A stretch of DNA of 64,000 nucleotides from Pseudopyrenochaeta lycopersici (lineage: Eukaryota > Ascomycota > Dothideomycetes > Pleosporales > Pseudopyrenochaetaceae), in NCBI GenBank assembly GCA_003313425.1, contig NHZP01000098.1, forward strand, positions 1 through 64,000, given 5' to 3'. Of this stretch, positions 1-64,000 are shown piece by piece; position 1 is the first letter of the stretch; every line of letters starts with the position of its first letter. The notes under the pieces were generated by a model. That model saw only the letters and a program-made list of their open reading frames with translations, had not been told where the DNA came from and searched no databases. The position numbers and the translations under genes are program-made.

Positions 1-2
1 TT

Positions 3-296
3 GTAACACGATCACCTGATGGTCATACGGCGGATGCTGTAGTTGTGGAGGCACTGTTTGATACTTTGTCACTAGGTGGCTTTTCTACATCTGTGAAGTG
101 CGCATGCAGACTACATGGAATTTGTAGGCGTTGTGCATCAGTACAGCGTATGTCGCCAAGGTTTCTTTTGTTGAATGGATTTTCTGGAGTATGGCCGTTC
201 GGGGAATCCGTTTGGTTTGCTGGCATTAGTCATGCTGTGGGACTATTACAGCCGTATTCAGTGAACTGGATGAGTTGCGATTTATCCCTTAAGTGA
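3..296 (+). CDS. U0: 3' part of exon 2 of a two-exon array family protein (5' truncated by window)
   Basis: Open from the window start to TAA at 294-296, about 97 codons. It carries the family's C-terminal half: CACRLHGICRRC (a CxCx5CxxC motif, probably metal-binding), SPRFLLLNGFSGVWPFGES, then WFAGISHAVG and a final NWMSC. The WFAGIS motif has H in place of the usual D. The 5' half of exon 2, the intron and exon 1 lie outside the window. Function unknown; the family assignment rests on alignment by eye to about 25 other units here. Confidence 0.75.
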   Translation, partial: VTRSPDGHTADAVVVEALFDTLSLGGFSTSVKCACRLHGICRRCASVQRMSPRFLLLNGFSGVWPFGESVWFAGISHAVGLLQPYSVNWMSCDLSLK

Positions 297-568
297 GTCA
301 ATGTAGTTCGTTATTGAGGAACATGGACTAGTAGTTAGGAGGGCTATTACTGATGGTAATTGATTGTGGAGAAACAGGCTTTGTTTTATTTCCGAATCGG
401 TGGTGGTATCGTGAAGCGTGTTGACACATATTCTCTGTGTATGCGGGTTTAGGTATGTAAATTCTGTAGGGAGCAGAATAGTATTCTCAAATTGTAGAAG
501 AAAAGCTAATGTCGTAATGGTTAGGTCTTCGAAACAAATAAGGATTTTTGTATTGCCTTGCAATATTG

Positions 569-1086
569 TTAAGGGTGTGTGGACGCCCTGGGATGGAACA
601 TCAGACCTCTCGAAAAAATGGCTAAGTTCATTTTTGTTGTGGCTGGAAGTCACGTGTTGGGGGAGCTGAAAAAAATTTTCAGCCACTCCTCAACTTTTCT
701 AGTGTGGCGCAGCCTATATATGATTCCTTTCACTAGAAAGTTGTCAAGTGGTCCGGCAGCCTCGTGCTGCCTGGACCCTGGACACTTTACACGTATGGCG
801 TTGCCACGACTGGAGGGAGTACCGAAGGGTTAGGCTTTTTAAAGCCTAGAGGCAAGAGCCCCTGTAAGCAACGCGAGCACGGACTGTGCGGGTCATCTGA
901 CCTTGGTTTGCACGTGGGAGACACTCTTGGCCCCACCACGCTCTCAATCAGTTGTTTGATTGGTCTATGGAGATAGATTCATGGAGGGCGCACACTCGTG
1001 CCAACTAGGGACTAGGTGGTCTTGGCATTGCGCAAGACAGATATCGAGAGATATAAGAGGGGGGACAACCCTCCCCTTCACGGAGG
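569..1086 (+). repeat. Boundary module U0/U1 with promoter
   Basis: Left arm CAACTTTTCTAGTG (691-704, one extra T) faces right arm CACTAGAAAGTTG (731-743) around mini-hairpin GGCGCAGCC. Downstream covarying stem AGGCTTTTTAAAGCCT at 832-847; AATCAG/TGATT hairpin with inverted CCAAT box near 961; TATA-like ATATAAG at 1051-1057; initiator-like CACGGAG at 1079-1085. Confidence 0.8.
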
Positions 1087-1126
1087 TGTTCTATACTGTA
1101 TAGGTTTTTCTCTCTACTATACTGCG

Positions 1127-1899
1127 ATGGTGTCGCGGCCTGGACAGGGCACTATGGCGGGTCCTAGTGCTACAAGAAGGTTCTTATATCTTTTAGAAGC
1201 GTTAAAGGAAGGGACTTCCCGTGGGGTACTTCTAGGGACAGGTATAGAATATGGAGTCGTGATGGATCACGTGTCGGGTAGGTGATCTCTTTCTCTTTGT
1301 CTCGTTGGAGATGTCAGTAGGGGAGGCCCCCAACTAACGGAGTAGCAGAGCTTGTGGGACGCAATGTGTCTCTCACGGTTCACGTGGAGTTGTCGGGAAG
1401 CCAGTCTTGGTGGCTTACAGAGGTGAGCGGGCAGCCCCCTCGGCAGTGTGTTAGAGGAACAGCATACACTTTGTCTGGAAGACTACGAGCGCTTTAGTAG
1501 CCAGGGGGGCACCTGGCAGTCAGTTCTAGTTTTTAAGGTGGATATCCCTTATAGGGGTCAAGTGCGGAGCTCTGTTGCATTTGGGCTATTGTCTGAGGAA
1601 GCACTACATGCGCTGCAAAGGCACATCTTACCTTGTCTGACACCCGGTAATCGGCACGCTGCTCATGCGTTGGTTGTCGATAGTTTGTTCGACTTGTTGG
1701 AGGATGGGTATTCTAGTAAGGGTGTGTACCGTGAAGATACGATGTGTGAGCGTAGTGAGAATACATGTCACTCTATCATAGTTTGTCCTTTCAGATGGGT
1801 TTTGCGGTGTATGGCCGCGCACGGAGTTTGACTAGTTTGCTGGGATCAGTGAGGCTGTTGGCATAGTAGAACCATCAGGAGATAACTAGTTAAGTTGCC
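1127..1899 (+). pseudogene. U1: decayed two-exon array gene, frameshifted copy of U24
   Basis: Exon 1 starts at ATG 1127 (gcgATGGTGTCGC context) and ends at 1277. The intron 1278-1348 begins GTAGGT and ends CTAACGGAGTAGCAG. Exon 2 starts at 1349 in family frame, but an extra T near 1451 (tgtgTTagagg against tgtgTagagg in U24) brings a stop at 1495-1497. Further on, the Cys motif is degraded, another frameshift lies near 1800, and two family Trp codons read TAG (GAC TAG TTT; AAC TAG TTA). The downstream damage is shared with U24. The extra T is unique to this copy and could be a sequencing error, because all differences I found between U1 and U24 are single-base indels. Confidence 0.7.
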
Positions 1900-2135
1900 A
1901 TATGTTATAGTAACATAGTAGTTGTAGGTTCCTTTCATGGTTAAGCGTGTATATGGAGTATGCTAAGGTAGTAGAAACGGTACGTTAGTAGGATGAAGTA
2001 TTTCATGTATTACGCTATGAGATTATGATTATAGACTAATATTCTTTAGTATAGTATATATAGGAATAGGTACTAATGTAGTAATGGTATGGCTATTCGA
2101 GGAACGAAGAAGTTGTGGTGCGTAGCTTGGTCAGG
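1832..2135. other. U1 3' remnant and AT-rich tail
   Basis: The first 70 bp are decayed exon 2. The rest is TAGTA-rich low-complexity sequence with no ORF, RNA gene or repeat of its own that I can see. Confidence 0.5.
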
Positions 2136-2650
2136 AAGGGTGTGGGCGCCCTTGGGATGGAACATCAAAAAAAAATAAAAAATTGGCTAAGTCCAATTTC
2201 ACAGTGGCTGGAGGCCATGCAGAGTCACCTGGGTGTGGCGCGGATTTCGCGCACAGACCAGAAATCAACTTTCTAGTGTGGCGTTCCGCCTATATATGAT
2301 TCCTTTCACTAGAAAGTTGTCAAGTGGTCACCAGCCTTGCGCTGGAGACCCTCGACACTTTACCTGTAAGCAGAGCCTGTGAGTGGAGGGAACAACGGAG
2401 TGTTAAACTAGAATTAGTTTAGAGGCGCTGCACGCTTAAGTAACACGCAGCACGGACCGTGTGAGTCAGATGACTGCAGGGTTACCCGTGGGAGGCACCC
2501 CTGCCCCCACAACACGGTCAGACTGAAGTTCTGATTGGTCTATGGACATAGATTCATGGAATGGGCACTCCGCTGCTCCCTAGGGACTAGGTGCTCTTGG
2601 CGTTGCGCAAGACAGAGATCTATATAGGAGGGGAGCCCGCTCACAGAGTA
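2136..2650 (+). repeat. Boundary module U1/U2 with promoter
   Basis: Hairpin AAGGGTGTGGGCGCCCTT leads in. Perfect 13-bp arms CAACTTTCTAGTG (2266-2278) and CACTAGAAAGTTG flank GGCGTTCCGCC. Core TGATTCC at 2297. Covarying stem AAACTAGAATTAGTTT at 2405-2420; inverted CCAAT box near 2534; TATATAG at 2621-2627. Confidence 0.8.
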
Positions 2651-2737
2651 CTGAGACGCAGGGAGTGCGTGTTTCGGAGACAGTTGTTGAAGGTTGTTTT
2701 ACTTTGAAAACAGCATTTGTAGTACGCAGAGGGGCGG

Positions 2738-3336
2738 ATGGCTGGACGGCACAGCACCAGCGTGGAATGCCTACGTTTACCCCGGGCAAGTTCGGGGGCG
2801 AGAGCGTGGCGACGGTTTGGCGAAGCACATCGAAGATTAACAACAACGGAGTGTTTCTTGCTGCAAACTATACAGGCTGTATATCCAGTTAGTGGTAGCA
2901 ACTCGTCCACGTCTGTGCTCGACACAACACGACTAGGTGTGTGGCGGTATGTATCACGTAGTGTCCTGCCAGTGGAGCGTGTGCTTATACAACAGTTTTT
3001 TTCAGAGGACGGATTCGTCTCTTGTTGTCGCATTTATCGATATGTGGTGCATATCTGGAGGATCATGAGAGAAGATGGTTGCATGCTCGTGTTAACGGCT
3101 TTAGGGATCGAGTTGCAGAGTTGGTAGGCAGCAGTAGTCTGTATGCGCAGTATACGGTTTCTTGGAGAGACCAGTTGGATTCTCTCGTGCAGGACGGAAG
3201 TCGGCGTTTACCACTCGGAGAGTTATCCCTAGATGCTGTATTGGCAAGGCAAAGAAACGCTGTTAGTCCGCAAGGGCGTAATTCTCGTGTGCACGATCTC
3301 GAAGAGGTAGAGAATGATTATAGTACTACACATTAG
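2738..3336 (+). CDS. U2: probable F-box-like protein gene, reading frame changes at a T7 run
   Basis: ATG 2738 opens 129 codons in one frame. From about 3000 the more protein-like sequence is in another frame, running to the TAG at 3334-3336. It reads LLSHLSICGAYLEDHERRW followed by a VNGFRDRV segment, which resembles an F-box helix pair and the end of exon 1 in other units, then LPLGELSLDAV, close to the family's FAELSLEALD. A T7 run at about 2995-3001 sits where the frames would have to be joined; one extra T would give a single frame of 199 codons. Either an indel error or a real frameshift or pseudogene is possible. The F-box call is by pattern only. Neither an intron nor the CxCx5CxxC and GISDAVG motifs are visible. 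Confidence 0.35.
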
Positions 3337-3690
3337 ATCTTTTGTAGATCTTGTTATTTGCTATGGTGGTCGCGGACTGCGTTACGATCTGGGTGAGGCA
3401 TGGTATGTGTTTTATGCTATGTGTTAGTATCTATTGTAGGAACACGTACATTTGTTTAAGGTACGTATGTAACGTTCTATCGAGAGTAAGGTAAGTAATA
3501 ACATTCCTTCTGCTAGGTATGTAGTTAGTATTAAGTATGCTTTAACCATGTTACTAGGTTGCTTTATAGGATGTACATATCTATACATAATTATAGTTGT
3601 ACGTTTAATTTTCCTGGAAATAAGTACTACTGTAGTAAAGGTAGGGTTATTGCGAAGAATAAAGAATTTGTATGGCAGAGCTTGGTTAGT
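3337..3690. other. U2 3' tail
   Basis: AT-rich, TAGTA-rich stretch of about 350 bp with no convincing ORF or RNA gene. It appears to be length-adjusting filler before the next boundary module. Confidence 0.5.
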
Positions 3691-4206
3691 AAGGGCTCCC
3701 ACCCTTAGGATGGAATATCGAACATCCATTCTTCTCAAAAAAATGGCGAAGTCCAATTGTGTGTGGCTGGAAGACAGGCTGAGTCAGATGGGGGCTGTGG
3801 CGCGTTCTGCGCACAGACGGGTTGTGATGGGCACGGGCCCATTCTCTCAACTTTCGAGTGCTATATATGATTCCTTTCACTAGAAAGTTGTCAAGTGGTC
3901 AGGAGCCTTGCGCTTCTGATCCTAGACACTTTACAATTAAGCAGAGCCTGTGAGTGGAGCGAGTACCGAAGGGTTAGTCTTGAATAAGACTAGAGGCGCT
4001 GCCCCCTGTAAGTAAGCCAGAGCACGGACGGTGCGGGTCGTTTGACCTTGGTTTGCCCACTCTTTTTCAGGACGTTAGTCTGATTGGTCTATGAACATAG
4101 ACACGGGGACTAGGCAGTATACTGCCCACTAGGGACTGGTATTTCTTGGCGGCGCGCAAGACGGGGACATATATAACAACAGCGTCTCTGCTGTTGGCAC
4201 GGAGTG
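3691..4206 (+). repeat. Boundary module U2/U3 with promoter
   Basis: Left arm CAACTTTCGAGTG (3848-3860, one mismatch to the right arm), no mini-hairpin; core TGATTCC at 3868. Covarying stem TAGTCTTGAATAAGACTA at 3974-3991. Inverted CCAAT 4083-4087; TATATAA 4170-4176; inverted repeat AACAGCGTCTCTGCTGTT; initiator CACGGAG near 4199. Confidence 0.8.
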
Positions 4207-4302
4207 TGTTTTACATTCCCTTGGGATACGCATAATATTCTGGTGGATATTGTGTGGCACACTTTTCACGGATGTGCTCCTAGTGCACCATCGAAGGCCT
4301 TT

Positions 4303-5159
4303 ATGGGTACCCTTTTGGGACCCTCGCCCAACGGGGCTCCTATGAAATGGGATGTGGAACGTTTGAGTAATGCGACTTGGAGAGATGTCGCGGTGTTGTG
4401 GAGCAAGAGATATTTGCGCTTATGGGTGGATGCCCGAGCAAGAGCGTGGCTGGAGCAAATACGTGACAGTTGTCAGCGCTGGTGTGGTAATGGGATGGAG
4501 GTCCCATTTGCATTTGTTGTAGCACACATGGAATGTGAGTGTAGAACATGGTACATCTATGCTATGCTGAACATCACGTAGTGCTTCTGCATCACTGTGT
4601 TTCAGTGAGCTGTGTTGTCACTGACGGTGGCACAATGAAGTGGCTGCTTATGAAAGACCAGCGCTCTTGTGGTGGAGACACATCGATAAGTTATGAAGGA
4701 TCTTCCTCACGCGTAATGCGTGCCCATGTAGTGGTTACTGCGGCTGGTGCGGTTGCAGTGTTGCCGCTATGTAAGAGCTCGCTACTGGCTGTAGCACGGG
4801 GGATCGGGCCGGTCCTAGCCGGTGTTCTCTATGGGAGAATTGTAAAGAATCCTAATCGCACTGTGTTGCGTCGTAAGCGCACGGTAGTTGCGGTGACAGC
4901 TGTGCAAGAGGTGTTCCGTCATGTGGAGATCGGAGGCTTTATGGGGGCAGTAGGGTGTGTCTGCACAGTAGCTGGTTCTGTGTGCGGAGCATGTGCCTTT
5001 GCTGCTCTGTCTGTGGACATAAAGGTTTTGACCGTTGACGATGTTAATGGCATTGTGGACGGGAGCGATTGGTGGGATGGTTATACCACTGTGCCAGGTT
5101 ATGCCAAAGGGGCGGCTGTTTTTGATGAAGTAGTACGAAATAGTAAGCGACTCTCTTAA
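4303..5159 (+). CDS. U3: divergent two-exon array protein (269 aa)
   Basis: Join 4303-4534 and 4582-5159. The intron starts GTGAGT and ends CTGAACATCACGTAG, and the phase-1 junction restores the frame (gaa t + tg ctt). The ATG at 4303 is the first in this frame. Exon 1 contains WRDVAVLWSKRYLRLWVDA, which resembles the second helix and WR of an F-box. Exon 2 opens with HHCVSVSCVVTDGGTMKWLL, the counterpart of the family's GVSLTCHV..WWLTKE. Near its end it has CVCTVAGSVCGAC, a one-residue-longer version of the family Cys motif. It lacks GISDAVG and ends in a WWDGYTTVPGYAKG segment. Function unknown; a ubiquitin-ligase adaptor role is an inference from the F-box-like exon. Confidence 0.7.
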
Positions 5160-5281
5160 GTTATTGTTTTTGTTGAATTTGAAATAAACGTAGCATATAG
5201 TTATTTGTATTGATCGTATTATATAGAACTTATACAGAACCCTAAACAATTGAAAAAATTGTATTACAGAGCTTGGTTAGT

Positions 5282-5874
5282 AAGGGTGTGAACCCTTAAA
5301 ATGGAACATCGAATCTTCAAAAAAAAATGCGTAAGTCCATTTTCCCTGTGGCTGGAGGGCCATGCAGAGTCACGTTAGCTGTGGCGCGTTCTGCGCACAG
5401 ACGGGTCGAGTTGGGGCACGGGCCCATTCTGTCAACTTTCGAGTGTATATATGATTCCTTTCACTAGAAAGTTGTCAAGTGGTCGAGGAGCCCCGTGCTC
5501 CTTGACCCCTGACACTTTACATGTAAGCAGGGCCAACGACTGGAAGGAGTAGCGAAGCGGTAGACTACTTGTAGGCTAGGGCCGCTGCACTCTTAAGTAA
5601 CCCGGCGCACGGACGTAGCGCAAGATCATCTGATCTCTGGGTTACACGTGGGAGGCACTCTTGCCCCCACTCCACTCAGATTCTTCGTCTGATTGGTCTA
5701 TGGCGATAGACACAGGGAGGGAGCACTTTGTTGCCTACTAGGGACTAGTTTCTCTTGGCGAAGAATATTCTAGGTAGATACTTGGTTGTGACGGGTAGTC
5801 ATGTATGGAGGTAGTAGTATATATAAGTAAGGCCGGTCATGGCCGACTCTTTCATTACCGACGCCCTCACGGAG
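5282..5874 (+). repeat. Boundary module U3/U4 with promoter
   Basis: Lead-in AAGGGTGTGAACCCTT at 5282-5297; left arm CAACTTTCGAGTG 5433-5445; core 5452. Covarying stem TAGACTACTTGTAGGCTA 5561-5578. Inverted CCAAT 5692-5696; TATATATAA 5818-5826 followed by GGCCGGTCATGGCC. The CACGGAG copy (5868) is about 50 bp from TATA, farther than usual. Confidence 0.8.
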
Positions 5875-5938
5875 GCAGGACGTTGGTGGGTTTGCCTCGA
5901 GTGTCTTTTGTGGATGCAAAGGGCTGTTGCACTAGCGT

Positions 5939-6674
5939 ATGCTTAATAGTTATAGTATGGAAACTATGAGCGCGGATGTTGCTCTTTGCATTGTTGAGCA
6001 TGTAGGGACCCTCACTGAGCTTGCGTTGCTGCGACGTGTTTGTCGCGGCTGGAGGTCATCTGTTACGAAAGGGTTTAGCGCATGGGTGCGGGCACAGCGG
6101 AGCGATATGCCTTCAGAGGTCTTCTCTTTGGCGGAGCTCGCTCTTGTGAGGGATCACGTGGACAGTGAGTTAGACGGAGTTGTGCAGTGTAGCTGCGGTA
6201 TTGTTGATCCCTCACGCAGTTCTTGTGTCCCATGGAGTGGTACTGGAGTGCGACGTTTCTCGGCCATGGAGAGCGTGGCGGCTTATATGGAATGGTGCGC
6301 AGAGGGCGCTGCTTTGTGGCAGTATGTGGGGTTGTAACTGCCTCTTGCGTGTAAAGCCTTCTTTACCAGCAGCAGGCGAAGGCTATCTTGTCCTGCGAAG
6401 GGTTCCTTGGCCATGTTGGAGCCATGCTCAAAGCTGTGATGTGTGTATCACTATGCTATGTACGAAGTCGTTGGATGCGTTGGTAGAGACGATTATTCCC
6501 TTCTTTTGGGAATCCCGTGGGAGAGAGGTCCCGCAGGATATCGTTCTTTGTGGGGACTGGAGGGTTACCTTTGTCTGGCGCGATAAGCTCTATCATGTGT
6601 TACATGAGGTTGTGTTTGGCTGTCTGCGTAGGCGGCATTCCTGTAGTGGTACTGTGTTATTACGTGGTACGTAG
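5939..6674 (+). CDS. U4: F-box protein, two exons (226 aa)
   Basis: Join 5939-6164 and 6220-6674; intron GTGAGT...CTCACGCAG, phase 1. Exon 1 has the clearest F-box in the window at about residues 10-45: MSADVALCIVEHV then LTELALLRRVCRGW. F-box proteins bind SKP1 and present substrates to cullin-RING ubiquitin ligases. Exon 1 ends LAELALVRDHVD, matching the VRDHV end of the family's exon 1. Exon 2 keeps VLVSHGVVLECDV at its start and SLDALVETIIPFF in the middle, but lacks the CxCx5CxxC and GISDAVG motifs. A short upstream ORF (ATG near 5912, ending TAA at about 5944) overlaps the start. An alternative start is the in-frame ATG at 5957. Confidence 0.75.
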
Positions 6675-6867
6675 TACACTTACGACAGAGTTGTTAAGGT
6701 AATAGTATATTTGTAAACGGTAGTTGAGGTTTGTATAGTTACTGATCTATTGTATAGGTAAACGCGGTTTTGATATACGTTGCGGTAGCAGTTGTAGTAG
6801 TAGACTGTATTGCTTTGTTCTGTCATTTTGTAATAGCAGTATTTTTTTGCAGCAGGACTGGAATTTA

Positions 6868-7358
6868 CTAAGTCGGACACGGTGTGGCGAAAAAAGAAGT
6901 TGAGGATTGGCCTGTGCGCGATTTAGCGCAGTTCCGGAGGTACATGGTGCTCACCCAGAAGTGGGTGGGCGGGAGGTCACACTCCAGCCACAGTCAACAT
7001 TTCTAGTGAGGCGCAGCCTATATATGATTCCTTTCACTAGAAAGTTGTCAAGTGGTCAGGAGCCTTGCGCTCCTTACCCTTGTCACTTTACACGTAAGCG
7101 GAGCCCATGACTGGAGGGAGTAACGAAGTGTTAAACCACTTGGGGTTTAGGGCCTCTGCACTTAGTAAGCAAGCCGAAGCACGGACGTAGCGCGAGATCA
7201 TCTGATCTGTGGGTTGCCACATTTGTTAAATCTAAGATTTGATTGGTCTATGGATATAGATTCATGGAAGGGGCACAACACTGCCTGCTATGTAGTAGTT
7301 TCTCTTGGCGGTGCCATAGATAGAGGTATATAATAACAACAGAGGATCTGTGTTCATG
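6868..7358 (+). repeat. Boundary module U4/U5, type-B lead-in, with promoter
   Basis: The lead-in differs from most units: gtgtggcgaaaaaagaag, then a GTGCGC..GCGCA hairpin and CACCCAGAAGTGGGTG. Left arm CAACATTTCTAGTG 6995-7008; core 7025. Covarying stem AAACCACTTGGGGTTT 7133-7148. AAATCTAAGATTT hairpin; inverted CCAAT 7242-7246; TATATAAT 7327-7334; AACAGAGGATCTGTG. Confidence 0.75.
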
Positions 7359-7398
7359 GATATGTTTTACAATATGTAGTTTTTTTACTACACATGCG

Positions 7399-8190
7399 AT
7401 GGAGTCGCGCTCTGGACAGGGCACTATGGCGGGAGCCAGTGCTACCATAAGCTTCTTATCTATTGTGCGTCAGTTACAGGAAGGGAGTTCCTGTTCATTG
7501 TCTGTAGAGACAGCTGTGGAACTGCAACGCGTGAGAGATCACGTGCACAGTCAGTGTTTTTCTTTTCCCCTAGACACACGATAGGTTGGCCGATGCCCAA
7601 CTAACGTCATCACAGTGCTGGTGGAGCAGCATGTCTCTCTCATGGCGTATGTTGATGCGTCGGGAAGACAAGCTTGGTCGATTACCAAGGAGAGCGGACG
7701 CCTTCCCCGTCAATGTACCGAACAACAACGCATGGAGTGTTTTGAGGATTACCAGGAACTCAGTGCCTCGGGGGGTACCCAGCAGGCGCTTCTTGTCCTC
7801 AAGGTGGATACGAGTTGGAATGGCGTGGTGCGGAGCCGTGTTATATTTGCGAAGCTCTCCCTAGAGACACTGGATGTTGTCGTACAGCGGGTACTGCCTA
7901 GAATTAGATTGCCTGGTGGGCAAGTTGTAGATGCTGTAAGCATGGAGGGACTAATGCAGTTTTTAAGCATTGGGTACTATAGTACGCGGGTGGATTGCGC
8001 GTGTACTTTGTACAGAATCTGTCAGCCTTGTGTGTGTGCGCACCGGATTTCATCGAGGTTTCTTCGTTTGAATGGGTTTTCTGGGGTAAGGCCATTCGGG
8101 AAGTGTTACTGGTTTACTGGGATCAGTGACGCTGTGGGAGCAGTACTACCGTCTGGCAGGAACTGGTTGAGTTGCACTCGTTCTTGGTAA
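7399..8190 (+). CDS. U5: two-exon array family protein, canonical member (241 aa)
   Basis: Join 7399-7549 and 7616-8190; intron GTCAGT...CTAACGTCATCACAG, phase 1. The ATG lies in the recurrent gcgATGGAGTCGC context. Exon 1 (50 codons) ends LQRVRDHVHS. Exon 2 order: LVEQHVSLMAYV (about 51-63), WSITKESGRLPRQC (about 70-84), ALLVLKVD (about 107), FAKLSLETLDVVVQRVLP (about 125-145), CACTLYRICQPC (about 180), GFSGVRPFGK then WFTGISDAVG (about 215-225), NWLSC near the end. The spaced cysteines suggest one zinc site. I recognise no known domain in exon 2. The intron holds a GTTGG..CCAAC hairpin just before the branch site. Confidence 0.85.
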
Positions 8191-8439
8191 GAATATCGTG
8201 ATGGTAAGATTACCTAGTCCCTGTGTCCATGTAATGGTAATAATATATCTCAGTAGGAGATGGGTGCCTAGCATATTTATGGAGATAATTTGTTTGGGTA
8301 TATTTGGTAATTGTAAGTAACGATTGTGTATCGAATTTTTTTATTTTTTGTTAAAATAAAGTCATTGTATACTGTATGAATCTGTGCTAACTACAGTAGT
8401 ATGAGTAGTAAAGAATTTGTATGGCGGAGGTCAGTCAGT

Positions 8440-8880
8440 AAGGGTGGGAGCCCTCAGGATGGAACACCATCTCTCAAAAATTGGCTATGTCCAATTTTGT
8501 TGTGGCTGGAGGGCACGTTGGGTCAGCTGGGTGTGGCGCGGATTTCGCGCACAGACCCTCCCTCAACTTTCTAGTGTGGCGTTTTGCCTATATATGATTC
8601 CTTTCACTAGAAAGTTGTCAAGTGGTCACCAGCCTTGCGCTGGAGACCCTGGACACTTTACACGTATGCGTTGCCTATGAGTGGAACGAATACCGAAGGG
8701 TTAAACTCTTTAGAGTTTAGAGGCATAAGCCCCTGTAAGCAAAGCAGAACATGGATATGTTGTCGGGTGACTCATGTTTTGCCACTCTCGTTTTTTCTAT
8801 GGAATAGCGTGGCTTGGCATTTGCTAAGGTCTGGATAGATATATAAGGCTTCTTCCCGCCTGCGGATGGCTGGTTTTGCG
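8440..8880 (+). repeat. Boundary module U5/U6, shortened, with TATA
   Basis: Lead-in AAGGGTGGGAGCCCT; perfect arms (left 8564-8576) around GGCGTTTTGCC; core 8595. Covarying stem AAACTCTTTAGAGTTT 8703-8718. No CCAAT hairpin: the sequence jumps from the E-box region to TATATAAG at 8840-8847. Confidence 0.75.
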
Positions 8881-8958
8881 TAGCATTTTTTTCAGTGTGC
8901 GTTGAGCGGAGCGTGCACAACCATCACGCATTGGCGGATATCGCCATCAGGGGATCTG

Positions 8959-9775
8959 ATGCGTACACGGAGTAGGTTGTTGCCTAGAAGCACTGGCAGT
9001 GCTGGTCCTGGAGGGTTGTTGATTCAAGAGCTTTTGGAGAGCGCGCGCAACGGAGTATGCGTTGGTCTGTCACTACAACGCGCTCTTCCATCTCAGCCTA
9101 CTGGCGTCGCGCTGGCGTTTCGACCTGTTGGGGAGAACATTTTGTTTGTTACGAGGTATGCGCCGAGTACGTATGGAGTAACGTCTTTTGTAGAAGCATG
9201 TGGAGAGAGGCATGGATGCTCTCTCGGATCGCTAATGGGTAACAGTACTTGCTGAGCACAATGTGTCTGTTACTTGCGAAGCGTTTCCAGGGTATAAGAG
9301 TAGCTGGTGGCTCACGAAGGAAAGTGGTCGACTGCCTCGCGGATGCGGCGTACGTAAAGGATGTGATTGTCAGGGGGTTAGGTCATGGAGTGCTTCCCCT
9401 TCTGGTGGATACATGGTGTTGAAGGTGTTTGGTAAGAACACTTTGTTGCCTGAGTCATGCGATGTGCTTGTATCGAGGCTTTCCCAGGATGCTGTCTGGA
9501 GGGCACGAGAGGTTTTCTGGTCTATATGCGGGAGGCATTTAGGGTACGTTCGGTTGAAGATGTTGCGTCAGCGTGGGCGTTCCCGTGGTGCGTTGCCACT
9601 GAGCACGGAGATAAGCATTGACGATGTCCATATAGTCGCAGAAGGCTTTGTATTGGCATCATCCTTTGAAGGCGTTTGGCCGTTTGGGGTACAACACTGG
9701 TGGAGCGGTGTTACGGATGCTGTGGGAGAAGTAAACTCTTCGCGGAGTCTATGGTTGAGGTGTTCCTCAGAATGA
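8959..9775 (+). CDS. U6: divergent two-exon array protein without the Cys motif (245 aa)
   Basis: Join 8959-9166 and 9246-9775. I chose the 5' splice site GTACGT at 9167 because it is the only consensus site leaving phase 1 ahead of exon 2; the 3' end is CTAATGGGTAACAG. Exon 2 begins LAEHNVSVTC and keeps WWLTKESGRLPRGC at about residue 90. The end reads GVWPFGVQHWWSGVTDAVG, a variant of WFxGISDAVG. The CxCx5CxxC motif is missing and replaced by an arginine-rich stretch (RQRGRSRG). Exon 1 is longer than usual (69 codons) and is not clearly F-box. No ATG precedes 8959 in this frame after the TATA box. Confidence 0.65.
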
Positions 9776-9997
9776 TATCTTTTTGTCTTCTTTATGGTAA
9801 AAGTTTTTTATGGTAATGTATGTGCGACTGGTAGGTCTATATGTTTATTGTGCGACGTACATGTATAAGTAGTTTGCTTATTTCATGTCGTGTTTATCTT
9901 TTTTCGTACTACATGCTTTGCTGTTTTACCTATTTTACATAGTAAGTATGTCTTGTTTGTATAATATTACTTTGTAATTTTGCGGAGCCTTCGTCAT

Positions 9998-10536
9998 GAA
10001 GGGTGTGGGCGCCCTTGGGATGGAACATCAAATCTTCAAAAAAAAAATCCCAAGTTTTTTTGGCTAAGTCCAATTTCACAGTGGCTGGAGGCCATGCAGA
10101 GTCACGTTGGCTGTGGCGCAGATCGTGCGCACAGGCCCCGACTCAACTTTCTAGTGTGGCGTTTTGCCTATATATGATTCCTTTCACTAGAAAGTTGTCA
10201 AGTGGTCGGCAGCCTCGCGCTGCCTACCCTGGACACTTTACATCGTAAGCTTTGCCTGTGACTGGAGGGAACAACGAAGTGTTAAACTAGAATTAGTTTA
10301 GAGGCAATGCACTAGTAAGCCCGCTAGCGCACGGACGTAGCGCGAGATCATCTGATCGTAGTGGGCACGTGGGTGGCACTCCTGCCCCCACTCCGTCCTC
10401 AATCAGTACTTTGATTGGGCTATGAACATGGACGCAGGGACTAGGCACTCCGTTGCCTGCTAGGGACTAGACTATCTCGGCGGTGCGCAAGACAGAGAGG
10501 TATAAGAGGGGAGCCCCCTCCCCCGCGCATGGAGTG
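9998..10536 (+). repeat. Boundary module U6/U7 with promoter
   Basis: Perfect arms (left 10144-10156) around GGCGTTTTGCC; core 10175. Covarying stem AAACTAGAATTAGTTT 10284-10299; AATCAGTACTTTGATT with inverted CCAAT 10414-10418; TATAAG 10501-10506 followed by GAGGGGAGCCCCCTCC; initiator CATGGAG near 10529. Confidence 0.8.
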
Positions 10537-10725
10537 TGTTTGGGTACCTCTTTCTTTAGTAGCATTTTTTGCTTACTGGTGTACCCAGTGACCTAGTTGC
10601 GGATAGCGTGGACGGGAGCTTCTAACGTTAGTTATTTCCCGGTGGGGATTCTATTGCGTGTCTACGCTTGCACGGTGTGCGTTGTAGGGTGTCTCTTTGG
10701 TCAGCTCCGGGAAGGTGCGTGTATA

Positions 10726-11388
10726 ATGAGCGTCCCTATCGGTGTTGCTACGTTTGCACCGTTGAAGCCGGGCACGTTTGGCGGCTTGCCTCCTGTTAGC
10801 GGAGCCGTACATTCGAGGTTTAGCAGTGGTCCGGTTACGGCGACGAAGAATGCTGTTGTATTGCAGGGCAACTGTGACGTGGTTTCTGCCGCCCCCCATG
10901 GAGATGGTGTGAAGGGTAAACGAGGTGCTTTGCCTGCGGAGGTCGGCGATCTTGTCACGAAGTGTACGGTTCTAGAGGAAGAATTGCGGTCGCTTGCGTT
11001 GGCGTGCGATTCTGATGCGGATGCAGTAGTAGGGGATGTGCGAGAGCAAGCAAGGCAGCTAGCAGACAGTGGGTTGGATGCAAAATGTGCAGATGGTGTT
11101 CTGTACCATGCGGCGCACTTGCAATTTCTTACGGAAGCGGTGGGCACGTTTCGCAAAGTTACGCGTAGCGAGTGTTCGAATCATGCATGGCAGCGGAAGC
11201 GTAAGCCTGAGGAGGTATCCGCTGAGGAAGAGTATGATGTTTGTCCGAGTTGTTCGTGGACATGTGGTTGTACTTTGGGGGAGATGCTTTCTCTCGCAAC
11301 TTGTAAAGGACTGTTAGGGCTCTGGGATGCGGAGCGAGTGCTGGTTATGATGCAACGGGCCCGAACCGGGTTGTGTTGCAATGTATAG
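10726..11388 (+). CDS. U7: intronless hypothetical protein, helical with Cys-rich end (220 aa)
   Basis: The ATG at 10726 is the first in the frame; the frame is open back to 10597, but only with non-ATG codons. The N-terminal 45 residues are low in structure (APLKPGTFGGLPPVSG). Residues about 75-165 look helical (VLEEELRSLALACDSDAD). A basic patch QRKRKPEE is followed by CPSCSWTCGC, a possible metal site, and a helical C-terminus. It shares nothing obvious with the two-exon family. The unit is copied as U13. About 190 bp of leader precede the start. Function unknown. Confidence 0.65.
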   Translation: MSVPIGVATFAPLKPGTFGGLPPVSGAVHSRFSSGPVTATKNAVVLQGNCDVVSAAPHGDGVKGKRGALPAEVGDLVTKCTVLEEELRSLALACDSDADAVVGDVREQARQLADSGLDAKCADGVLYHAAHLQFLTEAVGTFRKVTRSECSNHAWQRKRKPEEVSAEEEYDVCPSCSWTCGCTLGEMLSLATCKGLLGLWDAERVLVMMQRARTGLCCNV

Positions 11389-11587
11389 GATGGGTACTGT
11401 CCTCTGTAAGGGTTATACTATGATGAAATCCGTTCTTCGTGTACGTATTGTGCATTTTGTTTAAACTGTGTATTTTTGTGTTTATAGTTTATATTTGTTA
11501 TGATTTAGGCTACGGAGATTTGTTTGTTAGCTGTAAGTGAATGCATTCACGTTATTATAATGAAGTTTACTAATAGTAACAGGATTA

Positions 11588-12010
11588 TTTTTTGGGGAAG
11601 CATTAGTTCCGTCCCCAAATTTTTTGGCTAAGTCCGATTTCCCTGTGGCTGGAGGCCATGCAGAGTCAGACGGGGGCTGTGGCGCGTTTTGCGCACAGAC
11701 GGGTTGTGATGGGCACGGGCCCATTCCGTCAACTTTCTTGTGTATATATGATTCCTTTCACTAGAAAGTTGAGCAAGTGGTCGGCAGCCTTGCGCTGCCA
11801 GCCCTTGCAACTTTACCCTAAGCTTTGCCAACGATTGGAGATCGTAGCGGACGCGTCAAGCTACTTGTAGTTTGGGGGCAAAGACCCCTGTAAGTAAGCC
11901 AGAGCACGGATCGTGTGAGTCAGATGACGCTGGGTTACACGTGGGAGGCACCCCTGCCCCCACAACGCTCAGTCAGTTGTCTGATTGGTCTATGAATATG
12001 GACATAGGGA
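11588..12010 (+). repeat. Boundary module U7/U8, no TATA
   Basis: Lead-in hairpin TTTGGGG..CCCCAAA (11591-11619). Left arm CAACTTTCTTGTG 11730-11742; core 11749. The right arm continues GAGCAAG, matched downstream by CTTGCAACTTT. Covarying stem CAAGCTACTTGTAGTTTG. Inverted CCAAT 11983-11987 is present, but no TATATAAG follows. Confidence 0.75.
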
Positions 12011-12227
12011 CCTTTGTTGTGCTCGCCAGTGCGGTGGCACGTGACCATGTAGTGGGGCTGATGGAGTCCGTGCTCGTGTTTAGATTGGCTTTGGAAAAGT
12101 CAGCGTAGTCGCGTCAGGTACATGCACGATCTGTTTGTGTAGCATGTCTGGTACAAGCAAAGCGGTAAGTCGTAGTGTGGAGCACGTTGTAGTCGTAGTC
12201 CTAACGGAGGTTTAGGTTGCGGGGAAT
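12011..12227. other. U8 leader without recognisable TATA
   Basis: About 220 bp between the CCAAT hairpin and the U8 start. It contains CACGTG-like and CTAACGGAGG words but no TATA box or initiator like those of neighbouring units. Confidence 0.4.
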
Positions 12228-12950
12228 ATGCACGTCGCGTTGCGATGTCGGCGATTGGTATATCGCGTTGGCCCGGGAGGGAACCCTCTTACGGAGGATG
12301 AGTTCAAGTCGGACTTTGAACGTGCGCTCAAGAGTGGTATGCGGAGCGTGCACATATCTGGGCCCACCGGATGGGTTGGCAGGGCTGTTGGAGCAGGTCG
12401 TCCTGCAACGCGTAAGACTGGGTCCTCTTCTGCGGCGAGGGTTTTTACGGAGTTCGAGCTGTATGTTGTGCTTCCTGAGTCTGTCGGACCATCGCGGGGT
12501 CGCTGTTGGCTTGCGCTCCCTCGGGAAGGGTGGGCGGTAGCCGAGGAAGTTGGTGGGAAACGGCATGATGCGGATCAGTTTTTCCGTAAGCCATTGCGCG
12601 ACTGGAAGCGTGCTGGAAAACGTGTGCGGTGGATAGGACCCGGTCTTCCTTCTGCGGCGCGGAGCAAAGTGAAGGGTGCTGTTGACGGTACTCCACGTGA
12701 CGATGGTGTCGTGGAAGTGCGCAAGCCTGATGAATTGCGTAAGTCGGATCAGGTGCGTCCCGCTACAGAGGATGTTTATAGAACACGTCGCAAGCGCGCA
12801 GTTATATTGGGTACCGATACCGTGGAGGGCATTGTTGACATTGTTGGAGATGCATCACGTTTGTGGACCCGGAAGGAGATCGAGGTGGTTGTAGTGTCAA
12901 CGATTAAGGCCATGGCGGAGGCACGTGCTGGTGACTTGGGATTGCGGTAG
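12228..12950 (+). CDS. U8: basic intronless protein of the U8/U29 group (240 aa)
   Basis: ATG 12228 to TAG. Around residues 22-60 it reads LTEDEFKSDFERALKSG, then GPTGWVGRAVG. It continues with FTEFELYVVLP and RCWLALPREGWAVAEEVGGK, then FFRKPLRDWKRAGKRVRW. The order L-S/T-E-x-E-F, P-x-x-W, T-E-x-E, FFR-x-x-L-x-x-W recurs in U29, so the two look homologous. Many Arg and Lys residues suggest nucleic-acid binding (inference). The C-terminal third contains TRRKRAVILGTD. It is unrelated to the two-exon family, and its unit lacks the usual TATA box, so it may be expressed differently. Confidence 0.65.
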   Translation: MHVALRCRRLVYRVGPGGNPLTEDEFKSDFERALKSGMRSVHISGPTGWVGRAVGAGRPATRKTGSSSAARVFTEFELYVVLPESVGPSRGRCWLALPREGWAVAEEVGGKRHDADQFFRKPLRDWKRAGKRVRWIGPGLPSAARSKVKGAVDGTPRDDGVVEVRKPDELRKSDQVRPATEDVYRTRRKRAVILGTDTVEGIVDIVGDASRLWTRKEIEVVVVSTIKAMAEARAGDLGLR

Positions 12951-13149
12951 CAGGCTGTCGTACTTGCTACGCTTACTTCTCTTCTGTCCTCTATGACAGT
13001 CTTCATATTTACAAAATTGTTTTGTCATTGTGCGCAGTCTTACGCTGCGTTGGTACATTTTATGTTATGGTGTGTGTGTGGAGGCACGTTACATGTGTCT
13101 GATTCTTTAGGTACTTGTATGATATAACAGCGTGGGTGTTAACCATTTT

Positions 13150-13683
13150 TTTTGGGTTGGAAACCAAAGGCAAGTCCGACGGAGGGTGGCGAAAAAAGAA
13201 GTTGAGGATTGGCCTGTGCGCGATTTAGCGCGGTTCTGGAGGTACATGGTCCTCACCCAGAAGTGGGTGGGCGGGAGGTCACTCTCCAGCCACGTCAACT
13301 TTCTAGTGTGGCGTTCCGCCTATATATGATTCCTTTCACTAGAAAGTTGTCAAGTGGTCAGGAGCCTTGCGCTTCTGACCCATGTAACTTTACCTTAAGC
13401 TGTGGCCACGAGTGGAACGAGAAGCGGAGTGTTAGACTACTTGTAGGCTAGGGCCTCTGCCCCTTGTAAGCCTACAAAAGCACGGACTGTGCGGGTCATC
13501 TGACTGTTGTGGGCACGTGGGAGACACTCTTGGCCCCACTCCAGCTAAATCTATGATTTAATTGGTCTATGTCTATAGAGTCATGGAATGTGCATTCTAT
13601 TGCTTACTAGGGACTAGTATTTCTTGGCAGCGCTCAAGAGAGAGAGGTATATAGGAACAACAGAGGATCTGTTTCTACGGAGT
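13150..13683 (+). repeat. Boundary module U8/U9, type-B lead-in, with promoter
   Basis: The lead-in closely matches the one at U4/U5 (gtggcgaaaaaagaag, GTGCGCG..CGCG hairpin). Perfect arms (left 13296-13308) around GGCGTTCCGCC; core 13327. Stem TAGACTACTTGTAGGCTA 13433-13450; inverted CCAAT 13561-13565; TATATAGG 13648-13655; AACAGAGGATCTGTT. Confidence 0.75.
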
Positions 13684-13725
13684 GTGGCAGTCCCTTGAGG
13701 GATCCTTTTTTATTTCTACTTTGCG

Positions 13726-14487
13726 ATGGGGTCGCATACTGGATAGTGTGCTTTTGCGGGGTCCGCTTGCACAACCACCCTCCTATCTATAGTAGATGGG
13801 GTACAGGCAGGATGTCGCTGCCCAGTGTCTGTAGGGACATCCACAGCGTTGAGAGATCACGTGCACAGTGAGTATCTTTCTCTTCTGACACGCAATCAGT
13901 TGGGTACTGTAACTGATAGAGTAGTAGCCCTAGTGGAGCGGCGTGTGTCACTAACTACCTAGGCAGATTTGCCAGGCAGACGACATTGGTGGGTAACCAA
14001 AGAGAGCGGGCAGCCTCCCCGCGAATGCATTTCGCAGAAACACACGGAGTGTCTTCACCGCTACGGAGAACTCTGTAGACAGGGAGGGACGCAACAGTCG
14101 CTCCTTGTATTCAAGGCAGATACGAACTACTAGGGCGAGACTCTTTGTCTCGTTGTATTTGCGAAGCTCTCTCTAGAGGCATTAGACATCGTCTTGCAGA
14201 GTATTTTACCCCTTCTCATTCTGTCGTCGGGGCAGAGGGCAGACGCTGTAGAGCTTGATGGAGTATGCTCCATATACTGCTAGAGAAACCTCCTCAGCAG
14301 TGTAGACTGCGGATGTAACGAGTTCGGTTTCTGTAGGCCTTGCAGACGCATAAGGCCCGCGTCAGGGAGGTTTTCCCATTCCAATGGATTTGATAGAGTT
14401 TATCTCAATAGGAAGCGTATGTAGTTGAGTAGGATCAGCAACACAGTAGGAGTAGTACAGCCATAAGGTTATGGAGTAGCAGTCATG
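13726..14487 (+). pseudogene. U9: heavily decayed two-exon array gene
   Basis: The whole gene can be traced. ATG 13726 (gcgATGGGGTCGC) is followed after five codons by TAG. The exon 1 end CACGTGCACA and a GTGAGT site remain. Exon 2 retains HWWVTKESGQPPREC, FAKLSLEALDIV, a VDCGC..CRPC Cys motif and VGVVQP. At least six in-frame stops interrupt it, mostly TAG where the family has TGG (Trp) or CAG (Gln). The promoter and boundary look intact. A real product is unlikely unless TAG is read through. Confidence 0.8.
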
Positions 14488-14740
14488 TCTATAGGACAGC
14501 TAGATGGTTATAAGAAGACGTGGTCTATCAGAGTCGTATCTAGTAAGAGACAGGTTAAGATGTAGTAACCCAAAAAAAGTACATTTGGTAATAGTAAGTA
14601 CTTTTTGTTTATTTACAGTATTCCAAATTCATTAAAATAAGGATAACCCAAAAACTATAGAATAGTTACTAATGGTACGATGTAAGGTTTGTAGATTCGG
14701 GAAGAAGAGCAAAGAATGTTGGGTGCGGAGCTCAGTTGTT

Positions 14741-15271
14741 AAGGGTGTGAGCCCTTCAGATGGAATTTCCAAAAAAAATTTGCTAAGTCCACAGGGCGTG
14801 TGGCTGACAGTCACGTTGGGACAGCGTGGCGCGATGAGCGGACAGGGGGTGGTGTGGCGCGGATTCTGCGCGCACAGACCAGAAATCAACTTTCGAGTGC
14901 TATATATGATTCCTTTCACTAGAAAGTTGTCAAGTGGTCAGGAGCCTTGCGCTCCTTGACCCCTGACACTTTACCTTAAGGTTTGCCCACGACTGGAGGG
15001 AGTAGCGAAGTGTTAGTCTCTTTAGAGGCTAGAGGCAAAGACCCTTGTAAGCCTACAAAAGCACGGACAGTGCGGGTCATCTGACTGTTGTGGGCACGTG
15101 GGAGGCACCCCTGCCCCCACTCCAGCTAAATCTATGATTTAATTGGTCTATGAACGTAGACGCAGGGACGGGGCACACTTGTGCTCCCTGGGGACTAGCA
15201 TTCCTTGGCATCGCGCAAGGTCTGGAGGACAATAGATGTATAAGAGGGGAGGGCTTCCCCGGGCACGGAGT
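14741..15271 (+). repeat. Boundary module U9/U10 with promoter
   Basis: Lead-in AAGGGTGTGAGCCCTT 14741-14756; left arm CAACTTTCGAGTG 14887-14899; core 14907. Stem TAGTCTCTTTAGAGGCTA 15014-15031; inverted CCAAT 15142-15146; TATAAG 15239-15244; CACGGAG 15264. Confidence 0.8.
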
Positions 15272-15385
15272 GTAGATGTCCAACATCATTTGTTTTTTAC
15301 ATTGCGATAACGTCGCTTCCTGGGAAGGGCGGTCGAGTAGACGTTGCTAACACTTTGAGTGTTTTGTTAGTGGGTACGCATCGAG

Positions 15386-16022
15386 ATGGGAGTCGAGGAA
15401 CAGCGTGAAGTCTGTATAGACGTGCTGGTGCAAGGCGTCCGGGGGGAGCGGTTCGTAGTAACAGAGGAGAAGCTGGAAGCGTTATGTTGGTATATGGACA
15501 GTGAGTGGATACTTGTCCCCTTTGTGTGTTCTCGTATAGGTTGGCCGATGCCCAACTAACGGAGTAGCAGATTTCGTATCGCGACGAATGTCGATGACTT
15601 GTTCACTCACGCCGGATGGCAGGCAGTCATGGTGGGTTAGCGATCCTTTGAAGATTAGTAAAGACGACCAGGAACGTCGTGATCGTCTGATTAGAGCAGA
15701 AGACGGTGGGCCGTGTCCGCTGCTTTTGCTGGAGATTCATGACATATTGTCTGACGGTAGTCATTGTCGCAAGATTGCGTTTGCGAAGCTTTCCGTAGAG
15801 GCGCTGTGTGCGCTGGTGCGAGAGGTGTTGCCTTGCTTTGATCAGCAATATGGAAAGCTGGTGTACTCTTCTGACGTCGCAGAAATTCTTGGGAATGGTT
15901 TCCATACGATTTGGCAGAATAAGTCTTCACAGGAAGCATTGAAGAAAGTGTCTAGGGCGTGGCAGCGTTTCTGTTGGCTTCCTCGGTATCTACCGGATGG
16001 TTTCGGGCCTATGCAAGTGTAG
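15386..16022 (+). CDS. U10: two-exon array protein with relocated start (188 aa)
   Basis: Join 15386-15500 and 15571-16022; intron GTGAGT...CTAACGGAGTAGCAG, phase 1, with a GTTGG..CCAAC hairpin. The usual gcgATGG start reads gcgATAACGTCGC near 15307, so translation probably begins at ATG 15386. Exon 1 retains QGVRGERFVV and ends LCWYMD. Exon 2 has SWWVSDPLK instead of WWLTKESG, LLLEIHDI, FAKLSVEALCALVREVLP, then stops without the Cys motif or GISDAVG. It may be a shortened functional member or an early stage of decay. Confidence 0.6.
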
Positions 16023-16329
16023 TACGTACGGAGGGTCGTCTGTGTAGTGGATGCGGCCGATGTAGTCTAATTCGTTTTCAGGAAGGCGGTAGTGTCTTTG
16101 GTAAAAGAGGGATAGTATTGATGTATAGATATACACGTTGTGTTATATTAGATAGAGGATTTCACCGTAGTAAGAGGATGTTTAATTTCGCATTTCCTTT
16201 TACTTCTTTTTTTTTGGTGTTTTTATTTTAGAACAAAAGCAGTGTATAGGTATAGTTACTGACCATAATGTACAGGGGTTACATTATTGTGAGAATAATG
16301 AAGAGGATGTGGTGCGGAGCTTGGTTAGT

Positions 16330-16840
16330 AAGGGTGTGGACGCCCTGGGATGGAACACCAACATCCAGAAAAAAATGGCTAAGTTCATTTTCCTTGTGGC
16401 TGACAGTCACGCAGGGTCACGTTAGCTGTGGCGCGGGGAGCGCAGACATGGGTTGTGATGGGCACGGGCCCATTCTCTCAACTTTCGAGTGCTATATATG
16501 ATTCCTTTCACTAGAAAGTTGTCAAGTGGTCACCAGCCTTGCGCTGGTTACCCTTGTCACTTTACAATTAAGCAGGGCCCGCGAGTGGAACGAGAAGCGG
16601 AGGGTTAGACTACTTGTAGGCTAGGGGCGCTGCACTTACTAAGCAACGCAGAGCACGGGCGCGTGCTGATCAGATGATCACTGCTTGCCCACTTTTCTCT
16701 CAATCAGTATGCTGATTGGTTTATGGACATAACCTCATGGAATGGGCAGCCCCTGCCAACTAGGGACTAGTGTGTCTTGGCAAAGACAGGGTGGACATCG
16801 ACATATATAAGAGGGGAGCCCCCCTCCCCGCGCATGGAGT
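16330..16840 (+). repeat. Boundary module U10/U11 with promoter
   Basis: Lead-in AAGGGTGTGGACGCCCT; left arm CAACTTTCGAGTG 16479-16491; core 16499. Stem TAGACTACTTGTAGGCTA 16606-16623; AATCAGTATGCTGATT, inverted CCAAT 16715-16719; TATATAAG 16804-16811 followed by GAGGGGAGCCCCCCTCC; initiator ATGGAG 16834. Confidence 0.8.
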
Positions 16841-16874
16841 GTTCTTTAGTCTGTAGTGTTTTTTCTACACTGCG

Positions 16875-17695
16875 ATGGAGACGCAAGCCGGAAGGGGTAT
16901 TTGGGCAAATGTTGTTGGCATTCCGACACTATCAACTGCTGCAGGTGTTGTGTCGGTCGAGACGCTGATACAAGGCGTTCGGGGGAAGCCCTTTGTGGGG
17001 ACCGATGTGGAAGTACAAGGCGTGCGGAGTCGCGTGGCACGTAGGTGGCTCTCTGTTTTTCTTGGTTCCCACTCCCAGGGAGGAGTGCAACTGACGGAGT
17101 GGTAGAGTTCGTGAAATATGGTATTTCAGTAACTTGCTATGTGAAGGCAGACGGGGACCGTTGGTGGTGGCTAACAAAAGAGAGTGGGCAGCCCCCTCGG
17201 CAGTGTGTAGAGGAACAGCACAGGACGTGTCTCGAGGGTTACGATGAACTCGGTACGCAGGGGGCGACCCCGCAGTCCCTTCTTGTCCTTAAAGTGGATA
17301 CTTTCTCTATGGGTCAAGTAAAGACTTTTGTTGCGTTGGCGGAGCTGTCCGTGGAGGCACTGGATGTGGTCGTGCACATGATTGTTCCCTCCTTGTACAA
17401 TGTAGCGGAACAAATAAAAGACGCGCTTTTCGTGGAGCTGCTGTTCGAACGTCTCGATAGTGGGTATTATTCTGGAGAGGTGTATTGCGGATGCACAGTG
17501 CAGAGGTGTTGTTCTAGTTGCGATGTGCAGGGACGCAAGTTTCCAAGGTTTGGTTGCTTGGAGACGTTTATTGGACTGTATCCTTTGGGAAAGTGGAGCT
17601 CGTTCGTTGGGGTTAGCGACGCGGTAGGTGTAATGTATCCATGTGGCCAGGAGTGGCTTAAATGCTTGGATAATTATTTTTATTATCTTGGGTAG
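16875..17695 (+). CDS. U11: two-exon array family protein (251 aa)
   Basis: Join 16875-17040 and 17106-17695; intron GTAGGT...CTGACGGAGTGGTAG, phase 1. Exon 1 ends QGVRSRVAR. Exon 2 shows FVKYGISVTCYVKADGDRW then WLTKESGQPPRQC, LLVLKVDTF, LAELSVEALDVVV, CGCTVQRCCSSC, and SFVGVSDAVG in place of WFAGISDAVG. The C-terminus runs on with a tyrosine-rich DNYFYYLG tail similar to that of U14. The Cys motif still fits CxCx5CxxC, with one additional cysteine inside. Confidence 0.8.
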
Positions 17696-17914
17696 ATGGT
17701 TATTATGTTCAATACGTGTAACGTAGATAGGTGGATATACACAGGTATGTTTGTGTAGCATTGGGATTTTTATTGGTGTAGTCCATGTATGGCTAATAGT
17801 ATGGTCTTGTAGTGCTCTTTGAAATATGTTAGATTTTTATTAGACGCAGTATTTTTAGGTAATGGAGTGGTGTTTTTTGAAGAATCGTTGGTGTTGGCGT
17901 AGGCTGAATTTGTT

Positions 17915-18411
17915 AAGGGTGGGAGCCCTTCAGATGGAACATCGAATCTTCTCCAAGAAAAAATGCGTAAGTCCATTTTCCCTGTGGCTGGAGGGCACGT
18001 TGGGTCACCTGGGGGTGTGGCGCGGAGAGCGCACAGGCCAGAAATCAACTTTCTAGTGTGGCGAAAAGCCTATATATGATTCCTTTCACTAGAAAGTTGT
18101 CAAGTGGTCAGGAGCCTTGTGCTCCTGGCTACGACGGCTTTACCGTTAAACTTGTCACGCCTACGGAGTGGGCAGCGGAGCGTTAAACTAGAATTAGTTT
18201 AGGGGCAAGTACTTAGTAAGCAGAGCAGAGCACGGACCGTGTGAGTCAGATGACGCTTCTTTGCCACTCTTTTTTTCAATCGGACTTCTGATTGGTCTAT
18301 GGACGTAGACGCAGGGACTAGGCACACTCGTGCTTACTAGGGACTAGACTATCTTGGCGGCGCGCAAGAGCTGGATGTATAAGACGGGAGGCCCTCCCTC
18401 CATTCACGGAG
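17915..18411 (+). repeat. Boundary module U11/U12 with promoter
   Basis: Lead-in AAGGGTGGGAGCCCTT; perfect arms (left 18046-18058) around GGCGAAAAGCC; core 18077. Stem AAACTAGAATTAGTTT 18185-18200; AATCGGACTTCTGATT, inverted CCAAT 18291-18295; TATAAG 18378-18383; CACGGAG 18404. Confidence 0.8.
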
Positions 18412-18455
18412 GTGGTGTCTTTCCTTGGTCAACTCCTCGTTGACTGCGATGGGTG

Positions 18456-19245
18456 ATGGAGTCGCCGCATGGAGTGAGTTCTCTTGCTTCCACCAAGAGG
18501 CGGTCGATAGACACACTGGAACCAGGTGTGCGCGGAGAGCCGTTTGAAGGGACTGATGTTAATATACAGTGGGTGCGGGAGCACTTGCACGGTAGGCGCT
18601 TTTTCGTTGTAAACAAGTTAGAGATGACTAACTAACTTGATTTTGTTTTCTGGGACAGAGCTTGTGGAACAAAGAATATCGATGACGTGCCATAATAGAG
18701 AAGATGGCCGCGTATTGTGGTGGCTCACTCGGGAGAGCGGGAAGCCTCCTCAGCAGTGCGTGGAGGAACAACATGACGGATGTCTTAGGGGCCATGTTGA
18801 TTCTATTTCCCTCGGCGATAGTCGGCAGGCCTTGCTTGTTTTTAAGGTGGATACCTCGATAAGTGGTCGCTGCCAGAGCATTGTCTTCTTTGCTCGGCTC
18901 TCGGAAGAGACACTCGATGTGTTTGTGCAACGTGTGTTGCCTCTTGTGGTGTTGCCAGGAGGGCACGCTGCAGATGTGCAGTTGTTGCTCGCAGTGTGCG
19001 CTGCGTTGGAGAACGGGCGGTTTTCTAGCAGCGCGTTGTGTGGTTGTACCTTGTATGAAGGTTGCGTATGCTGTGCGGCGCTCACGAGAAAGCAGTGGCG
19101 GTTCGAGCGTTGGGATAGATTTCACTGCATACGTCCGAACGAAGACTCAGCGTGGTTCGCTGGGGTCAGTGATGCTCCTGGTACAGTGTACCCGTTTGGG
19201 GTCGAGTGGCTGCGTTGTTGGTATGCGGATGCATCTCAGTGTTAA
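18456..19245 (+). CDS. U12: two-exon array family protein with long-pyrimidine intron (240 aa)
   Basis: Join 18456-18591 and 18659-19245. The usual gcgATGG at 18449 is out of frame; a second ATGGAGTCG at 18456 is in family frame, so the start looks duplicated. The intron (GTAGGC) differs from most: ACTAACTAAC lies about 30 nt before the 3' end, followed by a T-rich stretch and GGGACAG, as in U28 and U35. Exon 2 has LVEQRISMTC, WLTRESGKPPQQC, FARLSEETLDVF, CGCTLYEGCVCC and WFAGVSDAPG (P for V). Confidence 0.75.
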
Positions 19246-19499
19246 CTGGGAGTGTTTGCTTTTTTTTGCTGTAGTACAGAAATGCAGTACATAAACGAAG
19301 TTTTGCTATGATGTTAAGAATTGGCATGATAAGGGTGTGAGCGCTTATACAGTAAGTGTTCTAGAATGATTAAATTTGATTACATTTTAAGTTTATTTTG
19401 ATTTTTTTAGGAATATACCTTATAATAATAAGGGTAGTGCAAGAGTATCGTATTGGTAGTAGACGGGGGACGTCGTATGAATTTAGTTGGGCTCAGTAA

Positions 19500-20008
19500 G
19501 GTAAGTGCGAAAAAAAAATCCCAAATTTTTTTGGCTAAGTCCACAGGAATTGTGGCTGGAGGCGATGCAGAGTCACATGGAGGTGTGGCACATGGGGGGG
19601 GCACGGGCCCCGACTCAACTTTCTAGTGTGGCGAACCGCCTATATATGATTCCTTTCACTAGAAAGTTGTCAAGTGGTCGGCAGCCTCGCGCTGCCTACC
19701 CTGGACACTTTACATCGTAAGCTTTGCCTGTGACTGGAGGGAACAACGAAGTGTTAAACTAGAATTAGTTTAGAGGCAATGCACTAGTAAGCCCGCTAGC
19801 GCACGGACGTAGCGCGAGATCATCTGATCGTAGTGGGCACGTGGGTGGCACTCCTGCCCCCACTCCGTCCTCAATCAGTACTTTGATTGGGCTATGAACA
19901 TGGACGCAGGGACTAGGCACTCCGTTGCCTGCTAGGGACTAGACTATCTCGGCGGTGCGCAAGACAGAGAGGTATAAGAGGGGAGCCCCCTCCCCCGCGC
20001 ATGGAGTG
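19500..20008 (+). repeat. Boundary module U12/U13 with promoter
   Basis: No AAGGG hairpin in the lead-in; instead an A8..T7 run. Perfect arms (left 19616-19628) around GGCGAACCGCC; core 19647. From the core onward the sequence is identical to U7. Stem 19756-19771; inverted CCAAT 19886-19890; TATAAG 19973-19978. Confidence 0.8.
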
Positions 20009-21220
20009 TGTTTGGGTACCTCTTTCTTTAGTAGCATTTTTTGCTTACTGGTGTACCCAGTGACCTAGTTGCGGATAGCGTGGACGGGAGCTTCTAACGT
20101 TAGTTATTTCCCGGTGGGGATTCTATTGCGTGTCTACGCTTGCACGGTGTGCGTTGTAGGGTGTCTCTTTGGTCAGCTCCGGGAAGGTGCGTGTATAATG
20201 AGCGTCCCTATCGGTGTTGCTACGTTTGCACCGTTGAAGCCGGGCACGTTTGGCGGCTTGCCTCCTGTTAGCGGAGCCGTACATTCGAGGTTTAGCAGTG
20301 GTCCGGTTACGGCGACGAAGAATGCTGTTGTATTGCAGGGCAACTGTGACGTGGTTTCTGCCGCCCCCCATGGAGATGGTGTGAAGGGTAAACGAGGTGC
20401 TTTGCCTGCGGAGGTCGGCGATCTTGTCACGAAGTGTACGGTTCTAGAGGAAGAATTGCGGTCGCTTGCGTTGGCGTGCGATTCTGATGCGGATGCAGTA
20501 GTAGGGGATGTGCGAGAGCAAGCAAGGCAGCTAGCAGACAGTGGGTTGGATGCAAAATGTGCAGATGGTGTTCTGTACCATGCGGCGCACTTGCAATTTC
20601 TTACGGAAGCGGTGGGCACGTTTCGCAAAGTTACGCGTAGCGAGTGTTCGAATCATGCATGGCAGCGGAAGCGTAAGCCTGAGGAGGTATCCGCTGAGGA
20701 AGAGTATGATGTTTGTCCGAGTTGTTCGTGGACATGTGGTTGTACTTTGGGGGAGATGCTTTCTCTCGCAACTTGTAAAGGACTGTTAGGGCTCTGGGAT
20801 GCGGAGCGAGTGCTGGTTATGATGCAACGGGCCCGAACCGGGTTGTGTTGCAATGTATAGGATGGGTACTGTCCTCTGTAAGGGTTATACTATGATGAAA
20901 TCCGTTCTTCGTGTACGTATTGTGCATTTTGTTTAAACTGTGTATTTTTGTGTTTATAGTTTATATTTGTTATGATTTAGGCTACGGAGATTTGTTTGTT
21001 AGCTGTAAGTGAATGCATTCACGTTATTATAATGAAGTTTACTAATAGTAACAGGATTATTTTTTGGGGAAGCATTAGTTCCGTCCCCAAATTTTTTGGC
21101 TAAGTCCGATTTCCCTGTGGCTGGAGGCCATGCAGAGTCAGACGGGGGCTGTGGCGCGTTTTGCGCACAGACGGGTTGTGATGGGCACGGGCCCATTCCG
21201 TCAACTTTCTTGTGTATATA
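19647..21220 (+). repeat. Unit U13, copy of U7
   Basis: Same length (1574 bp) and, as far as I read, the same sequence as 10175-11748. Flanks differ on both sides from the boundary loop outward. Confidence 0.85.
20198..20860 (+). CDS. U13: intronless hypothetical protein, identical to U7 (220 aa)
   Basis: The translated sequence is identical to the U7 product, including the CPSCSWTCGC segment. The start is taken at the ATG equivalent to 10726. With its promoter and tail also unchanged, this is a recent whole-unit copy and should be expressed if U7 is. Function unknown. Confidence 0.65.
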   Translation: MSVPIGVATFAPLKPGTFGGLPPVSGAVHSRFSSGPVTATKNAVVLQGNCDVVSAAPHGDGVKGKRGALPAEVGDLVTKCTVLEEELRSLALACDSDADAVVGDVREQARQLADSGLDAKCADGVLYHAAHLQFLTEAVGTFRKVTRSECSNHAWQRKRKPEEVSAEEEYDVCPSCSWTCGCTLGEMLSLATCKGLLGLWDAERVLVMMQRARTGLCCNV

Positions 21221-21558
21221 TGATTCCTTTCACTAGAAAGTTGTCAAGTGGTCGGCAGCCTCGTGCTGCCTACCCTTGTCACTTTACAATTAAGCAGGGC
21301 CGGCGAGTGGAACGAGTAGCGAAGCGGTAAACTAGAATTAGTTTAGGGGCATGCACTTAGTAAGCAACGCAGAGCACGGGCGCGTGCTGATCATCTGATC
21401 ACTGCTTGCCCACATTTTCTCAGATCTTTAGTCTGATTGGTCTATGTACATAGAGACATGGAGGGAGCAGCGCTCTGCTATCTAGGGACTAGGTGGTCTT
21501 GGCGAAGATAGCATGGACATCGATATATAAGAGGGGAGCCCCTTCCCCGTTCACGGAG
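21060..21558 (+). repeat. Boundary module U13/U14 with promoter
   Basis: Lead-in TTTGGGG..CCCCAAA as before U8; left arm CAACTTTCTTGTG 21202-21214; core 21221. Stem AAACTAGAATTAGTTT 21329-21344; CAGATCTTTAGTCTG, inverted CCAAT 21436-21440; TATATAAG 21524-21531; CACGGAG 21552. Confidence 0.8.
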
Positions 21559-21613
21559 TGTTACTGTTTGTAGGGAATGAACATTCTCTTTTATTATTTG
21601 CTTTTACAATGCG

Positions 21614-22430
21614 ATGGGGTCGCTCCTGGGACAGGGCAGTACTGTAGAGGTTACAGGTGACGGTCATTTACTGTCACTGGACACGCTTCTGCCGGGTCAG
21701 AGGGGCTCCCCCTTCGCTGGGACAGCGGCAAACATTCAAGAGGTGCGGAGGCACATTCCTAGTAGGTATCTACTTCTTTTCTCAGGTTGGGCCCTCCCCA
21801 ACTAACATGATGACAGAGTTTGTGGAGGACTCTGTTTCTCTTACCGTTCATGTGGAACTGTCGGGAAAACAATCTTGGTGGCTCACCAAGGAGAGCGGAT
21901 GCCTTCCTAGCGAATGCGTTTCTTGGGACCATACAGAGTGTCTGGAAGACTACAAGGAGTTCTGTGAACGAGGCGGTAGAGCACAGTCGGTCCTTGTGCT
22001 CAAGGTGGATACCCTGGCCAGGGATCAAGTGCGGAGTTCTGTTGTGTTTGCGGAGCTTTCGGTAGAGGCCTTTGATGTGCTTTTGCAGCGCATTTTACCT
22101 CTTATCGCAACGCCGTCGGGGGAGAGGCTGGATATCGAAGATGTGGAGGCGTTGTTCTATCGACTGCGCTTCGGGTACTATAGTACGCGGGTCGACTGCG
22201 CATGTACCTTCTACACACAGTGTGAGCCTTGTGTGTGTGCACACCGGATTTCATCGAGGTTTGTTCGCTTAGATGGATTTTCCCGTGTATGGGCGTTTGG
22301 AAAGCTTGACTGGTTCGCTGGGATTAGCGATGCGGTAGGAGAAATACAACCATCAGGACAGAACTGGCTTAAATGCTTAGATGATGGTTTTGGTTATCTT
22401 GGAGACCCTTATTTTGTTCAATACGTGTAG
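21614..22430 (+). CDS. U14: two-exon array family protein (253 aa)
   Basis: Join 21614-21761 and 21817-22430; intron GTAGGT...CTAACATGATGACAG, 55 nt, with a GTTGGG..CCCAAC hairpin. Exon 1 includes GQRGSPFAGTAANIQ and ends VRRHIPS. Exon 2 is fully canonical: FVEDSVSLTVHV, WWLTKESGCLPSEC, LVLKVDTL, FAELSVEAFDVLLQRILP, CACTFYTQCEPC, WFAGISDAVG, NWLKC, with an extra tail of about 18 residues. Copied without visible change as U34. Confidence 0.85.
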
Positions 22431-22622
22431 CGTAGATAGGTGGATATGCACAGGTACGTTTGTGTAGTATTGGGATTGATATTGGTGTAGTCCGTGTATG
22501 GCTAATAGTATTGTCTTATAGTACTTTTTGAAATACCTGAGGTTTTTGTTGGACGCAGTATTTTTAGGCATGGAGTGGTGTTTTTGGAACAATCGTTGCT
22601 GTTGGCGTAGGCTGAATTTGGT

Positions 22623-23125
22623 AAGGGTGTGGACGCCCTGGGATGGAACATTGAAAATTATTTTTCAAAAAATGCGTAAGTCCGATTTTGTTGTGGCTGG
22701 AAGTCACGTTGGGTCACATGGAGTGTGGCGCATGGAGGGGGCACAGGCCCCGACTCAACTTTCTAGTGTGGCGAACCGCCTATATATGATTCCTTTCACT
22801 AGAAAGTTGTCAAGTGGTCGGGAGCCTTGTGCTCCTGGCTACGACGGCTTTACCGTTAAGCAGGGCACGCCTAGGGACTAGGCAGCGGAGCGTTAAACCA
22901 CTTGGGGTTTAGGGGCGCTGCACTTAGTAAGCAAAGCAGAGCACGGACGTGGCGTGTCAGATGACGCTGCTTTGGCACGCTCTTCTTTTCAATCAGTACT
23001 GTGATTGGTCTATGAACGTAGACATAGGGAGTAGGCACGCCTCTGCCTCGTAGGGACTAGCATTCCTTGGCATTGCGCAAGGTATCGAGGAATATATAAG
23101 ATGGGAGGGCCTCCCACCCACGGAG
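22623..23125 (+). repeat. Boundary module U14/U15 with promoter
   Basis: Lead-in AAGGGTGTGGACGCCCT; perfect arms (left 22756-22768) around GGCGAACCGCC; core 22787. Stem AAACCACTTGGGGTTT 22895-22910; AATCAGTACTGTGATT, inverted CCAAT 23004-23008; CCTTG..CAAGG replaces TCTTG..CAAGA; TATATAAG 23093-23100; CACGGAG 23119. Confidence 0.8.
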
Positions 23126-23222
23126 GTGAGGTTGTTAGGGATCTAAACTTCTAATTACGATTTCCGTACAGGTACTATAGTCTACAGTGCGCGGATGCGG
23201 GCCTGTGAATGCTGGTTAGTGT

Positions 23223-23863
23223 ATGGAGGGAGTACACTCTATTCGTCGTGGTAGCACGACTTCGGGTAACAATGGTTCTCTGGTAGGACGTCGTCGTTTT
23301 TCGTCATGGGTGACGAGTTCTTTGTATGGGGGCCGGCGGAGCCGTTCCAGTCAGGTTTTTGCGGAGGCAGTTTTGGAAGAAGTGGATGCTTCGTCTTTGC
23401 ATCACGCATGGGTATTGCGGGCACAGGAGGTAGCCATGGCGGTGTGCTACGTCAGACGGGCGGTGGACGTACTTCGTGACACGCCTGAGGTGCTGTTACA
23501 GCATTTGATGGCATCTTTTGAGGTGGTCAACCACGCTATTACTCTATTGGTGGATCTCTTCCACGTAGAGGTGATCGATTTGCAGGGCGCGACAGGCGAG
23601 CAAGCTGCGGAAGCGTTGGAGGACCTCGTCGGCAACATTGTACTTTGTGTTGGGGAACCGGCGTCAAGTGATTTGGTGTAAGTGTTGTCATCTATTGGTT
23701 TCTAGGTCATGTATCTTCATGACCATGACATTCTTTCAGTAGTAGCCATGTTAACGTGAAGCGTGTTCATAGGATTATTGCAGATGGAGAGAAGATGGTG
23801 CTCCGTTGTGCTGTGTATACGGAGCCTGGTAAATTTCTCTTTGCGGAGCTTCCGGCGGATTAA
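23223..23863 (+). CDS. U15: arginine-rich helical protein, probably spliced near its 3' end (192 aa)
   Basis: An uninterrupted ORF runs from ATG 23223 to TAA 23681. The stop lies inside a good 5' splice site (gtGTAAGT at 23678), and a matching 3' site, CTTTCAG, ends at 23739. Joining 23223-23677 to 23740-23863 keeps the frame and adds about 40 codons containing VKRVHRIIADGEKM and FLFAELPAD, like the family's FAELS. The intron holds GGTCATG..CATGACC, echoing the hairpins of other introns here. The N-terminus is Arg/Ser-rich (VGRRRFSSW, GGRRSRSSQ), followed by helices (VLLQHLMASFEVVNH). Unspliced, it would be 152 aa. Function unknown; nucleic-acid binding is possible. Confidence 0.55.
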
Positions 23864-24189
23864 CCTATTAGGTGTATGTAAAACAGAGTTTTTTGTTATC
23901 GTCTGATAGATTGTAGAGGCAGTGGTCTCGGTTGTGGAGCTATTACTGTAGTTAATTGTTTGCTATAGGAAAGCTGCTGTGTTGTGAACGTAAGTTACTT
24001 GTTATTACCTTATTAATAAGGTAGAGATATGTTAGGGTAGTCTAATAATACGAATGTAGTTTTACATGTTATTTGTGGAGAGCGATGATTATTTGAAGTG
24101 TGAGGGGAGCATTATGAGTATACTTGTATGTCGATTTTTTGTATAGTAATGTTGTATGGAGAGTAACGTGTGGCAGCTCCATAGGACGA
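23864..24189. other. U15 3' tail
   Basis: AT-rich stretch with a TACCTTATTAATAAGGTA palindrome near 24006-24023 that could be a terminator or another hairpin. No ORF of note. Confidence 0.45.
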
Positions 24190-24708
24190 GAATTTTTTTG
24201 GAAAATTGAAAATTATTCTTCAAAAAAAAAAAGCGTAAGTCCATTTTGTTGTGGCTGGGGGCACACTAAGTCACGTTAGATGCTGTGGCTCGGGAGAGTC
24301 ACTTGTGGCGCAGATGGTGCGCACAGGCCAGGCCTCAACTTTCTAGTGTGGCGTTTTGCCTATATATGATTCCTTTCACTAGAAAGTTGTCAAGTGGTCA
24401 GGAGCCTTGCGCTCCTTGACCCCTGACACTTTACATTGTATGCGTTGCCACGACTGGAGGGAGTACCGAAGGGTTAGGCTCTTTAGAGGCTAGAGGCAAA
24501 AGCCCCTGTAAGCAAAGCAGAGCACGGACGTCGCGGGTCAGATGATCACTGCTTGCCCACTTTTCTCTCAATCAGTACTGTGATTGGTCTATGAACGTAG
24601 ACAGCATGGAAGGGGCACATTATTGCCTGCTAGGGACTAGTGTCTCTTGGCAAAGACAGCATAGACATCGACATATAAAAGAGGGGAGCCCCCTCCCCGC
24701 GCACGGAG
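24190..24708 (+). repeat. Boundary module U15/U16 with promoter
   Basis: No AAGGG lead-in. TGTGGCTCGGGAGAGTCAC and GTGGCGCAG..GTGCGCAC hairpins; perfect arms (left 24336-24348) around GGCGTTTTGCC; core 24367. Stem TAGGCTCTTTAGAGGCTA 24475-24492; inverted CCAAT 24583-24587; TATAAAAG 24674-24681; CACGGAG 24702. Confidence 0.8.
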
Positions 24709-24746
24709 TGTTCTACTTTGTGTAGTTTCATCTTTTCTACACTGCG

Positions 24747-25531
24747 ATGGCATCGCACACTGGGCAAGAGGCTGAGGCGGGTTTCGCTGGCACCCCTATC
24801 CTCCCATCGACGATAGATGGGCTGCAAGAAGGATCTTCTTGCGCGGTGTCGGTAGAGACAGAGGCAGAGTTTAACGTAGTGAGGGGTCACGTGCCGGGTA
24901 GGTGATCTCTTTGTGTCGTTGGCGATGGCAGTAGGGGAGCCTATCTGACATGAGTGCAGTATTCATGAAACGCGGTATTTCTCTCACTCTCTCCTTGGAT
25001 TTGTCGGGGAGACAATCTTGGTGGGTGACCAAAGAGAGTGGACGGCTTCCTCGCGAATGCGTTTCTCAGAAGCACACGGAGTGTTTACAGTACCACAAGG
25101 AACTGTGTGCAGAGGGGGTTACCCGGCAGTCGCTCCTGGTCCTCAAGGTGGAGGCGCTCCATCAGGATAGGGTGGTGCGGAGCCATGTTACTTTTGCGAA
25201 GCTCTCGGTAGAGGTACTGGAGGTGGTTGTGCAGCGCGTCCTACCTCTTCTCGTATTGCCCTCCGGCAAGACGGCGGATGTCTCTGTTGTTACTACAGTG
25301 TTTTACGGGTTAGACCTTGGGTGTTATGGAACTTCCGTGGACTGCGGGTGCAAGCTCGATAAGCGTTGCAAAGAGTGCGAGTCAGTGTCTTATGAAAAAC
25401 GGCGGTTTAATCGTTCAGAAGGATTTTCTTCTGTAAGGCCGGTGTCAAAGCTTTATTGGTTTATTAGGATCAGTGATGCAGTAGGGATAATGCAGCCGGA
25501 AGGAGAGCAGTGGTTAACGTGCCGGCTATGA
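24747..25531 (+). CDS. U16: two-exon array family protein (240 aa)
   Basis: Join 24747-24897 and 24960-25531; intron GTAGGT...CTGACATGAGTGCAG, phase 1. Exon 1 starts MASHTGQEAEAG and ends FNVVRGHVPG. Exon 2: FMKRGISLTLSLDLSG, WWVTKESGRLPREC, LLVLKVEAL, FAKLSVEVLEVVVQRVLP, CGCKLDKRCKEC, then WFIRISDAVG with R for the usual G. Lysine-rich around the Cys motif. No defects seen. Confidence 0.82.
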
Positions 25532-25787
25532 AGAATAGGCAGGTTGTTATAGGAGGACGTATTCAGTCAGTGTCATGTCTTAGTAAGGGACCGGTGGCGC
25601 CTTTAAAGCTATGGTTATGGGTGTAGATTTTTGAATAGCAAGTATGTGTTGTATATGTCTTTTATTTTATTTATTTTCCTTGAAAATTGAGTTACTATTT
25701 AGTCTAATATATACTAACGTTATAATGTAGGGGTTATACGGCAGTAGGAAGAGTAACAAAGAATTTGTATGGCGGAGCTTGGTTAGT

Positions 25788-26292
25788 AAGGGTGGGAGCC
25801 CTCAGGATGGAACATCGAGTCTTCAAAAAATTGGCTAAGTCCAATTTCCCTGTGGCTGACAGTCACGCAGGGTCACGTTAGCTGTGGCGGGTTCTGCGCA
25901 CAGACGGGTTGTGATGGGCACGGGCCCATTCTGTCAACTTTCTTGTGTATATATGATTCCTTTCACTAGAAAGTTGTCAAGTGGTCGGGAGCCTTGTGCT
26001 CCTGGCTACGACGGCTTTACCGTTAAGCAGGGCACGCCTAGGGACTAGGCAGCGGAGCGTTAAACCACTTGGGGTTTAGGGGCGCTGCACTTAGTAAGCA
26101 AAGCAGAGCACGGACGTGGCGTGTCAGATGACGCTGCTTTGGCACGCTCTTCTTTTCAATCAGTACTGTGATTGGTCTATGAACGTAGACATAGGGAGTA
26201 GGCACGCCTCTGCCTCGTAGGGACTAGCATTCCTTGGCATTGCGCAAGGTATCGAGGAATATATAAGATGGGAGGGCCTCCCACCCACGGAG
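25788..26292 (+). repeat. Boundary module U16/U17 with promoter
   Basis: Lead-in AAGGGTGGGAGCCCT; left arm CAACTTTCTTGTG 25935-25947; core 25954. Downstream identical to U15: stem 26062-26077, inverted CCAAT 26171-26175, TATATAAG 26260-26267, CACGGAG 26286. Confidence 0.8.
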
Positions 26293-26389
26293 GTGAGGTT
26301 GTTAGGGATCTAAACTTCTAATTACGATTTCCGTACAGGTACTATAGTCTACAGTGCGCGGATGCGGGCCTGTGAATGCTGGTTAGTGT

Positions 26390-27030
26390 ATGGAGGGAGT
26401 ACACTCTATTCGTCGTGGTAGCACGACTTCGGGTAACAATGGTTCTCTGGTAGGACGTCGTCGTTTTTCGTCATGGGTGACGAGTTCTTTGTATGGGGGC
26501 CGGCGGAGCCGTTCCAGTCAGGTTTTTGCGGAGGCAGTTTTGGAAGAAGTGGATGCTTCGTCTTTGCATCACGCATGGGTATTGCGGGCACAGGAGGTAG
26601 CCATGGCGGTGTGCTACGTCAGACGGGCGGTGGACGTACTTCGTGACACGCCTGAGGTGCTGTTACAGCATTTGATGGCATCTTTTGAGGTGGTCAACCA
26701 CGCTATTACTCTATTGGTGGATCTCTTCCACGTAGAGGTGATCGATTTGCAGGGCGCGACAGGCGAGCAAGCTGCGGAAGCGTTGGAGGACCTCGTCGGC
26801 AACATTGTACTTTGTGTTGGGGAACCGGCGTCAAGTGATTTGGTGTAAGTGTTGTCATCTATTGGTTTCTAGGTCATGTATCTTCATGACCATGACATTC
26901 TTTCAGTAGTAGCCATGTTAACGTGAAGCGTGTTCATAGGATTATTGCAGATGGAGAGAAGATGGTGCTCCGTTGTGCTGTGTATACGGAGCCTGGTAAA
27001 TTTCTCTTTGCGGAGCTTCCGGCGGATTAA
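26390..27030 (+). CDS. U17: arginine-rich protein, copy of U15 (192 aa if spliced)
   Basis: Join 26390-26844 and 26907-27030, with the same GTAAGT and CTTTCAG sites and intronic GGTCATG..CATGACC hairpin as U15. The translated first exon is identical to U15. Two intact copies with preserved promoters suggest that dosage is tolerated or useful. Confidence 0.55.
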
Positions 27031-27356
27031 CCTATTAGGTGTATGTAAAACAGAGTTTTTTGTTATCGTCTGATAGATTGTAGAGGCAGTGGTCTCGGTT
27101 GTGGAGCTATTACTGTAGTTAATTGTTTGCTATAGGAAAGCTGCTGTGTTGTGAACGTAAGTTACTTGTTATTACCTTATTAATAAGGTAGAGATATGTT
27201 AGGGTAGTCTAATAATACGAATGTAGTTTTACATGTTATTTGTGGAGAGCGATGATTATTTGAAGTGTGAGGGGAGCATTATGAGTATACTTGTATGTCG
27301 ATTTTTTGTATAGTAATGTTGTATGGAGAGTAACGTGTGGCAGCTCCATAGGACGA
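27031..27356. other. U17 3' tail
   Basis: Same sequence as the U15 tail, including the TACCTTATTAATAAGGTA palindrome (about 27173-27190). Confidence 0.45.
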
Positions 27357-27932
27357 GAATTTTTTTGGAAAATTGAAAATTATTCTTCAAAAAAAAAAAG
27401 CGTAAGTCCATTTTGTTGTGGCTGGGGGCACACTAAGTCACGTTAGATGCTGTGGCTCGGGAGAGTCACTTGTGGCGCAGATGGTGCGCACAGGCCAGGC
27501 CTCAACTTTCTAGTGTGGCGTTTTGCCTATATATGATTCCTTTCACTAGAAAGTTGAGCAAGTGGTCGGCAGCCTCGTGCTGCCAGCCCTTGCAACTTTA
27601 CTCTAAGCTTTGCCTATGAGTGGAACGAATAACGAAGTGTTAAACCACTTGGGGTTTAGAGGCAAAGATCCCTGTAAGCAACGCAGAGCACGGACGGTGC
27701 GGGTCAGATGACGCTGGGTTGCCCACTCTTCTCTCAATCAGTTGTCTGATTGGTCTATGGATATAACTACATGGAATGCGCATACCTCTGCTAACTAGGG
27801 ACTAGTGTGTATTAGTAATGCCAAGAGTGTGGACGGACACTTGGACAGACAGAGATATAAGAGGGGTGGCTTCCCCCTCTCCTCCCGTTCTCTGTCTTCT
27901 TCTTCTTCTTCTTCTTCTTCTGCTACACGGAG
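27357..27932 (+). repeat. Boundary module U17/U18 with promoter and TTC repeat
   Basis: Perfect arms (left 27503-27515) around GGCGTTTTGCC; core 27534; right arm continues GAGCAAG with CTTGCAACTTT downstream, as in U8. Stem AAACCACTTGGGGTTT 27642-27657; inverted CCAAT 27749-27753; TATAAG 27856-27861; a (TTC)n run at about 27895-27921 lies just before CACGGAG 27926. Confidence 0.78.
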
Positions 27933-28201
27933 TGCAGGTACGTTGCTGGGACAGCTTAGGTTTAGACGAAGTCTCGTTACTGTCTCTGTTGACAGGGCCA
28001 GTGGAGTTCTGGCTGGTTTACGTTGCGGAGCATACGTTTTGTTCTTATTCTGCGGCTGTTTACGCAGATTGTATACTGTGTGTAGCGCAGTTTTTCTATT
28101 GGAAAACGTACGTTAGTATCCACGTAGGCGGTTGTGAGGGATCACTCCCAGCGTCTGTTTCGTACCAGCGCTTCTTGTGCCCAAGGTGAACTTGGTACAG
28201 G

Positions 28202-28426
28202 ATGTCTTCATCTGGAGGTTGTGCGGGGACCGCGCATGAGGATCGTAGTGCGCTGGAAGCTGTAGACGTTTTGGAGGTGCTTGGCCAGGGAGTGGCAGCC
28301 GGGGAGACGGCGGGCAATACGGAGTATCTTGCGCTTCAGGCGGCAGAAATATTATGTTCTGCTCCTCTTGCTCCTCAATCGGCACAGCACGACGATTGCA
28401 ATGGTGGTGAAGGCAGGAACAGATGA
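28202..28426 (+). CDS. U18: small acidic hypothetical protein (74 aa)
   Basis: ATG 28202 to TGA. Composition is Ala/Glu/Gly-rich, with a likely helix (ALEAVDVLEVLGQGV, then YLALQAAEILC). It lies about 270 bp downstream of the initiator. The leader contains GTACGT (27939) and a later GTTGACAG that could be a 5'UTR intron. A 123-codon frame (27818-28189) overlaps this leader, but its ATG lies upstream of the TATA box, so I did not call it. Low confidence; function unknown. Confidence 0.4.
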   Translation: MSSSGGCAGTAHEDRSALEAVDVLEVLGQGVAAGETAGNTEYLALQAAEILCSAPLAPQSAQHDDCNGGEGRNR

Positions 28427-28929
28427 CTGTTGTATAGGGGAGTAGCGCGACCTCTTCTTTTCCAACCAAGTATTGGTGGTGGGGCAGAACAGGTTTAGAA
28501 ATGTAGGCAGTGTCTCGTCACATTGTTGTTATACTAGAAGTGTATGTGCAGACTGTACACGTGACTGTAGTCTCTTACTGGGTACAGTAAGTGGAGAAAA
28601 GAAATAAGAGTAGAAGCGTAGTCTTGGTTTGACTGTGTAAGTAAAATACCCTGCGTTTTAAGGTATTTTTCGTTGCAGGTAGCATTCCTGGGACAGCACA
28701 GAAGTGTGTCTAGTATACAGGTATCTGTATCAGGCGCGAAGCAGTAGTAGAGGATGCGGAGGCAAGGGCGCGTACCCTCTTCTCTCTCCTGCGGTCTCTT
28801 GTATGTTACAGTAAAGTACATTATTATAAGTGTGTTTACCTTTTTCAAATTGCAGAAAAAAAAAAGCTAATGTCGTAATGGCAAGGGCTTTAGTACAATG
28901 AAGGAATTGTGGTGCAGAGGTCAGTTAGG
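28427..28929. other. U18 3' tail
   Basis: About 500 bp without a plausible gene; the longest tail here, accompanying one of the shortest genes. It contains AAAATACC..GGTATTTT (inverted repeat near 28645-28672). Confidence 0.5.
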
Positions 28930-29442
28930 AAGGGTGTGGGCACCCTTGGGATGGAACACTATTTCCCGAAGAAAAAATGCGTAAGTCCACAGGAACTGTG
29001 GCTGGGGGGGCACACTAAGTCACATGGGTGTGGCTCGGGAGAGTCAGCTGTGGCGCGAATGTTGCGCGCACGGGCCCCTCCGACAACTTTCTTGTGTATA
29101 TATGATTCCTTTCACTAGAAAGTTGTCAAGTGGTCACCAGCCTCGTGCTGGAGACCCTGGACACTTTACAATTAAGCAGGGCCGCGATTGGAGATCGCAG
29201 CGGAGCGTTAAACTAGAATTAGTTTAGGGGCGCTGCACTTACTAAGCATAGCAGAGCACGGACAGTGCGGGTCACTTGACCCTGCTGTGCCCACTCTTTT
29301 TCCAATCAGTACTGTGATTGGTCTATGGCGATAGACAACATGGAATGGGCAGCCCTCTGCCAACTAGGGACTAGGCTATCTTGGCAGTGCGCAAGACGGA
29401 GATGTATATAATTACAACAGCGTCTTTGCTGTTGGCACGGAG
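28930..29442 (+). repeat. Boundary module U18/U19 with promoter
   Basis: Lead-in AAGGGTGTGGGCACCCTT; TGGCTCGGGAGAGTCA hairpin; left arm CAACTTTCTTGTG 29084-29096; core 29103. Stem AAACTAGAATTAGTTT 29210-29225; inverted CCAAT 29317-29321; TATATAAT 29405-29412; AACAGCGTCTTTGCTGTT; CACGGAG 29436. Confidence 0.8.
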
Positions 29443-29574
29443 TGTGAATGTTCATTTGGTAAAATAGCTTGCTTTTTCTGTGTATTGACGGAGTCACTTC
29501 TTGGAGAGGACAGCCGGGTACGGACGTATGCGATTAGAGATACGCCGATTAGTAGGACATTATTATCGATAGAA

Positions 29575-30325
29575 ATGTCCTTATTTAGTAAAAGGGGGGA
29601 GCCTTTTGTGGGAACACCTAGCAACATTCAAGACATGCGGTGGCAGGTCAACGGTAAGTGTCGTTTTGTCTTGCGTCTAGCTCGTTAGGGATCTAACGAA
29701 TACTGGGTAAGTACTCAATCAACGTGGTATTTCTGTAACGTGCCATGTTCAGCCGGATGGCAGACAACGTTGGTGGTATACTAAGGAGAGCGGGCAGCTT
29801 CCTCATCAATGTGTGCAGGAAGAACACAGGTCTTGTCAGGATGCCTATCCCGAGTTTTTTAGCGCGTGGACAAAAACCCCACGTGCGTTTCTTGTATTGA
29901 AGGTGGATGCCGTTTATGAGAGGGAGGTGCGGAGCTCTGTTGCGTTTGCGGAGCTCTCTTTAGAGGCATTAGATGTGCTTTTGCAGCGCATCCTACCCAT
30001 TCTCATCTTGCCGGATGGTAGGATGGTCGATACTTCGACTATAGACAGCCTTTACGCTTCTCTGCATAGTGGACGCTTTTCAAGCAGCGTGTCTTGTGGA
30101 TGCTCAGTTAAGGAGGATTGCGGTCCTTGCGCATCTAAATGTGTAGGGCAGTCCAGGTTTGTTTGCCTGGATCGGTTCTACTGTCTTTACCCTTTCGGTA
30201 CGGAAAGTTGGTTTGCTGGCGTGAGCGACGCAGTAGGAGAGGTGAAGCCTTATAAGGTAGATTGGCTAGGGTGTGTAAGGGCTTTTCAGGAACGGAGATC
30301 GTCGGATTGTGTGGTGCCAGCGTAA
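29575..30325 (+). CDS. U19: two-exon array family protein, canonical ATG lost (about 230 aa)
   Basis: Join 29575-29653 and 29712-30325; intron GTAAGT...CTAACGAATACTGGGTAAG, phase 1. At the usual start the sequence is attgACGGAGTCAC, so ATG has become ACG (29488). The first in-frame ATG is 29575, which leaves only 26 codons of exon 1 (MSLFSKRGEPFVGTPSNIQ). ACG initiation would restore the normal length. Exon 2 is canonical: VLNQRGISVTCHVQPDG, WWYTKESGQLPHQC, FAELSLEALDVLLQRILP, CGCSVKEDCGPC, WFAGVSDAVG. Confidence 0.65.
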
Positions 30326-30509
30326 GCGGTGTCGGGTACTGAGTACTACATACTAAGTTTACCAGTAAGTCAAGAAGTCGTTTCTTTATGAATTACGCTG
30401 TCTATGTTATTTAACTTGTAGTATAGTTAATCATGTTTTGAGGAAATCTTGTGCGTGAGAAGCTCATTTTATCTTTTTTACACGCAAAAAGAAGTAGTAG
30501 AGCAATCTA

Positions 30510-31000
30510 TCGCCCATGTAGATGGAACATCAAATCTGCAGAAAAATTGGCTAAGTCCGATTTCCCTGTGGCTGGAGGGCACGTTGGGTCACCTGGGGGT
30601 GTGGCGCGGAGAGCGCACAGGCCAGAAATCAACTTTCTAGTGTGGCGTTTTGCCTATATATGATTCCTTTCACTAGAAAGTTGTCAAGTGGTCAGGAGCC
30701 TTGCGCTTCTGATCCTGGACACTTTACATCTAAGCAGAGCCTACGACTGGAGGGAGTACCGAAGGGTTAAACTAGAATTAGTTTAGAGGCGCTGCCCCCT
30801 GTAAGCAGAGCAGAGCACGGACTGTGCGGGTCACTTGACCTTGCTGTGCCGCATTTTCTTTCAATCAGCTTTCTGATTGGTCTATGGACGTAGACATAGG
30901 GAGTGTGCGTTTCTTCGCTTACTAGGGACTAGCATTCCTTGGCGGAGACCATGGTAGATATCTATATAATTACAACAGCGTCTCTGCTGTTAGCACGGAT
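30510..31000 (+). repeat. Boundary module U19/U20 with promoter
   Basis: Short lead-in GATGGAACATC only; perfect arms (left 30630-30642) around GGCGTTTTGCC; core 30661. Stem AAACTAGAATTAGTTT 30769-30784; AATCAGCTTTCTGATT, inverted CCAAT 30876-30880; TATATAAT 30963-30970; AACAGCGTCTCTGCTGTT. Confidence 0.8.
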
Positions 31001-31039
31001 GTGTTGCACGCTTCTAAGGGACTATGGTTTTTCCCGGCG

Positions 31040-31821
31040 ATGGAGTCGCATACTAGGTACGGTACTACTATGGTCTCCGCTAGTAGTATGTTATCTTTTG
31101 ATACCTTTGTATCAGGTAGCAAGGGGGAGCCCTTCCCTGGGACAGCCAACAATCTGCAATGGGTGCGGAGGCACATGGACGGTAAGTGGATACTTCCTTT
31201 CACCAGAAAGTTGGGGGACTCTCCACTAACGGAGTAGTAGAGCTTGTGGAACGCAATGTGTCTCTCACGGTTCACGTGGACTCTTTAGGTAGACACTCCT
31301 GGTGGGTGACCAAAGAGAGTGGGCAACCTCCACGGCAGTGCTTAGAGCAACAGCACGCGCTTTGCTTAGATGAGTTTGGAGAGCGTAGTGTACAGGGTAC
31401 TAGCACGCTGCAGTCCCTTCTGGTTCTTAAGGTGGACACCTTGTATCCGGATTGTGGTCAGGTGGGGAGCTCTGTTGTGTTTGCGGAGCTTTCAGTAGAG
31501 GCACTCGATGTGGTCGTGGAACGCATCCTACCCCTTCTCATCCTACCAGAAGGGCAGAGGGCGGGCGTCCTTGCTGTTAAAGCGCTGCTGTGTGAGTTAG
31601 GCTCAGGGTACTACAGTACGCGGGTAGACTGCGGGTGCATGTCGGGTAGGATGTGTGAGCCTTGTGCATCGGCCAAGTGTATGCCGCCACGGTTTATCGT
31701 GCAGAAGAGGTTTCTGTGTCTCAACCCATGTAGTGCCAAAAGTTGGTTCACTGGGGTCAGCGATGCGGTAGGCGTTATACTCCCAGGTGGTGAGGACTGG
31801 TTAGGTTGCCTTTGGCAGTAG
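31040..31821 (+). CDS. U20: two-exon array family protein (240 aa)
   Basis: Join 31040-31181 and 31241-31821; intron GTAAGT...CTAACGGAGTAGTAG, phase 1. The intron contains TTCCTTTCACCAGAAAGTTG, one substitution from the boundary core TTCCTTTCACTAGAAAGTTG. Exon 1: MESHTRYG start, KGEPFPGTANNLQWVRRHMDG end. Exon 2: LVERNVSLTVHVDSLGR, WWVTKESGQPPRQC, LLVLKVDTL, FAELSVEALDVVVERILP, CGCMSGRMCEPC, WFTGVSDAVG, DWLGC. Confidence 0.85.
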
Positions 31822-32072
31822 TTACAATCAATGTAAATTTGATGTAGGAGGGCGCAGACAGAGGTAGTAGTAGGAGGGTCTCTGTCCTTAGTATCTAGTA
31901 TGCTCTGCAATACTAAGTAGTATAATAGGTTGTAATGGTAAATAGGTATGTCCTTGTATTTATTTTGTTTTAATGAACTGTTTCTATACTATAGTATATA
32001 TGCTGATTATATTGTGTAGGTTTTGTAGAAAGCAAGAACATCAAAGAAGTTGTGGTGCGAAGCTTGATTAGT

Positions 32073-32400
32073 AAGGGTGTGGATGCCCTTCGCTCAGGAA
32101 AAAAAATTGGCTAAGTCCACAGGAACAGTGGCTGGAGGGCACACTAAGTCACATGGGTGTGGCTCGGGAGAGTCAGCTGTGGCGCGAATGTTGCGCGCAC
32201 GGGCCCCTCCGACAACTTTCTTGTGTATATATGATTCCTTTCACTAGAAAGTTGTCAATGTGGTCGGCAGCCTTGTGCTGCCTGACCCATGTAACTTTAC
32301 CCTAAGCTTTGCCCATGACTGGAGGGAGTACCGAAGGGTTAGGCTCCTTGGAGACTAGGGGCAAAAGCCATTAGTAAGCAAAGCAGAGCACGGACGTGAG
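32073..32400 (+). repeat. Boundary module U20/U21, truncated, no CCAAT or TATA
   Basis: Lead-in AAGGGTGTGGATGCCCTT; left arm CAACTTTCTTGTG 32213-32225; core 32232. The right arm continues TCAATGTGG, paired with CCCATGTAACTTT. Stem TAGGCTCCTTGGAGACTA 32340-32357. Conservation ends at about 32400, before the E-box/CCAAT part. Confidence 0.75.
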
Positions 32401-32676
32401 GGGTTGGTCGAGCGATCAGCGAGTTGTATGACGGAGGAGGAGTTGTCTGGGTACCACGACATCTCGGAGAGTACTCTCTTTGCGCCTTTTTATCCAATTC
32501 TTTTCATGATCAAATCCTGTAAGGTTTGTCATATTTAGCCGCAGCGGAGGCGCGCTCTTCTTAACGGGAAGTGTCGTGCTATTTTTGCACGCCCTCAGGG
32601 ACTGCGAGGTTGGCTTTCCATTTCGCGCGGACGCGATATTTTTCACGGTGGAGTCGTTTCGGTTGTCTAGCGGAGC
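32401..32676 (+). other. U21 leader with possible extra coding exon
   Basis: No TATA or CCAAT. ATG 32428 opens MTEEELSGYHDISESTLFA and runs to TAG about 40 codons on. This F-box-like start could be an upstream exon of U21 if an intron is removed, but I found no frame-preserving splice pair. Confidence 0.3.
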
Positions 32677-33451
32677 ATGTTTAGCAAAGGATTTGCTCAG
32701 TGGGACTGTTATACTGTGCAGCGGGCAGTGCACGCACTTGAAGAGAGTCGCGTAGCTCCTTTCTCGGGGAGCGAGGCTGAGATCGTATCTCTAGTGGAGA
32801 ACATCCAAGGTTGGTTCGACTCATACGTGTGCTACGTTTGTGGCACACAGGCCATGCTTGGTCCTGTGTTTTGCTAACGGTAAGGTAGTGTTTCAAGACG
32901 CTGCCGTTTCTGTCACGTGCGAGGTTTCGCAGCAATGTGGTGTAAAGTGGTGGTTTACAAAGGAGAGCGGTAGGCTCCCGCCGTTGTGTGATGATTGTAT
33001 ATCATTTTTACGGAGTGTGCCAGGCGGGTTGATGCCCCGGCGACGACGGGCTGCATTGGTTGCGAAGTTTATGCGCGGGCCGCAGGAGTGCGAGGTGTTG
33101 GTTGCGCCCTTGGTTTCCTCTGCCGTTGAGTGGCTTTACGCGGAGATTGCGCCTATGGTGTTGGTACATGTTCGACATGACACTTGGGGTTCTGTGCAGC
33201 AGATCTGCTCATGGCTTGTGTCCCCCGTTCCCTGCCCTTGTGTAGGTGCTGGGACTCGCTGTGTTGAGCAGCAACTGTGGGACTTATGTGGCTGGAGGCT
33301 TGTTCGACTCCCTGAGCTCAATCCTGCTCCTTTGCCAACGTGGTGGGCAGGTGTATCAGATGCTGTAGGTGATCGCCAGCTCGGATCGCGCCCTTGGATG
33401 CGTTGCCCCTGCGATCGCTCTGATGTAAGGTGTTTTGTTGTTATAGAGTAG
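32677..33451 (+). CDS. U21: divergent two-exon array protein (about 231 aa)
   Basis: Join 32677-32809 and 32889-33451. The 5' site GTTGGT at 32810 gives the right phase and aligns with the end of exon 1 elsewhere (SEAEIVSLVENIQ); GTGTGC at 32825 is a rival in the wrong phase. The 3' end is CTAACGGTAAGGTAG. Exon 2: VFQDAAVSVTCEVSQQ, KWWFTKESGRLPPLC, VAPLVSSAVEWLYAEI, CPCVGAGTRC (degenerate Cys motif), WWAGVSDAVG, PWMRC. GC content looks higher than in neighbouring genes. This is the only family-type gene in a TATA-less unit. Confidence 0.65.
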
Positions 33452-33686
33452 TTTTTGAGTGTTCTACTTATAGCTCGGAATGTGCGTGTTAGGGTGTAAT
33501 CGTTGGTTATTGTAGTACTGCACTTTTCGTTATATATTTATTGTGTATGCGATATTGTCCATGTGATATTGTGGGAACTATTTTTATTTTTAATTGTTGG
33601 TTAGTTATAATACTACCTAATCGTGTTGTGCGGTTTTGTAGAGGAGCGATAACAATAAAGGATTTTCGGTGCGGAGCGTTGTTGTT

Positions 33687-34134
33687 AAGGGTGCGAACCC
33701 TAGGATGTTTCGACAAAAAAATTTGGCGAAGGACAAATATGGGTGGCGGTGCGGGTCGCGCACAGGCCCCTCTGACAACTTTTCTAGTGTGGCGCAGCCT
33801 ATATATGATTCCTTTCACTAGAAAGTTGTCAAGTGGTCACCAGCCTCGTGCTGGTTACCCTTGCCACTTTACCTGTAAGCAGAGCCTACGACTGGAGGGA
33901 GTACCGAAGGGTTAAACTAGAATTAGTTTAGAGGCGCTGCCCCCTGTAAGCAACACGCAGCACGGACCGTGTGAGTCAGGTGACGCTGGGTTGCCACATT
34001 TTATTTCAATCAATCATTTGATTGGTCTATGGACATAGATTCATGGAAGGGGCACACTCGTGCCAACTAGGGACTAGTGTGTCTTGGCAAAGACAGCATA
34101 GACATTAACATATAAACAGCATTTCTGCACGGAG
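33687..34134 (+). repeat. Boundary module U21/U22 with promoter
   Basis: Lead-in AAGGGTGCGAACCCT; left arm CAACTTTTCTAGTG 33776-33789 with GGCGCAGCC; core 33806. Stem AAACTAGAATTAGTTT 33914-33929; AATCAATCATTTGATT, inverted CCAAT 34021-34025; TATAAAC 34111-34117; CACGGAG 34128. Confidence 0.78.
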
Positions 34135-34187
34135 TGTGAATGTTCAGTCTCTATGAACATTTTTTTATTCTTCTCTTTTAGTAGGTG

Positions 34188-34772
34188 ATGATGGAATCAT
34201 TAGCAAGGTGTCGCTGCTTTAAAGTGCAGCTGGTCTGTGGTAGCAGCATCATGAAGTCATCCTGGGTGCAGCGATTGACGATGGAGTTGCAGGCGGAGTT
34301 GGCGACGTCCTGTGCAGATGGTACTCTGCTTTTTGGTTGTTTGCAGGAAGTGTATCCCACTTCATGTCTTTTCACAGTGTGGATCGTGGCGGGTAGCCCT
34401 ATAAACATGGATATCGTCCTAGATTGGCTCGGAGATGTGGAACTTCTATGCTTTGATGTAATCGATGTGGATACACCTAGCACCCAAGAGAGCGATGGGT
34501 GTTTTTTGTCGCGGACGTGTCCTCTGCTGGAGGCTGTATGTGATTTAGGGCGGTTTCCAACGCTGGCGGACGTAGAGGGAACCTCTCATGACGTTGTTGA
34601 TGAAAGTCTTGTACGGAGTAGCCAGCGCTTCTGTGATGGTCGTGGAGATCGACTTGGAGGAAGCTTTGTATGCACTGCTGGTGCTGTTCAGGGCCTGCGC
34701 AGGTTGCGTGCAGGAAAAAACAAAAAAATATCTGTACGTCCTCGCCATGTAAGAGTTGGCGGTGGCGCGTAG
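34188..34772 (+). CDS. U22: intronless hypothetical protein with basic tail (194 aa)
   Basis: ATG 34188 (a second ATG follows directly) to TAG. The N-terminal 95 residues look globular (WVQRLTMELQAELATSC, LFTVWIVAGSPINMDIV); an acidic VIDVDTPSTQESDG linker follows. The C-terminal 30 residues are strongly basic (RRLRAGKNKKISVRPRHVR). It shows no match to the two-exon family. The architecture, a globular half plus a basic tail, loosely recalls U15. Function unknown. Confidence 0.6.
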   Translation: MMESLARCRCFKVQLVCGSSIMKSSWVQRLTMELQAELATSCADGTLLFGCLQEVYPTSCLFTVWIVAGSPINMDIVLDWLGDVELLCFDVIDVDTPSTQESDGCFLSRTCPLLEAVCDLGRFPTLADVEGTSHDVVDESLVRSSQRFCDGRGDRLGGSFVCTAGAVQGLRRLRAGKNKKISVRPRHVRVGGGA

Positions 34773-35207
34773 CGTTGTTTTCCAGAGATGTTGATGGTGT
34801 AACGTAGAGGCTAGGGAGCTGTCTCTGTCATTCAATTGTTGTAGAGTTTGCGAAACTCAATTATCGTAATGTTCTCTTACCTTTGGTCTTGTTTAGTTGT
34901 AAGGTAAGTGCATTATTGGTAAATTAGGTTAGTAGTGTGTACGCGTACTATGGAGTGTCTTGGTAATCATAGATGGGTAGATATGTTATCTGATTTTACG
35001 TAGGTACGTCGAGGATGCGGAGTGTAGATATACAAGGGGAGTTGTAGTATGGAGATTATTGGAAAATAATAGGAAGGTATGTTATTTCATACTTGTTTTA
35101 TTTTGTAAAACAAAAGTAGTATATTTATATATATATTAATTATGTTATATAGGGTTTACGTCGTTGTGGGGACAATGAAGAATTTGGATTACCGGAGGTC
35201 AGTCGGT
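34773..35207. other. U22 3' tail
   Basis: AT-rich, about 435 bp, no plausible ORF. Contains a TATATATATA run near 35120 and no recognisable signal other than that. Confidence 0.5.
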
Positions 35208-35730
35208 AAGGGTGTGGGAGCCCTTCAGATGGAACATCGAACCTTCAAAAAAAATGGCTAAGTCCATTTTCCCTGTGGCTGACAGTCACGCAGGGTCACG
35301 TTAGCTGTGGCGCGGGGAGCGCAGACATGGGTCATGTTGGGGCACGGGCCCCCTCCGACAACTTTCGAGTGCTATATATGATTCCTTTCACTAGAAAGTT
35401 GTCAAGTGGTCAGGAGCCTTGCGCTCGGGACCACGACGGCTTTACCCTAAGCTTTGCCTGCGACTGGAGGGAGTAACGAAGTGTTAAACTACAAGTAGTT
35501 TAGAGGTAAAGACCCCGGTAAGCAACACGCAGCACGGACCGTGTGGGTCAGATGACCGCAGGGTTGCCCACTTTTCTCTCAATCAGCTTTCTGATTGGGC
35601 TATGTAGATAGACACAGGGACTAGGCAGTATATTGCCCAGTAGGGACTAGTTCAACTTGGTGGGGCCAAGGGTCTGGGAGAGACAGACTGACATATATAA
35701 AGAGAGGGCGTCCCCTCTTTCCACGGATTG
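35208..35730 (+). repeat. Boundary module U22/U23 with promoter
   Basis: Lead-in AAGGGTGTGGGAGCCCTT; left arm CAACTTTCGAGTG 35359-35371; core 35379. Stem AAACTACAAGTAGTTT 35485-35500; AATCAGCTTTCTGATT, inverted CCAAT 35594-35598; CTTGGTGGGGCCAAG and GTCTG..CAGAC hairpins; TATATAAAG 35694-35702; CACGGA 35722. Confidence 0.8.
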
Positions 35731-35833
35731 TGGGATATATGAGTAGGGATTTTGTACCTGTGTTACCTGAGGCGTAGGCCGATTGTAGAATACAATTCGT
35801 TAACGGAGTGGGCGCTCTTGGTAAAGAGGTTTG

Positions 35834-36457
35834 ATGTTGTCGGTAGACATGTCAGAAAGTGGTGTTCTTTGCGAAGCGCTTGCAGGGAGTGCAGCTCAGA
35901 TAGAGTGGGTGCGGAGGCACATGGACGGTAAGTGGATACTTCCTTTCACCAGAAAGTTGGGGGACTCTCGACTAACAGTGGATGTAGAGCTTGTGGAGCA
36001 AGGGATTTCTGTCGTTTGTTACGCGGCCGTCGGTAGAGGTGTATCGTGGTCGTTTACGAAGGATACTCGTGGAGATGCAGAGACCGAAGAGCATGAGGTG
36101 GAATATGTGCAAACCTATGATGGCTTCAGTGTTAGACGTCGCGGTAGTCGATGTCCTCATCTTGTTTACCGTGTGGGGGTCCCTTTGACAGGTACCAGAA
36201 TGGTACATCGCGTAGCCATGTTCGGGCCGTTGTCGGTTGAACGGCTTGATGTGTTGGTGCAACACTTCTTACCATCCATGCATCGTATTAGTGCGTTCGT
36301 GGTGGATGCCAACGCCGCGGTGGAGCTGGTCCGTTTAGTTTGGACCAGTTGTTTGGTGAGTGCTACGATTGCATCTCGTGGGGGTAGCACCTCAGCTAGT
36401 GCTGTGCCTCTAATGCGCGACGACTGCGGGTGCGTACTGAGAATGGGAAACGGTTGA
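35834..36457 (+). CDS. U23: short two-exon array protein with in-frame retained-intron form (187 or 207 aa)
   Basis: Join 35834-35927 and 35988-36457. The 60-nt intron (GTAAGT...CTAACAGTGGATGTAG) has no stop in frame, so retention adds 20 residues. Like U20's, it contains the boundary-like TTCCTTTCACCAGAAAGTTG. Exon 1 is short and ends WVRRHMDG. Exon 2 opens LVEQGISVVCYAAVG, then WSFTKDTRG instead of WWLTKESG, and FGPLSVERLDVLVQHFLP. It ends in DDCGCVLRMGNG, halfway through the Cys motif, with no GISDAVG. Closest in layout to U28 and U35. Confidence 0.7.
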   Translation: MLSVDMSESGVLCEALAGSAAQIEWVRRHMDGKWILPFTRKLGDSRLTVDVELVEQGISVVCYAAVGRGVSWSFTKDTRGDAETEEHEVEYVQTYDGFSVRRRGSRCPHLVYRVGVPLTGTRMVHRVAMFGPLSVERLDVLVQHFLPSMHRISAFVVDANAAVELVRLVWTSCLVSATIASRGGSTSASAVPLMRDDCGCVLRMGNG

Positions 36458-36784
36458 CGTCCCTAGGAAGGGTACCTAAGTAGGTTTAGTTATGTCTGTT
36501 AATGTACAATACTTTAGAAGATTCACGTATGTGTACATTGTGTTACAGGGTGGGATGATCAGTCTGTGCATGGAATGTTATGTGGGGATTGGACACAGAT
36601 CCTCTGTTGTGATTATATACCTCTGTCGGCCCCGCGTTAAGGTGGTTTGTATGGCATTGATGGAACATCTATGCGGAGACAGTTTTTGGGAGAGTAGGAA
36701 CGAATTTATTTTACGGAAATTGTTTCACGACAGCCGAAAATATTGTATATTTGTTGGTCGAACAGGTTAGGACAGGAAAGAAAT

Positions 36785-37308
36785 TTTGGCTAAGTACGAC
36801 ACAGTGTGGCGCAAAAAAAAAGTTGTCAATTGCCCTGTGCGCAGTTTAGCGTCATTTGGGGGTACATATTCTCCACCAAGTTGTTGGTGGGGCGGAGGTC
36901 ACTGTGGCTATGCTGACCAACTTTCTAGTGTGGCGCAGCCTATATATGATTCCTTTCACTAGAAAGTTGTCAAGTGGTCGGCAGCCTCGTGCTGCCTGAC
37001 CCTGGACACTTTACACGTATGCGTTGCCACGACTGGAGGGAGTACCGAAGGGTTAGGCTTTTTAAAGCCTAGAGGCAAGAGCCCCTGTAAGCAACGCGAA
37101 GCACGGACTGTGCGGGTCATCTGACCTTGGTTTGCACGTGGGAGACACTCTTGGCCCCACCACGCTCTCAATCAGTTGTTTGATTGGTCTATGGAGATAG
37201 ATTCATGGAGGGCGCACACTCGTGCCAACTAGGGACTAGGTGGTCTTGGCATTGCGCAAGACAGATATCGAGAGATATAAGAGGGGGGACACCCTCCCCT
37301 TCACGGAG
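36785..37308 (+). repeat. Boundary module U23/U24, type-B lead-in, with promoter
   Basis: Lead-in gtgtggcgcaaaaaaaaag with a CCACCAAGTTGTTGGTGG hairpin, the third type-B example. Perfect arms (left 36918-36930) around GGCGCAGCC; core 36947. Stem AGGCTTTTTAAAGCCT 37055-37070; inverted CCAAT 37183-37187; TATAAG 37276-37281; CACGGAG 37302. Confidence 0.75.
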
Positions 37309-37349
37309 GTGTTCTATACTGTATAGGTTTTTCTCTCTACTATACTGCG

Positions 37350-38122
37350 ATGGTGTCGCGGCCTGGACAGGGCACTATGGCGGGTCCTAGTGCTACAAGA
37401 AGGTTCTTATATCTTTTAGAAGCGTTAAAGGAAGGGACTTCCCGTGGGGTACTTCTAGGGACAGGTATAGAATATGGAGTCGTGATGGATCACGTGTCGG
37501 GTAGGTGATCTCTTTCTCTTTGTCTCGTTGGAGATGTCAGTAGGGGAGGCCCCCCAACTAACGGAGTAGCAGAGCTTGTGGGACGCAATGTGTCTCTCAC
37601 GGTTCACGTGGAGTTGTCGGGAAGCCAGTCTTGGTGGCTTACAGAGGTGAGCGGGCAGCCCCCTCGGCAGTGTGTAGAGGAACAGCATACACTTTGTCTG
37701 GAAGACTACGAGCGCTTTAGTAGCCAGGGGGGCACCTGGCAGTCAGTTCTAGTTTTTAAGGTGGATATCCCTTATAGGGGTCAAGTGCGGAGCTCTGTTG
37801 CATTTGGGCTATTGTCTGAGGAAGCACTACATGCGCTGCAAAGGCACATCTTACCTTGTCTGACACCCGGTAATCGGCACGCTGCTCATGCGTTGGTTGT
37901 CGATAGTTTGTTCGACTTGTTGGAGGATGGGTATTCTAGTAAGGGTGTGTACCGTGAAGATACGATGTGTGAGCGTAGTGAGAATACATGTCACTCTATC
38001 ATAGTTTGTCCTTTCAGATGGGTTTTGCGGTGTATGGCCGCGCACGGAGTTTGACTAGTTTGCTGGGATCAGTGAGGCTGTTGGCATAGTAGAACCATCA
38101 GGAGATAACTAGTTAAGTTGCC
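37350..38122 (+). pseudogene. U24: two-exon array gene with decayed 3' end
   Basis: Exon 1 37350-37500 and exon 2 from 37573 are joined by an intact phase-1 intron, and the frame stays open to TGA 38054. The N-terminal two thirds are normal up to the end of the middle helix: LVGRNVSLTVHVELSG, WWLTEVSGQPPRQC, FGLLSEEALHALQRHILP. The Cys motif is replaced by VYREDTMCERS. After a frameshift near 38020 the rest of the family sequence (GVWP, FAGISEAVGIVEPSGDN) is readable only in another frame, with TAG at two Trp positions. A truncated protein of about 209 aa could still be made. Confidence 0.65.
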
Positions 38123-38358
38123 ATATGTTATAGTAACATAGTAGTTGTAGGTTCCTTTCATGGTTAAGCGTGTATATGGAGTATGCTAAGGTAGTAGAAA
38201 CGGTACGTTAGTAGGATGAAGTATTTCATGTATTACGCTATGAGATTATGATTATAGACTAATATTCTTTAGTATAGTATATATAGGAATAGGTACTAAT
38301 GTAGTAATGGTATGGCTATTCGAGGAACGAAGAAGTTGTGGTGCGTAGCTTGGTCAGG
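38055..38358. other. U24 3' remnant and tail
   Basis: Decayed exon 2 end, then TAGTA-rich AT-rich sequence identical to 1832-2135. Nothing else seen. Confidence 0.5.
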
Positions 38359-38857
38359 AAGGGTGTGGGCGCCCTTGGGATGGAACATCAAAAAAAAATA
38401 AAAAATTGGCTAAGTCCAATTTCACAGTGGCTGGAGGCCATGCAGAGTCACCTGGGTGTGGCGCGGATTTCGCGCACAGACCAGAAATCAACTTTCTAGT
38501 GTGGCGTTCCGCCTATATATGATTCCTTTCACTAGAAAGTTGTCAAGTGGTCAGGAGCCTTGCGCTCCTTGACCCCTGACACTTTACTCTAAGCTTTGCC
38601 TGCGAGTGGAGCGAGTAACGAAGTGTTAAACCACTTGGGGTTTAGAGGTAAAGACCCCTGTAAGCAAGCCGAAGCACGGACGGTGCGGGTCATCTGACCC
38701 TGCTGTGCCGCATTTTATTTCAATCAGGCTTTTGATTGGTCTATGAACATAGACAGCATGGAGTGGGCAGTTGTCTGCCTGCTATAGAGTAGTTTCGCTT
38801 GGCAGCATCTATGGTAGATATCTATATAACTACAACAGGGGAGCTGTGTTCACGGAT
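38359..38857 (+). repeat. Boundary module U24/U25 with promoter
   Basis: Lead-in AAGGGTGTGGGCGCCCTT; perfect arms (left 38489-38501) around GGCGTTCCGCC; core 38520. Stem AAACCACTTGGGGTTT 38628-38643; AATCAGGCTTTTGATT, inverted CCAAT 38735-38739; CTATAGAGTAG replaces CTAGGGACTAG; TATATAAC 38823-38830; CACGGAT 38851. Confidence 0.8.
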
Positions 38858-38978
38858 GTGCTTCACTCTTGTAAGGGACTTTGTGCTTTTCTTTTTGTAG
38901 TGGTAGCTACAATTGTCATAGAGGGACTGCTCTATATTGTTTAACTTTTTTTAATCCTTTTTCGCGTAGCGTACCCGG

Positions 38979-39897
38979 ATGGGTTTCTTCGAGTATATGG
39001 CGGAGCATGGCGGAGGCCTCTCTCGGGATGTATGGCTTATGGTGATGGAGTCACTTGTCGCAGGGTCGACGTTTTCAGAGCTGGTGGACATTGTGTCCCG
39101 GATGATGTTCTGGAGAGAGTCATTTTGTAGGGTCTGGCTGCAGAGTCAGCCTACGGGAGTTCCCTTAGCACCTTTCGAAGGAACTGAGATGGAGTTGTCT
39201 GTACTTACAGATCTTACACGCTGTATGCGTCTCCTTTCATTGGTTATGCATGGAGTATGCATAGTGCAGAGCTAACTAGGAAGTAGTATTCATGGAGCGC
39301 TCTGTCTCGATTACGTGCAAAGTCTCTACAGAAGAGTCTTTATCTTTGGAGTGGTGGCTCACGAAGGAAAGTGGCAAAGTCCCTCCGTGTTGTCCGAATG
39401 GTGAGGGAGTGTCGTGGCATCCTGCTCAACCCGTTATTGATGAAGGTGTGGTAACGCCGCGGCCGGTTGTGGCCCTTGTTTTTACGTTTAATCGTGAGTA
39501 CGGCGAATCGGCAACGGTAGCTACGTCTGCGGATCTTAGTGTGGATGCATTGATTGTATTGCAGCGTAGGATTTGCCCTGACATTGTCAAGCTGTGTCAA
39601 GGGAACCTTCAGTGGGAAGGACTTAATATGTTCTATTTACTGGAGGGAGGCCTCTATTCAGGTGAACTGGATTGCGGTTGCAGTGCCAGTGTTGTTTGTC
39701 GCGCATGTCTTGATAAGCCAGCTGTCCAACGCAGGTTTGTGTTGAGGGATAGGTACTATTGTAAGCCTTTTAAGGGACAACCTGGGCATGGATGTGTTAC
39801 AGATGCTATTGGGACAATGGGCGATGGTCTTCCTTGGTTGATGTGCAATAGGGTGCGAATGTTGTGTTTGGAAGAGCGGGAGTATGACGAGGAGTAA
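38979..39897 (+). CDS. U25: F-box-like two-exon array protein (284 aa)
   Basis: Join 38979-39222 and 39287-39897; intron GTATGC...CTAACTAGGAAGTAG, phase 1, containing the perfect inverted repeat TATGCAT..ATGCATA. Exon 1, the longest of the family (81 codons), has an F-box-like stretch at about residues 14-50: LSRDVWLMVMESL, then FSELVDIVSRMMFWRESFC. Exon 2: FMERSVSITCKVST, WWLTKESGKVPPCC, TSADLSVDALIVLQRRICP, CGCSASVVCRAC, then CVTDAIG as a weak version of GISDAVG. It has the shortest tail in the array (about 210 bp), balancing the long gene. Confidence 0.78.
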
Positions 39898-39927
39898 TGT
39901 ACTGGAGTGGTACGGAGCTATATTGTT

Positions 39928-40449
39928 AAGGGTGTGAGCCCTTCAGATGGAACATCGAATCTTCTCCAAGAAAAAATGCGTAAGTCCATTTTGTGTGTGG
40001 CTGACAGTCACGTTGGGTCACGTTGGGTGTGGCGCGGGGAGCGCAGACATGGGTTGTGATGGGGCACGGGCCCCTCCGACAACTTTCTAGTGTGGCGTTT
40101 TGCCTATATATGATTCCTTTCACTAGAAAGTTGTCAAGTGGTCAGGAGCCTTGCGCTCCTTGACCCCTGACACTTTACACGTATGCGTTGCCACGACTGG
40201 AGGGAGTACCGAAGGGTTAAACTAGAATTAGTTTAGAGGCATAAGCCCCTGTAAGCAGAGCAGAGCACGGACGTGGCGTGTCAGATGACGCTGCTGTGCC
40301 GCATTTTCTTTCAATCAGGCTTCTGATTGGGCTATGGACATAGACGCAGGGACGGGGCAGCCCATTGCCTGCTAGGGACTAGGTGGTCTTGGCATTGCGC
40401 AAGGCAGAGATGTATATAACATGAACAGTGGAGCTGTTGTAACGGAGTG
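39928..40449 (+). repeat. Boundary module U25/U26 with promoter
   Basis: Lead-in AAGGGTGTGAGCCCTT directly after the gene; perfect arms (left 40080-40092) around GGCGTTTTGCC; core 40111. Stem AAACTAGAATTAGTTT 40219-40234; inverted CCAAT 40326-40330; TATATAAC 40413-40420; AACAGTGGAGCTGTT; initiator AACGGAG 40441. Confidence 0.8.
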
Positions 40450-40561
40450 TTCTACACAATGTAGTTTTTTTTTTTACGTTGCGGTAGCCGTACTTCCTGG
40501 GAAGGATACCATCGTTGGTAGGTCGAACACGTAACGTCACGTGTGAGTTCCCAAGAGAGAG

Positions 40562-41262
40562 ATGGTTCTCGAAGGGTGTGCAGAGTGTATAGACCCGTTG
40601 GTGTCTGGTAGTAAGGCGGAGCCTTTTGTAGGGACAGAAAGCCAAATTCAAGGGGTGCGGATGCACATTCAACGTATGTGGATGTTCTCTTCCCGAGTTG
40701 GGGTCCCCCAACTAACAGTTGTGTAGATCTTGTGGAACAGAAGACTTCTGTGACTTGCCATGTGAAGCGGGATGGTGAACAGGTTTGGTGGCTTACCGTC
40801 CCACCCAGCGTCAGTTCTGAGGGCTTGGAGAGCTGTGATTGTCTCAGGCGGGGGCGCATCTGTGGGCCGTTCTCACGGCTTTTGTTGCAGGTGGAGACCG
40901 TAAAACCGGATGGCACCCCACGTCGCATGGTTGCGTTTGGGGATCTTTCGGTGGAGGCGCTGGATGCGGTTGTAACGGGTGTTTTGCCGCGTCTTGTGCA
41001 GCAGGATGGGGCCCTGCTTGGGAACTCAGTCAAGGTGATGGAGTTTTTTGAGACACGCTTGGCAGGTCTAGGGTCTCCGCAGATATCGGAGGAACCACCA
41101 TCTCTCAAAAAAATGGCTAAGTCCATTTTCCTTGGTGCCCGTGGGTTTACGGCGTGTGATCGCTGTGTAGAGAGCGTTGCGCGAGCTTTTGAGGTAGCTT
41201 TGGCCGCGGAATTGTCGCCTCCGCTCCCCAACCATACTGTATCATTAACACGACGGATGTAG
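40562..41262 (+). CDS. U26: divergent two-exon array protein, canonical ATG lost (215 aa)
   Basis: Join 40562-40673 and 40727-41262; intron GTATGT...CTAACAGTTGTGTAG with hairpin AGTTGGGGTCCCCCAACT. The usual start reads gcgGTAGCCG near 40483; the next usable ATG, 40562, is in exon-1 frame (SGSKAEPFVGTESQIQGV). Exon 2: LVEQKTSVTCHVKRDG, VWWLTVPPSV instead of LTKESG, FGDLSVEALDAVVTGVLP. It then has SLKKMAKSIFL, whose DNA resembles the intergenic ctcaaaaaaatggctaag module, suggesting that intergenic sequence was captured as coding. No Cys motif or GISDAVG. Confidence 0.6.
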
Positions 41263-41510
41263 TCTGGCTGTTGTAACGAACAGTGGTAATATTTGTGAGT
41301 AGTAGAGAGGATGTTCTTTAGTTATGGATATACAAGGAGGGCGGTAGCATGTGGAGGATTGTGCGCAATGTTTTTATTTTGTCGCTCTTTTTGTTTTCTT
41401 AACTTCTTTTTCTAAGACAAAAGTTGTACGCAGGAATGAGTGCTGACTGTATTATGTAGGTGTTATTGGATTGTGCGAACAATGCATTATTATTTATACC
41501 GAAGCTATAT

Positions 41511-42024
41511 TGTGGGGGGTGTCGACCCTGTTGATGTTCCATCAATTCTGTCTCAAAATTGGCTAAGTCCGATTCCTGTGTGGCTGGAGGCGATGCTGGG
41601 TCACATGGGGGCTGTGGCGCGGGGAGCGCAGACATGGGTTGTGTTGGGCACGGGCCCCTTCCCTCAACTTTCTTGTGTATATATGATTCCTTTCACTAGA
41701 AAGTTGTCAAGTGGTCGAGGAGCCCCGTGCTCCTTGACCCCTGACACTTTACACGTAGGCTTTGGCCGTGACTGGAGGGAACAGCGAAGCGTTAAACCAC
41801 CTGGGGTTTAGGGCCATTGCCCCCTGTAAGCAACGCGAAGCACGGACGTAGCGCGAGATCATCTGGTCTCTGGGTTGCCACACCTGTTAAATCTATGATT
41901 TGATTGGTCTATGAATGTAGACATAGGGAGTGTGCGTTTCTTCGCTCACTAGGGACTAGGTGCTCTTGGCATGACTTGATGGATGTCAATATATAAGTAC
42001 AACAGGTGCGCTGTTGGCACGGAT
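41511..42024 (+). repeat. Boundary module U26/U27 with promoter
   Basis: Lead-in has GATGTTCCATC, the stem of GATGGAACATC with a changed loop. Left arm CAACTTTCTTGTG 41665-41677; core 41684. Stem AAACCACCTGGGGTTT 41794-41809; AAATCTATGATTT, inverted CCAAT 41903-41907; TATATAAG 41990-41997; AACAGGTGCGCTGTT; CACGGA 42018. Confidence 0.8.
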
Positions 42025-42068
42025 GTGGTGCAGATCCCGTAAGGGACTTTTTTTTCTACTGGACTGCG

Positions 42069-42836
42069 ATGGAATTGCGCCGAGGAGCGGATGCTTTAGG
42101 CACGAATATATCCCCGTCTATTAGAGATGGGTTAGAGGAGGGGAGCTCTTCCATGTTGTCCGTAGGGACAGAAGCAGAGTTTAACGTAGTGAGGGATCAC
42201 GTATCTAGTAAGAGTCTCTTTGGTTGTCTAGAGACTGAATTAGTTGGGCCCCTAAGTAACAGCGTAGCAGCTTTAGTGGAACTTGGAGTGTCTCTCACTT
42301 TCCACATAGACCCGCATGGCATGCGACATGGGTGGTTAACCAAAGAGAGTGGGAAACCCCCTCGACGGTGTGTGGAGGAACAACACAGGTCTTGTCTATA
42401 CGAGTATGGGCGGTTTATTGCCGAGGGTGGGACTCGGCAGTCTGTCCTAGTTTTCAAGGTGGACATCCTCAGGTACGGGGTAATGCGGAGCCTGGTTGCG
42501 TTTGCGCAGCTCTCGTTAGAGGCACTTGACGTGCTTTTACAGCGCGTTATTCCTCTTATCACAACGCCGGAAGGGCAGTTAGTAGAGGCTTTTGCTGTTG
42601 ATGAAGTGCTGCACTTGTTGGACAGTGGATGGTATAGCACCAGCGTGGATTGCGGGTGCACACCAGGGAAGAGGTGTAAGCCTTGTGTATCTGTAGAGGA
42701 TAGTCCGCCACGGTTTCACCGGCTAGATCGATTCTACGGCGTATGGCCGTTTGGAGAGGAAGATTGGTTTACTGGGATCAGCAGCGCCGTTGGAAAACTG
42801 GAGCCACATGGTATAGACTGGCTGAGTTGTTCGTAG
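42069..42836 (+). CDS. U27: two-exon array family protein, in-frame intron (234 or 255 aa)
   Basis: Join 42069-42207 and 42271-42836. The 63-nt intron (GTAAGA...AAGTAACAGCGTAGCAG) is open in frame, so an unspliced product of 255 aa is possible. Exon 1: MELRRGADALG start, FNVVRDHVS end. Exon 2: LVELGVSLTFHIDPHG, GWLTKESGKPPRRC, LVFKVDILRYG, FAQLSLEALDVLLQRVIP, CGCTPGKRCKPC, WFTGISSAVG (S for D), DWLSC. Very close to U30 in exon 2. Confidence 0.83.
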   Translation: MELRRGADALGTNISPSIRDGLEEGSSSMLSVGTEAEFNVVRDHVSSKSLFGCLETELVGPLSNSVAALVELGVSLTFHIDPHGMRHGWLTKESGKPPRRCVEEQHRSCLYEYGRFIAEGGTRQSVLVFKVDILRYGVMRSLVAFAQLSLEALDVLLQRVIPLITTPEGQLVEAFAVDEVLHLLDSGWYSTSVDCGCTPGKRCKPCVSVEDSPPRFHRLDRFYGVWPFGEEDWFTGISSAVGKLEPHGIDWLSCS

Positions 42837-43107
42837 GGCAGGTGTATTGTTAAGAGAGGAGGTACCCTGTTTGCCTTATGGAATGGCGTTGGTATATTTG
42901 AGTAACGGAAGTATGATATTTTATATAGGAAGGGATAGATAGAGTGGTATTTTTCAGTTGGTATCTAGTAAGATAGTAAGTACGTGTTTTATTTTATTTG
43001 TGTTTAAAAATAAAGTCGTTGTATATTGTAACATAGACTAACTATTGTACGAGGTTTTGTAGAGAAGCAAGAACACTAAAGAGTTGGGGGTGCGGAGCGT
43101 TGTTGTT

Positions 43108-43653
43108 AAGGGTGCGAACCCTAGGATGGAAAATCCAAAAAAAATTGGCTAAGTCCGATTTCACAGTGGCTGAAGGCCATGCAGAGTCACGCTGGGTTGC
43201 TGTGGCGCGGGGAGCGCAGACATGGGTTGTGATGGGCACGGGCCCATTCTGTCAACTTTCGAGTGCTATATATGATTCCTTTCACTAGAAAGTTGTCAAG
43301 TGGTCAGGAGCCTTGCGCTCCTTACCCTTGCCACTTTACATTGTAAGCTTTGCCTACGACTGGAGGGAGAAGCGGACGCGTCAAACTACTTGTAGTTTGG
43401 GGGCATAAGCACTAGTAAGCCCGCTAGCGCACGGACGTAGCGCGAGATCATCTGATCGTAGTGGGCACGTGGGAGACACTCTTGGCCCCACCACCCTCTC
43501 AATCAGTACTGTGATTGGTCTATGGATATAACTACATGGAATGACGTTTCTTGGTATTGCCAAGGGTCTGGGAGAGACAGACTGATATATATAAGAGAGG
43601 GGAGCGCCCTCCTCCTCTCCTCCTGCTTTTTGTCTTCTTTATCGCACGGGTAG
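43108..43653 (+). repeat. Boundary module U27/U28 with promoter
   Basis: An AATAAA at 43009-43014 precedes the lead-in AAGGGTGCGAACCCT. Left arm CAACTTTCGAGTG 43253-43265; core 43273. Stem CAAACTACTTGTAGTTTG 43382-43399; inverted CCAAT 43514-43518; CTTGGTATTGCCAAG; TATATATAAG 43586-43595; CACGGG 43645. Confidence 0.8.
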
Positions 43654-43691
43654 TGTGTCTGTGTGTACAGGTTTCACGGAGTGTTTGAACG

Positions 43692-44408
43692 ATGTGGGAA
43701 TACATAGAGAAGTTCCCTGCGACTCTATCGGAGGACGGAGTACATTTCTCTGATAAGAGTATCGAGTGTAAAGAGGATACGTTGGGAAACTGCGGAACGT
43801 GGTGCAGTAATGCGTTGAAGCTGGATAGCGAGGAAGTGGAACGGTTGAGGGCCAATTTGCACGGTGAGTGCTACCTTGTCCAAAGGAGGTTGAGGGATCT
43901 CGAAGTAACTAACTTGGTCTTGTTCTCTGGGACAGAGTTTGTGAAGCAAGGAACGTCAGTCTGGTGCGAGGCGGAGCCTTCTGGTACTGTCAAGTGGAAC
44001 CTTGTAGAGGATGATAAATTGACCGTGGACGGTTTATCCGACGGAGAGGAGGAAGAGTATGCCCAGCGTTATGGGCAATTTGGAGTTGTTAGTAAGGGCC
44101 GACCCTGTACGAAGGGGTCGCACCTTGTCATCACGTATGCAGGCCACCGGTGTGGATCGACTGTGAAAGAGATGAGGGAGACTGGTACGTATGTGCCGTT
44201 GACGGAGGCAGCGTTTGGTTATCTGGTACTGCATGTGCTACCATGTCTCTATGGAGGAGGCACCGGTTCCAGGTTTACTGAACTAGTGGCACTGTTGGAG
44301 GGGTTCCGTGCCGTAGATGCAAGATGTGAATGTGTCTTGAGACCCGTACGTCCTTTGTGTTATCAGCCGGCGCTGGGGAGTAAGGCGCGTTATGTGGTAG
44401 AGTTTTAG
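43692..44408 (+). CDS. U28: short-form two-exon array protein (214 or 238 aa)
   Basis: Join 43692-43863 and 43936-44408. The 72-nt intron (GTGAGT; TAACTAAC, pyrimidines, GGGACAG) is open in frame. Exon 1 begins MWEYIEKFPATLSEDG and ends ALKLDSEEVERLRANLHG. Exon 2: FVKQGTSVWCEAEPSGTVKW then NLVEDDKLT in place of WWLTKESG, an acidic GEEEEYAQRYGQF, CTKGSHLVITYAG, VPLTEAAFGYLVLHVLP, and CECVLRPVRPLC as half a Cys motif. No GISDAVG. Shares most of exon 2 and the end of exon 1 with U35. Confidence 0.72.
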   Translation: MWEYIEKFPATLSEDGVHFSDKSIECKEDTLGNCGTWCSNALKLDSEEVERLRANLHGECYLVQRRLRDLEVTNLVLFSGTEFVKQGTSVWCEAEPSGTVKWNLVEDDKLTVDGLSDGEEEEYAQRYGQFGVVSKGRPCTKGSHLVITYAGHRCGSTVKEMRETGTYVPLTEAAFGYLVLHVLPCLYGGGTGSRFTELVALLEGFRAVDARCECVLRPVRPLCYQPALGSKARYVVEF

Positions 44409-44672
44409 ATGCAAGGCATTGTTTGTGTGTAGGACAATTATTTTGCACGAAGTGTGTATGTTGCATACTGTACGTTTGGCTATATACGTGAAGCGAGTAT
44501 AGGTTGTTGATAAGAATTAGCAATAAATGTATGGTTATCTCTCGTGTTTTTAGAGAGGGGACTAGGAATTATTGTATAAGGGAGAGTTTTTCCTGTAAAG
44601 TGGCAGTATTTTACTGTGGTAGGAGTACAGAATCAGTGTATCGAGTTGTGGAACAACTGAAACCCAAAAAAA

Positions 44673-45110
44673 TGGTAAGTCAAAAAAAGAATCCCAAGTT
44701 TTTTTGGCTAAGTCTAATTATGTGTGGCTGGAGGCCATGCTGAGTCACCTGGGGGTGTGGCTCGGGAGAGCGCAGACATGGGTTGCTGTGGCGCAGATTG
44801 TGCGCACAGGCCTCTCCGACAACTTTCTTGTGCTATATATGATTCCTTTCACTAGAAAGTTGTCAAGTGGTCGAGGAGCCCCGTGCTCCTTGACCCCTGA
44901 CACTTTACCTGTAAGCAGAGCCCGCGATTGGAGATCGCAACGGAGTGTTAGTCTTTTTAAAGACTAGGGGCGCTGCACTTAGTAACCACAGCAAAGCACG
45001 GACGTGTGGTCATCTGACATGGTGTGGCACGCTTTGATCTTCGATCTAATTGGTCTATGAACATAGACACGGGGGGCGGGCAGGACACTGCCAACTAGGG
45101 ACTAGTCACT
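44673..45110 (+). repeat. Boundary module U28/U29, no TATA
   Basis: Lead-in with A7 and T7 runs around CCCAAG, like U12/U13; left arm CAACTTTCTTGTG 44820-44832; core 44840. Stem TAGTCTTTTTAAAGACTA 44949-44966; GATCTTCGATC, inverted CCAAT 45049-45053, but no TATATAAG follows. Confidence 0.75.
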
Positions 45111-45296
45111 CCTGGTAGTGCTGGCTGTTTGGATACACCGGCTGAGATTTGTCTGTGGAGCGGACACATGGTAGTGTTAGAGAGTGGGCAGCGGAGCGGT
45201 CTTCATGGACTGTACAGTTCTAGTCATATTGTACGCCGTGGTCGGCGTGTCCTCTGCGTCTGCACAGTGTGCATTCCGAGTAGGGTTGTTGTCAGG

Positions 45297-45956
45297 ATGC
45301 GACAATTGGAGACCCGGCTTCAGAGTGGGCGTATGCGTTACTCGACGTCTGTTCCCACCGCCGCGCTTAGCGAGGTTGAGTTTGCTCAACTACTGGGAGG
45401 TGTTCTGAATAGTATCGGTGGGCGTACGGTGCGCTGGGAAGCGCCATCATGGTTGGTAGCCGCAGTGAGACCCGTGGGTTCTCATGGAGTGTCCCCGATA
45501 GGTTCCTGTACGGAGTATGAAGTGTTGGTGTCGTTTGCGCAGCGGACTCGGGTAGCGCATTCGTCTCGACGTCTCCATCTGCAGCGGAGCGAGTGGAATG
45601 TTACTATTGAGCGGGTACCGTGTCATGGCAAGGTGCGGAAGGAGTTTTTCCGCGATGAACTCGAGCGATGGAGTCGTGGAGCTCCCTTTTCTGCCGGTTG
45701 TTTTGGCACCGGACTCGAGGCTGTCGGCGTAAACCAGTCTGGCTATGAAGTGGCCGTTCGTGGGGGATTTCGACGTTACGATAGTGGCGGGTACACGTTG
45801 TTGAGCACGAGGAGCGCTGTTGATGATAAGAAACGTCAAGAGTATCGGCAGATGGTATCTTTTACTGCGGAGCTAGAGGCCATTTTTTTAGAGATGTGTC
45901 GTCTTACACGTCTTCTCGAGGAAGTTAATTGTTATGTTGATGGTTTATGCTTGTAA
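45297..45956 (+). CDS. U29: basic intronless protein, U8/U29 group (219 aa)
   Basis: I chose ATG 45297 (MRQLETRLQSGRMR) because it places LSEVEFAQLLGGVLNS about 23 residues from the start, matching LTEDEFKSDFERALKSG in U8; an earlier in-frame ATG is at 45168. Shared pattern: APSWLVAAV, CTEYEVLVSF, then VRKEFFRDELERWSRG. A C-terminal helix pair (MVSFTAELEAIFLEMCRL) follows, absent in U8. As in U8, the unit lacks a TATA box. Function unknown. Confidence 0.6.
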   Translation: MRQLETRLQSGRMRYSTSVPTAALSEVEFAQLLGGVLNSIGGRTVRWEAPSWLVAAVRPVGSHGVSPIGSCTEYEVLVSFAQRTRVAHSSRRLHLQRSEWNVTIERVPCHGKVRKEFFRDELERWSRGAPFSAGCFGTGLEAVGVNQSGYEVAVRGGFRRYDSGGYTLLSTRSAVDDKKRQEYRQMVSFTAELEAIFLEMCRLTRLLEEVNCYVDGLCL

Positions 45957-46258
45957 CAGTAGATGTTACTGGTAAACTAGCCTTAGTAGAAGCGTTAGGG
46001 TATGTTACTGAATAGGCTTGTTTTTCATAGCTTTACGCAGTATGGGTTAATTTTGGTAGGTAGAGCCAGTTTTATGTTTTTTTGCGGACGCCATATTATC
46101 GGTAGAGGTACTATTTGAGTTGTATACTACTCCTAGCCAAAGAAATAGAGTAGTATTATGCACAGTTTTAGATTGGTTTGTATTATTCACTAATTATTGT
46201 ATGTAGGTTTTGTACAGAAGCCAAGAAAAAAGAATTTGTATGGCGGAGCTGTCGTCAT
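45957..46258. other. U29 3' tail
   Basis: AT-rich, about 300 bp, no gene or distinctive repeat seen. Confidence 0.5.
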
Positions 46259-46748
46259 GAAGGGTGTGGGCGCCCTGTTAATGGAACATCAAACCTCTCG
46301 AAAAATGCGTAAGTCCATTTTGTTGTGGCTGGAGGGCCAGGCAGAGTCACGTTAGCTGTGGCGCGGATTTCGCGCACAGACCCTCCCTCAACTTTCGAGT
46401 GCTATATATGATTCCTTTCACTAGAAAGTTGTCAAGTGGTCAGGAGCCTTGCGCTCCTTACCCTTGTCACTTTACATGTAAGCTTTGCCAACGAGTGGAA
46501 CGAGTACCGAAGGGTTAAACTAGAATTAGTTTAGAGGCAATGCACTTACTAAGCATAGCAGAGCACGGGCGCGTGCTGATCATCGGATCGCTGCTTGCCC
46601 ACTTTTTTTTTCAATCAGTTGTCTGATTGGTCTATGAATGTAGACATAGGGAGTGTGCGTTTCTTCGCCCACTAGGGACTAGTATTCCTTGGCGGAGACC
46701 ATGGTAGATATCTATATAATTACAACAGAGGATCTGTTGGCATGGAGT
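46259..46748 (+). repeat. Boundary module U29/U30 with promoter
   Basis: Lead-in AAGGGTGTGGGCGCCCT; left arm CAACTTTCGAGTG 46389-46401; core 46409. Stem AAACTAGAATTAGTTT 46517-46532; AATCAGTTGTCTGATT, inverted CCAAT 46626-46630; TATATAAT 46713-46720; AACAGAGGATCTGTT; initiator ATGGAG 46742. Confidence 0.8.
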
Positions 46749-46793
46749 GGTTCTACATTCCTTAAGGAAACTTTTTCCTTGTTTTGCTTTCCG

Positions 46794-47571
46794 ATGGAGT
46801 CGTGTACTATGGACGATAGACAGGCGGCTGCCTCTAGCATGAGTTTGTCCCCATCTCTTATAGATGGGTTGCAGGAAGGAAGTTCTTCCGCATTGTCCGT
46901 AGGGACACCCATGGAACAGCAGCTGGTGAGGGATCACGTGCACAGTCAGTGTCTTTGTCTTCTAAACACGGGAGAAGTTGGTCAGGCCAACTCACGGAGT
47001 AACAGGTTTAGTGGAACGCGGTGTGTCTCTTACGCTCAGCATGAATGCGTCGGGAAGGTGTTCCTGGTGGGTAACCAAGGAGAGCGGGCAGCCTCATTGG
47101 CAGTGTGTAGAGGAACAGCACAGGACGTGTCTAGATGAGTATGAGCAGTTTATTGCAGAGGGTGGGACCCGGCAGTCGCTCCTGGTCCTTAAGGTGGACA
47201 TCCTCAGGTATGGGGCAGTGCGGAGTCTAGTTGTATTTGCGGAGCTCTCAGTAGAGGCCCTTGATGTGCTTATACGGCGCATTCTACCTCTTATCACAAC
47301 GCCGGAAGGCCAGTTAGTGGATGCTTTTGTTGTTGACGAAGTGCTGCACCTGTTGGATAATGGGTGGTACAGCACCAGCGTGGACTGTGGGTGCACACAG
47401 GATAAGATGTGTAAGCCTTGTGTATCGGTAGACGATTCCCCGCCACGATTTCATCGACTAGATCGATTTTACGGTGTATGGCCGTTTGGAGAGGGAGATT
47501 GGTTTACTGGACTCAGCGACGCTATTGGAATACGAAAACCGCAGGACGCAGACTGGCTGAGTTGTTCGTAG
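46794..47571 (+). CDS. U30: two-exon array family protein (238 aa)
   Basis: Join 46794-46944 and 47006-47571; intron GTCAGT...CTCACGGAGTAACAG, with hairpin GTTGGTCAGGCCAAC. Exon 1: MESCTMDDRQAAASS, LSPSLIDGLQEGSS, ends QLVRDHVHS. Exon 2: LVERGVSLTLSMNASGR, WWVTKESGQPHWQC, LLVLKVDILRYG, FAELSVEALDVLIRRILP, CGCTQDKMCKPC, WFTGLSDAIG, DWLSC. The middle and C-terminal parts nearly match U27 while the start of exon 2 matches others, suggesting mosaic ancestry. Confidence 0.84.
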
Positions 47572-47811
47572 AGCGGGTGTATCGTTAAGAGAGGAGGTAG
47601 CCTGTTTACCTTATGGAACGGCATTAGTATATGGATAGAGCGGTAGCCTAGATCGGGTGAGTTATAACGTAGGAGGCACGCATTCCCAAAGACAAATGTA
47701 CTTAAATACGTACCCTACATAGTATAAGCTAGACTAACTAAGATATGTAGGTTCTGTACAGAAGCCAAAAAAAAAAAGAACGAAGAAATCGTGGTGCGGA
47801 GCTCGGTCAGT

Positions 47812-48340
47812 AAGGGTGGGAGCCCTCAGGATGGAACACCATCTCTCCAAAAAAAAAATAAAAATTGGCTAAGTCCAATTTTGTTGTGGCTGGAAGACAG
47901 GCTGAGTCACCTGGGGGTGTGGCTCGAGAGAGCGCAGACATGGGTTGCTGTGGCGCAGATTGTGCGCACAGGCCTCTCCGACAACTTTCGAGTGCTATAT
48001 ATGATTCCTTTCACTAGAAAGTTGTCAAGTGGTCAGGAGCCTTGCGCTCCTTACCCTTGCCACTTTACACGTAAGCTTTGCCTGCGATTGGAGATCGCAA
48101 CGGAGTGTTAAACTAGAATTAGTTTAGAGGCAATGCACTTAGTAAGCAGAGCAGAGCACGGACGGTGCGGGTCATCTGACTCTTCTTTGCCACTCTTTTT
48201 TTCAATCAGTCATTTGATTGGTCTATGAATGTAGACAACATGGAATGGGCACTCCGCTGCTTACTATGTAGTAGTTGGTCTTTGCAGGGTGCAAGAGACA
48301 GAGGTATATAATAATAACAGGGGAGCTGTTTGTACGGAGT
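47812..48340 (+). repeat. Boundary module U30/U31 with promoter
   Basis: Lead-in AAGGGTGGGAGCCCT; left arm CAACTTTCGAGTG 47982-47994; core 48002. Stem AAACTAGAATTAGTTT 48110-48125; AATCAGTCATTTGATT, inverted CCAAT 48217-48221; ACTATGTAGTAGT replaces ACTAGGGACTAGT; TATATAAT 48305-48312; AACAGGGGAGCTGTT. Confidence 0.8.
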
Positions 48341-48368
48341 GTCTTTTTTTCATTCTTTTTGCTTTGCG

Positions 48369-49155
48369 ATGGAGTCGCTACAGGGACAGGGTGCTCCCAT
48401 AGAGGCTATGGATGATAGTCGCTTGTTAGCAGTAGATACGCTCTTGCCTGGCGAGAAGGGGGAGCCCTTTCCTGGGACAGCCAACAATCTTCAATGGGTG
48501 CGGAGGCACGTTCAACGTAAGTATGTACTTCTTTTCTCAGGTTGGGTATCCCCTCCCAACTGATATCGTCACAGAGCTGGTGGGACACTGCGTTTCTCTT
48601 ACTCTCTATCTCGATGTGTCGGGGAGACAATCCGCGTGGTTGACCAAGGAGAGCGGGCAGCTCCCTCGACAGTGTATTTCTCAGAAGCACCGGTTTTGTC
48701 TGGAGGACTATAAAGAACTCTGTGCACAGGGTACCACCCGGCAGTCTCTCCTGGTCTTCAAGGTGGATACGTTGGTTAGGGGCGTGGTGTGGAGCTATGT
48801 TGCGTTTGCGCAGCTCTCGTTAGAGGCACTGGATGTGCTGGTGGAGCGCGTTATCCCTCTTCTTGCATTGCCTAGTGGGCAAGCTGCGGATGCTTCTTCT
48901 GTTACGGTACGTAGATTGTTCTACGTTTTAGAGGAAGGGTGGTATAGTACGCGGGTCGACTGCGCGTGTACTGTTAAAAGTAGGTGTGAGCCTTGTGGGT
49001 TTTTATCCCATACATCACCAAGGTTTGTTCGTCTAGACCGATTCTACCGTTTATGGCGGTCGTCAAGGACATGTTGGTTTGGTGGACTCAGCGATGCAGT
49101 AGGAATAGTACAACCGTCAGGAGAGGACTGGCTCTCCTGTCGTGGATGGTCGTAA
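48369..49155 (+). CDS. U31: two-exon array family protein (242 aa)
   Basis: Join 48369-48516 and 48575-49155; intron GTAAGT...CTGATATCGTCACAG, 58 nt, with hairpin GTTGGGTATCCCCTCCCAAC. Exon 1: MESLQGQGAPIEAMDD, GEPFPGTANNLQWVRRHV. Exon 2: LVGHCVSLTLYLDVSGR (51-67), AWLTKESGQLPRQC (70-83), LLVFKVDTL, FAQLSLEALDVLVERVIP, CACTVKSRCEPC (179-190), WFGGLSDAVG (217-226), DWLSC. Exon 1 is close to that of U20, exon 2 start to U36. Identical copy at U38. Confidence 0.85.
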
Positions 49156-49410
49156 CCACGATGTAGTTTGTTTGCCTTATGGAATGGCATTGGTAATGCT
49201 ATAGTCTTTGAGACAGAGTACATGCTGACTTTGTGCTTTTTATAATACGTTAGTATCATAAAGCTCTATGGTATAGTATAGCCTATTTGTGTAGGAGAAT
49301 AGGTATGTTTATTGTATTTTACTTTTTTTTCGTATTAGAAAATAGGACTGATTTAGTAATGGTAGGGCTCTTCTGGAAACGAAGAAATCGTGGTGCGGAG
49401 CTTCATTGTT

Positions 49411-49903
49411 AAGGGTGTGGGCGCCCTTGGGATGGAACATCAAATCTCTCAAGAAATTTTGGCTAAGTCCAATTTCCCTGTGGCTGGAGGGCCATGCAGA
49501 GTCACATGGAGATGTGGCACATGGGGGGGCACGGGCCTCCCTGACAACTTTTCTAGTGTGGCGCAGCCTATATATGATTCCTTTCACTAGAAAGTTGTCA
49601 AGTGGTCAGGAGCCTTGCGCTCCTTGACCCCTGACACTTTACGCTAAGCTTTGCCTATGAGTGGAACGAATACCGAAGGGTTAAACTACTTGTAGTTTAG
49701 AGGTAAAAGCCCTGGTAAGCACGGCATCACGTGGAGCGTGAGTCATCTGACGTTGCTGTGCCTCACAAGATCTTTGATCTAATTGGTCTATGAACGTAGA
49801 CGCAGGGACGGGGCACCACATTGCCTGCTAGGGACTAGGTTCTCTTGGCGGCGCGCAAGACAGAGAGGTATATAACAAGAACAGTGGAGCTGTTTTTACG
49901 GAG
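49411..49903 (+). repeat. Boundary module U31/U32 with promoter
   Basis: Lead-in AAGGGTGTGGGCGCCCTT; left arm CAACTTTTCTAGTG 49545-49558 with GGCGCAGCC; core 49575. Stem AAACTACTTGTAGTTT 49683-49698; AGATCTTTGATCT, inverted CCAAT 49782-49786; TATATAAC 49869-49876; AACAGTGGAGCTGTT; TACGGAG 49897. Confidence 0.8.
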
Positions 49904-49926
49904 TGAATTTTTTAAAGCATAGTGCG

Positions 49927-50730
49927 ATGGAGTCGCGTACTGGGCAAGAGGTTATTATGGTGGAGGCCGATACCAAGAACAGCCTCCCGTCTATTGTAGA
50001 TGTGCTACAGGAAGGGAGGCCCTGTCCAGTGTCTGTAGGGACAGAGGCGGAGCGGCAAGTGGTGAGGGATCACGTGCACAGTCAGTGAATACGTCTTCTT
50101 TCTGCCTCTCTTAGAAGGCAGGTTGGCCGATGCCCAACTGACAGCGTCATAGAGCTTGTAGAGCGTGGAGTGTCGCTAACTGTCCATGTGCCATTGTCGG
50201 GGAGACAATCTTGGTGGGTGACCAAAGAAAGCGGGCAGCCTCCGCGGCAGTGTGAGACGGAGGTCCATTTAGGTTGTCTGGGAGACTATGAGAAGTTGGA
50301 TTGCCATGGTTGGACCCAGGAGGCACTCTTGGTCCTCAAGGTGGATGGAGTTCACGATGGCGGGGTGCGGAGCTACGTTCTGTTTGCTCAGCTGTCTTCG
50401 AAGGCACTGGAGGTGGTTGTGCAGCGCATTTTACCTCTTTTTGTGCTGTCAGATGGTCAGACTGCAGATGCGTTAGCTGTCGAGGGATGGTTTGATGCAT
50501 TCTCTTTAGGGGTTTTTCCTAAAGGTGCTGGCTGCGGCTGCATGCTAGATGGAATTTGTAGGCCTTGTGCGTTAGGATCGCATTCGTGGCAAGGTTTTCT
50601 TTGGCTGAATAGATTTTCGGGTGTATGGCCGTTTGGAAAGCTTGAGTGGTTCACTGGGGTCAGTGACGCTGTTGGTGTAGTACAACCATCGGGAAGGAAC
50701 TGGTTGACTTGTGAGCCATGCCCCGAGTAG
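49927..50730 (+). CDS. U32: two-exon array family protein (243 aa)
   Basis: Join 49927-50080 and 50153-50730; intron GTCAGT...CTGACAGCGTCATAG with GTTGGCCGATGCCCAAC. Exon 1: MESRTGQEVIMVEADT start, QVVRDHVHS end. Exon 2: LVERGVSLTVHVPLSGR, WWVTKESGQPPRQC, LLVLKVDGV, FAQLSSKALEVVVQRILP, CGCMLDGICRPC, WFTGVSDAVG, NWLTC. The segment GVFPKGAG replaces GYYSTRVD before the Cys motif; otherwise canonical. Confidence 0.84.
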
Positions 50731-50998
50731 GTCAATGTAGTCCGTCGCTGTGGTACGTGGAGTGTACATCGGAAGGAGTGATCATAGTATTGGTGCGTTA
50801 GGATGAAATACTTTGTATTTTAGATTCTATGCTAATGGTTGCATGCGAGAGTAGTTTGATACGTAGTTTTCATGTGGTATTGTAAGTATGCGTAGTTTAT
50901 TTTGTGCGGAGGATTTTTGGTATTAGAAAATGTTGCTGATTTGGTCATGGTAGGGCCATTAAAACAATGACTTCTCGTTGTTGCGGAGCTTGGTTAGT

Positions 50999-51492
50999 AA
51001 GGGCGTGAACCCTTAAAATGGAACACCATTTCAAAAAAAAATTGGCTAAGTCCGATTTCACAGTGGCTGGAGGCCATGCAGAGTCACCTGGGTGTGGCGC
51101 GGATTGTGCGCACAGACCCTCCCTCAACTTTCTAGTGTGGCGAAAAGCCTATATATGATTCCTTTCACTAGAAAGTTGTCAAGTGGTCACCAGCCTTGCG
51201 CTGGTTACCCTGGACACTTTACCTGTAAGCAGAGCCTGTGACTGGAGGGAACAACGAAGTGTTAGACTACTTGTAGGCTAGGGGCACTGCACTCTTAAGT
51301 AAGCCAGAGCACGGACGTCGCGGGTCAGATGACGCTGGGTTGCCGCATTTTCTTTCAATCAGGCTTCTGATTGGTGTATGGACATAGAGTCATGGAGTGA
51401 GCAGCCCTTTGCCGACTAGGGACTAGCGTGTTTTGGCATTGCGCAAGACAGAGATGTATATAAGAGGGGAGGATGTCCCCGTTCATGGAGTG
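50999..51492 (+). repeat. Boundary module U32/U33 with promoter
   Basis: Lead-in AAGGGCGTGAACCCTT; perfect arms (left 51125-51137) around GGCGAAAAGCC; core 51156. Stem TAGACTACTTGTAGGCTA 51263-51280; AATCAGGCTTCTGATT, inverted CCAAT 51370-51374; TATATAAG 51457-51464. Confidence 0.8.
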
Positions 51493-51545
51493 TGAATGTT
51501 TGCAGGGACTGAACATTCTCTTTTATTCCCTTCTTTTATAACGCG

Positions 51546-52328
51546 ATGGGGTCGCTCCTGGGACAGTGCAGTAATGCGGAGGGTACAGGTGACAGTAAAT
51601 CACTGTCAGTCGACCAGCTTCGGCCGGGTCAGAGGGGCTCCCCCTTCCCTGGGACAGCTGTAAACATTGAACAGGTGCGGAGGCACATTCCTAGTAAGTA
51701 CTGTTTTCTCTCTCCTCTGGTTGGGTTTCCCCAAACTTACGGAGTTACAGGGCTGGTGGAGCGACTGATTTCTTTCACCTGCCATCTAAAGCCGGATGGT
51801 GCCTTAGACGTATGGCTAACAAAAGAGAGCGGGTGGCTTCCTCGCGAATGCGTTTCTCCTAAACACGCAGTGTGTCTCGATGACTTCAAGGAGTTCTGTG
51901 AACGAGGCGGTAGAGTACAGTCGGTCCTGGTCCTCAAGGTGGATACGTTGGTTAGGGATCAAGTGCGGAGCCAGGTTGTGTTTGCGGAGCTTTCGGTAGA
52001 GGCACTGGATGTGGTCGTGGAGCGCATTTTACCTCTTGTCACAACGCCGTCGGGGCAGAGGCCGGATGTCGAAGTTGTGGAGGCATTGTTCCATCAACTG
52101 CGCTTTGGGTATTATAGTACGCGTGTAGACTGCGCATGCACGCTGCACAGGAGGTGTGAGCCCTGCGCATTGGTATGTGATGAGTCCTTGTCCAGGTTTG
52201 TTTGGGCGAATTGTTTTACCGGTATAAAGCGGTCGTTAAAGTCGGATTGGTTTACTGGGATTAGCGATGCGGTAGGAGAAATACATCCGTTGCGTGTGCA
52301 ATGGCTGAGTTGCAGAAGTTGTTGGTAA
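51546..52328 (+). CDS. U33: two-exon array family protein, in-frame intron (241 or 260 aa)
   Basis: Join 51546-51693 and 51751-52328. The 57-nt intron (GTAAGT...CTTACGGAGTTACAG, GTTGGGTTTCCCCAAAC hairpin) is open in frame. Exon 1: MGSLLGQCSNAEG, GQRGSPFPGTAVNIEQVRRHIPS, closely matching U14. Exon 2: LVERLISFTCHLKPDGALDV, WLTKESGWLPREC, LVLKVDTL, FAELSVEALDVVVERILP, CACTLHRRCEPC, WFTGISDAVG, QWLSC. Between U14 and U33 the first exon and middle of exon 2 are much closer than the start of exon 2. Confidence 0.84.
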   Translation: MGSLLGQCSNAEGTGDSKSLSVDQLRPGQRGSPFPGTAVNIEQVRRHIPSKYCFLSPLVGFPQTYGVTGLVERLISFTCHLKPDGALDVWLTKESGWLPRECVSPKHAVCLDDFKEFCERGGRVQSVLVLKVDTLVRDQVRSQVVFAELSVEALDVVVERILPLVTTPSGQRPDVEVVEALFHQLRFGYYSTRVDCACTLHRRCEPCALVCDESLSRFVWANCFTGIKRSLKSDWFTGISDAVGEIHPLRVQWLSCRSCW

Positions 52329-52566
52329 GATGGGTACCAGTAAGTTCTTCTGGTCTTTATTCCTATGTATGGTGTGTACTAAGGTAGTAGTTATTATGTA
52401 CTCTTGTTATGATGAGAAATACATTTTTGTGTAGTAGCTGTATTTAGTACGTTGTGGTGAAGTACGTTGATAGATTAATTGTTATTAGTATCAGGTGTAG
52501 TTACTGATTTTGTAATGGTAGGGCCATCCGAAAAACGAAGGATTTGTTGTGTGGAGCTGTATTGGT

Positions 52567-53062
52567 AAGGGCGTGAGGCCTGTGATGGAACATCAAAAAA
52601 AAATAAAAAAATGCGTAAGTCCAATTTTGTTGTGGCTGGAGGCGATCCCAGGTCACATGGAGATGTGGCTCGTGTTGGGCACGGGCCCCGACTCAACTTT
52701 CTAGTGTGGCGTTCTGCCTATATATGATTCCTTTCACTAGAAAGTTGTCAAGTGGTCGGCAGCCTCGTGCTGCCTACCCTTGTCACTTTACAATTAAGCA
52801 GGGCCGGCGAGTGGAACGAGTAGCGAAGCGGTAAACTAGAATTAGTTTAGGGGCATGCACTTAGTAAGCAACGCAGAGCACGGGCGCGTGCTGATCATCT
52901 GATCACTGCTTGCCCACATTTTCTCAGATCTTTAGTCTGATTGGTCTATGTACATAGAGACATGGAGGGAGCAGCGCTCTGCTATCTAGGGACTAGGTGG
53001 TCTTGGCGAAGATAGCATGGACATCGATATATAAGAGGGGAGCCCCTTCCCCGTTCACGGAG
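52567..53062 (+). repeat. Boundary module U33/U34 with promoter
   Basis: Lead-in AAGGGCGTGAGGCCT; perfect arms (left 52694-52706) around GGCGTTCTGCC; core 52725. From the core on identical to U14: stem 52833-52848, inverted CCAAT 52940-52944, TATATAAG 53028-53035, CACGGAG 53056. Confidence 0.8.
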
Positions 53063-54290
53063 TGTTACTGTTTGTAGGGAATGAACATTCTCTTTTATTA
53101 TTTGCTTTTACAATGCGATGGGGTCGCTCCTGGGACAGGGCAGTACTGTAGAGGTTACAGGTGACGGTCATTTACTGTCACTGGACACGCTTCTGCCGGG
53201 TCAGAGGGGCTCCCCCTTCGCTGGGACAGCGGCAAACATTCAAGAGGTGCGGAGGCACATTCCTAGTAGGTATCTACTTCTTTTCTCAGGTTGGGCCCTC
53301 CCCAACTAACATGATGACAGAGTTTGTGGAGGACTCTGTTTCTCTTACCGTTCATGTGGAACTGTCGGGAAAACAATCTTGGTGGCTCACCAAGGAGAGC
53401 GGATGCCTTCCTAGCGAATGCGTTTCTTGGGACCATACAGAGTGTCTGGAAGACTACAAGGAGTTCTGTGAACGAGGCGGTAGAGCACAGTCGGTCCTTG
53501 TGCTCAAGGTGGATACCCTGGCCAGGGATCAAGTGCGGAGTTCTGTTGTGTTTGCGGAGCTTTCGGTAGAGGCCTTTGATGTGCTTTTGCAGCGCATTTT
53601 ACCTCTTATCGCAACGCCGTCGGGGGAGAGGCTGGATATCGAAGATGTGGAGGCGTTGTTCTATCGACTGCGCTTCGGGTACTATAGTACGCGGGTCGAC
53701 TGCGCATGTACCTTCTACACACAGTGTGAGCCTTGTGTGTGTGCACACCGGATTTCATCGAGGTTTGTTCGCTTAGATGGATTTTCCCGTGTATGGGCGT
53801 TTGGAAAGCTTGACTGGTTCGCTGGGATTAGCGATGCGGTAGGAGAAATACAACCATCAGGACAGAACTGGCTTAAATGCTTAGATGATGGTTTTGGTTA
53901 TCTTGGAGACCCTTATTTTGTTCAATACGTGTAGCGTAGATAGGTGGATATGCACAGGTACGTTTGTGTAGTATTGGGATTGATATTGGTGTAGTCCGTG
54001 TATGGCTAATAGTATTGTCTTATAGTACTTTTTGAAATACCTGAGGTTTTTGTTGGACGCAGTATTTTTAGGCATGGAGTGGTGTTTTTGGAACAATCGT
54101 TGCTGTTGGCGTAGGCTGAATTTGGTAAGGGTGTGGACGCCCTGGGATGGAACATTGAAAATTATTTTTCAAAAAATGCGTAAGTCCGATTTTGTTGTGG
54201 CTGGAAGTCACGTTGGGTCACATGGAGTGTGGCGCATGGAGGGGGCACAGGCCCCGACTCAACTTTCTAGTGTGGCGAACCGCCTATATA
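52725..54290 (+). repeat. Unit U34, copy of U14
   Basis: 1566 bp, same length and sequence as 21221-22786, 31.5 kb away. Different lead-in upstream and different continuation after the next core. Confidence 0.85.
53118..53934 (+). CDS. U34: two-exon array family protein, identical to U14 (253 aa)
   Basis: Join 53118-53265 and 53321-53934, with the same splice sites and translated exons as U14. Because the boundary upstream differs (perfect arms here, CTTGTG arm before U14), the pair is a natural comparison for effects of the boundary on expression. Confidence 0.85.
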
Positions 54291-54647
54291 TGATTCCTTT
54301 CACTAGAAAGTTGTCAAGTGGTCACCAGCCTTGCGCTGGTTACCCTTGCCACTTTACAATTAAGCAGAGCCTGCGAGTGGAGCGAGTAACGAAGTGTTAG
54401 ACTACTTGTAGGCTAGAGGCGCTGCCCCCTGTAAGCAACACGCAGCACGGACCGTGTGAGTCAGATGACGCTGGGTTGCCACTCTCTTTTTCAGATCTTT
54501 AGTCTGATTGGTCTATGAACATAGACAGCATGGAGTGGGCAGAACCCTGCCAAGTATGGAATAGTTTAGCTTGGCATTGGCAAGGGTCTGAGAAGACAGA
54601 GATGTATAAGAGAGGCGAGTGCCCTCCATCTCTTCTCACGGGTAGTG
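54127..54647 (+). repeat. Boundary module U34/U35 with promoter
   Basis: Lead-in AAGGGTGTGGACGCCCT; perfect arms (left 54260-54272) around GGCGAACCGCC; core 54291. Stem TAGACTACTTGTAGGCTA 54398-54415; CAGATCTTTAGTCTG, inverted CCAAT 54507-54511; TATAAG 54605-54610; CACGGG 54637. Confidence 0.8.
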
Positions 54648-54722
54648 AGCGTATCTAAATCTACAGTTTCTCTGTAGTATTTTTCATATCCTTTCCTTAA
54701 TTTCAACGGGTAGTTGATTGCG

Positions 54723-55408
54723 ATGGAGATGCAAGCCGGATCATGGTCCTGGACAAAGGGTAGCACGCCTAAGTCGGATTCAGATTTCTTATCTGATTGG
54801 TCTATGAAGATAGACCCAGGGACTGCGTTGAAGCTGGATAGCGAGGAGGTGTATACGTTGAAGGCGCAGTTGCACGGTGAGTGCTCTCTTATCTCTCTAT
54901 ATAAGTTGGGAGATCCCCAACTAATTTGGTCTTGTTCTCTGGGACAGAGTTTGTGAAGCAAGGCACATCAGTCTGGTGCGAGGCGGAGCCTTCTGGTACT
55001 GTCAAGTGGAACCTTGTAAAGGATCAACAGGTTCCTGGCCGCGGTGTATCCGACGAAGACGAGAAAGAGATTTCGCCAGAGTTTTTGCAACGTTATAGGC
55101 ACTTTGAGGTTGTTAGTAAGGGCCGACCCTGTGCGAAGGGGTCGCACCTTGTCATCACGTATGCAGGCCACGGGCGTGGACGGACTGGGTTAGGGATGAG
55201 GGAGATTAGTATGTGTGTGCCGTTGACGGACGCAGCGTTTGATTTTCTGGTACAGAGTGTGCTACCGAACGTCTATAAAGTCGTCGAAGGTTCCAGGTTT
55301 AGCGTATTAGTGGTACTATTAGAGGGGTTTGGTGTCATGGATATAACATGCGAATGTGTCTTGAGACCTACTCGTTGTTTGTCTGATCAGGCGGCGCTGG
55401 AGACTTAG
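54723..55408 (+). CDS. U35: chimeric short-form two-exon array protein (204 aa)
   Basis: Join 54723-54876 and 54948-55408; intron GTGAGT...CTAATTTGG, pyrimidines, GGGACAG. Exon 1 is a patchwork: a start like U11 (MEMQAG), then GSWSWTKGS, like exon 2 of U39, then SDWSMKIDPGT, encoded by a copy of the promoter element TCTGATTGGTCTATG, then ALKLDSEEV as in U28. Exon 2 follows U28: FVKQGTSVWCEAEPSGTVKW, CAKGSHLVITYAGHG, VPLTDAAFDFLVQSVLP, CECVLRPTRC. No full Cys motif or GISDAVG. Confidence 0.72.
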
Positions 55409-55710
55409 ATGGAAGGGATTGTTCGTATGTAGGACAATTATTTTGCACGAAGTGTGTATGTTGTATACTGTACGTTGGGCTGTGAGTGACAGGTTTTGTA
55501 CTCTGTATACGTGAAGCGAGTATAGGTTGTTGCTAAGAATTAGCAGTAAAGATGATGATTTTCTCTCGTGTCTGTAGAGAGGGAACTAGGAATAGTTGTT
55601 GTAGCACACATGATATTTGTGTTGCAGTATGTTGCGGCTGTAGGAGCTCAGGGAGCGGGGTGTGTAAACAGAGTCAGTAGATTGAGATGTGGAACAACCA
55701 AAAACAAAAA

Positions 55711-56216
55711 ACGGTAAGTCCAAGAAAAAAATCGCAAATTTTTTTGGCTATGTCCGATTGTGTGTGGCTGGAGGCGATGCTGAGTCACGGTTGCTCGAGA
55801 GAGCACGCGCTGGGGGTGTGGCGCGGATTTCGCGCACAGACCCTCCCTCAACTTTCTAGTGTGGCGAAAAGCCTATATATGATTCCTTTCACTAGAAAGT
55901 TGTCAAGTGGTCAGGAGCCTTGCGCTCCTTACCCTTGTCACTTTACACGTAGGCTTTGGCCGTGACTGGAGGGAACAGCGGAGCGTTAAACTCTTTAGAG
56001 TTTACTGCCATTGCCCCCTGTAAGCAAAGCAGAACATGGATATGTTGTCAGGTGACTCATGTTTTGCCACTCTTTTTATCAATCAGTTGTCTGATTGGTG
56101 TATGGATATAACTACATGGAATGGGCGGGACCCTGCCTCGTAAGGACTAGGCTCTCTTGGCGGTGCGCAAGACCGAGATGTATATAACTACAACAGCGTC
56201 TCTGCTGTGTTCATGG
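55711..56216 (+). repeat. Boundary module U35/U36 with promoter
   Basis: Lead-in with A7 and T7 runs around CGCAAA; perfect arms (left 55849-55861) around GGCGAAAAGCC; core 55880. Stem AAACTCTTTAGAGTTT 55988-56003; AATCAGTTGTCTGATT, inverted CCAAT 56094-56098; TATATAAC 56181-56188; AACAGCGTCTCTGCTGTG. Confidence 0.8.
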
Positions 56217-56254
56217 ACATGTTTTACACTATGTAGTTCTTTTACTACATTGCG

Positions 56255-57040
56255 ATGGAGTCGCGCTCTGGACAGGGCACTATGGCGGGTCCTAGTGCTG
56301 CAAGAACGTTCTTATCCCTTGTGGATGCGTTACAGGAAGGGAGTTCCTGTTCATTGTCTGTAGAGACAGCTGTGGAACTGCACCGCGTGAGAGATCACGT
56401 GCACAGTCAGTGTCTTTGTCTTCTAGACACGGAAGTAGTTGGGGATTCCCAAACTGACGGAGTAGTAGAGCTGGTGGAGCGTGGAGTATCTCTTACTCTC
56501 TATTTCGATTTGTCGGGGAGACAATCCGCGTGGTTGACCAAGGAGAGCGGGCAGCTCCCTCGACAGTGTATTTCTCAGAAGCACGCGGAGTGTTTAAACG
56601 CTCATAAGGAACTCTGTGCACAGGGTCCCATCCGGCAGTCTCTCCTGGTCTTCAAGGTGGATACCTTGGTTAGGGGTGTAGTGCAGAGCCGCGTTGCATT
56701 TGCGGACCTCTCTCTGGAGACACTAGATGTGTTTCTGCAGCGGGTACTGCCGCTTATCGCATTGCCTAGTGGGCAAGCTGCGGTTGCTTCTTCTGTTACG
56801 GTACGTAGATTGTTCTACGTTTTAGAGGAAGGGTACTACAGTACGCGGGTGGACTGCGCATGTATTCTCGATAGGATCTGTCAGCCTTGTGCGTGTGCGC
56901 AACGGATTTCATCGAGGTTTCACTGGCTGGATAGATTTTATGAGGTATGGCCATTCGGAAGGTCTGACTGGTTCGCTGGGATCAGTGACGCTGTTGGAGA
57001 AGTTCAGCCGGAAGGCGAAGACTGGCTGAGTTGTGTATAG
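56255..57040 (+). CDS. U36: two-exon array family protein, in-frame intron (240 or 261 aa)
   Basis: Join 56255-56405 and 56469-57040. The 63-nt intron (GTCAGT...CTGACGGAGTAGTAG, GTTGGGGATTCCCAAAC hairpin) is open in frame. Exon 1 nearly matches U5 (MESRSGQGTMAG, SSCSLSVETAVEL, VRDHVHS). Exon 2 start matches U31 (AWLTKESGQLPRQC). Then FADLSLETLDVFLQRVLP, CACILDRICQPC, WFAGISDAVG, DWLSC. An AATAAA lies at 57181-57186, about 140 bp after the stop, a likely polyadenylation signal. Confidence 0.85.
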   Translation: MESRSGQGTMAGPSAARTFLSLVDALQEGSSCSLSVETAVELHRVRDHVHSQCLCLLDTEVVGDSQTDGVVELVERGVSLTLYFDLSGRQSAWLTKESGQLPRQCISQKHAECLNAHKELCAQGPIRQSLLVFKVDTLVRGVVQSRVAFADLSLETLDVFLQRVLPLIALPSGQAAVASSVTVRRLFYVLEEGYYSTRVDCACILDRICQPCACAQRISSRFHWLDRFYEVWPFGRSDWFAGISDAVGEVQPEGEDWLSCV

Positions 57041-57279
57041 GGACAGCGATAGGAAGAGTAAGACACAGATATCTAGCAAATCTATGGAGATAGGTGTTGA
57101 GTAGTAGGATAGGACGTAGTACGGCCTGTAACAGCAAGTATGTATTTTATACAGTATATGGTTTATTTTCTTTCCCCCAAAATAAAGTCATTGTACATTT
57201 TACGATATACTAACGGTAGCGTACAGGCCCCGCAGAAAGCAGGAACACTAAAGAAGTTGTGGTGCGGAGGTCAGTCAGT

Positions 57280-57590
57280 AAGGGTGGGAGCCCTCAGGAT
57301 GGAACGTCAATCCTGTCGAAAAAAAATAAAAATTGGCTAAGTCCAATTTTGTTGTGGCTGGAGGGCACGTTGGGTCAGCTGGGTGTGGCGCGGATTTCGC
57401 GCACAGACCCTCCCTCAACTTTCTAGTGTGGCGTTTTGCCTATATATGATTCCTTTCACTAGAAAGTTGTCAATGTGGTCGGCAGCCTTGTGCTGCCTGA
57501 CCCATGTAACTTTACTGTAAGCTTTGCCTGTGACTGGAGGGAACAACGAAGTGTTAAACTAGAATTAGTTTAGAGGCAATGCACTATTTA
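57280..57590 (+). repeat. Boundary module U36/U37, truncated, no CCAAT or TATA
   Basis: Lead-in AAGGGTGGGAGCCCT; perfect arms (left 57416-57428) around GGCGTTTTGCC; core 57447. The right arm continues TCAATGTGG, paired with CCCATGTAACTTT as in U21. Stem AAACTAGAATTAGTTT 57556-57571. Conservation stops near 57585. Confidence 0.75.
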
Positions 57591-57951
57591 TGCAATGCAT
57601 GACGTGGATACGGTCCTTGTGGAGCATGGTTGAGTCATTGCAGGCAAGGGCGCTGCCGTGCTCTCGTCACGTGGATGCGGGGTTACTGTGAACGGAGGTG
57701 AGGTACCGGCTGGTTTTCGTTGCCTGCGAAGGCATTCTTAACGTAGTTGATCTTTTATCTTGTCTGCGGGGCTGGGCACCACGCAGGACTGTTTGGCACG
57801 GAAGTGCTTCAGGGGATTCGACGTCTTTTCCAATGAAAAAGAGCAGGCTGCGGGATCGTTGGTTCTATCCTTACCAACTCCACCACGGTCAGTGGGGTTG
57901 CGAAGATCGCATATCAGGTTTATAGTGGAGGCTTGCGGGTAGCTCGTCCCT
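57591..57951 (+). other. U37 leader
   Basis: About 360 bp with no TATA or CCAAT element. It begins with ATTTATGCAATGCATGACG. Small ORFs occur (ATG 57760 frame) but none resembles other products. Confidence 0.4.
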
Positions 57952-58545
57952 ATGTCCCGCTCGCGTAGGCAGCGTTCTTGTAGGAGCCGTCGTGTTGGAG
58001 GCACATCAGGTCAACCTGTTTCCATGCCACCCGGATCGGGTTTACAGAGTGTGCATGAACCGCGTCGTTTTCGGTCCAGGTTCGAGTTATGGGGCATTGA
58101 GGGTGTCTTTATGCCCCGTGATAGGTTCTTTCTCGTCCACTATGCGCCTTGGACAGGCCCGTGGGGCGTCAACAATGTGGAACAGGAGTTGTCCAATGTT
58201 TTACCTGCGGAGGCTGAGTTTTATGCGAGTCTGCGTGTGGAACTGCATGACCGGAGGTGGTTACGCTGTGTGTATGCCTTGGTGGACTTTGGCCCTGTGT
58301 CAGTGCGGACAGTGGTTTGGCTGCATGAGAGTCCCTTCCGTGTTGCGGAGTCTTCGGGGATAATTGCAGGACTTTGTGGCCGGCCAGGCACTCGTGGATC
58401 GAACGTACAGTGGCATCGTGAAGCGTTAGCCTCAGTTGCAATGTGGCAGAGGCGCATCGAGCGGTGGCGTGGTCTTGTGGGGCTCGTTCGCGATCCTTTG
58501 GTCGTTAGGCAAGACGAGTCTGCTGTACATACATCAGGTGTGTAG
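57952..58545 (+). CDS. U37: arginine-rich basic protein (197 aa)
   Basis: ATG 57952 to TAG. It begins MSRSRRQRSCRSRRVGG, a strongly basic tail, followed by a region predicted by eye to be beta-rich (RFRSRFELWGIEGVF, FFLVHYAPWTGPWG, FYASLRVELHDRRWLRC, VSVRTVVWLHESPF). It ends with a basic helix (MWQRRIERWRGLVGLV). NNVEQELSNVLPAEAEFYASLRVEL loosely matches the EF..L..TEYEV part of U8 and U29. A basic N-terminal tail on a beta-rich body occurs in nucleic-acid-binding and some small capsid proteins. I make no such assignment without structure prediction. Confidence 0.6.
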   Translation: MSRSRRQRSCRSRRVGGTSGQPVSMPPGSGLQSVHEPRRFRSRFELWGIEGVFMPRDRFFLVHYAPWTGPWGVNNVEQELSNVLPAEAEFYASLRVELHDRRWLRCVYALVDFGPVSVRTVVWLHESPFRVAESSGIIAGLCGRPGTRGSNVQWHREALASVAMWQRRIERWRGLVGLVRDPLVVRQDESAVHTSGV

Positions 58546-58904
58546 CAAACGGAGTTGTATTTTGGCGGTTGCTAACAATATTCTATAGGGTAGTACTGAC
58601 CATATCAGTACTTTGATGTTGTTCAAGCTCTGCTTTATCCTTTGTTATGGCGTGCTCGCAGAGGTTTATTGCTTTGTCATGTTATGCGTAATGTGTTACG
58701 GTAGTATGCGTTGTATGCTTTTTCAAGCCCGGTATGCAATTTTTTGTATGCTACTGGTCATGCAGTCATATTTGTATTAAGGTACTATATTTTTGTATCG
58801 TTTTAGGAATTGATGTATTGGTAATGGCGGAAGCTATTATCTTATGGTAGCGTAGGCTATATTGTTAGTGGGTACACTACGTTTGGAGGAACAATAGTTT
58901 TGTG
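58546..58904. other. U37 3' tail
   Basis: AT-rich, about 360 bp, with no convincing ORF or signal. Confidence 0.5.
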
Positions 58905-59367
58905 TCTCAAAAATTGGCTAAGTCCAATTATGTGTGGCTGGAAGACACGCTGAGTCACGTTAGCTGTGGCGCGGATTTGACGCGCACAGACCCGTCCTCA
59001 ACTTTTCTAGTGTGGCGCAGCCTATATATGATTCCTTTCACTAGAAAGTTGTCAAGTGGTCAGGAGCCTTGCGCTCCTTACCCTTGCCACTTTACACGTA
59101 AGCTTTGCCTGCGATTGGAGATCGCAACGGAGTGTTAAACTAGAATTAGTTTAGAGGCAATGCACTTAGTAAGCAGAGCAGAGCACGGACGGTGCGGGTC
59201 ATCTGACTCTTCTTTGCCACTCTTTTTTTCAATCAGTCATTTGATTGGTCTATGAATGTAGACAACATGGAATGGGCACTCCGCTGCTTACTATGTAGTA
59301 GTTGGTCTTTGCAGGGTGCAAGAGACAGAGGTATATAATAATAACAGGGGAGCTGTTTGTACGGAGT
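58905..59367 (+). repeat. Boundary module U37/U38 with promoter
   Basis: No AAGGG lead-in; AAATTGGCTAAGTCCAATT hairpin present. Left arm CAACTTTTCTAGTG 58999-59012 with GGCGCAGCC; core 59029. From the core identical to U31: stem 59137-59152, inverted CCAAT 59244-59248, TATATAAT 59332-59339. Confidence 0.8.
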
Positions 59368-60601
59368 GTCTTTTTTTCATTCTTTTTGCTTTGCGATGGA
59401 GTCGCTACAGGGACAGGGTGCTCCCATAGAGGCTATGGATGATAGTCGCTTGTTAGCAGTAGATACGCTCTTGCCTGGCGAGAAGGGGGAGCCCTTTCCT
59501 GGGACAGCCAACAATCTTCAATGGGTGCGGAGGCACGTTCAACGTAAGTATGTACTTCTTTTCTCAGGTTGGGTATCCCCTCCCAACTGATATCGTCACA
59601 GAGCTGGTGGGACACTGCGTTTCTCTTACTCTCTATCTCGATGTGTCGGGGAGACAATCCGCGTGGTTGACCAAGGAGAGCGGGCAGCTCCCTCGACAGT
59701 GTATTTCTCAGAAGCACCGGTTTTGTCTGGAGGACTATAAAGAACTCTGTGCACAGGGTACCACCCGGCAGTCTCTCCTGGTCTTCAAGGTGGATACGTT
59801 GGTTAGGGGCGTGGTGTGGAGCTATGTTGCGTTTGCGCAGCTCTCGTTAGAGGCACTGGATGTGCTGGTGGAGCGCGTTATCCCTCTTCTTGCATTGCCT
59901 AGTGGGCAAGCTGCGGATGCTTCTTCTGTTACGGTACGTAGATTGTTCTACGTTTTAGAGGAAGGGTGGTATAGTACGCGGGTCGACTGCGCGTGTACTG
60001 TTAAAAGTAGGTGTGAGCCTTGTGGGTTTTTATCCCATACATCACCAAGGTTTGTTCGTCTAGACCGATTCTACCGTTTATGGCGGTCGTCAAGGACATG
60101 TTGGTTTGGTGGACTCAGCGATGCAGTAGGAATAGTACAACCGTCAGGAGAGGACTGGCTCTCCTGTCGTGGATGGTCGTAACCACGATGTAGTTTGTTT
60201 GCCTTATGGAATGGCATTGGTAATGCTATAGTCTTTGAGACAGAGTACATGCTGACTTTGTGCTTTTTATAATACGTTAGTATCATAAAGCTCTATGGTA
60301 TAGTATAGCCTATTTGTGTAGGAGAATAGGTATGTTTATTGTATTTTACTTTTTTTTCGTATTAGAAAATAGGACTGATTTAGTAATGGTAGGGCTCTTC
60401 TGGAAACGAAGAAATCGTGGTGCGGAGCTTCATTGTTAAGGGTGTGGGCGCCCTTGGGATGGAACATCAAATCTCTCAAGAAATTTTGGCTAAGTCCAAT
60501 TTCCCTGTGGCTGGAGGGCCATGCAGAGTCACATGGAGATGTGGCACATGGGGGGGCACGGGCCTCCCTGACAACTTTTCTAGTGTGGCGCAGCCTATAT
60601 A
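59029..60601 (+). repeat. Unit U38, copy of U31
   Basis: 1573 bp, same length and sequence as 48002-49574. Upstream arms differ (CTTTTCTAGTG here, CTTTCGAGTG before U31), and the continuation after the next core differs. Confidence 0.85.
59396..60182 (+). CDS. U38: two-exon array family protein, identical to U31 (242 aa)
   Basis: Join 59396-59543 and 59602-60182. Translated exons match U31 exactly, including CACTVKSRCEPC and WFGGLSDAVG. The copy also preserves the long tail and lead-in up to the next boundary. Confidence 0.85.
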
Positions 60602-60960
60602 TGATTCCTTTCACTAGAAAGTTGTCAAGTGGTCACCAGCCTTGCGCTGGTTACCCTTGCCACTTTACCGTTAAGCAGAGCCCATGAGTGGAACGAGTAC
60701 CGAAGGGTTAGACTACTTGTAGGCTAGGGGCGCTGCCCCTTGTAAGCAAGCCGAAGCACGGACGTCGCGGGTCAGATGACCTCAGGTTGCACGTGGGAGA
60801 CACTCTTGGCCCCACCACCCTCTCAATCAGTACGCTGATTGGGCTATGAACATAGAGTCATGGAATGGGCCGCGCTCTGCCTTCTAGGGACTAGTGTCTC
60901 TTGGCAAAGACAGCATGGACATGTCTATATATAAGAGGGGAGGCCCTCCCCGTCCATGGA
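60438..60960 (+). repeat. Boundary module U38/U39 with promoter
   Basis: Lead-in AAGGGTGTGGGCGCCCTT; left arm CAACTTTTCTAGTG 60572-60585 with GGCGCAGCC; core 60602. Stem TAGACTACTTGTAGGCTA 60709-60726; AATCAGTACGCTGATT, inverted CCAAT 60838-60842; TATATATAAG 60926-60935. Confidence 0.8.
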
Positions 60961-61025
60961 CAGGATTTGTGTCTCTTTTTGATCATACACGACATTGTTC
61001 GTCTAGAGAACAATTGTGGTATGCG

Positions 61026-61687
61026 ATGGAATCGCGACGCGAAGCTGGTTCAGATTTTGTTGATGTTCTAACGGATACGTTGGCGGAGGGCATCCCGGGG
61101 GAACCTTTCGCAGGGACTGTAGAGGAGTTGGAGGACGTGAGAAGTCGCGTCGCTGGTAAGTGCTTAGTTCGTAGGCCTTTTAGTGGGGAACCACAACTGA
61201 CTGTGTAGCAGAGTTAGTGGAACAACCTGGTTCAGTAACGTGCCATATTAAGCAGGACGGATCATGGTCCTGGACAGTGGGTAGCATGTCTAAGCTGGAT
61301 CTTGTGAAGCAAAAGATCAGGGAATTGGAGACGGGGCGGAGGCCATTTCGTTTTATTAGAGGGAGCGGCGGTGAAGCATGCGCGCTGCTGTTGCTGAAGA
61401 TAGACATTGTACACGATGGTGGATTAGGTCCACGAGTTATTGTCGCGCCCTTGTCAGTTAAGGCGCTGGATCTGCTTGCGCGTAGCGTACTATCTATCAG
61501 TCGGGACGATGGGAAGTTGGTGGATACATTCTCTGCGGATACAGACTTTATCCGGCGTATGCTCATACAGTTGGATGGTAGGCATGACCTTGGTTACCAA
61601 GATTCTTCTCCGGCCCGTCCGGAATGGCGGCGCTTTTTTTTACTACCCACGGTTACATCGCGTGGCGTCTTTTTCAAGATTGAGTAA
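61026..61687 (+). CDS. U39: short two-exon array protein (201 aa)
   Basis: Join 61026-61155 and 61212-61687; intron GTAAGT...CTGACTGTGTAGCAG, phase 1. An out-of-frame ATG (61021) lies five bases upstream. Exon 1: MESRREAGSDFVDVL, PGEPFAGTVEELEDVRSRVAG. Exon 2: LVEQPGSVTCHIKQDGSWSW then TVGSMSKLD in place of LTKESG, LLLLKIDIV, VAPLSVKALDLLARSVLS. The Cys motif and GISDAVG are absent; it ends LPTVTSRGVFFKIE. Layout resembles U10. Tandem copy follows as U40. Confidence 0.72.
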
Positions 61688-62030
61688 ACAGTGCTAGACG
61701 GGTGTTGGCACCGTATCGATATGTTTTGTTAGCAAGCAGCTAAATAGGGGTGTAGTTGGGTTCAGCGATAGATTACCCGACAGGAGCTTGTTATGGCTTG
61801 CGATGGCTGGAGAGGTTTTTTATATGGTATGTTTATACCGTATAGTGCCTTCTGTAGGGGCGTCGATCGTGGTACAGAGTCGGTGTAGACTGAGGGAATG
61901 ATTATTTTGTAGGACAAAAAATTGGTGTAAGAATAAGTTATATTAATATTCTTTTTAGGCAAACTATATGCATGGAGTCTGTCCGTGAGTTGTTGTGGAA
62001 CAATAAGAGGAATAACCAAAAATAAAAAAT
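61688..62030. other. U39 3' tail
   Basis: About 340 bp of AT-rich sequence, no gene; contains TTATATTAATATTCTT and no obvious signal. Confidence 0.5.
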
Positions 62031-62532
62031 GGTAAGTCCCAAAAAAAATCCCAAATTTTTTGGCTAAGTCCGATTTCACAGTGGCTGGAGGCCATGTTGG
62101 GTCACATGGAGGTGTGGCGCGAAGAGGGCACGGGCCCATCCTCAACTTTCTAGTGTGGCGTTTTGCCTATATATGATTCCTTTCACTAGAAAGTTGTCAA
62201 GTGGTCACCAGCCTTGCGCTGGTTACCCTTGCCACTTTACCGTTAAGCAGAGCCCATGAGTGGAACGAGTACCGAAGGGTTAGACTACTTGTAGGCTAGG
62301 GGCGCTGCCCCTTGTAAGCAAGCCGAAGCACGGACGTCGCGGGTCAGATGACCTCAGGTTGCACGTGGGAGACACTCTTGGCCCCACCACCCTCTCAATC
62401 AGTACGCTGATTGGGCTATGAACATAGAGTCATGGAATGGGCCGCGCTCTGCCTTCTAGGGACTAGTGTCTCTTGGCAAAGACAGCATGGACATGTCTAT
62501 ATATAAGAGGGGAGGCCCTCCCCGTCCATGGA
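62031..62532 (+). repeat. Boundary module U39/U40 with promoter
   Basis: Lead-in with A8 and T6 runs around CCCAAA; perfect arms (left 62143-62155) around GGCGTTTTGCC; core 62174. From the core identical to U39: stem 62281-62298, inverted CCAAT 62410-62414, TATATATAAG 62498-62507. Confidence 0.8.
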
Positions 62533-62597
62533 CAGGATTTGTGTCTCTTTTTGATCATACACGACATTGTTCGTCTAGAGAACAATTGTGGTATGCG

Positions 62598-63259
62598 ATG
62601 GAATCGCGACGCGAAGCTGGTTCAGATTTTGTTGATGTTCTAACGGATACGTTGGCGGAGGGCATCCCGGGGGAACCTTTCGCAGGGACTGTAGAGGAGT
62701 TGGAGGACGTGAGAAGTCGCGTCGCTGGTAAGTGCTTAGTTCGTAGGCCTTTTAGTGGGGAACCACAACTGACTGTGTAGCAGAGTTAGTGGAACAACCT
62801 GGTTCAGTAACGTGCCATATTAAGCAGGACGGATCATGGTCCTGGACAGTGGGTAGCATGTCTAAGCTGGATCTTGTGAAGCAAAAGATCAGGGAATTGG
62901 AGACGGGGCGGAGGCCATTTCGTTTTATTAGAGGGAGCGGCGGTGAAGCATGCGCGCTGCTGTTGCTGAAGATAGACATTGTACACGATGGTGGATTAGG
63001 TCCACGAGTTATTGTCGCGCCCTTGTCAGTTAAGGCGCTGGATCTGCTTGCGCGTAGCGTACTATCTATCAGTCGGGACGATGGGAAGTTGGTGGATACA
63101 TTCTCTGCGGATACAGACTTTATCCGGCGTATGCTCATACAGTTGGATGGTAGGCATGACCTTGGTTACCAAGATTCTTCTCCGGCCCGTCCGGAATGGC
63201 GGCGCTTTTTTTTACTACCCACGGTTACATCGCGTGGCGTCTTTTTCAAGATTGAGTAA
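62598..63259 (+). CDS. U40: short two-exon array protein, identical to U39 (201 aa)
   Basis: Join 62598-62727 and 62784-63259. Both exons translate identically to U39. Adjacent identical copies fit unequal exchange or copying at the boundary element. Confidence 0.72.
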
Positions 63260-63602
63260 ACAGTGCTAGACGGGTGTTGGCACCGTATCGATATGTTTTG
63301 TTAGCAAGCAGCTAAATAGGGGTGTAGTTGGGTTCAGCGATAGATTACCCGACAGGAGCTTGTTATGGCTTGCGATGGCTGGAGAGGTTTTTTATATGGT
63401 ATGTTTATACCGTATAGTGCCTTCTGTAGGGGCGTCGATCGTGGTACAGAGTCGGTGTAGACTGAGGGAATGATTATTTTGTAGGACAAAAAATTGGTGT
63501 AAGAATAAGTTATATTAATATTCTTTTTAGGCAAACTATATGCATGGAGTCTGTCCGTGAGTTGTTGTGGAACAATAAGAGGAATAACCAAAAATAAAAA
63601 AT
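63260..63602. other. U40 3' tail
   Basis: Same AT-rich tail as U39 (61688-62030). Nothing further seen. Confidence 0.5.
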
Positions 63603-64000
63603 GGTAAGTCCCAAAAAAAATCCCAAATTTTTTGGCTAAGTCCGATTTCACAGTGGCTGGAGGCCATGTTGGGTCACATGGAGGTGTGGCGCGAAGAGGG
63701 CACGGGCCCATCCTCAACTTTCTAGTGTGGCGTTTTGCCTATATATGATTCCTTTCACTAGAAAGTTGTCAAGTGGTCGAGAGCCTTGCGCTCGGGACCA
63801 CGACGGCTTTACTGTAAGCTTTGCCTGTGACTGGAGGGAACAGCGGACGCGTCAAACTACTTGTAGTTTAATGGCAAAAGCCCCGGTAAGCAACATGCAG
63901 CACGGACCGTGTGAGTCAGATGACCGCAGGGTTGCCCACTCTCTCTCAGATCTTTGGTCTGATTTGTTAGCGGGAGCGTTGGGAGCTAGTAGCGGGTCAC
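63603..64000 (+). repeat. Boundary module U40/U41, breaking off after the CAGATC hairpin
   Basis: Perfect arms (left 63715-63727) around GGCGTTTTGCC; core 63746. Stem AAACTACTTGTAGTTT 63854-63869; CAGATCTTTGGTCTG 63948-63962. The usual ATTGGTCTATG is replaced by ATTTGTTAGCGGG, so the module diverges from about 63965: a TATA-less unit type or an array edge. Confidence 0.7.

What the first reader, a model, noticed from the sequence alone, without database searches (positions are those of the whole stretch)
721..63745. Forty consecutive cassettes of nearly constant length (about 1576 bp) carrying different genes
Seen: the core TGATTCC recurs at 721, 2297, 3868, 5452, 7025 and so on to 63746. The 40 intervals range from 1558 to 1593 bp, mean about 1576. 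Gene content is not constant: proteins range from 74 to 284 aa, with or without introns and from unrelated families. Ordinary tandem duplication would not keep unit length once the contents diverged this far. Inference: a physical ruler selects unit length, for example packaging or replication of single units, chromatin phasing (about 8 nucleosomes), or helical phasing (about 150 turns). I know of no described system with this layout.
Basis: partly seen in the sequence, partly recalled or inferred. Interest (0 to 1): 0.96.

Follow-up and report, generated by a model that had tools for sequence, protein, structure and literature searches.

The report
Virus segments tile fungal chromosome ends
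Nearly 900 units of about 1,577 bases, carrying dozens of different genes, lie head to tail in telomere-linked arrays of this probably fungal genome, and each exact unit start follows the previous unit or a telomere repeat at one fixed base; they are likely the segments of a tiny single-stranded-DNA virus whose replication enzyme would have stitched them onto chromosome tips and whose capsid would have fixed their length.

Summary
In detail: 40 consecutive units of 1558-1593 bp in the window and at least 893 exact unit starts in the genome. Of those 893, 852 follow GATT (previous unit) and 41 follow GGTT (telomere); none lies elsewhere. The joining base sits in the loop of a conserved stem-loop (TATATATGATT^CC), built like the origin of a rolling-circle (CRESS) virus. 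Units on other contigs encode a complete geminivirus-type Rep (11 copies, 9 with the full frame) and a basic protein predicted to be the capsid (8 identical copies). Unit length is held: body and tail lengths compensate (r = -0.8; 0 of 20000 permutations), also among units with unrelated genes. Best reading: an endogenous multipartite ssDNA virus with at least 59 segment types (about 108 estimated), whose Rep would have joined segments to telomeric 3' ends, telomerase recapping them and encapsidation setting the length. The closest known kin are 3-4-segment genomoviruses of fungi. Capsid identity, Rep-catalysed joining, free viral DNA and the fungal host are inferred; some array tips are truncated units capped elsewhere. 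Ten capped paper searches showed no report of such arrays.

The parts
726..63750 (+). Array of 40 complete units, each CCTTTCACTAG ... TATATATGATT; the contig (C98) continues to 78069, where it ends in TTAGGG repeats
2267..2318 (+). Example of the boundary stem-loop between unit 1 and unit 2, joining base 2301^2302 in the loop (predicted origin and nick site)
   Evidence: fold as single-stranded DNA, z -3.5; joining base defined by telomere junctions
726..1026 (+). Example of the 5' common region with covarying hairpins
   Evidence: 31 of the window's 40 units
56255..57040 (+). Accessory gene of the main family (261 aa), the member whose structure was modelled
   Evidence: no relative at E <= 0.01
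5939..6337 (+). F-box-like ORF (132 aa) in unit 4
   Evidence: Pfam F-box-like E = 7.3e-4, 19.7 bits, below the curated cut-off of 24.3
10180..11753 (+). Unit 7, non-family gene (263-aa frame); identical copy at 19652-21225
57452..59033 (+). Unit 37, non-family gene (ORF 57952-58545) with a diverged common region, yet 1582 bp long
60607..63750 (+). Two adjacent identical units (39 and 40)

Best explanation
The array is most likely an endogenous, multipartite single-stranded-DNA virus of the geminivirus/genomovirus type, whose about 1,577-base segments are predicted to have been joined end to end onto telomeres by the viral Rep protein. Shown directly: units meet at one base in the loop of a conserved stem-loop; all 893 exact unit starts follow GATT or GGTT; units elsewhere in the genome contain a complete Rep reading frame with the rolling-circle and helicase motifs; total length is conserved by compensation between parts; the main accessory gene family is under purifying selection. 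Inferred: Rep nicks TATGATT^CC and stays bound to the 5' CC end; a 3' end of the telomeric G strand (GGGTT-OH), or GATT-OH of a unit already there, takes over that strand; telomerase extends the new GATT end with AGGGTT repeats. Direct additions would give unit-unit joins, additions after a few telomerase cycles the joins with one to five repeats between units. The length is likely the amount of DNA that one capsid takes; the 353-aa basic protein is the predicted capsid protein. Recombination between ends would then copy units and blocks of units.
For: 893 of 893 exact starts follow GATT (852) or GGTT (41). 17 exact TATATATGATT|AGGGTTAGGG and 40 exact TTAGGGTT|CCTTTCACTAGAAAG joins, reversed controls 0; interior tracts are whole AGGGTT repeats, n = 1-5 in 17 sampled joins. 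Stem-loop around the join in 4 of 4 boundaries folded, z -3.5 to -5.3. Rep: motifs in one open frame; 11 copies identical over residues 84-331 of the query, 9 with a 411-residue frame; a profile with five relatives matches six PDB sequences up to E = 1, all Rep proteins, best 5.6e-6; 17 relatives, some on 1600-, 1688- and 1689-base contigs. Basic capsid-like protein in 8 identical copies. Length compensation r = -0.80 to -0.82, 0 or 2 of 20000 permutations. dN/dS median 0.38 in the main family. Known multisegmented genomovirus BcssDV1: one gene per segment, 1669-1707 nt, nick sites TACTCTT^CA/AG (PMC10731770, passages).
Against: The capsid identity has no sequence or fold support: no relatives, no Pfam match, structure model unusable (pLDDT 36). 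Pfam matches of the Rep are below the curated cut-offs and single-sequence PDB matches are weak (E 0.16 and worse, with one unrelated hit). Some Rep relatives lie on contigs of 3-50 kb, so not all are single segments. Not every tip ends at the exact base: C98 itself, a join on C65 (L045) and the truncated capsid-like fragments next to telomere repeats on C65 and C89 show truncated units. One telomere-bearing end, C17, showed no unit among the listed places. About 60-100 segment types are far beyond any multipartite virus known to me. No free viral DNA could be looked for.
Confidence: 0.7

Rival explanations
1. A domesticated or dead derivative: the Rep, origin and segments come from a CRESS virus, but the arrays are now host telomere DNA that spreads by recombination between chromosome ends, without particles; length would be a leftover of the viral stage.
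For: Two of 11 Rep copies have shorter frames; identical units recur on several contigs; no free form could be tested; some relatives lie on contigs up to 50 kb with altered motifs.
Against: Nine identical full Rep frames and eight identical capsid-like genes; purifying selection on the accessory family; length compensation persists among strongly diverged units, which a relic would lose.
Confidence: 0.2
2. The segments are viral, but they were joined to telomeres by telomere recombination or break repair and not by Rep.
For: Multi-unit repeats and identical units show that recombination copies arrays; in Magnaporthe, telomeric elements spread partly by break repair at interstitial telomeres (PMC7367193, passages).
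Against: Recombination does not predict one exact base, and the predicted nick site, in all 893 exact starts.
Confidence: 0.15
3. A telomere-targeting mobile element of another kind: Helitron, or non-LTR retrotransposon of the MoTeR/FoTeR type.
For: Exact joins without visible target duplication and a hairpin near the 3' end resemble Helitrons (recalled); intact Helitron frames exist in the genome; interstitial TTAGGG tracts resemble MoTeR arrays.
Against: The Rep is a single-tyrosine Rep with an SF3-type helicase part, related to geminivirus Reps; unit ends are CC and GATT; no reverse transcriptase or Helitron match among the unit proteins scanned with Pfam.
Confidence: 0.02
4. Assembly artefact: reads of free viral concatemers were wrongly joined to chromosome ends.
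For: No reads were available.
Against: The same junction base at 15 fetched non-unit flanks with short telomere tracts, and truncated units capped by telomere repeats.
Confidence: 0.05
5. An ordinary diverged satellite or host gene family whose unit length is kept by nucleosome or helical phasing.
For: Tandem layout with a constant period.
Against: Unrelated genes share the length; the Rep, the origin-like boundary and the junction rule stay unexplained; an 11-bp scatter leaves no helical register.
Confidence: 0.02

Closest known systems
Multisegmented genomoviruses of fungi: Botrytis cinerea ssDNA virus 1 (PMC10731770, passages) and Fusarium graminearum gemytripvirus 1 (listing and recall)
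   Same: Rep and capsid protein on separate segments, one gene per segment, nearly equal segment lengths (1669-1707 nt in BcssDV1), shared common regions, stem-loop origin cut after TT
   Different: Three or four segments there; here at least 59 types, a main family of diverse accessory genes, and residence in telomeres
Endogenous geminiviral sequences of plants (yam EGV1, PMC5014472, passages; tobacco GRD, mentioned there)
   Same: Rep-bearing ssDNA-virus units integrated as tandem repeats
   Different: Repeats of one partial 2.6-kb genome without capsid gene; no telomere in the paper's text (term search); here heterogeneous segments with an exact telomere join
MoTeR telomeric retrotransposons of Magnaporthe (PMC7367193, passages) and FoTeRs of Fusarium (listing)
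   Same: Arrays in fungal TTAGGG telomeres, short telomere tracts between elements, truncations and healing
   Different: [quoted passage not shown] here Rep and a rolling-circle-type origin
Nanoviruses of plants (recalled)
   Same: Several single-gene components of nearly one length sharing a stem-loop region
   Different: About 1 kb and 6-8 components; free particles; no telomere arrays known to me

Membership tests
CRESS-DNA viruses, geminivirus/genomovirus type (multisegmented genomoviruses) | Rep with HUH endonuclease motifs, a catalytic tyrosine and a helicase part with Walker A, B and C motifs | tested here: met
   VTWSQ, PHYHAVF, NYCFK, GPSRLGKT, VLNDIDF, VTCN in one frame (motif labels recalled); profile to viral Rep structures E 5.6e-6; Pfam Gemini_AL1_M 9.5e-4 but below its cut-off
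CRESS-DNA viruses, geminivirus/genomovirus type (multisegmented genomoviruses) | Replication origin as a stem-loop with the nick site in the loop | tested here: met
   structure and joining base only, cutting not tested
CRESS-DNA viruses, geminivirus/genomovirus type (multisegmented genomoviruses) | Jelly-roll capsid protein | tested here: inconclusive
   Basic N-terminus and all-beta tendency only; pLDDT 36, no relatives
CRESS-DNA viruses, geminivirus/genomovirus type (multisegmented genomoviruses) | Circular single-stranded DNA in particles | not testable with these tools
   Assembly only; relatives on 1600-1689-base contigs are suggestive
CRESS-DNA viruses, geminivirus/genomovirus type (multisegmented genomoviruses) | Rep falls within Genomoviridae in a tree | not tested
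CRESS-DNA viruses, geminivirus/genomovirus type (multisegmented genomoviruses) | Genome of one to four segments, as in the described members | tested here: not met
   59 types among 83 sampled units; hence likened to, not filed in, the described genera
Helitron | RepHel protein (Helitron_like_N plus SF1 helicase) and TC...CTRR ends inserted at AT (recalled) | tested here: not met
   Helitron_like_N matches (8 genome-wide) are on C1, C10, C28, C37, C38, C46, C67 and C68, none at a unit array place seen; unit ends are CC and GATT after TT
Telomeric non-LTR retrotransposon (MoTeR/FoTeR) | Reverse transcriptase | tested here: not met
   No RT among the unit proteins scanned; not all 59 types were scanned with Pfam
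Telomeric non-LTR retrotransposon (MoTeR/FoTeR) | Residence in TTAGGG telomeres with interstitial tracts | tested here: met
   works alike in this respect only

The most novel reading that the evidence does not exclude
A single-stranded-DNA virus with about a hundred segments has made chromosome ends its home: its Rep ligates capsid-length segments to the 3' strand of telomeres, telomerase recaps them, and the growing array serves both as chromosome end and as an archive in which a fast-diversifying set of accessory genes is kept and shuffled.
Probability: 0.4. Interest if true: 0.97.

Novelty: new variant of a known kind. Interest (0 to 1): 0.93.

Why it matters
It would be the most segmented ssDNA virus known to me and the first of its class known to me that lives at telomeres by a sequence-exact join. 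It makes two open questions testable: how many segments a multipartite virus can keep together, and whether HUH endonucleases can use the single-stranded telomere tip as a landing site. It also suggests that a constant unit length in genomic DNA can be the imprint of a capsid's volume.

Tried and rejected
Rejected: a known RNA family for the hairpin-rich 5' region (no Rfam match at gathering thresholds); it covaries but its role stays open. Rejected: Helitron, retrotransposon, satellite and phasing readings (see rivals). Tried without result: relatives of one main-family protein and of the capsid-like protein in 5.8 billion proteins; Rep and capsid-like protein in IMG/VR and Rep in phage records; fold matches of the accessory model in PDB and BFVD (no E below 0.001); Viral_Rep genome-wide (uninformative because its controls were silent too). 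Host identity is not settled: the ribosomal-RNA search did not complete. 'Probably fungal' rests on RIP-like decay of Helitron copies, TTAGGG telomeres and the Pyrenophora record among the Rep relatives. In the length test an anchor near +380 was found in only 16 of 56 units and was set aside; the test kept uses the tail anchor (52 of 56 and 55 of 59 units). In the covariation count I kept 31 of the 41 predicted pairs and dropped ten, some of them with double changes.
Full report
WHAT IS THERE. The window is the first 64000 bases of a 78069-base contig (C98) of an unnamed 62.7-Mb genome in 188 contigs. With the boundaries defined below, 83 complete units sampled from six contigs average 1577.7, sd 11.0, range 1536-1609 (exact start and end motifs and a length of 1000-2500 were required). 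Without that length filter, 91 intervals between the first 100 listed unit starts, on eight other contigs, average 1578.6, sd 11.0, also 1536-1609. Genome-wide there are 893 exact unit starts, which is about 1.4 Mb if all are full length.

THE UNIT AND ITS BOUNDARY. Arrays run into telomere repeats. On C18 the last unit ends ...CGCCTATATATGATT and TTAGGG repeats follow; on C23 the first unit begins CCTTTCACTAG... directly after ...TTAGGGTTAGGGTT. Genome-wide there are 17 exact TATATATGATT|AGGGTTAGGG joins and 40 exact TTAGGGTT|CCTTTCACTAGAAAG joins, plus four places with 1-2 mismatches, two of which are unit-unit joins. Of the joins whose DNA was fetched, 15 have non-unit flanks with 1-3 telomere repeats before the unit (at least four of these flanks share one subtelomeric sequence), 17 lie between units as whole numbers of AGGGTT (n = 1: 5, 2: 2, 3: 5, 4: 4, 5: 1) and one follows a truncated unit; ten of the 40 exact joins were not fetched. 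The strongest single result is the tally of exact unit starts: 852 follow GATT and 41 follow GGTT, together 893 of 893. In the eight contigs among the first 100 places, orientation fits: minus-strand arrays at left ends, plus-strand arrays at right ends.

EXCEPTIONS. Ends are less uniform than starts. C98 itself ends inside the boundary hairpin, with repeats added there; a unit on C65 is truncated before a tract (L045); fragments of the capsid-like gene on C65 and C89 run straight into telomere repeats. These look like eroded tips healed by telomerase. C17 has telomere repeats but no unit among the listed places, so not every end need carry an array.

THE BOUNDARY LOOKS LIKE A ROLLING-CIRCLE ORIGIN. 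The two ends of a unit side by side form CAACTTTCTAGTG ... TATATATGATT^CCTTT CACTAGAAAGTTG, a stem-loop with the join in its loop; four boundaries folded as single-stranded DNA give z-scores of -3.5 to -5.3. Known genomovirus nick sites also end in TT^: TACTCTT^CA and TACTCTT^AG in BcssDV1 (PMC10731770, passages read).

GENES. An open frame of 411 residues in a 1573-bp unit on C65 contains the motifs of a CRESS Rep (motif names recalled). Eleven copies are identical over residues 84-331 of the query; nine lie in a 411-residue frame, one in 331, one in 296. Taken alone the Rep matches weakly: Gemini_AL1_M at 9.5e-4, below its cut-off, and PDB Reps at 0.16 and 0.21 beside an unrelated hit at 0.34. 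A profile with five relatives matches six PDB sequences up to E = 1, all named Rep or replication-associated protein, at 5.6e-6 to 1.3e-4. Of the 17 aligned sequences (Rep and 16 relatives), nine match Gemini_AL1_M and seven Gemini_AL1. Seventeen relatives were found among 5.8 billion proteins, the three best 51-57% identical in the alignment; they include a Pyrenophora tritici-repentis protein on a 1600-base contig and others on 1688- and 1689-base contigs, but also some on contigs of 3 to 50 kb. A second unit type encodes a 353-aa protein with a Lys/Arg-rich N-terminus, in eight identical copies plus two 29-residue fragments. I predict it to be the capsid protein; no sequence or fold evidence supports that directly. 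The genome searches found neither gene on the window's contig.

Of 59 segment types among the 83 units, 41 carry one diverse family. One member had no relative at E <= 0.01 and none of 37 family ORFs matched Pfam at 0.01. The family is under purifying selection: of 236 usable pairs, the 149 with dS below 1.5 have a median dN/dS of 0.38 and all lie below 1. Its model (pLDDT 77.7, 29 sequences) matches no known fold at E 0.001. The other 18 types include the Rep, the capsid-like gene, an F-box-like ORF (7.3e-4, below the cut-off) and mostly unrelated proteins. A Chao estimate gives about 108 types; it assumes random sampling, which a few contigs do not strictly provide.

THE RULER. If the parts of a unit drifted independently, total length would vary more than any part. 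The reverse holds. With the tail anchor (52 of 56 distinct units), the body has sd 18.6, the tail 13.1 and the total 11.3; permuting tails gives a mean of 22.7 and none of 20000 permutations reaches 11.3 (r = -0.80). One unit per type gives the same for the 55 anchored types of 59 (r = -0.82, 0 of 20000), for the 40 of the main family (r = -0.81, 0) and for the 15 others (r = -0.82, 2). So total length is held, whatever the gene. Encapsidation is the natural cause in a multipartite virus; it is inferred, not shown.

THE COMMON REGION. The first 300 bases of most units carry hairpins whose arms vary together: on 31 of the window's 40 units (six near-duplicates and three units with a diverged region left out), 31 kept pairs of 41 predicted show 97.4% paired cells and 15 pairs with changes on both sides. 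No shuffle of 500 reaches four of the five measures, 3 reach the fifth (further pair types), and sliding the partners destroys the pairing. The structure was derived from the same alignment, which favours it in the slide control. The role is unknown.

MECHANISM. Shown: exact starts, telomere-linked residence, orientation in the arrays examined, Rep frame, length control. Inferred: Rep cuts the origin and stays on the 5' CC end; a free 3' end GGGTT of the telomeric G strand, or GATT of a unit in place, takes over that strand; telomerase extends the new GATT end. Interior tracts may also be short because longer ones were lost: in Magnaporthe, tracts of three or more repeats promote breakage (PMC7367193, passages read). 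Identical units on several contigs, and equal spacing of capsid-like copies on C81 and C120, suggest that recombination copies arrays as well.

AGE. Rep and capsid-like copies are identical. RIP-type indices of the units are 1.10 and 1.05, against 1.9-2.3 and 0.42-0.65 in old Helitron copies and one flank, and 0.62-0.71 and 1.12-1.18 in intact Helitrons. The units are thus far less affected than the old copies; mild RIP is not excluded, since 1.10 lies above the usual product cut-off (recalled).

LITERATURE. Ten searches listed no report of ssDNA-virus arrays at telomeres. The library holds open-licence PMC papers only and some lists were capped (15 of 655, 20 of 33), so this is weak evidence of absence. 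Three papers were read as passages (PMC10731770, PMC7367193, PMC5014472); all others were seen in listings.

Noticed in passing
window, first 300 bases of units: Hairpin arms come in a few alternative versions combined differently from unit to unit, as if modules were shuffled by recombination.
   Followed up: partly
G000 C28:146898-147551 and C46:105562-106215 (L066, L067): Two Helitron proteins with open frames of about 1220 aa beside five copies with 9-20 stops, mostly TAG, as in RIP.
   Followed up: partly
P0015, P0016, P0018, P0019: Rep relatives, two of them on contigs of 24.9 and 50.4 kb, in which the tyrosine motif is replaced; possibly endogenous, repurposed Reps in other genomes.
   Followed up: no
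C61 (L064): The shortest (1536) and longest (1609) sampled units lie next to each other.
   Followed up: no
C65:291085-291171 and C89:100206-100292: Fragments of the capsid-like gene end at the same residue on two contigs and run into telomere repeats.
   Followed up: no
window 5939-6337: F-box-like ORF; plant nanoviruses also carry an F-box protein (recalled).
   Followed up: no
window 27895-27921: (TCT)9 tract inside an ORF of unit 18, read there as a run of leucines.
   Followed up: no
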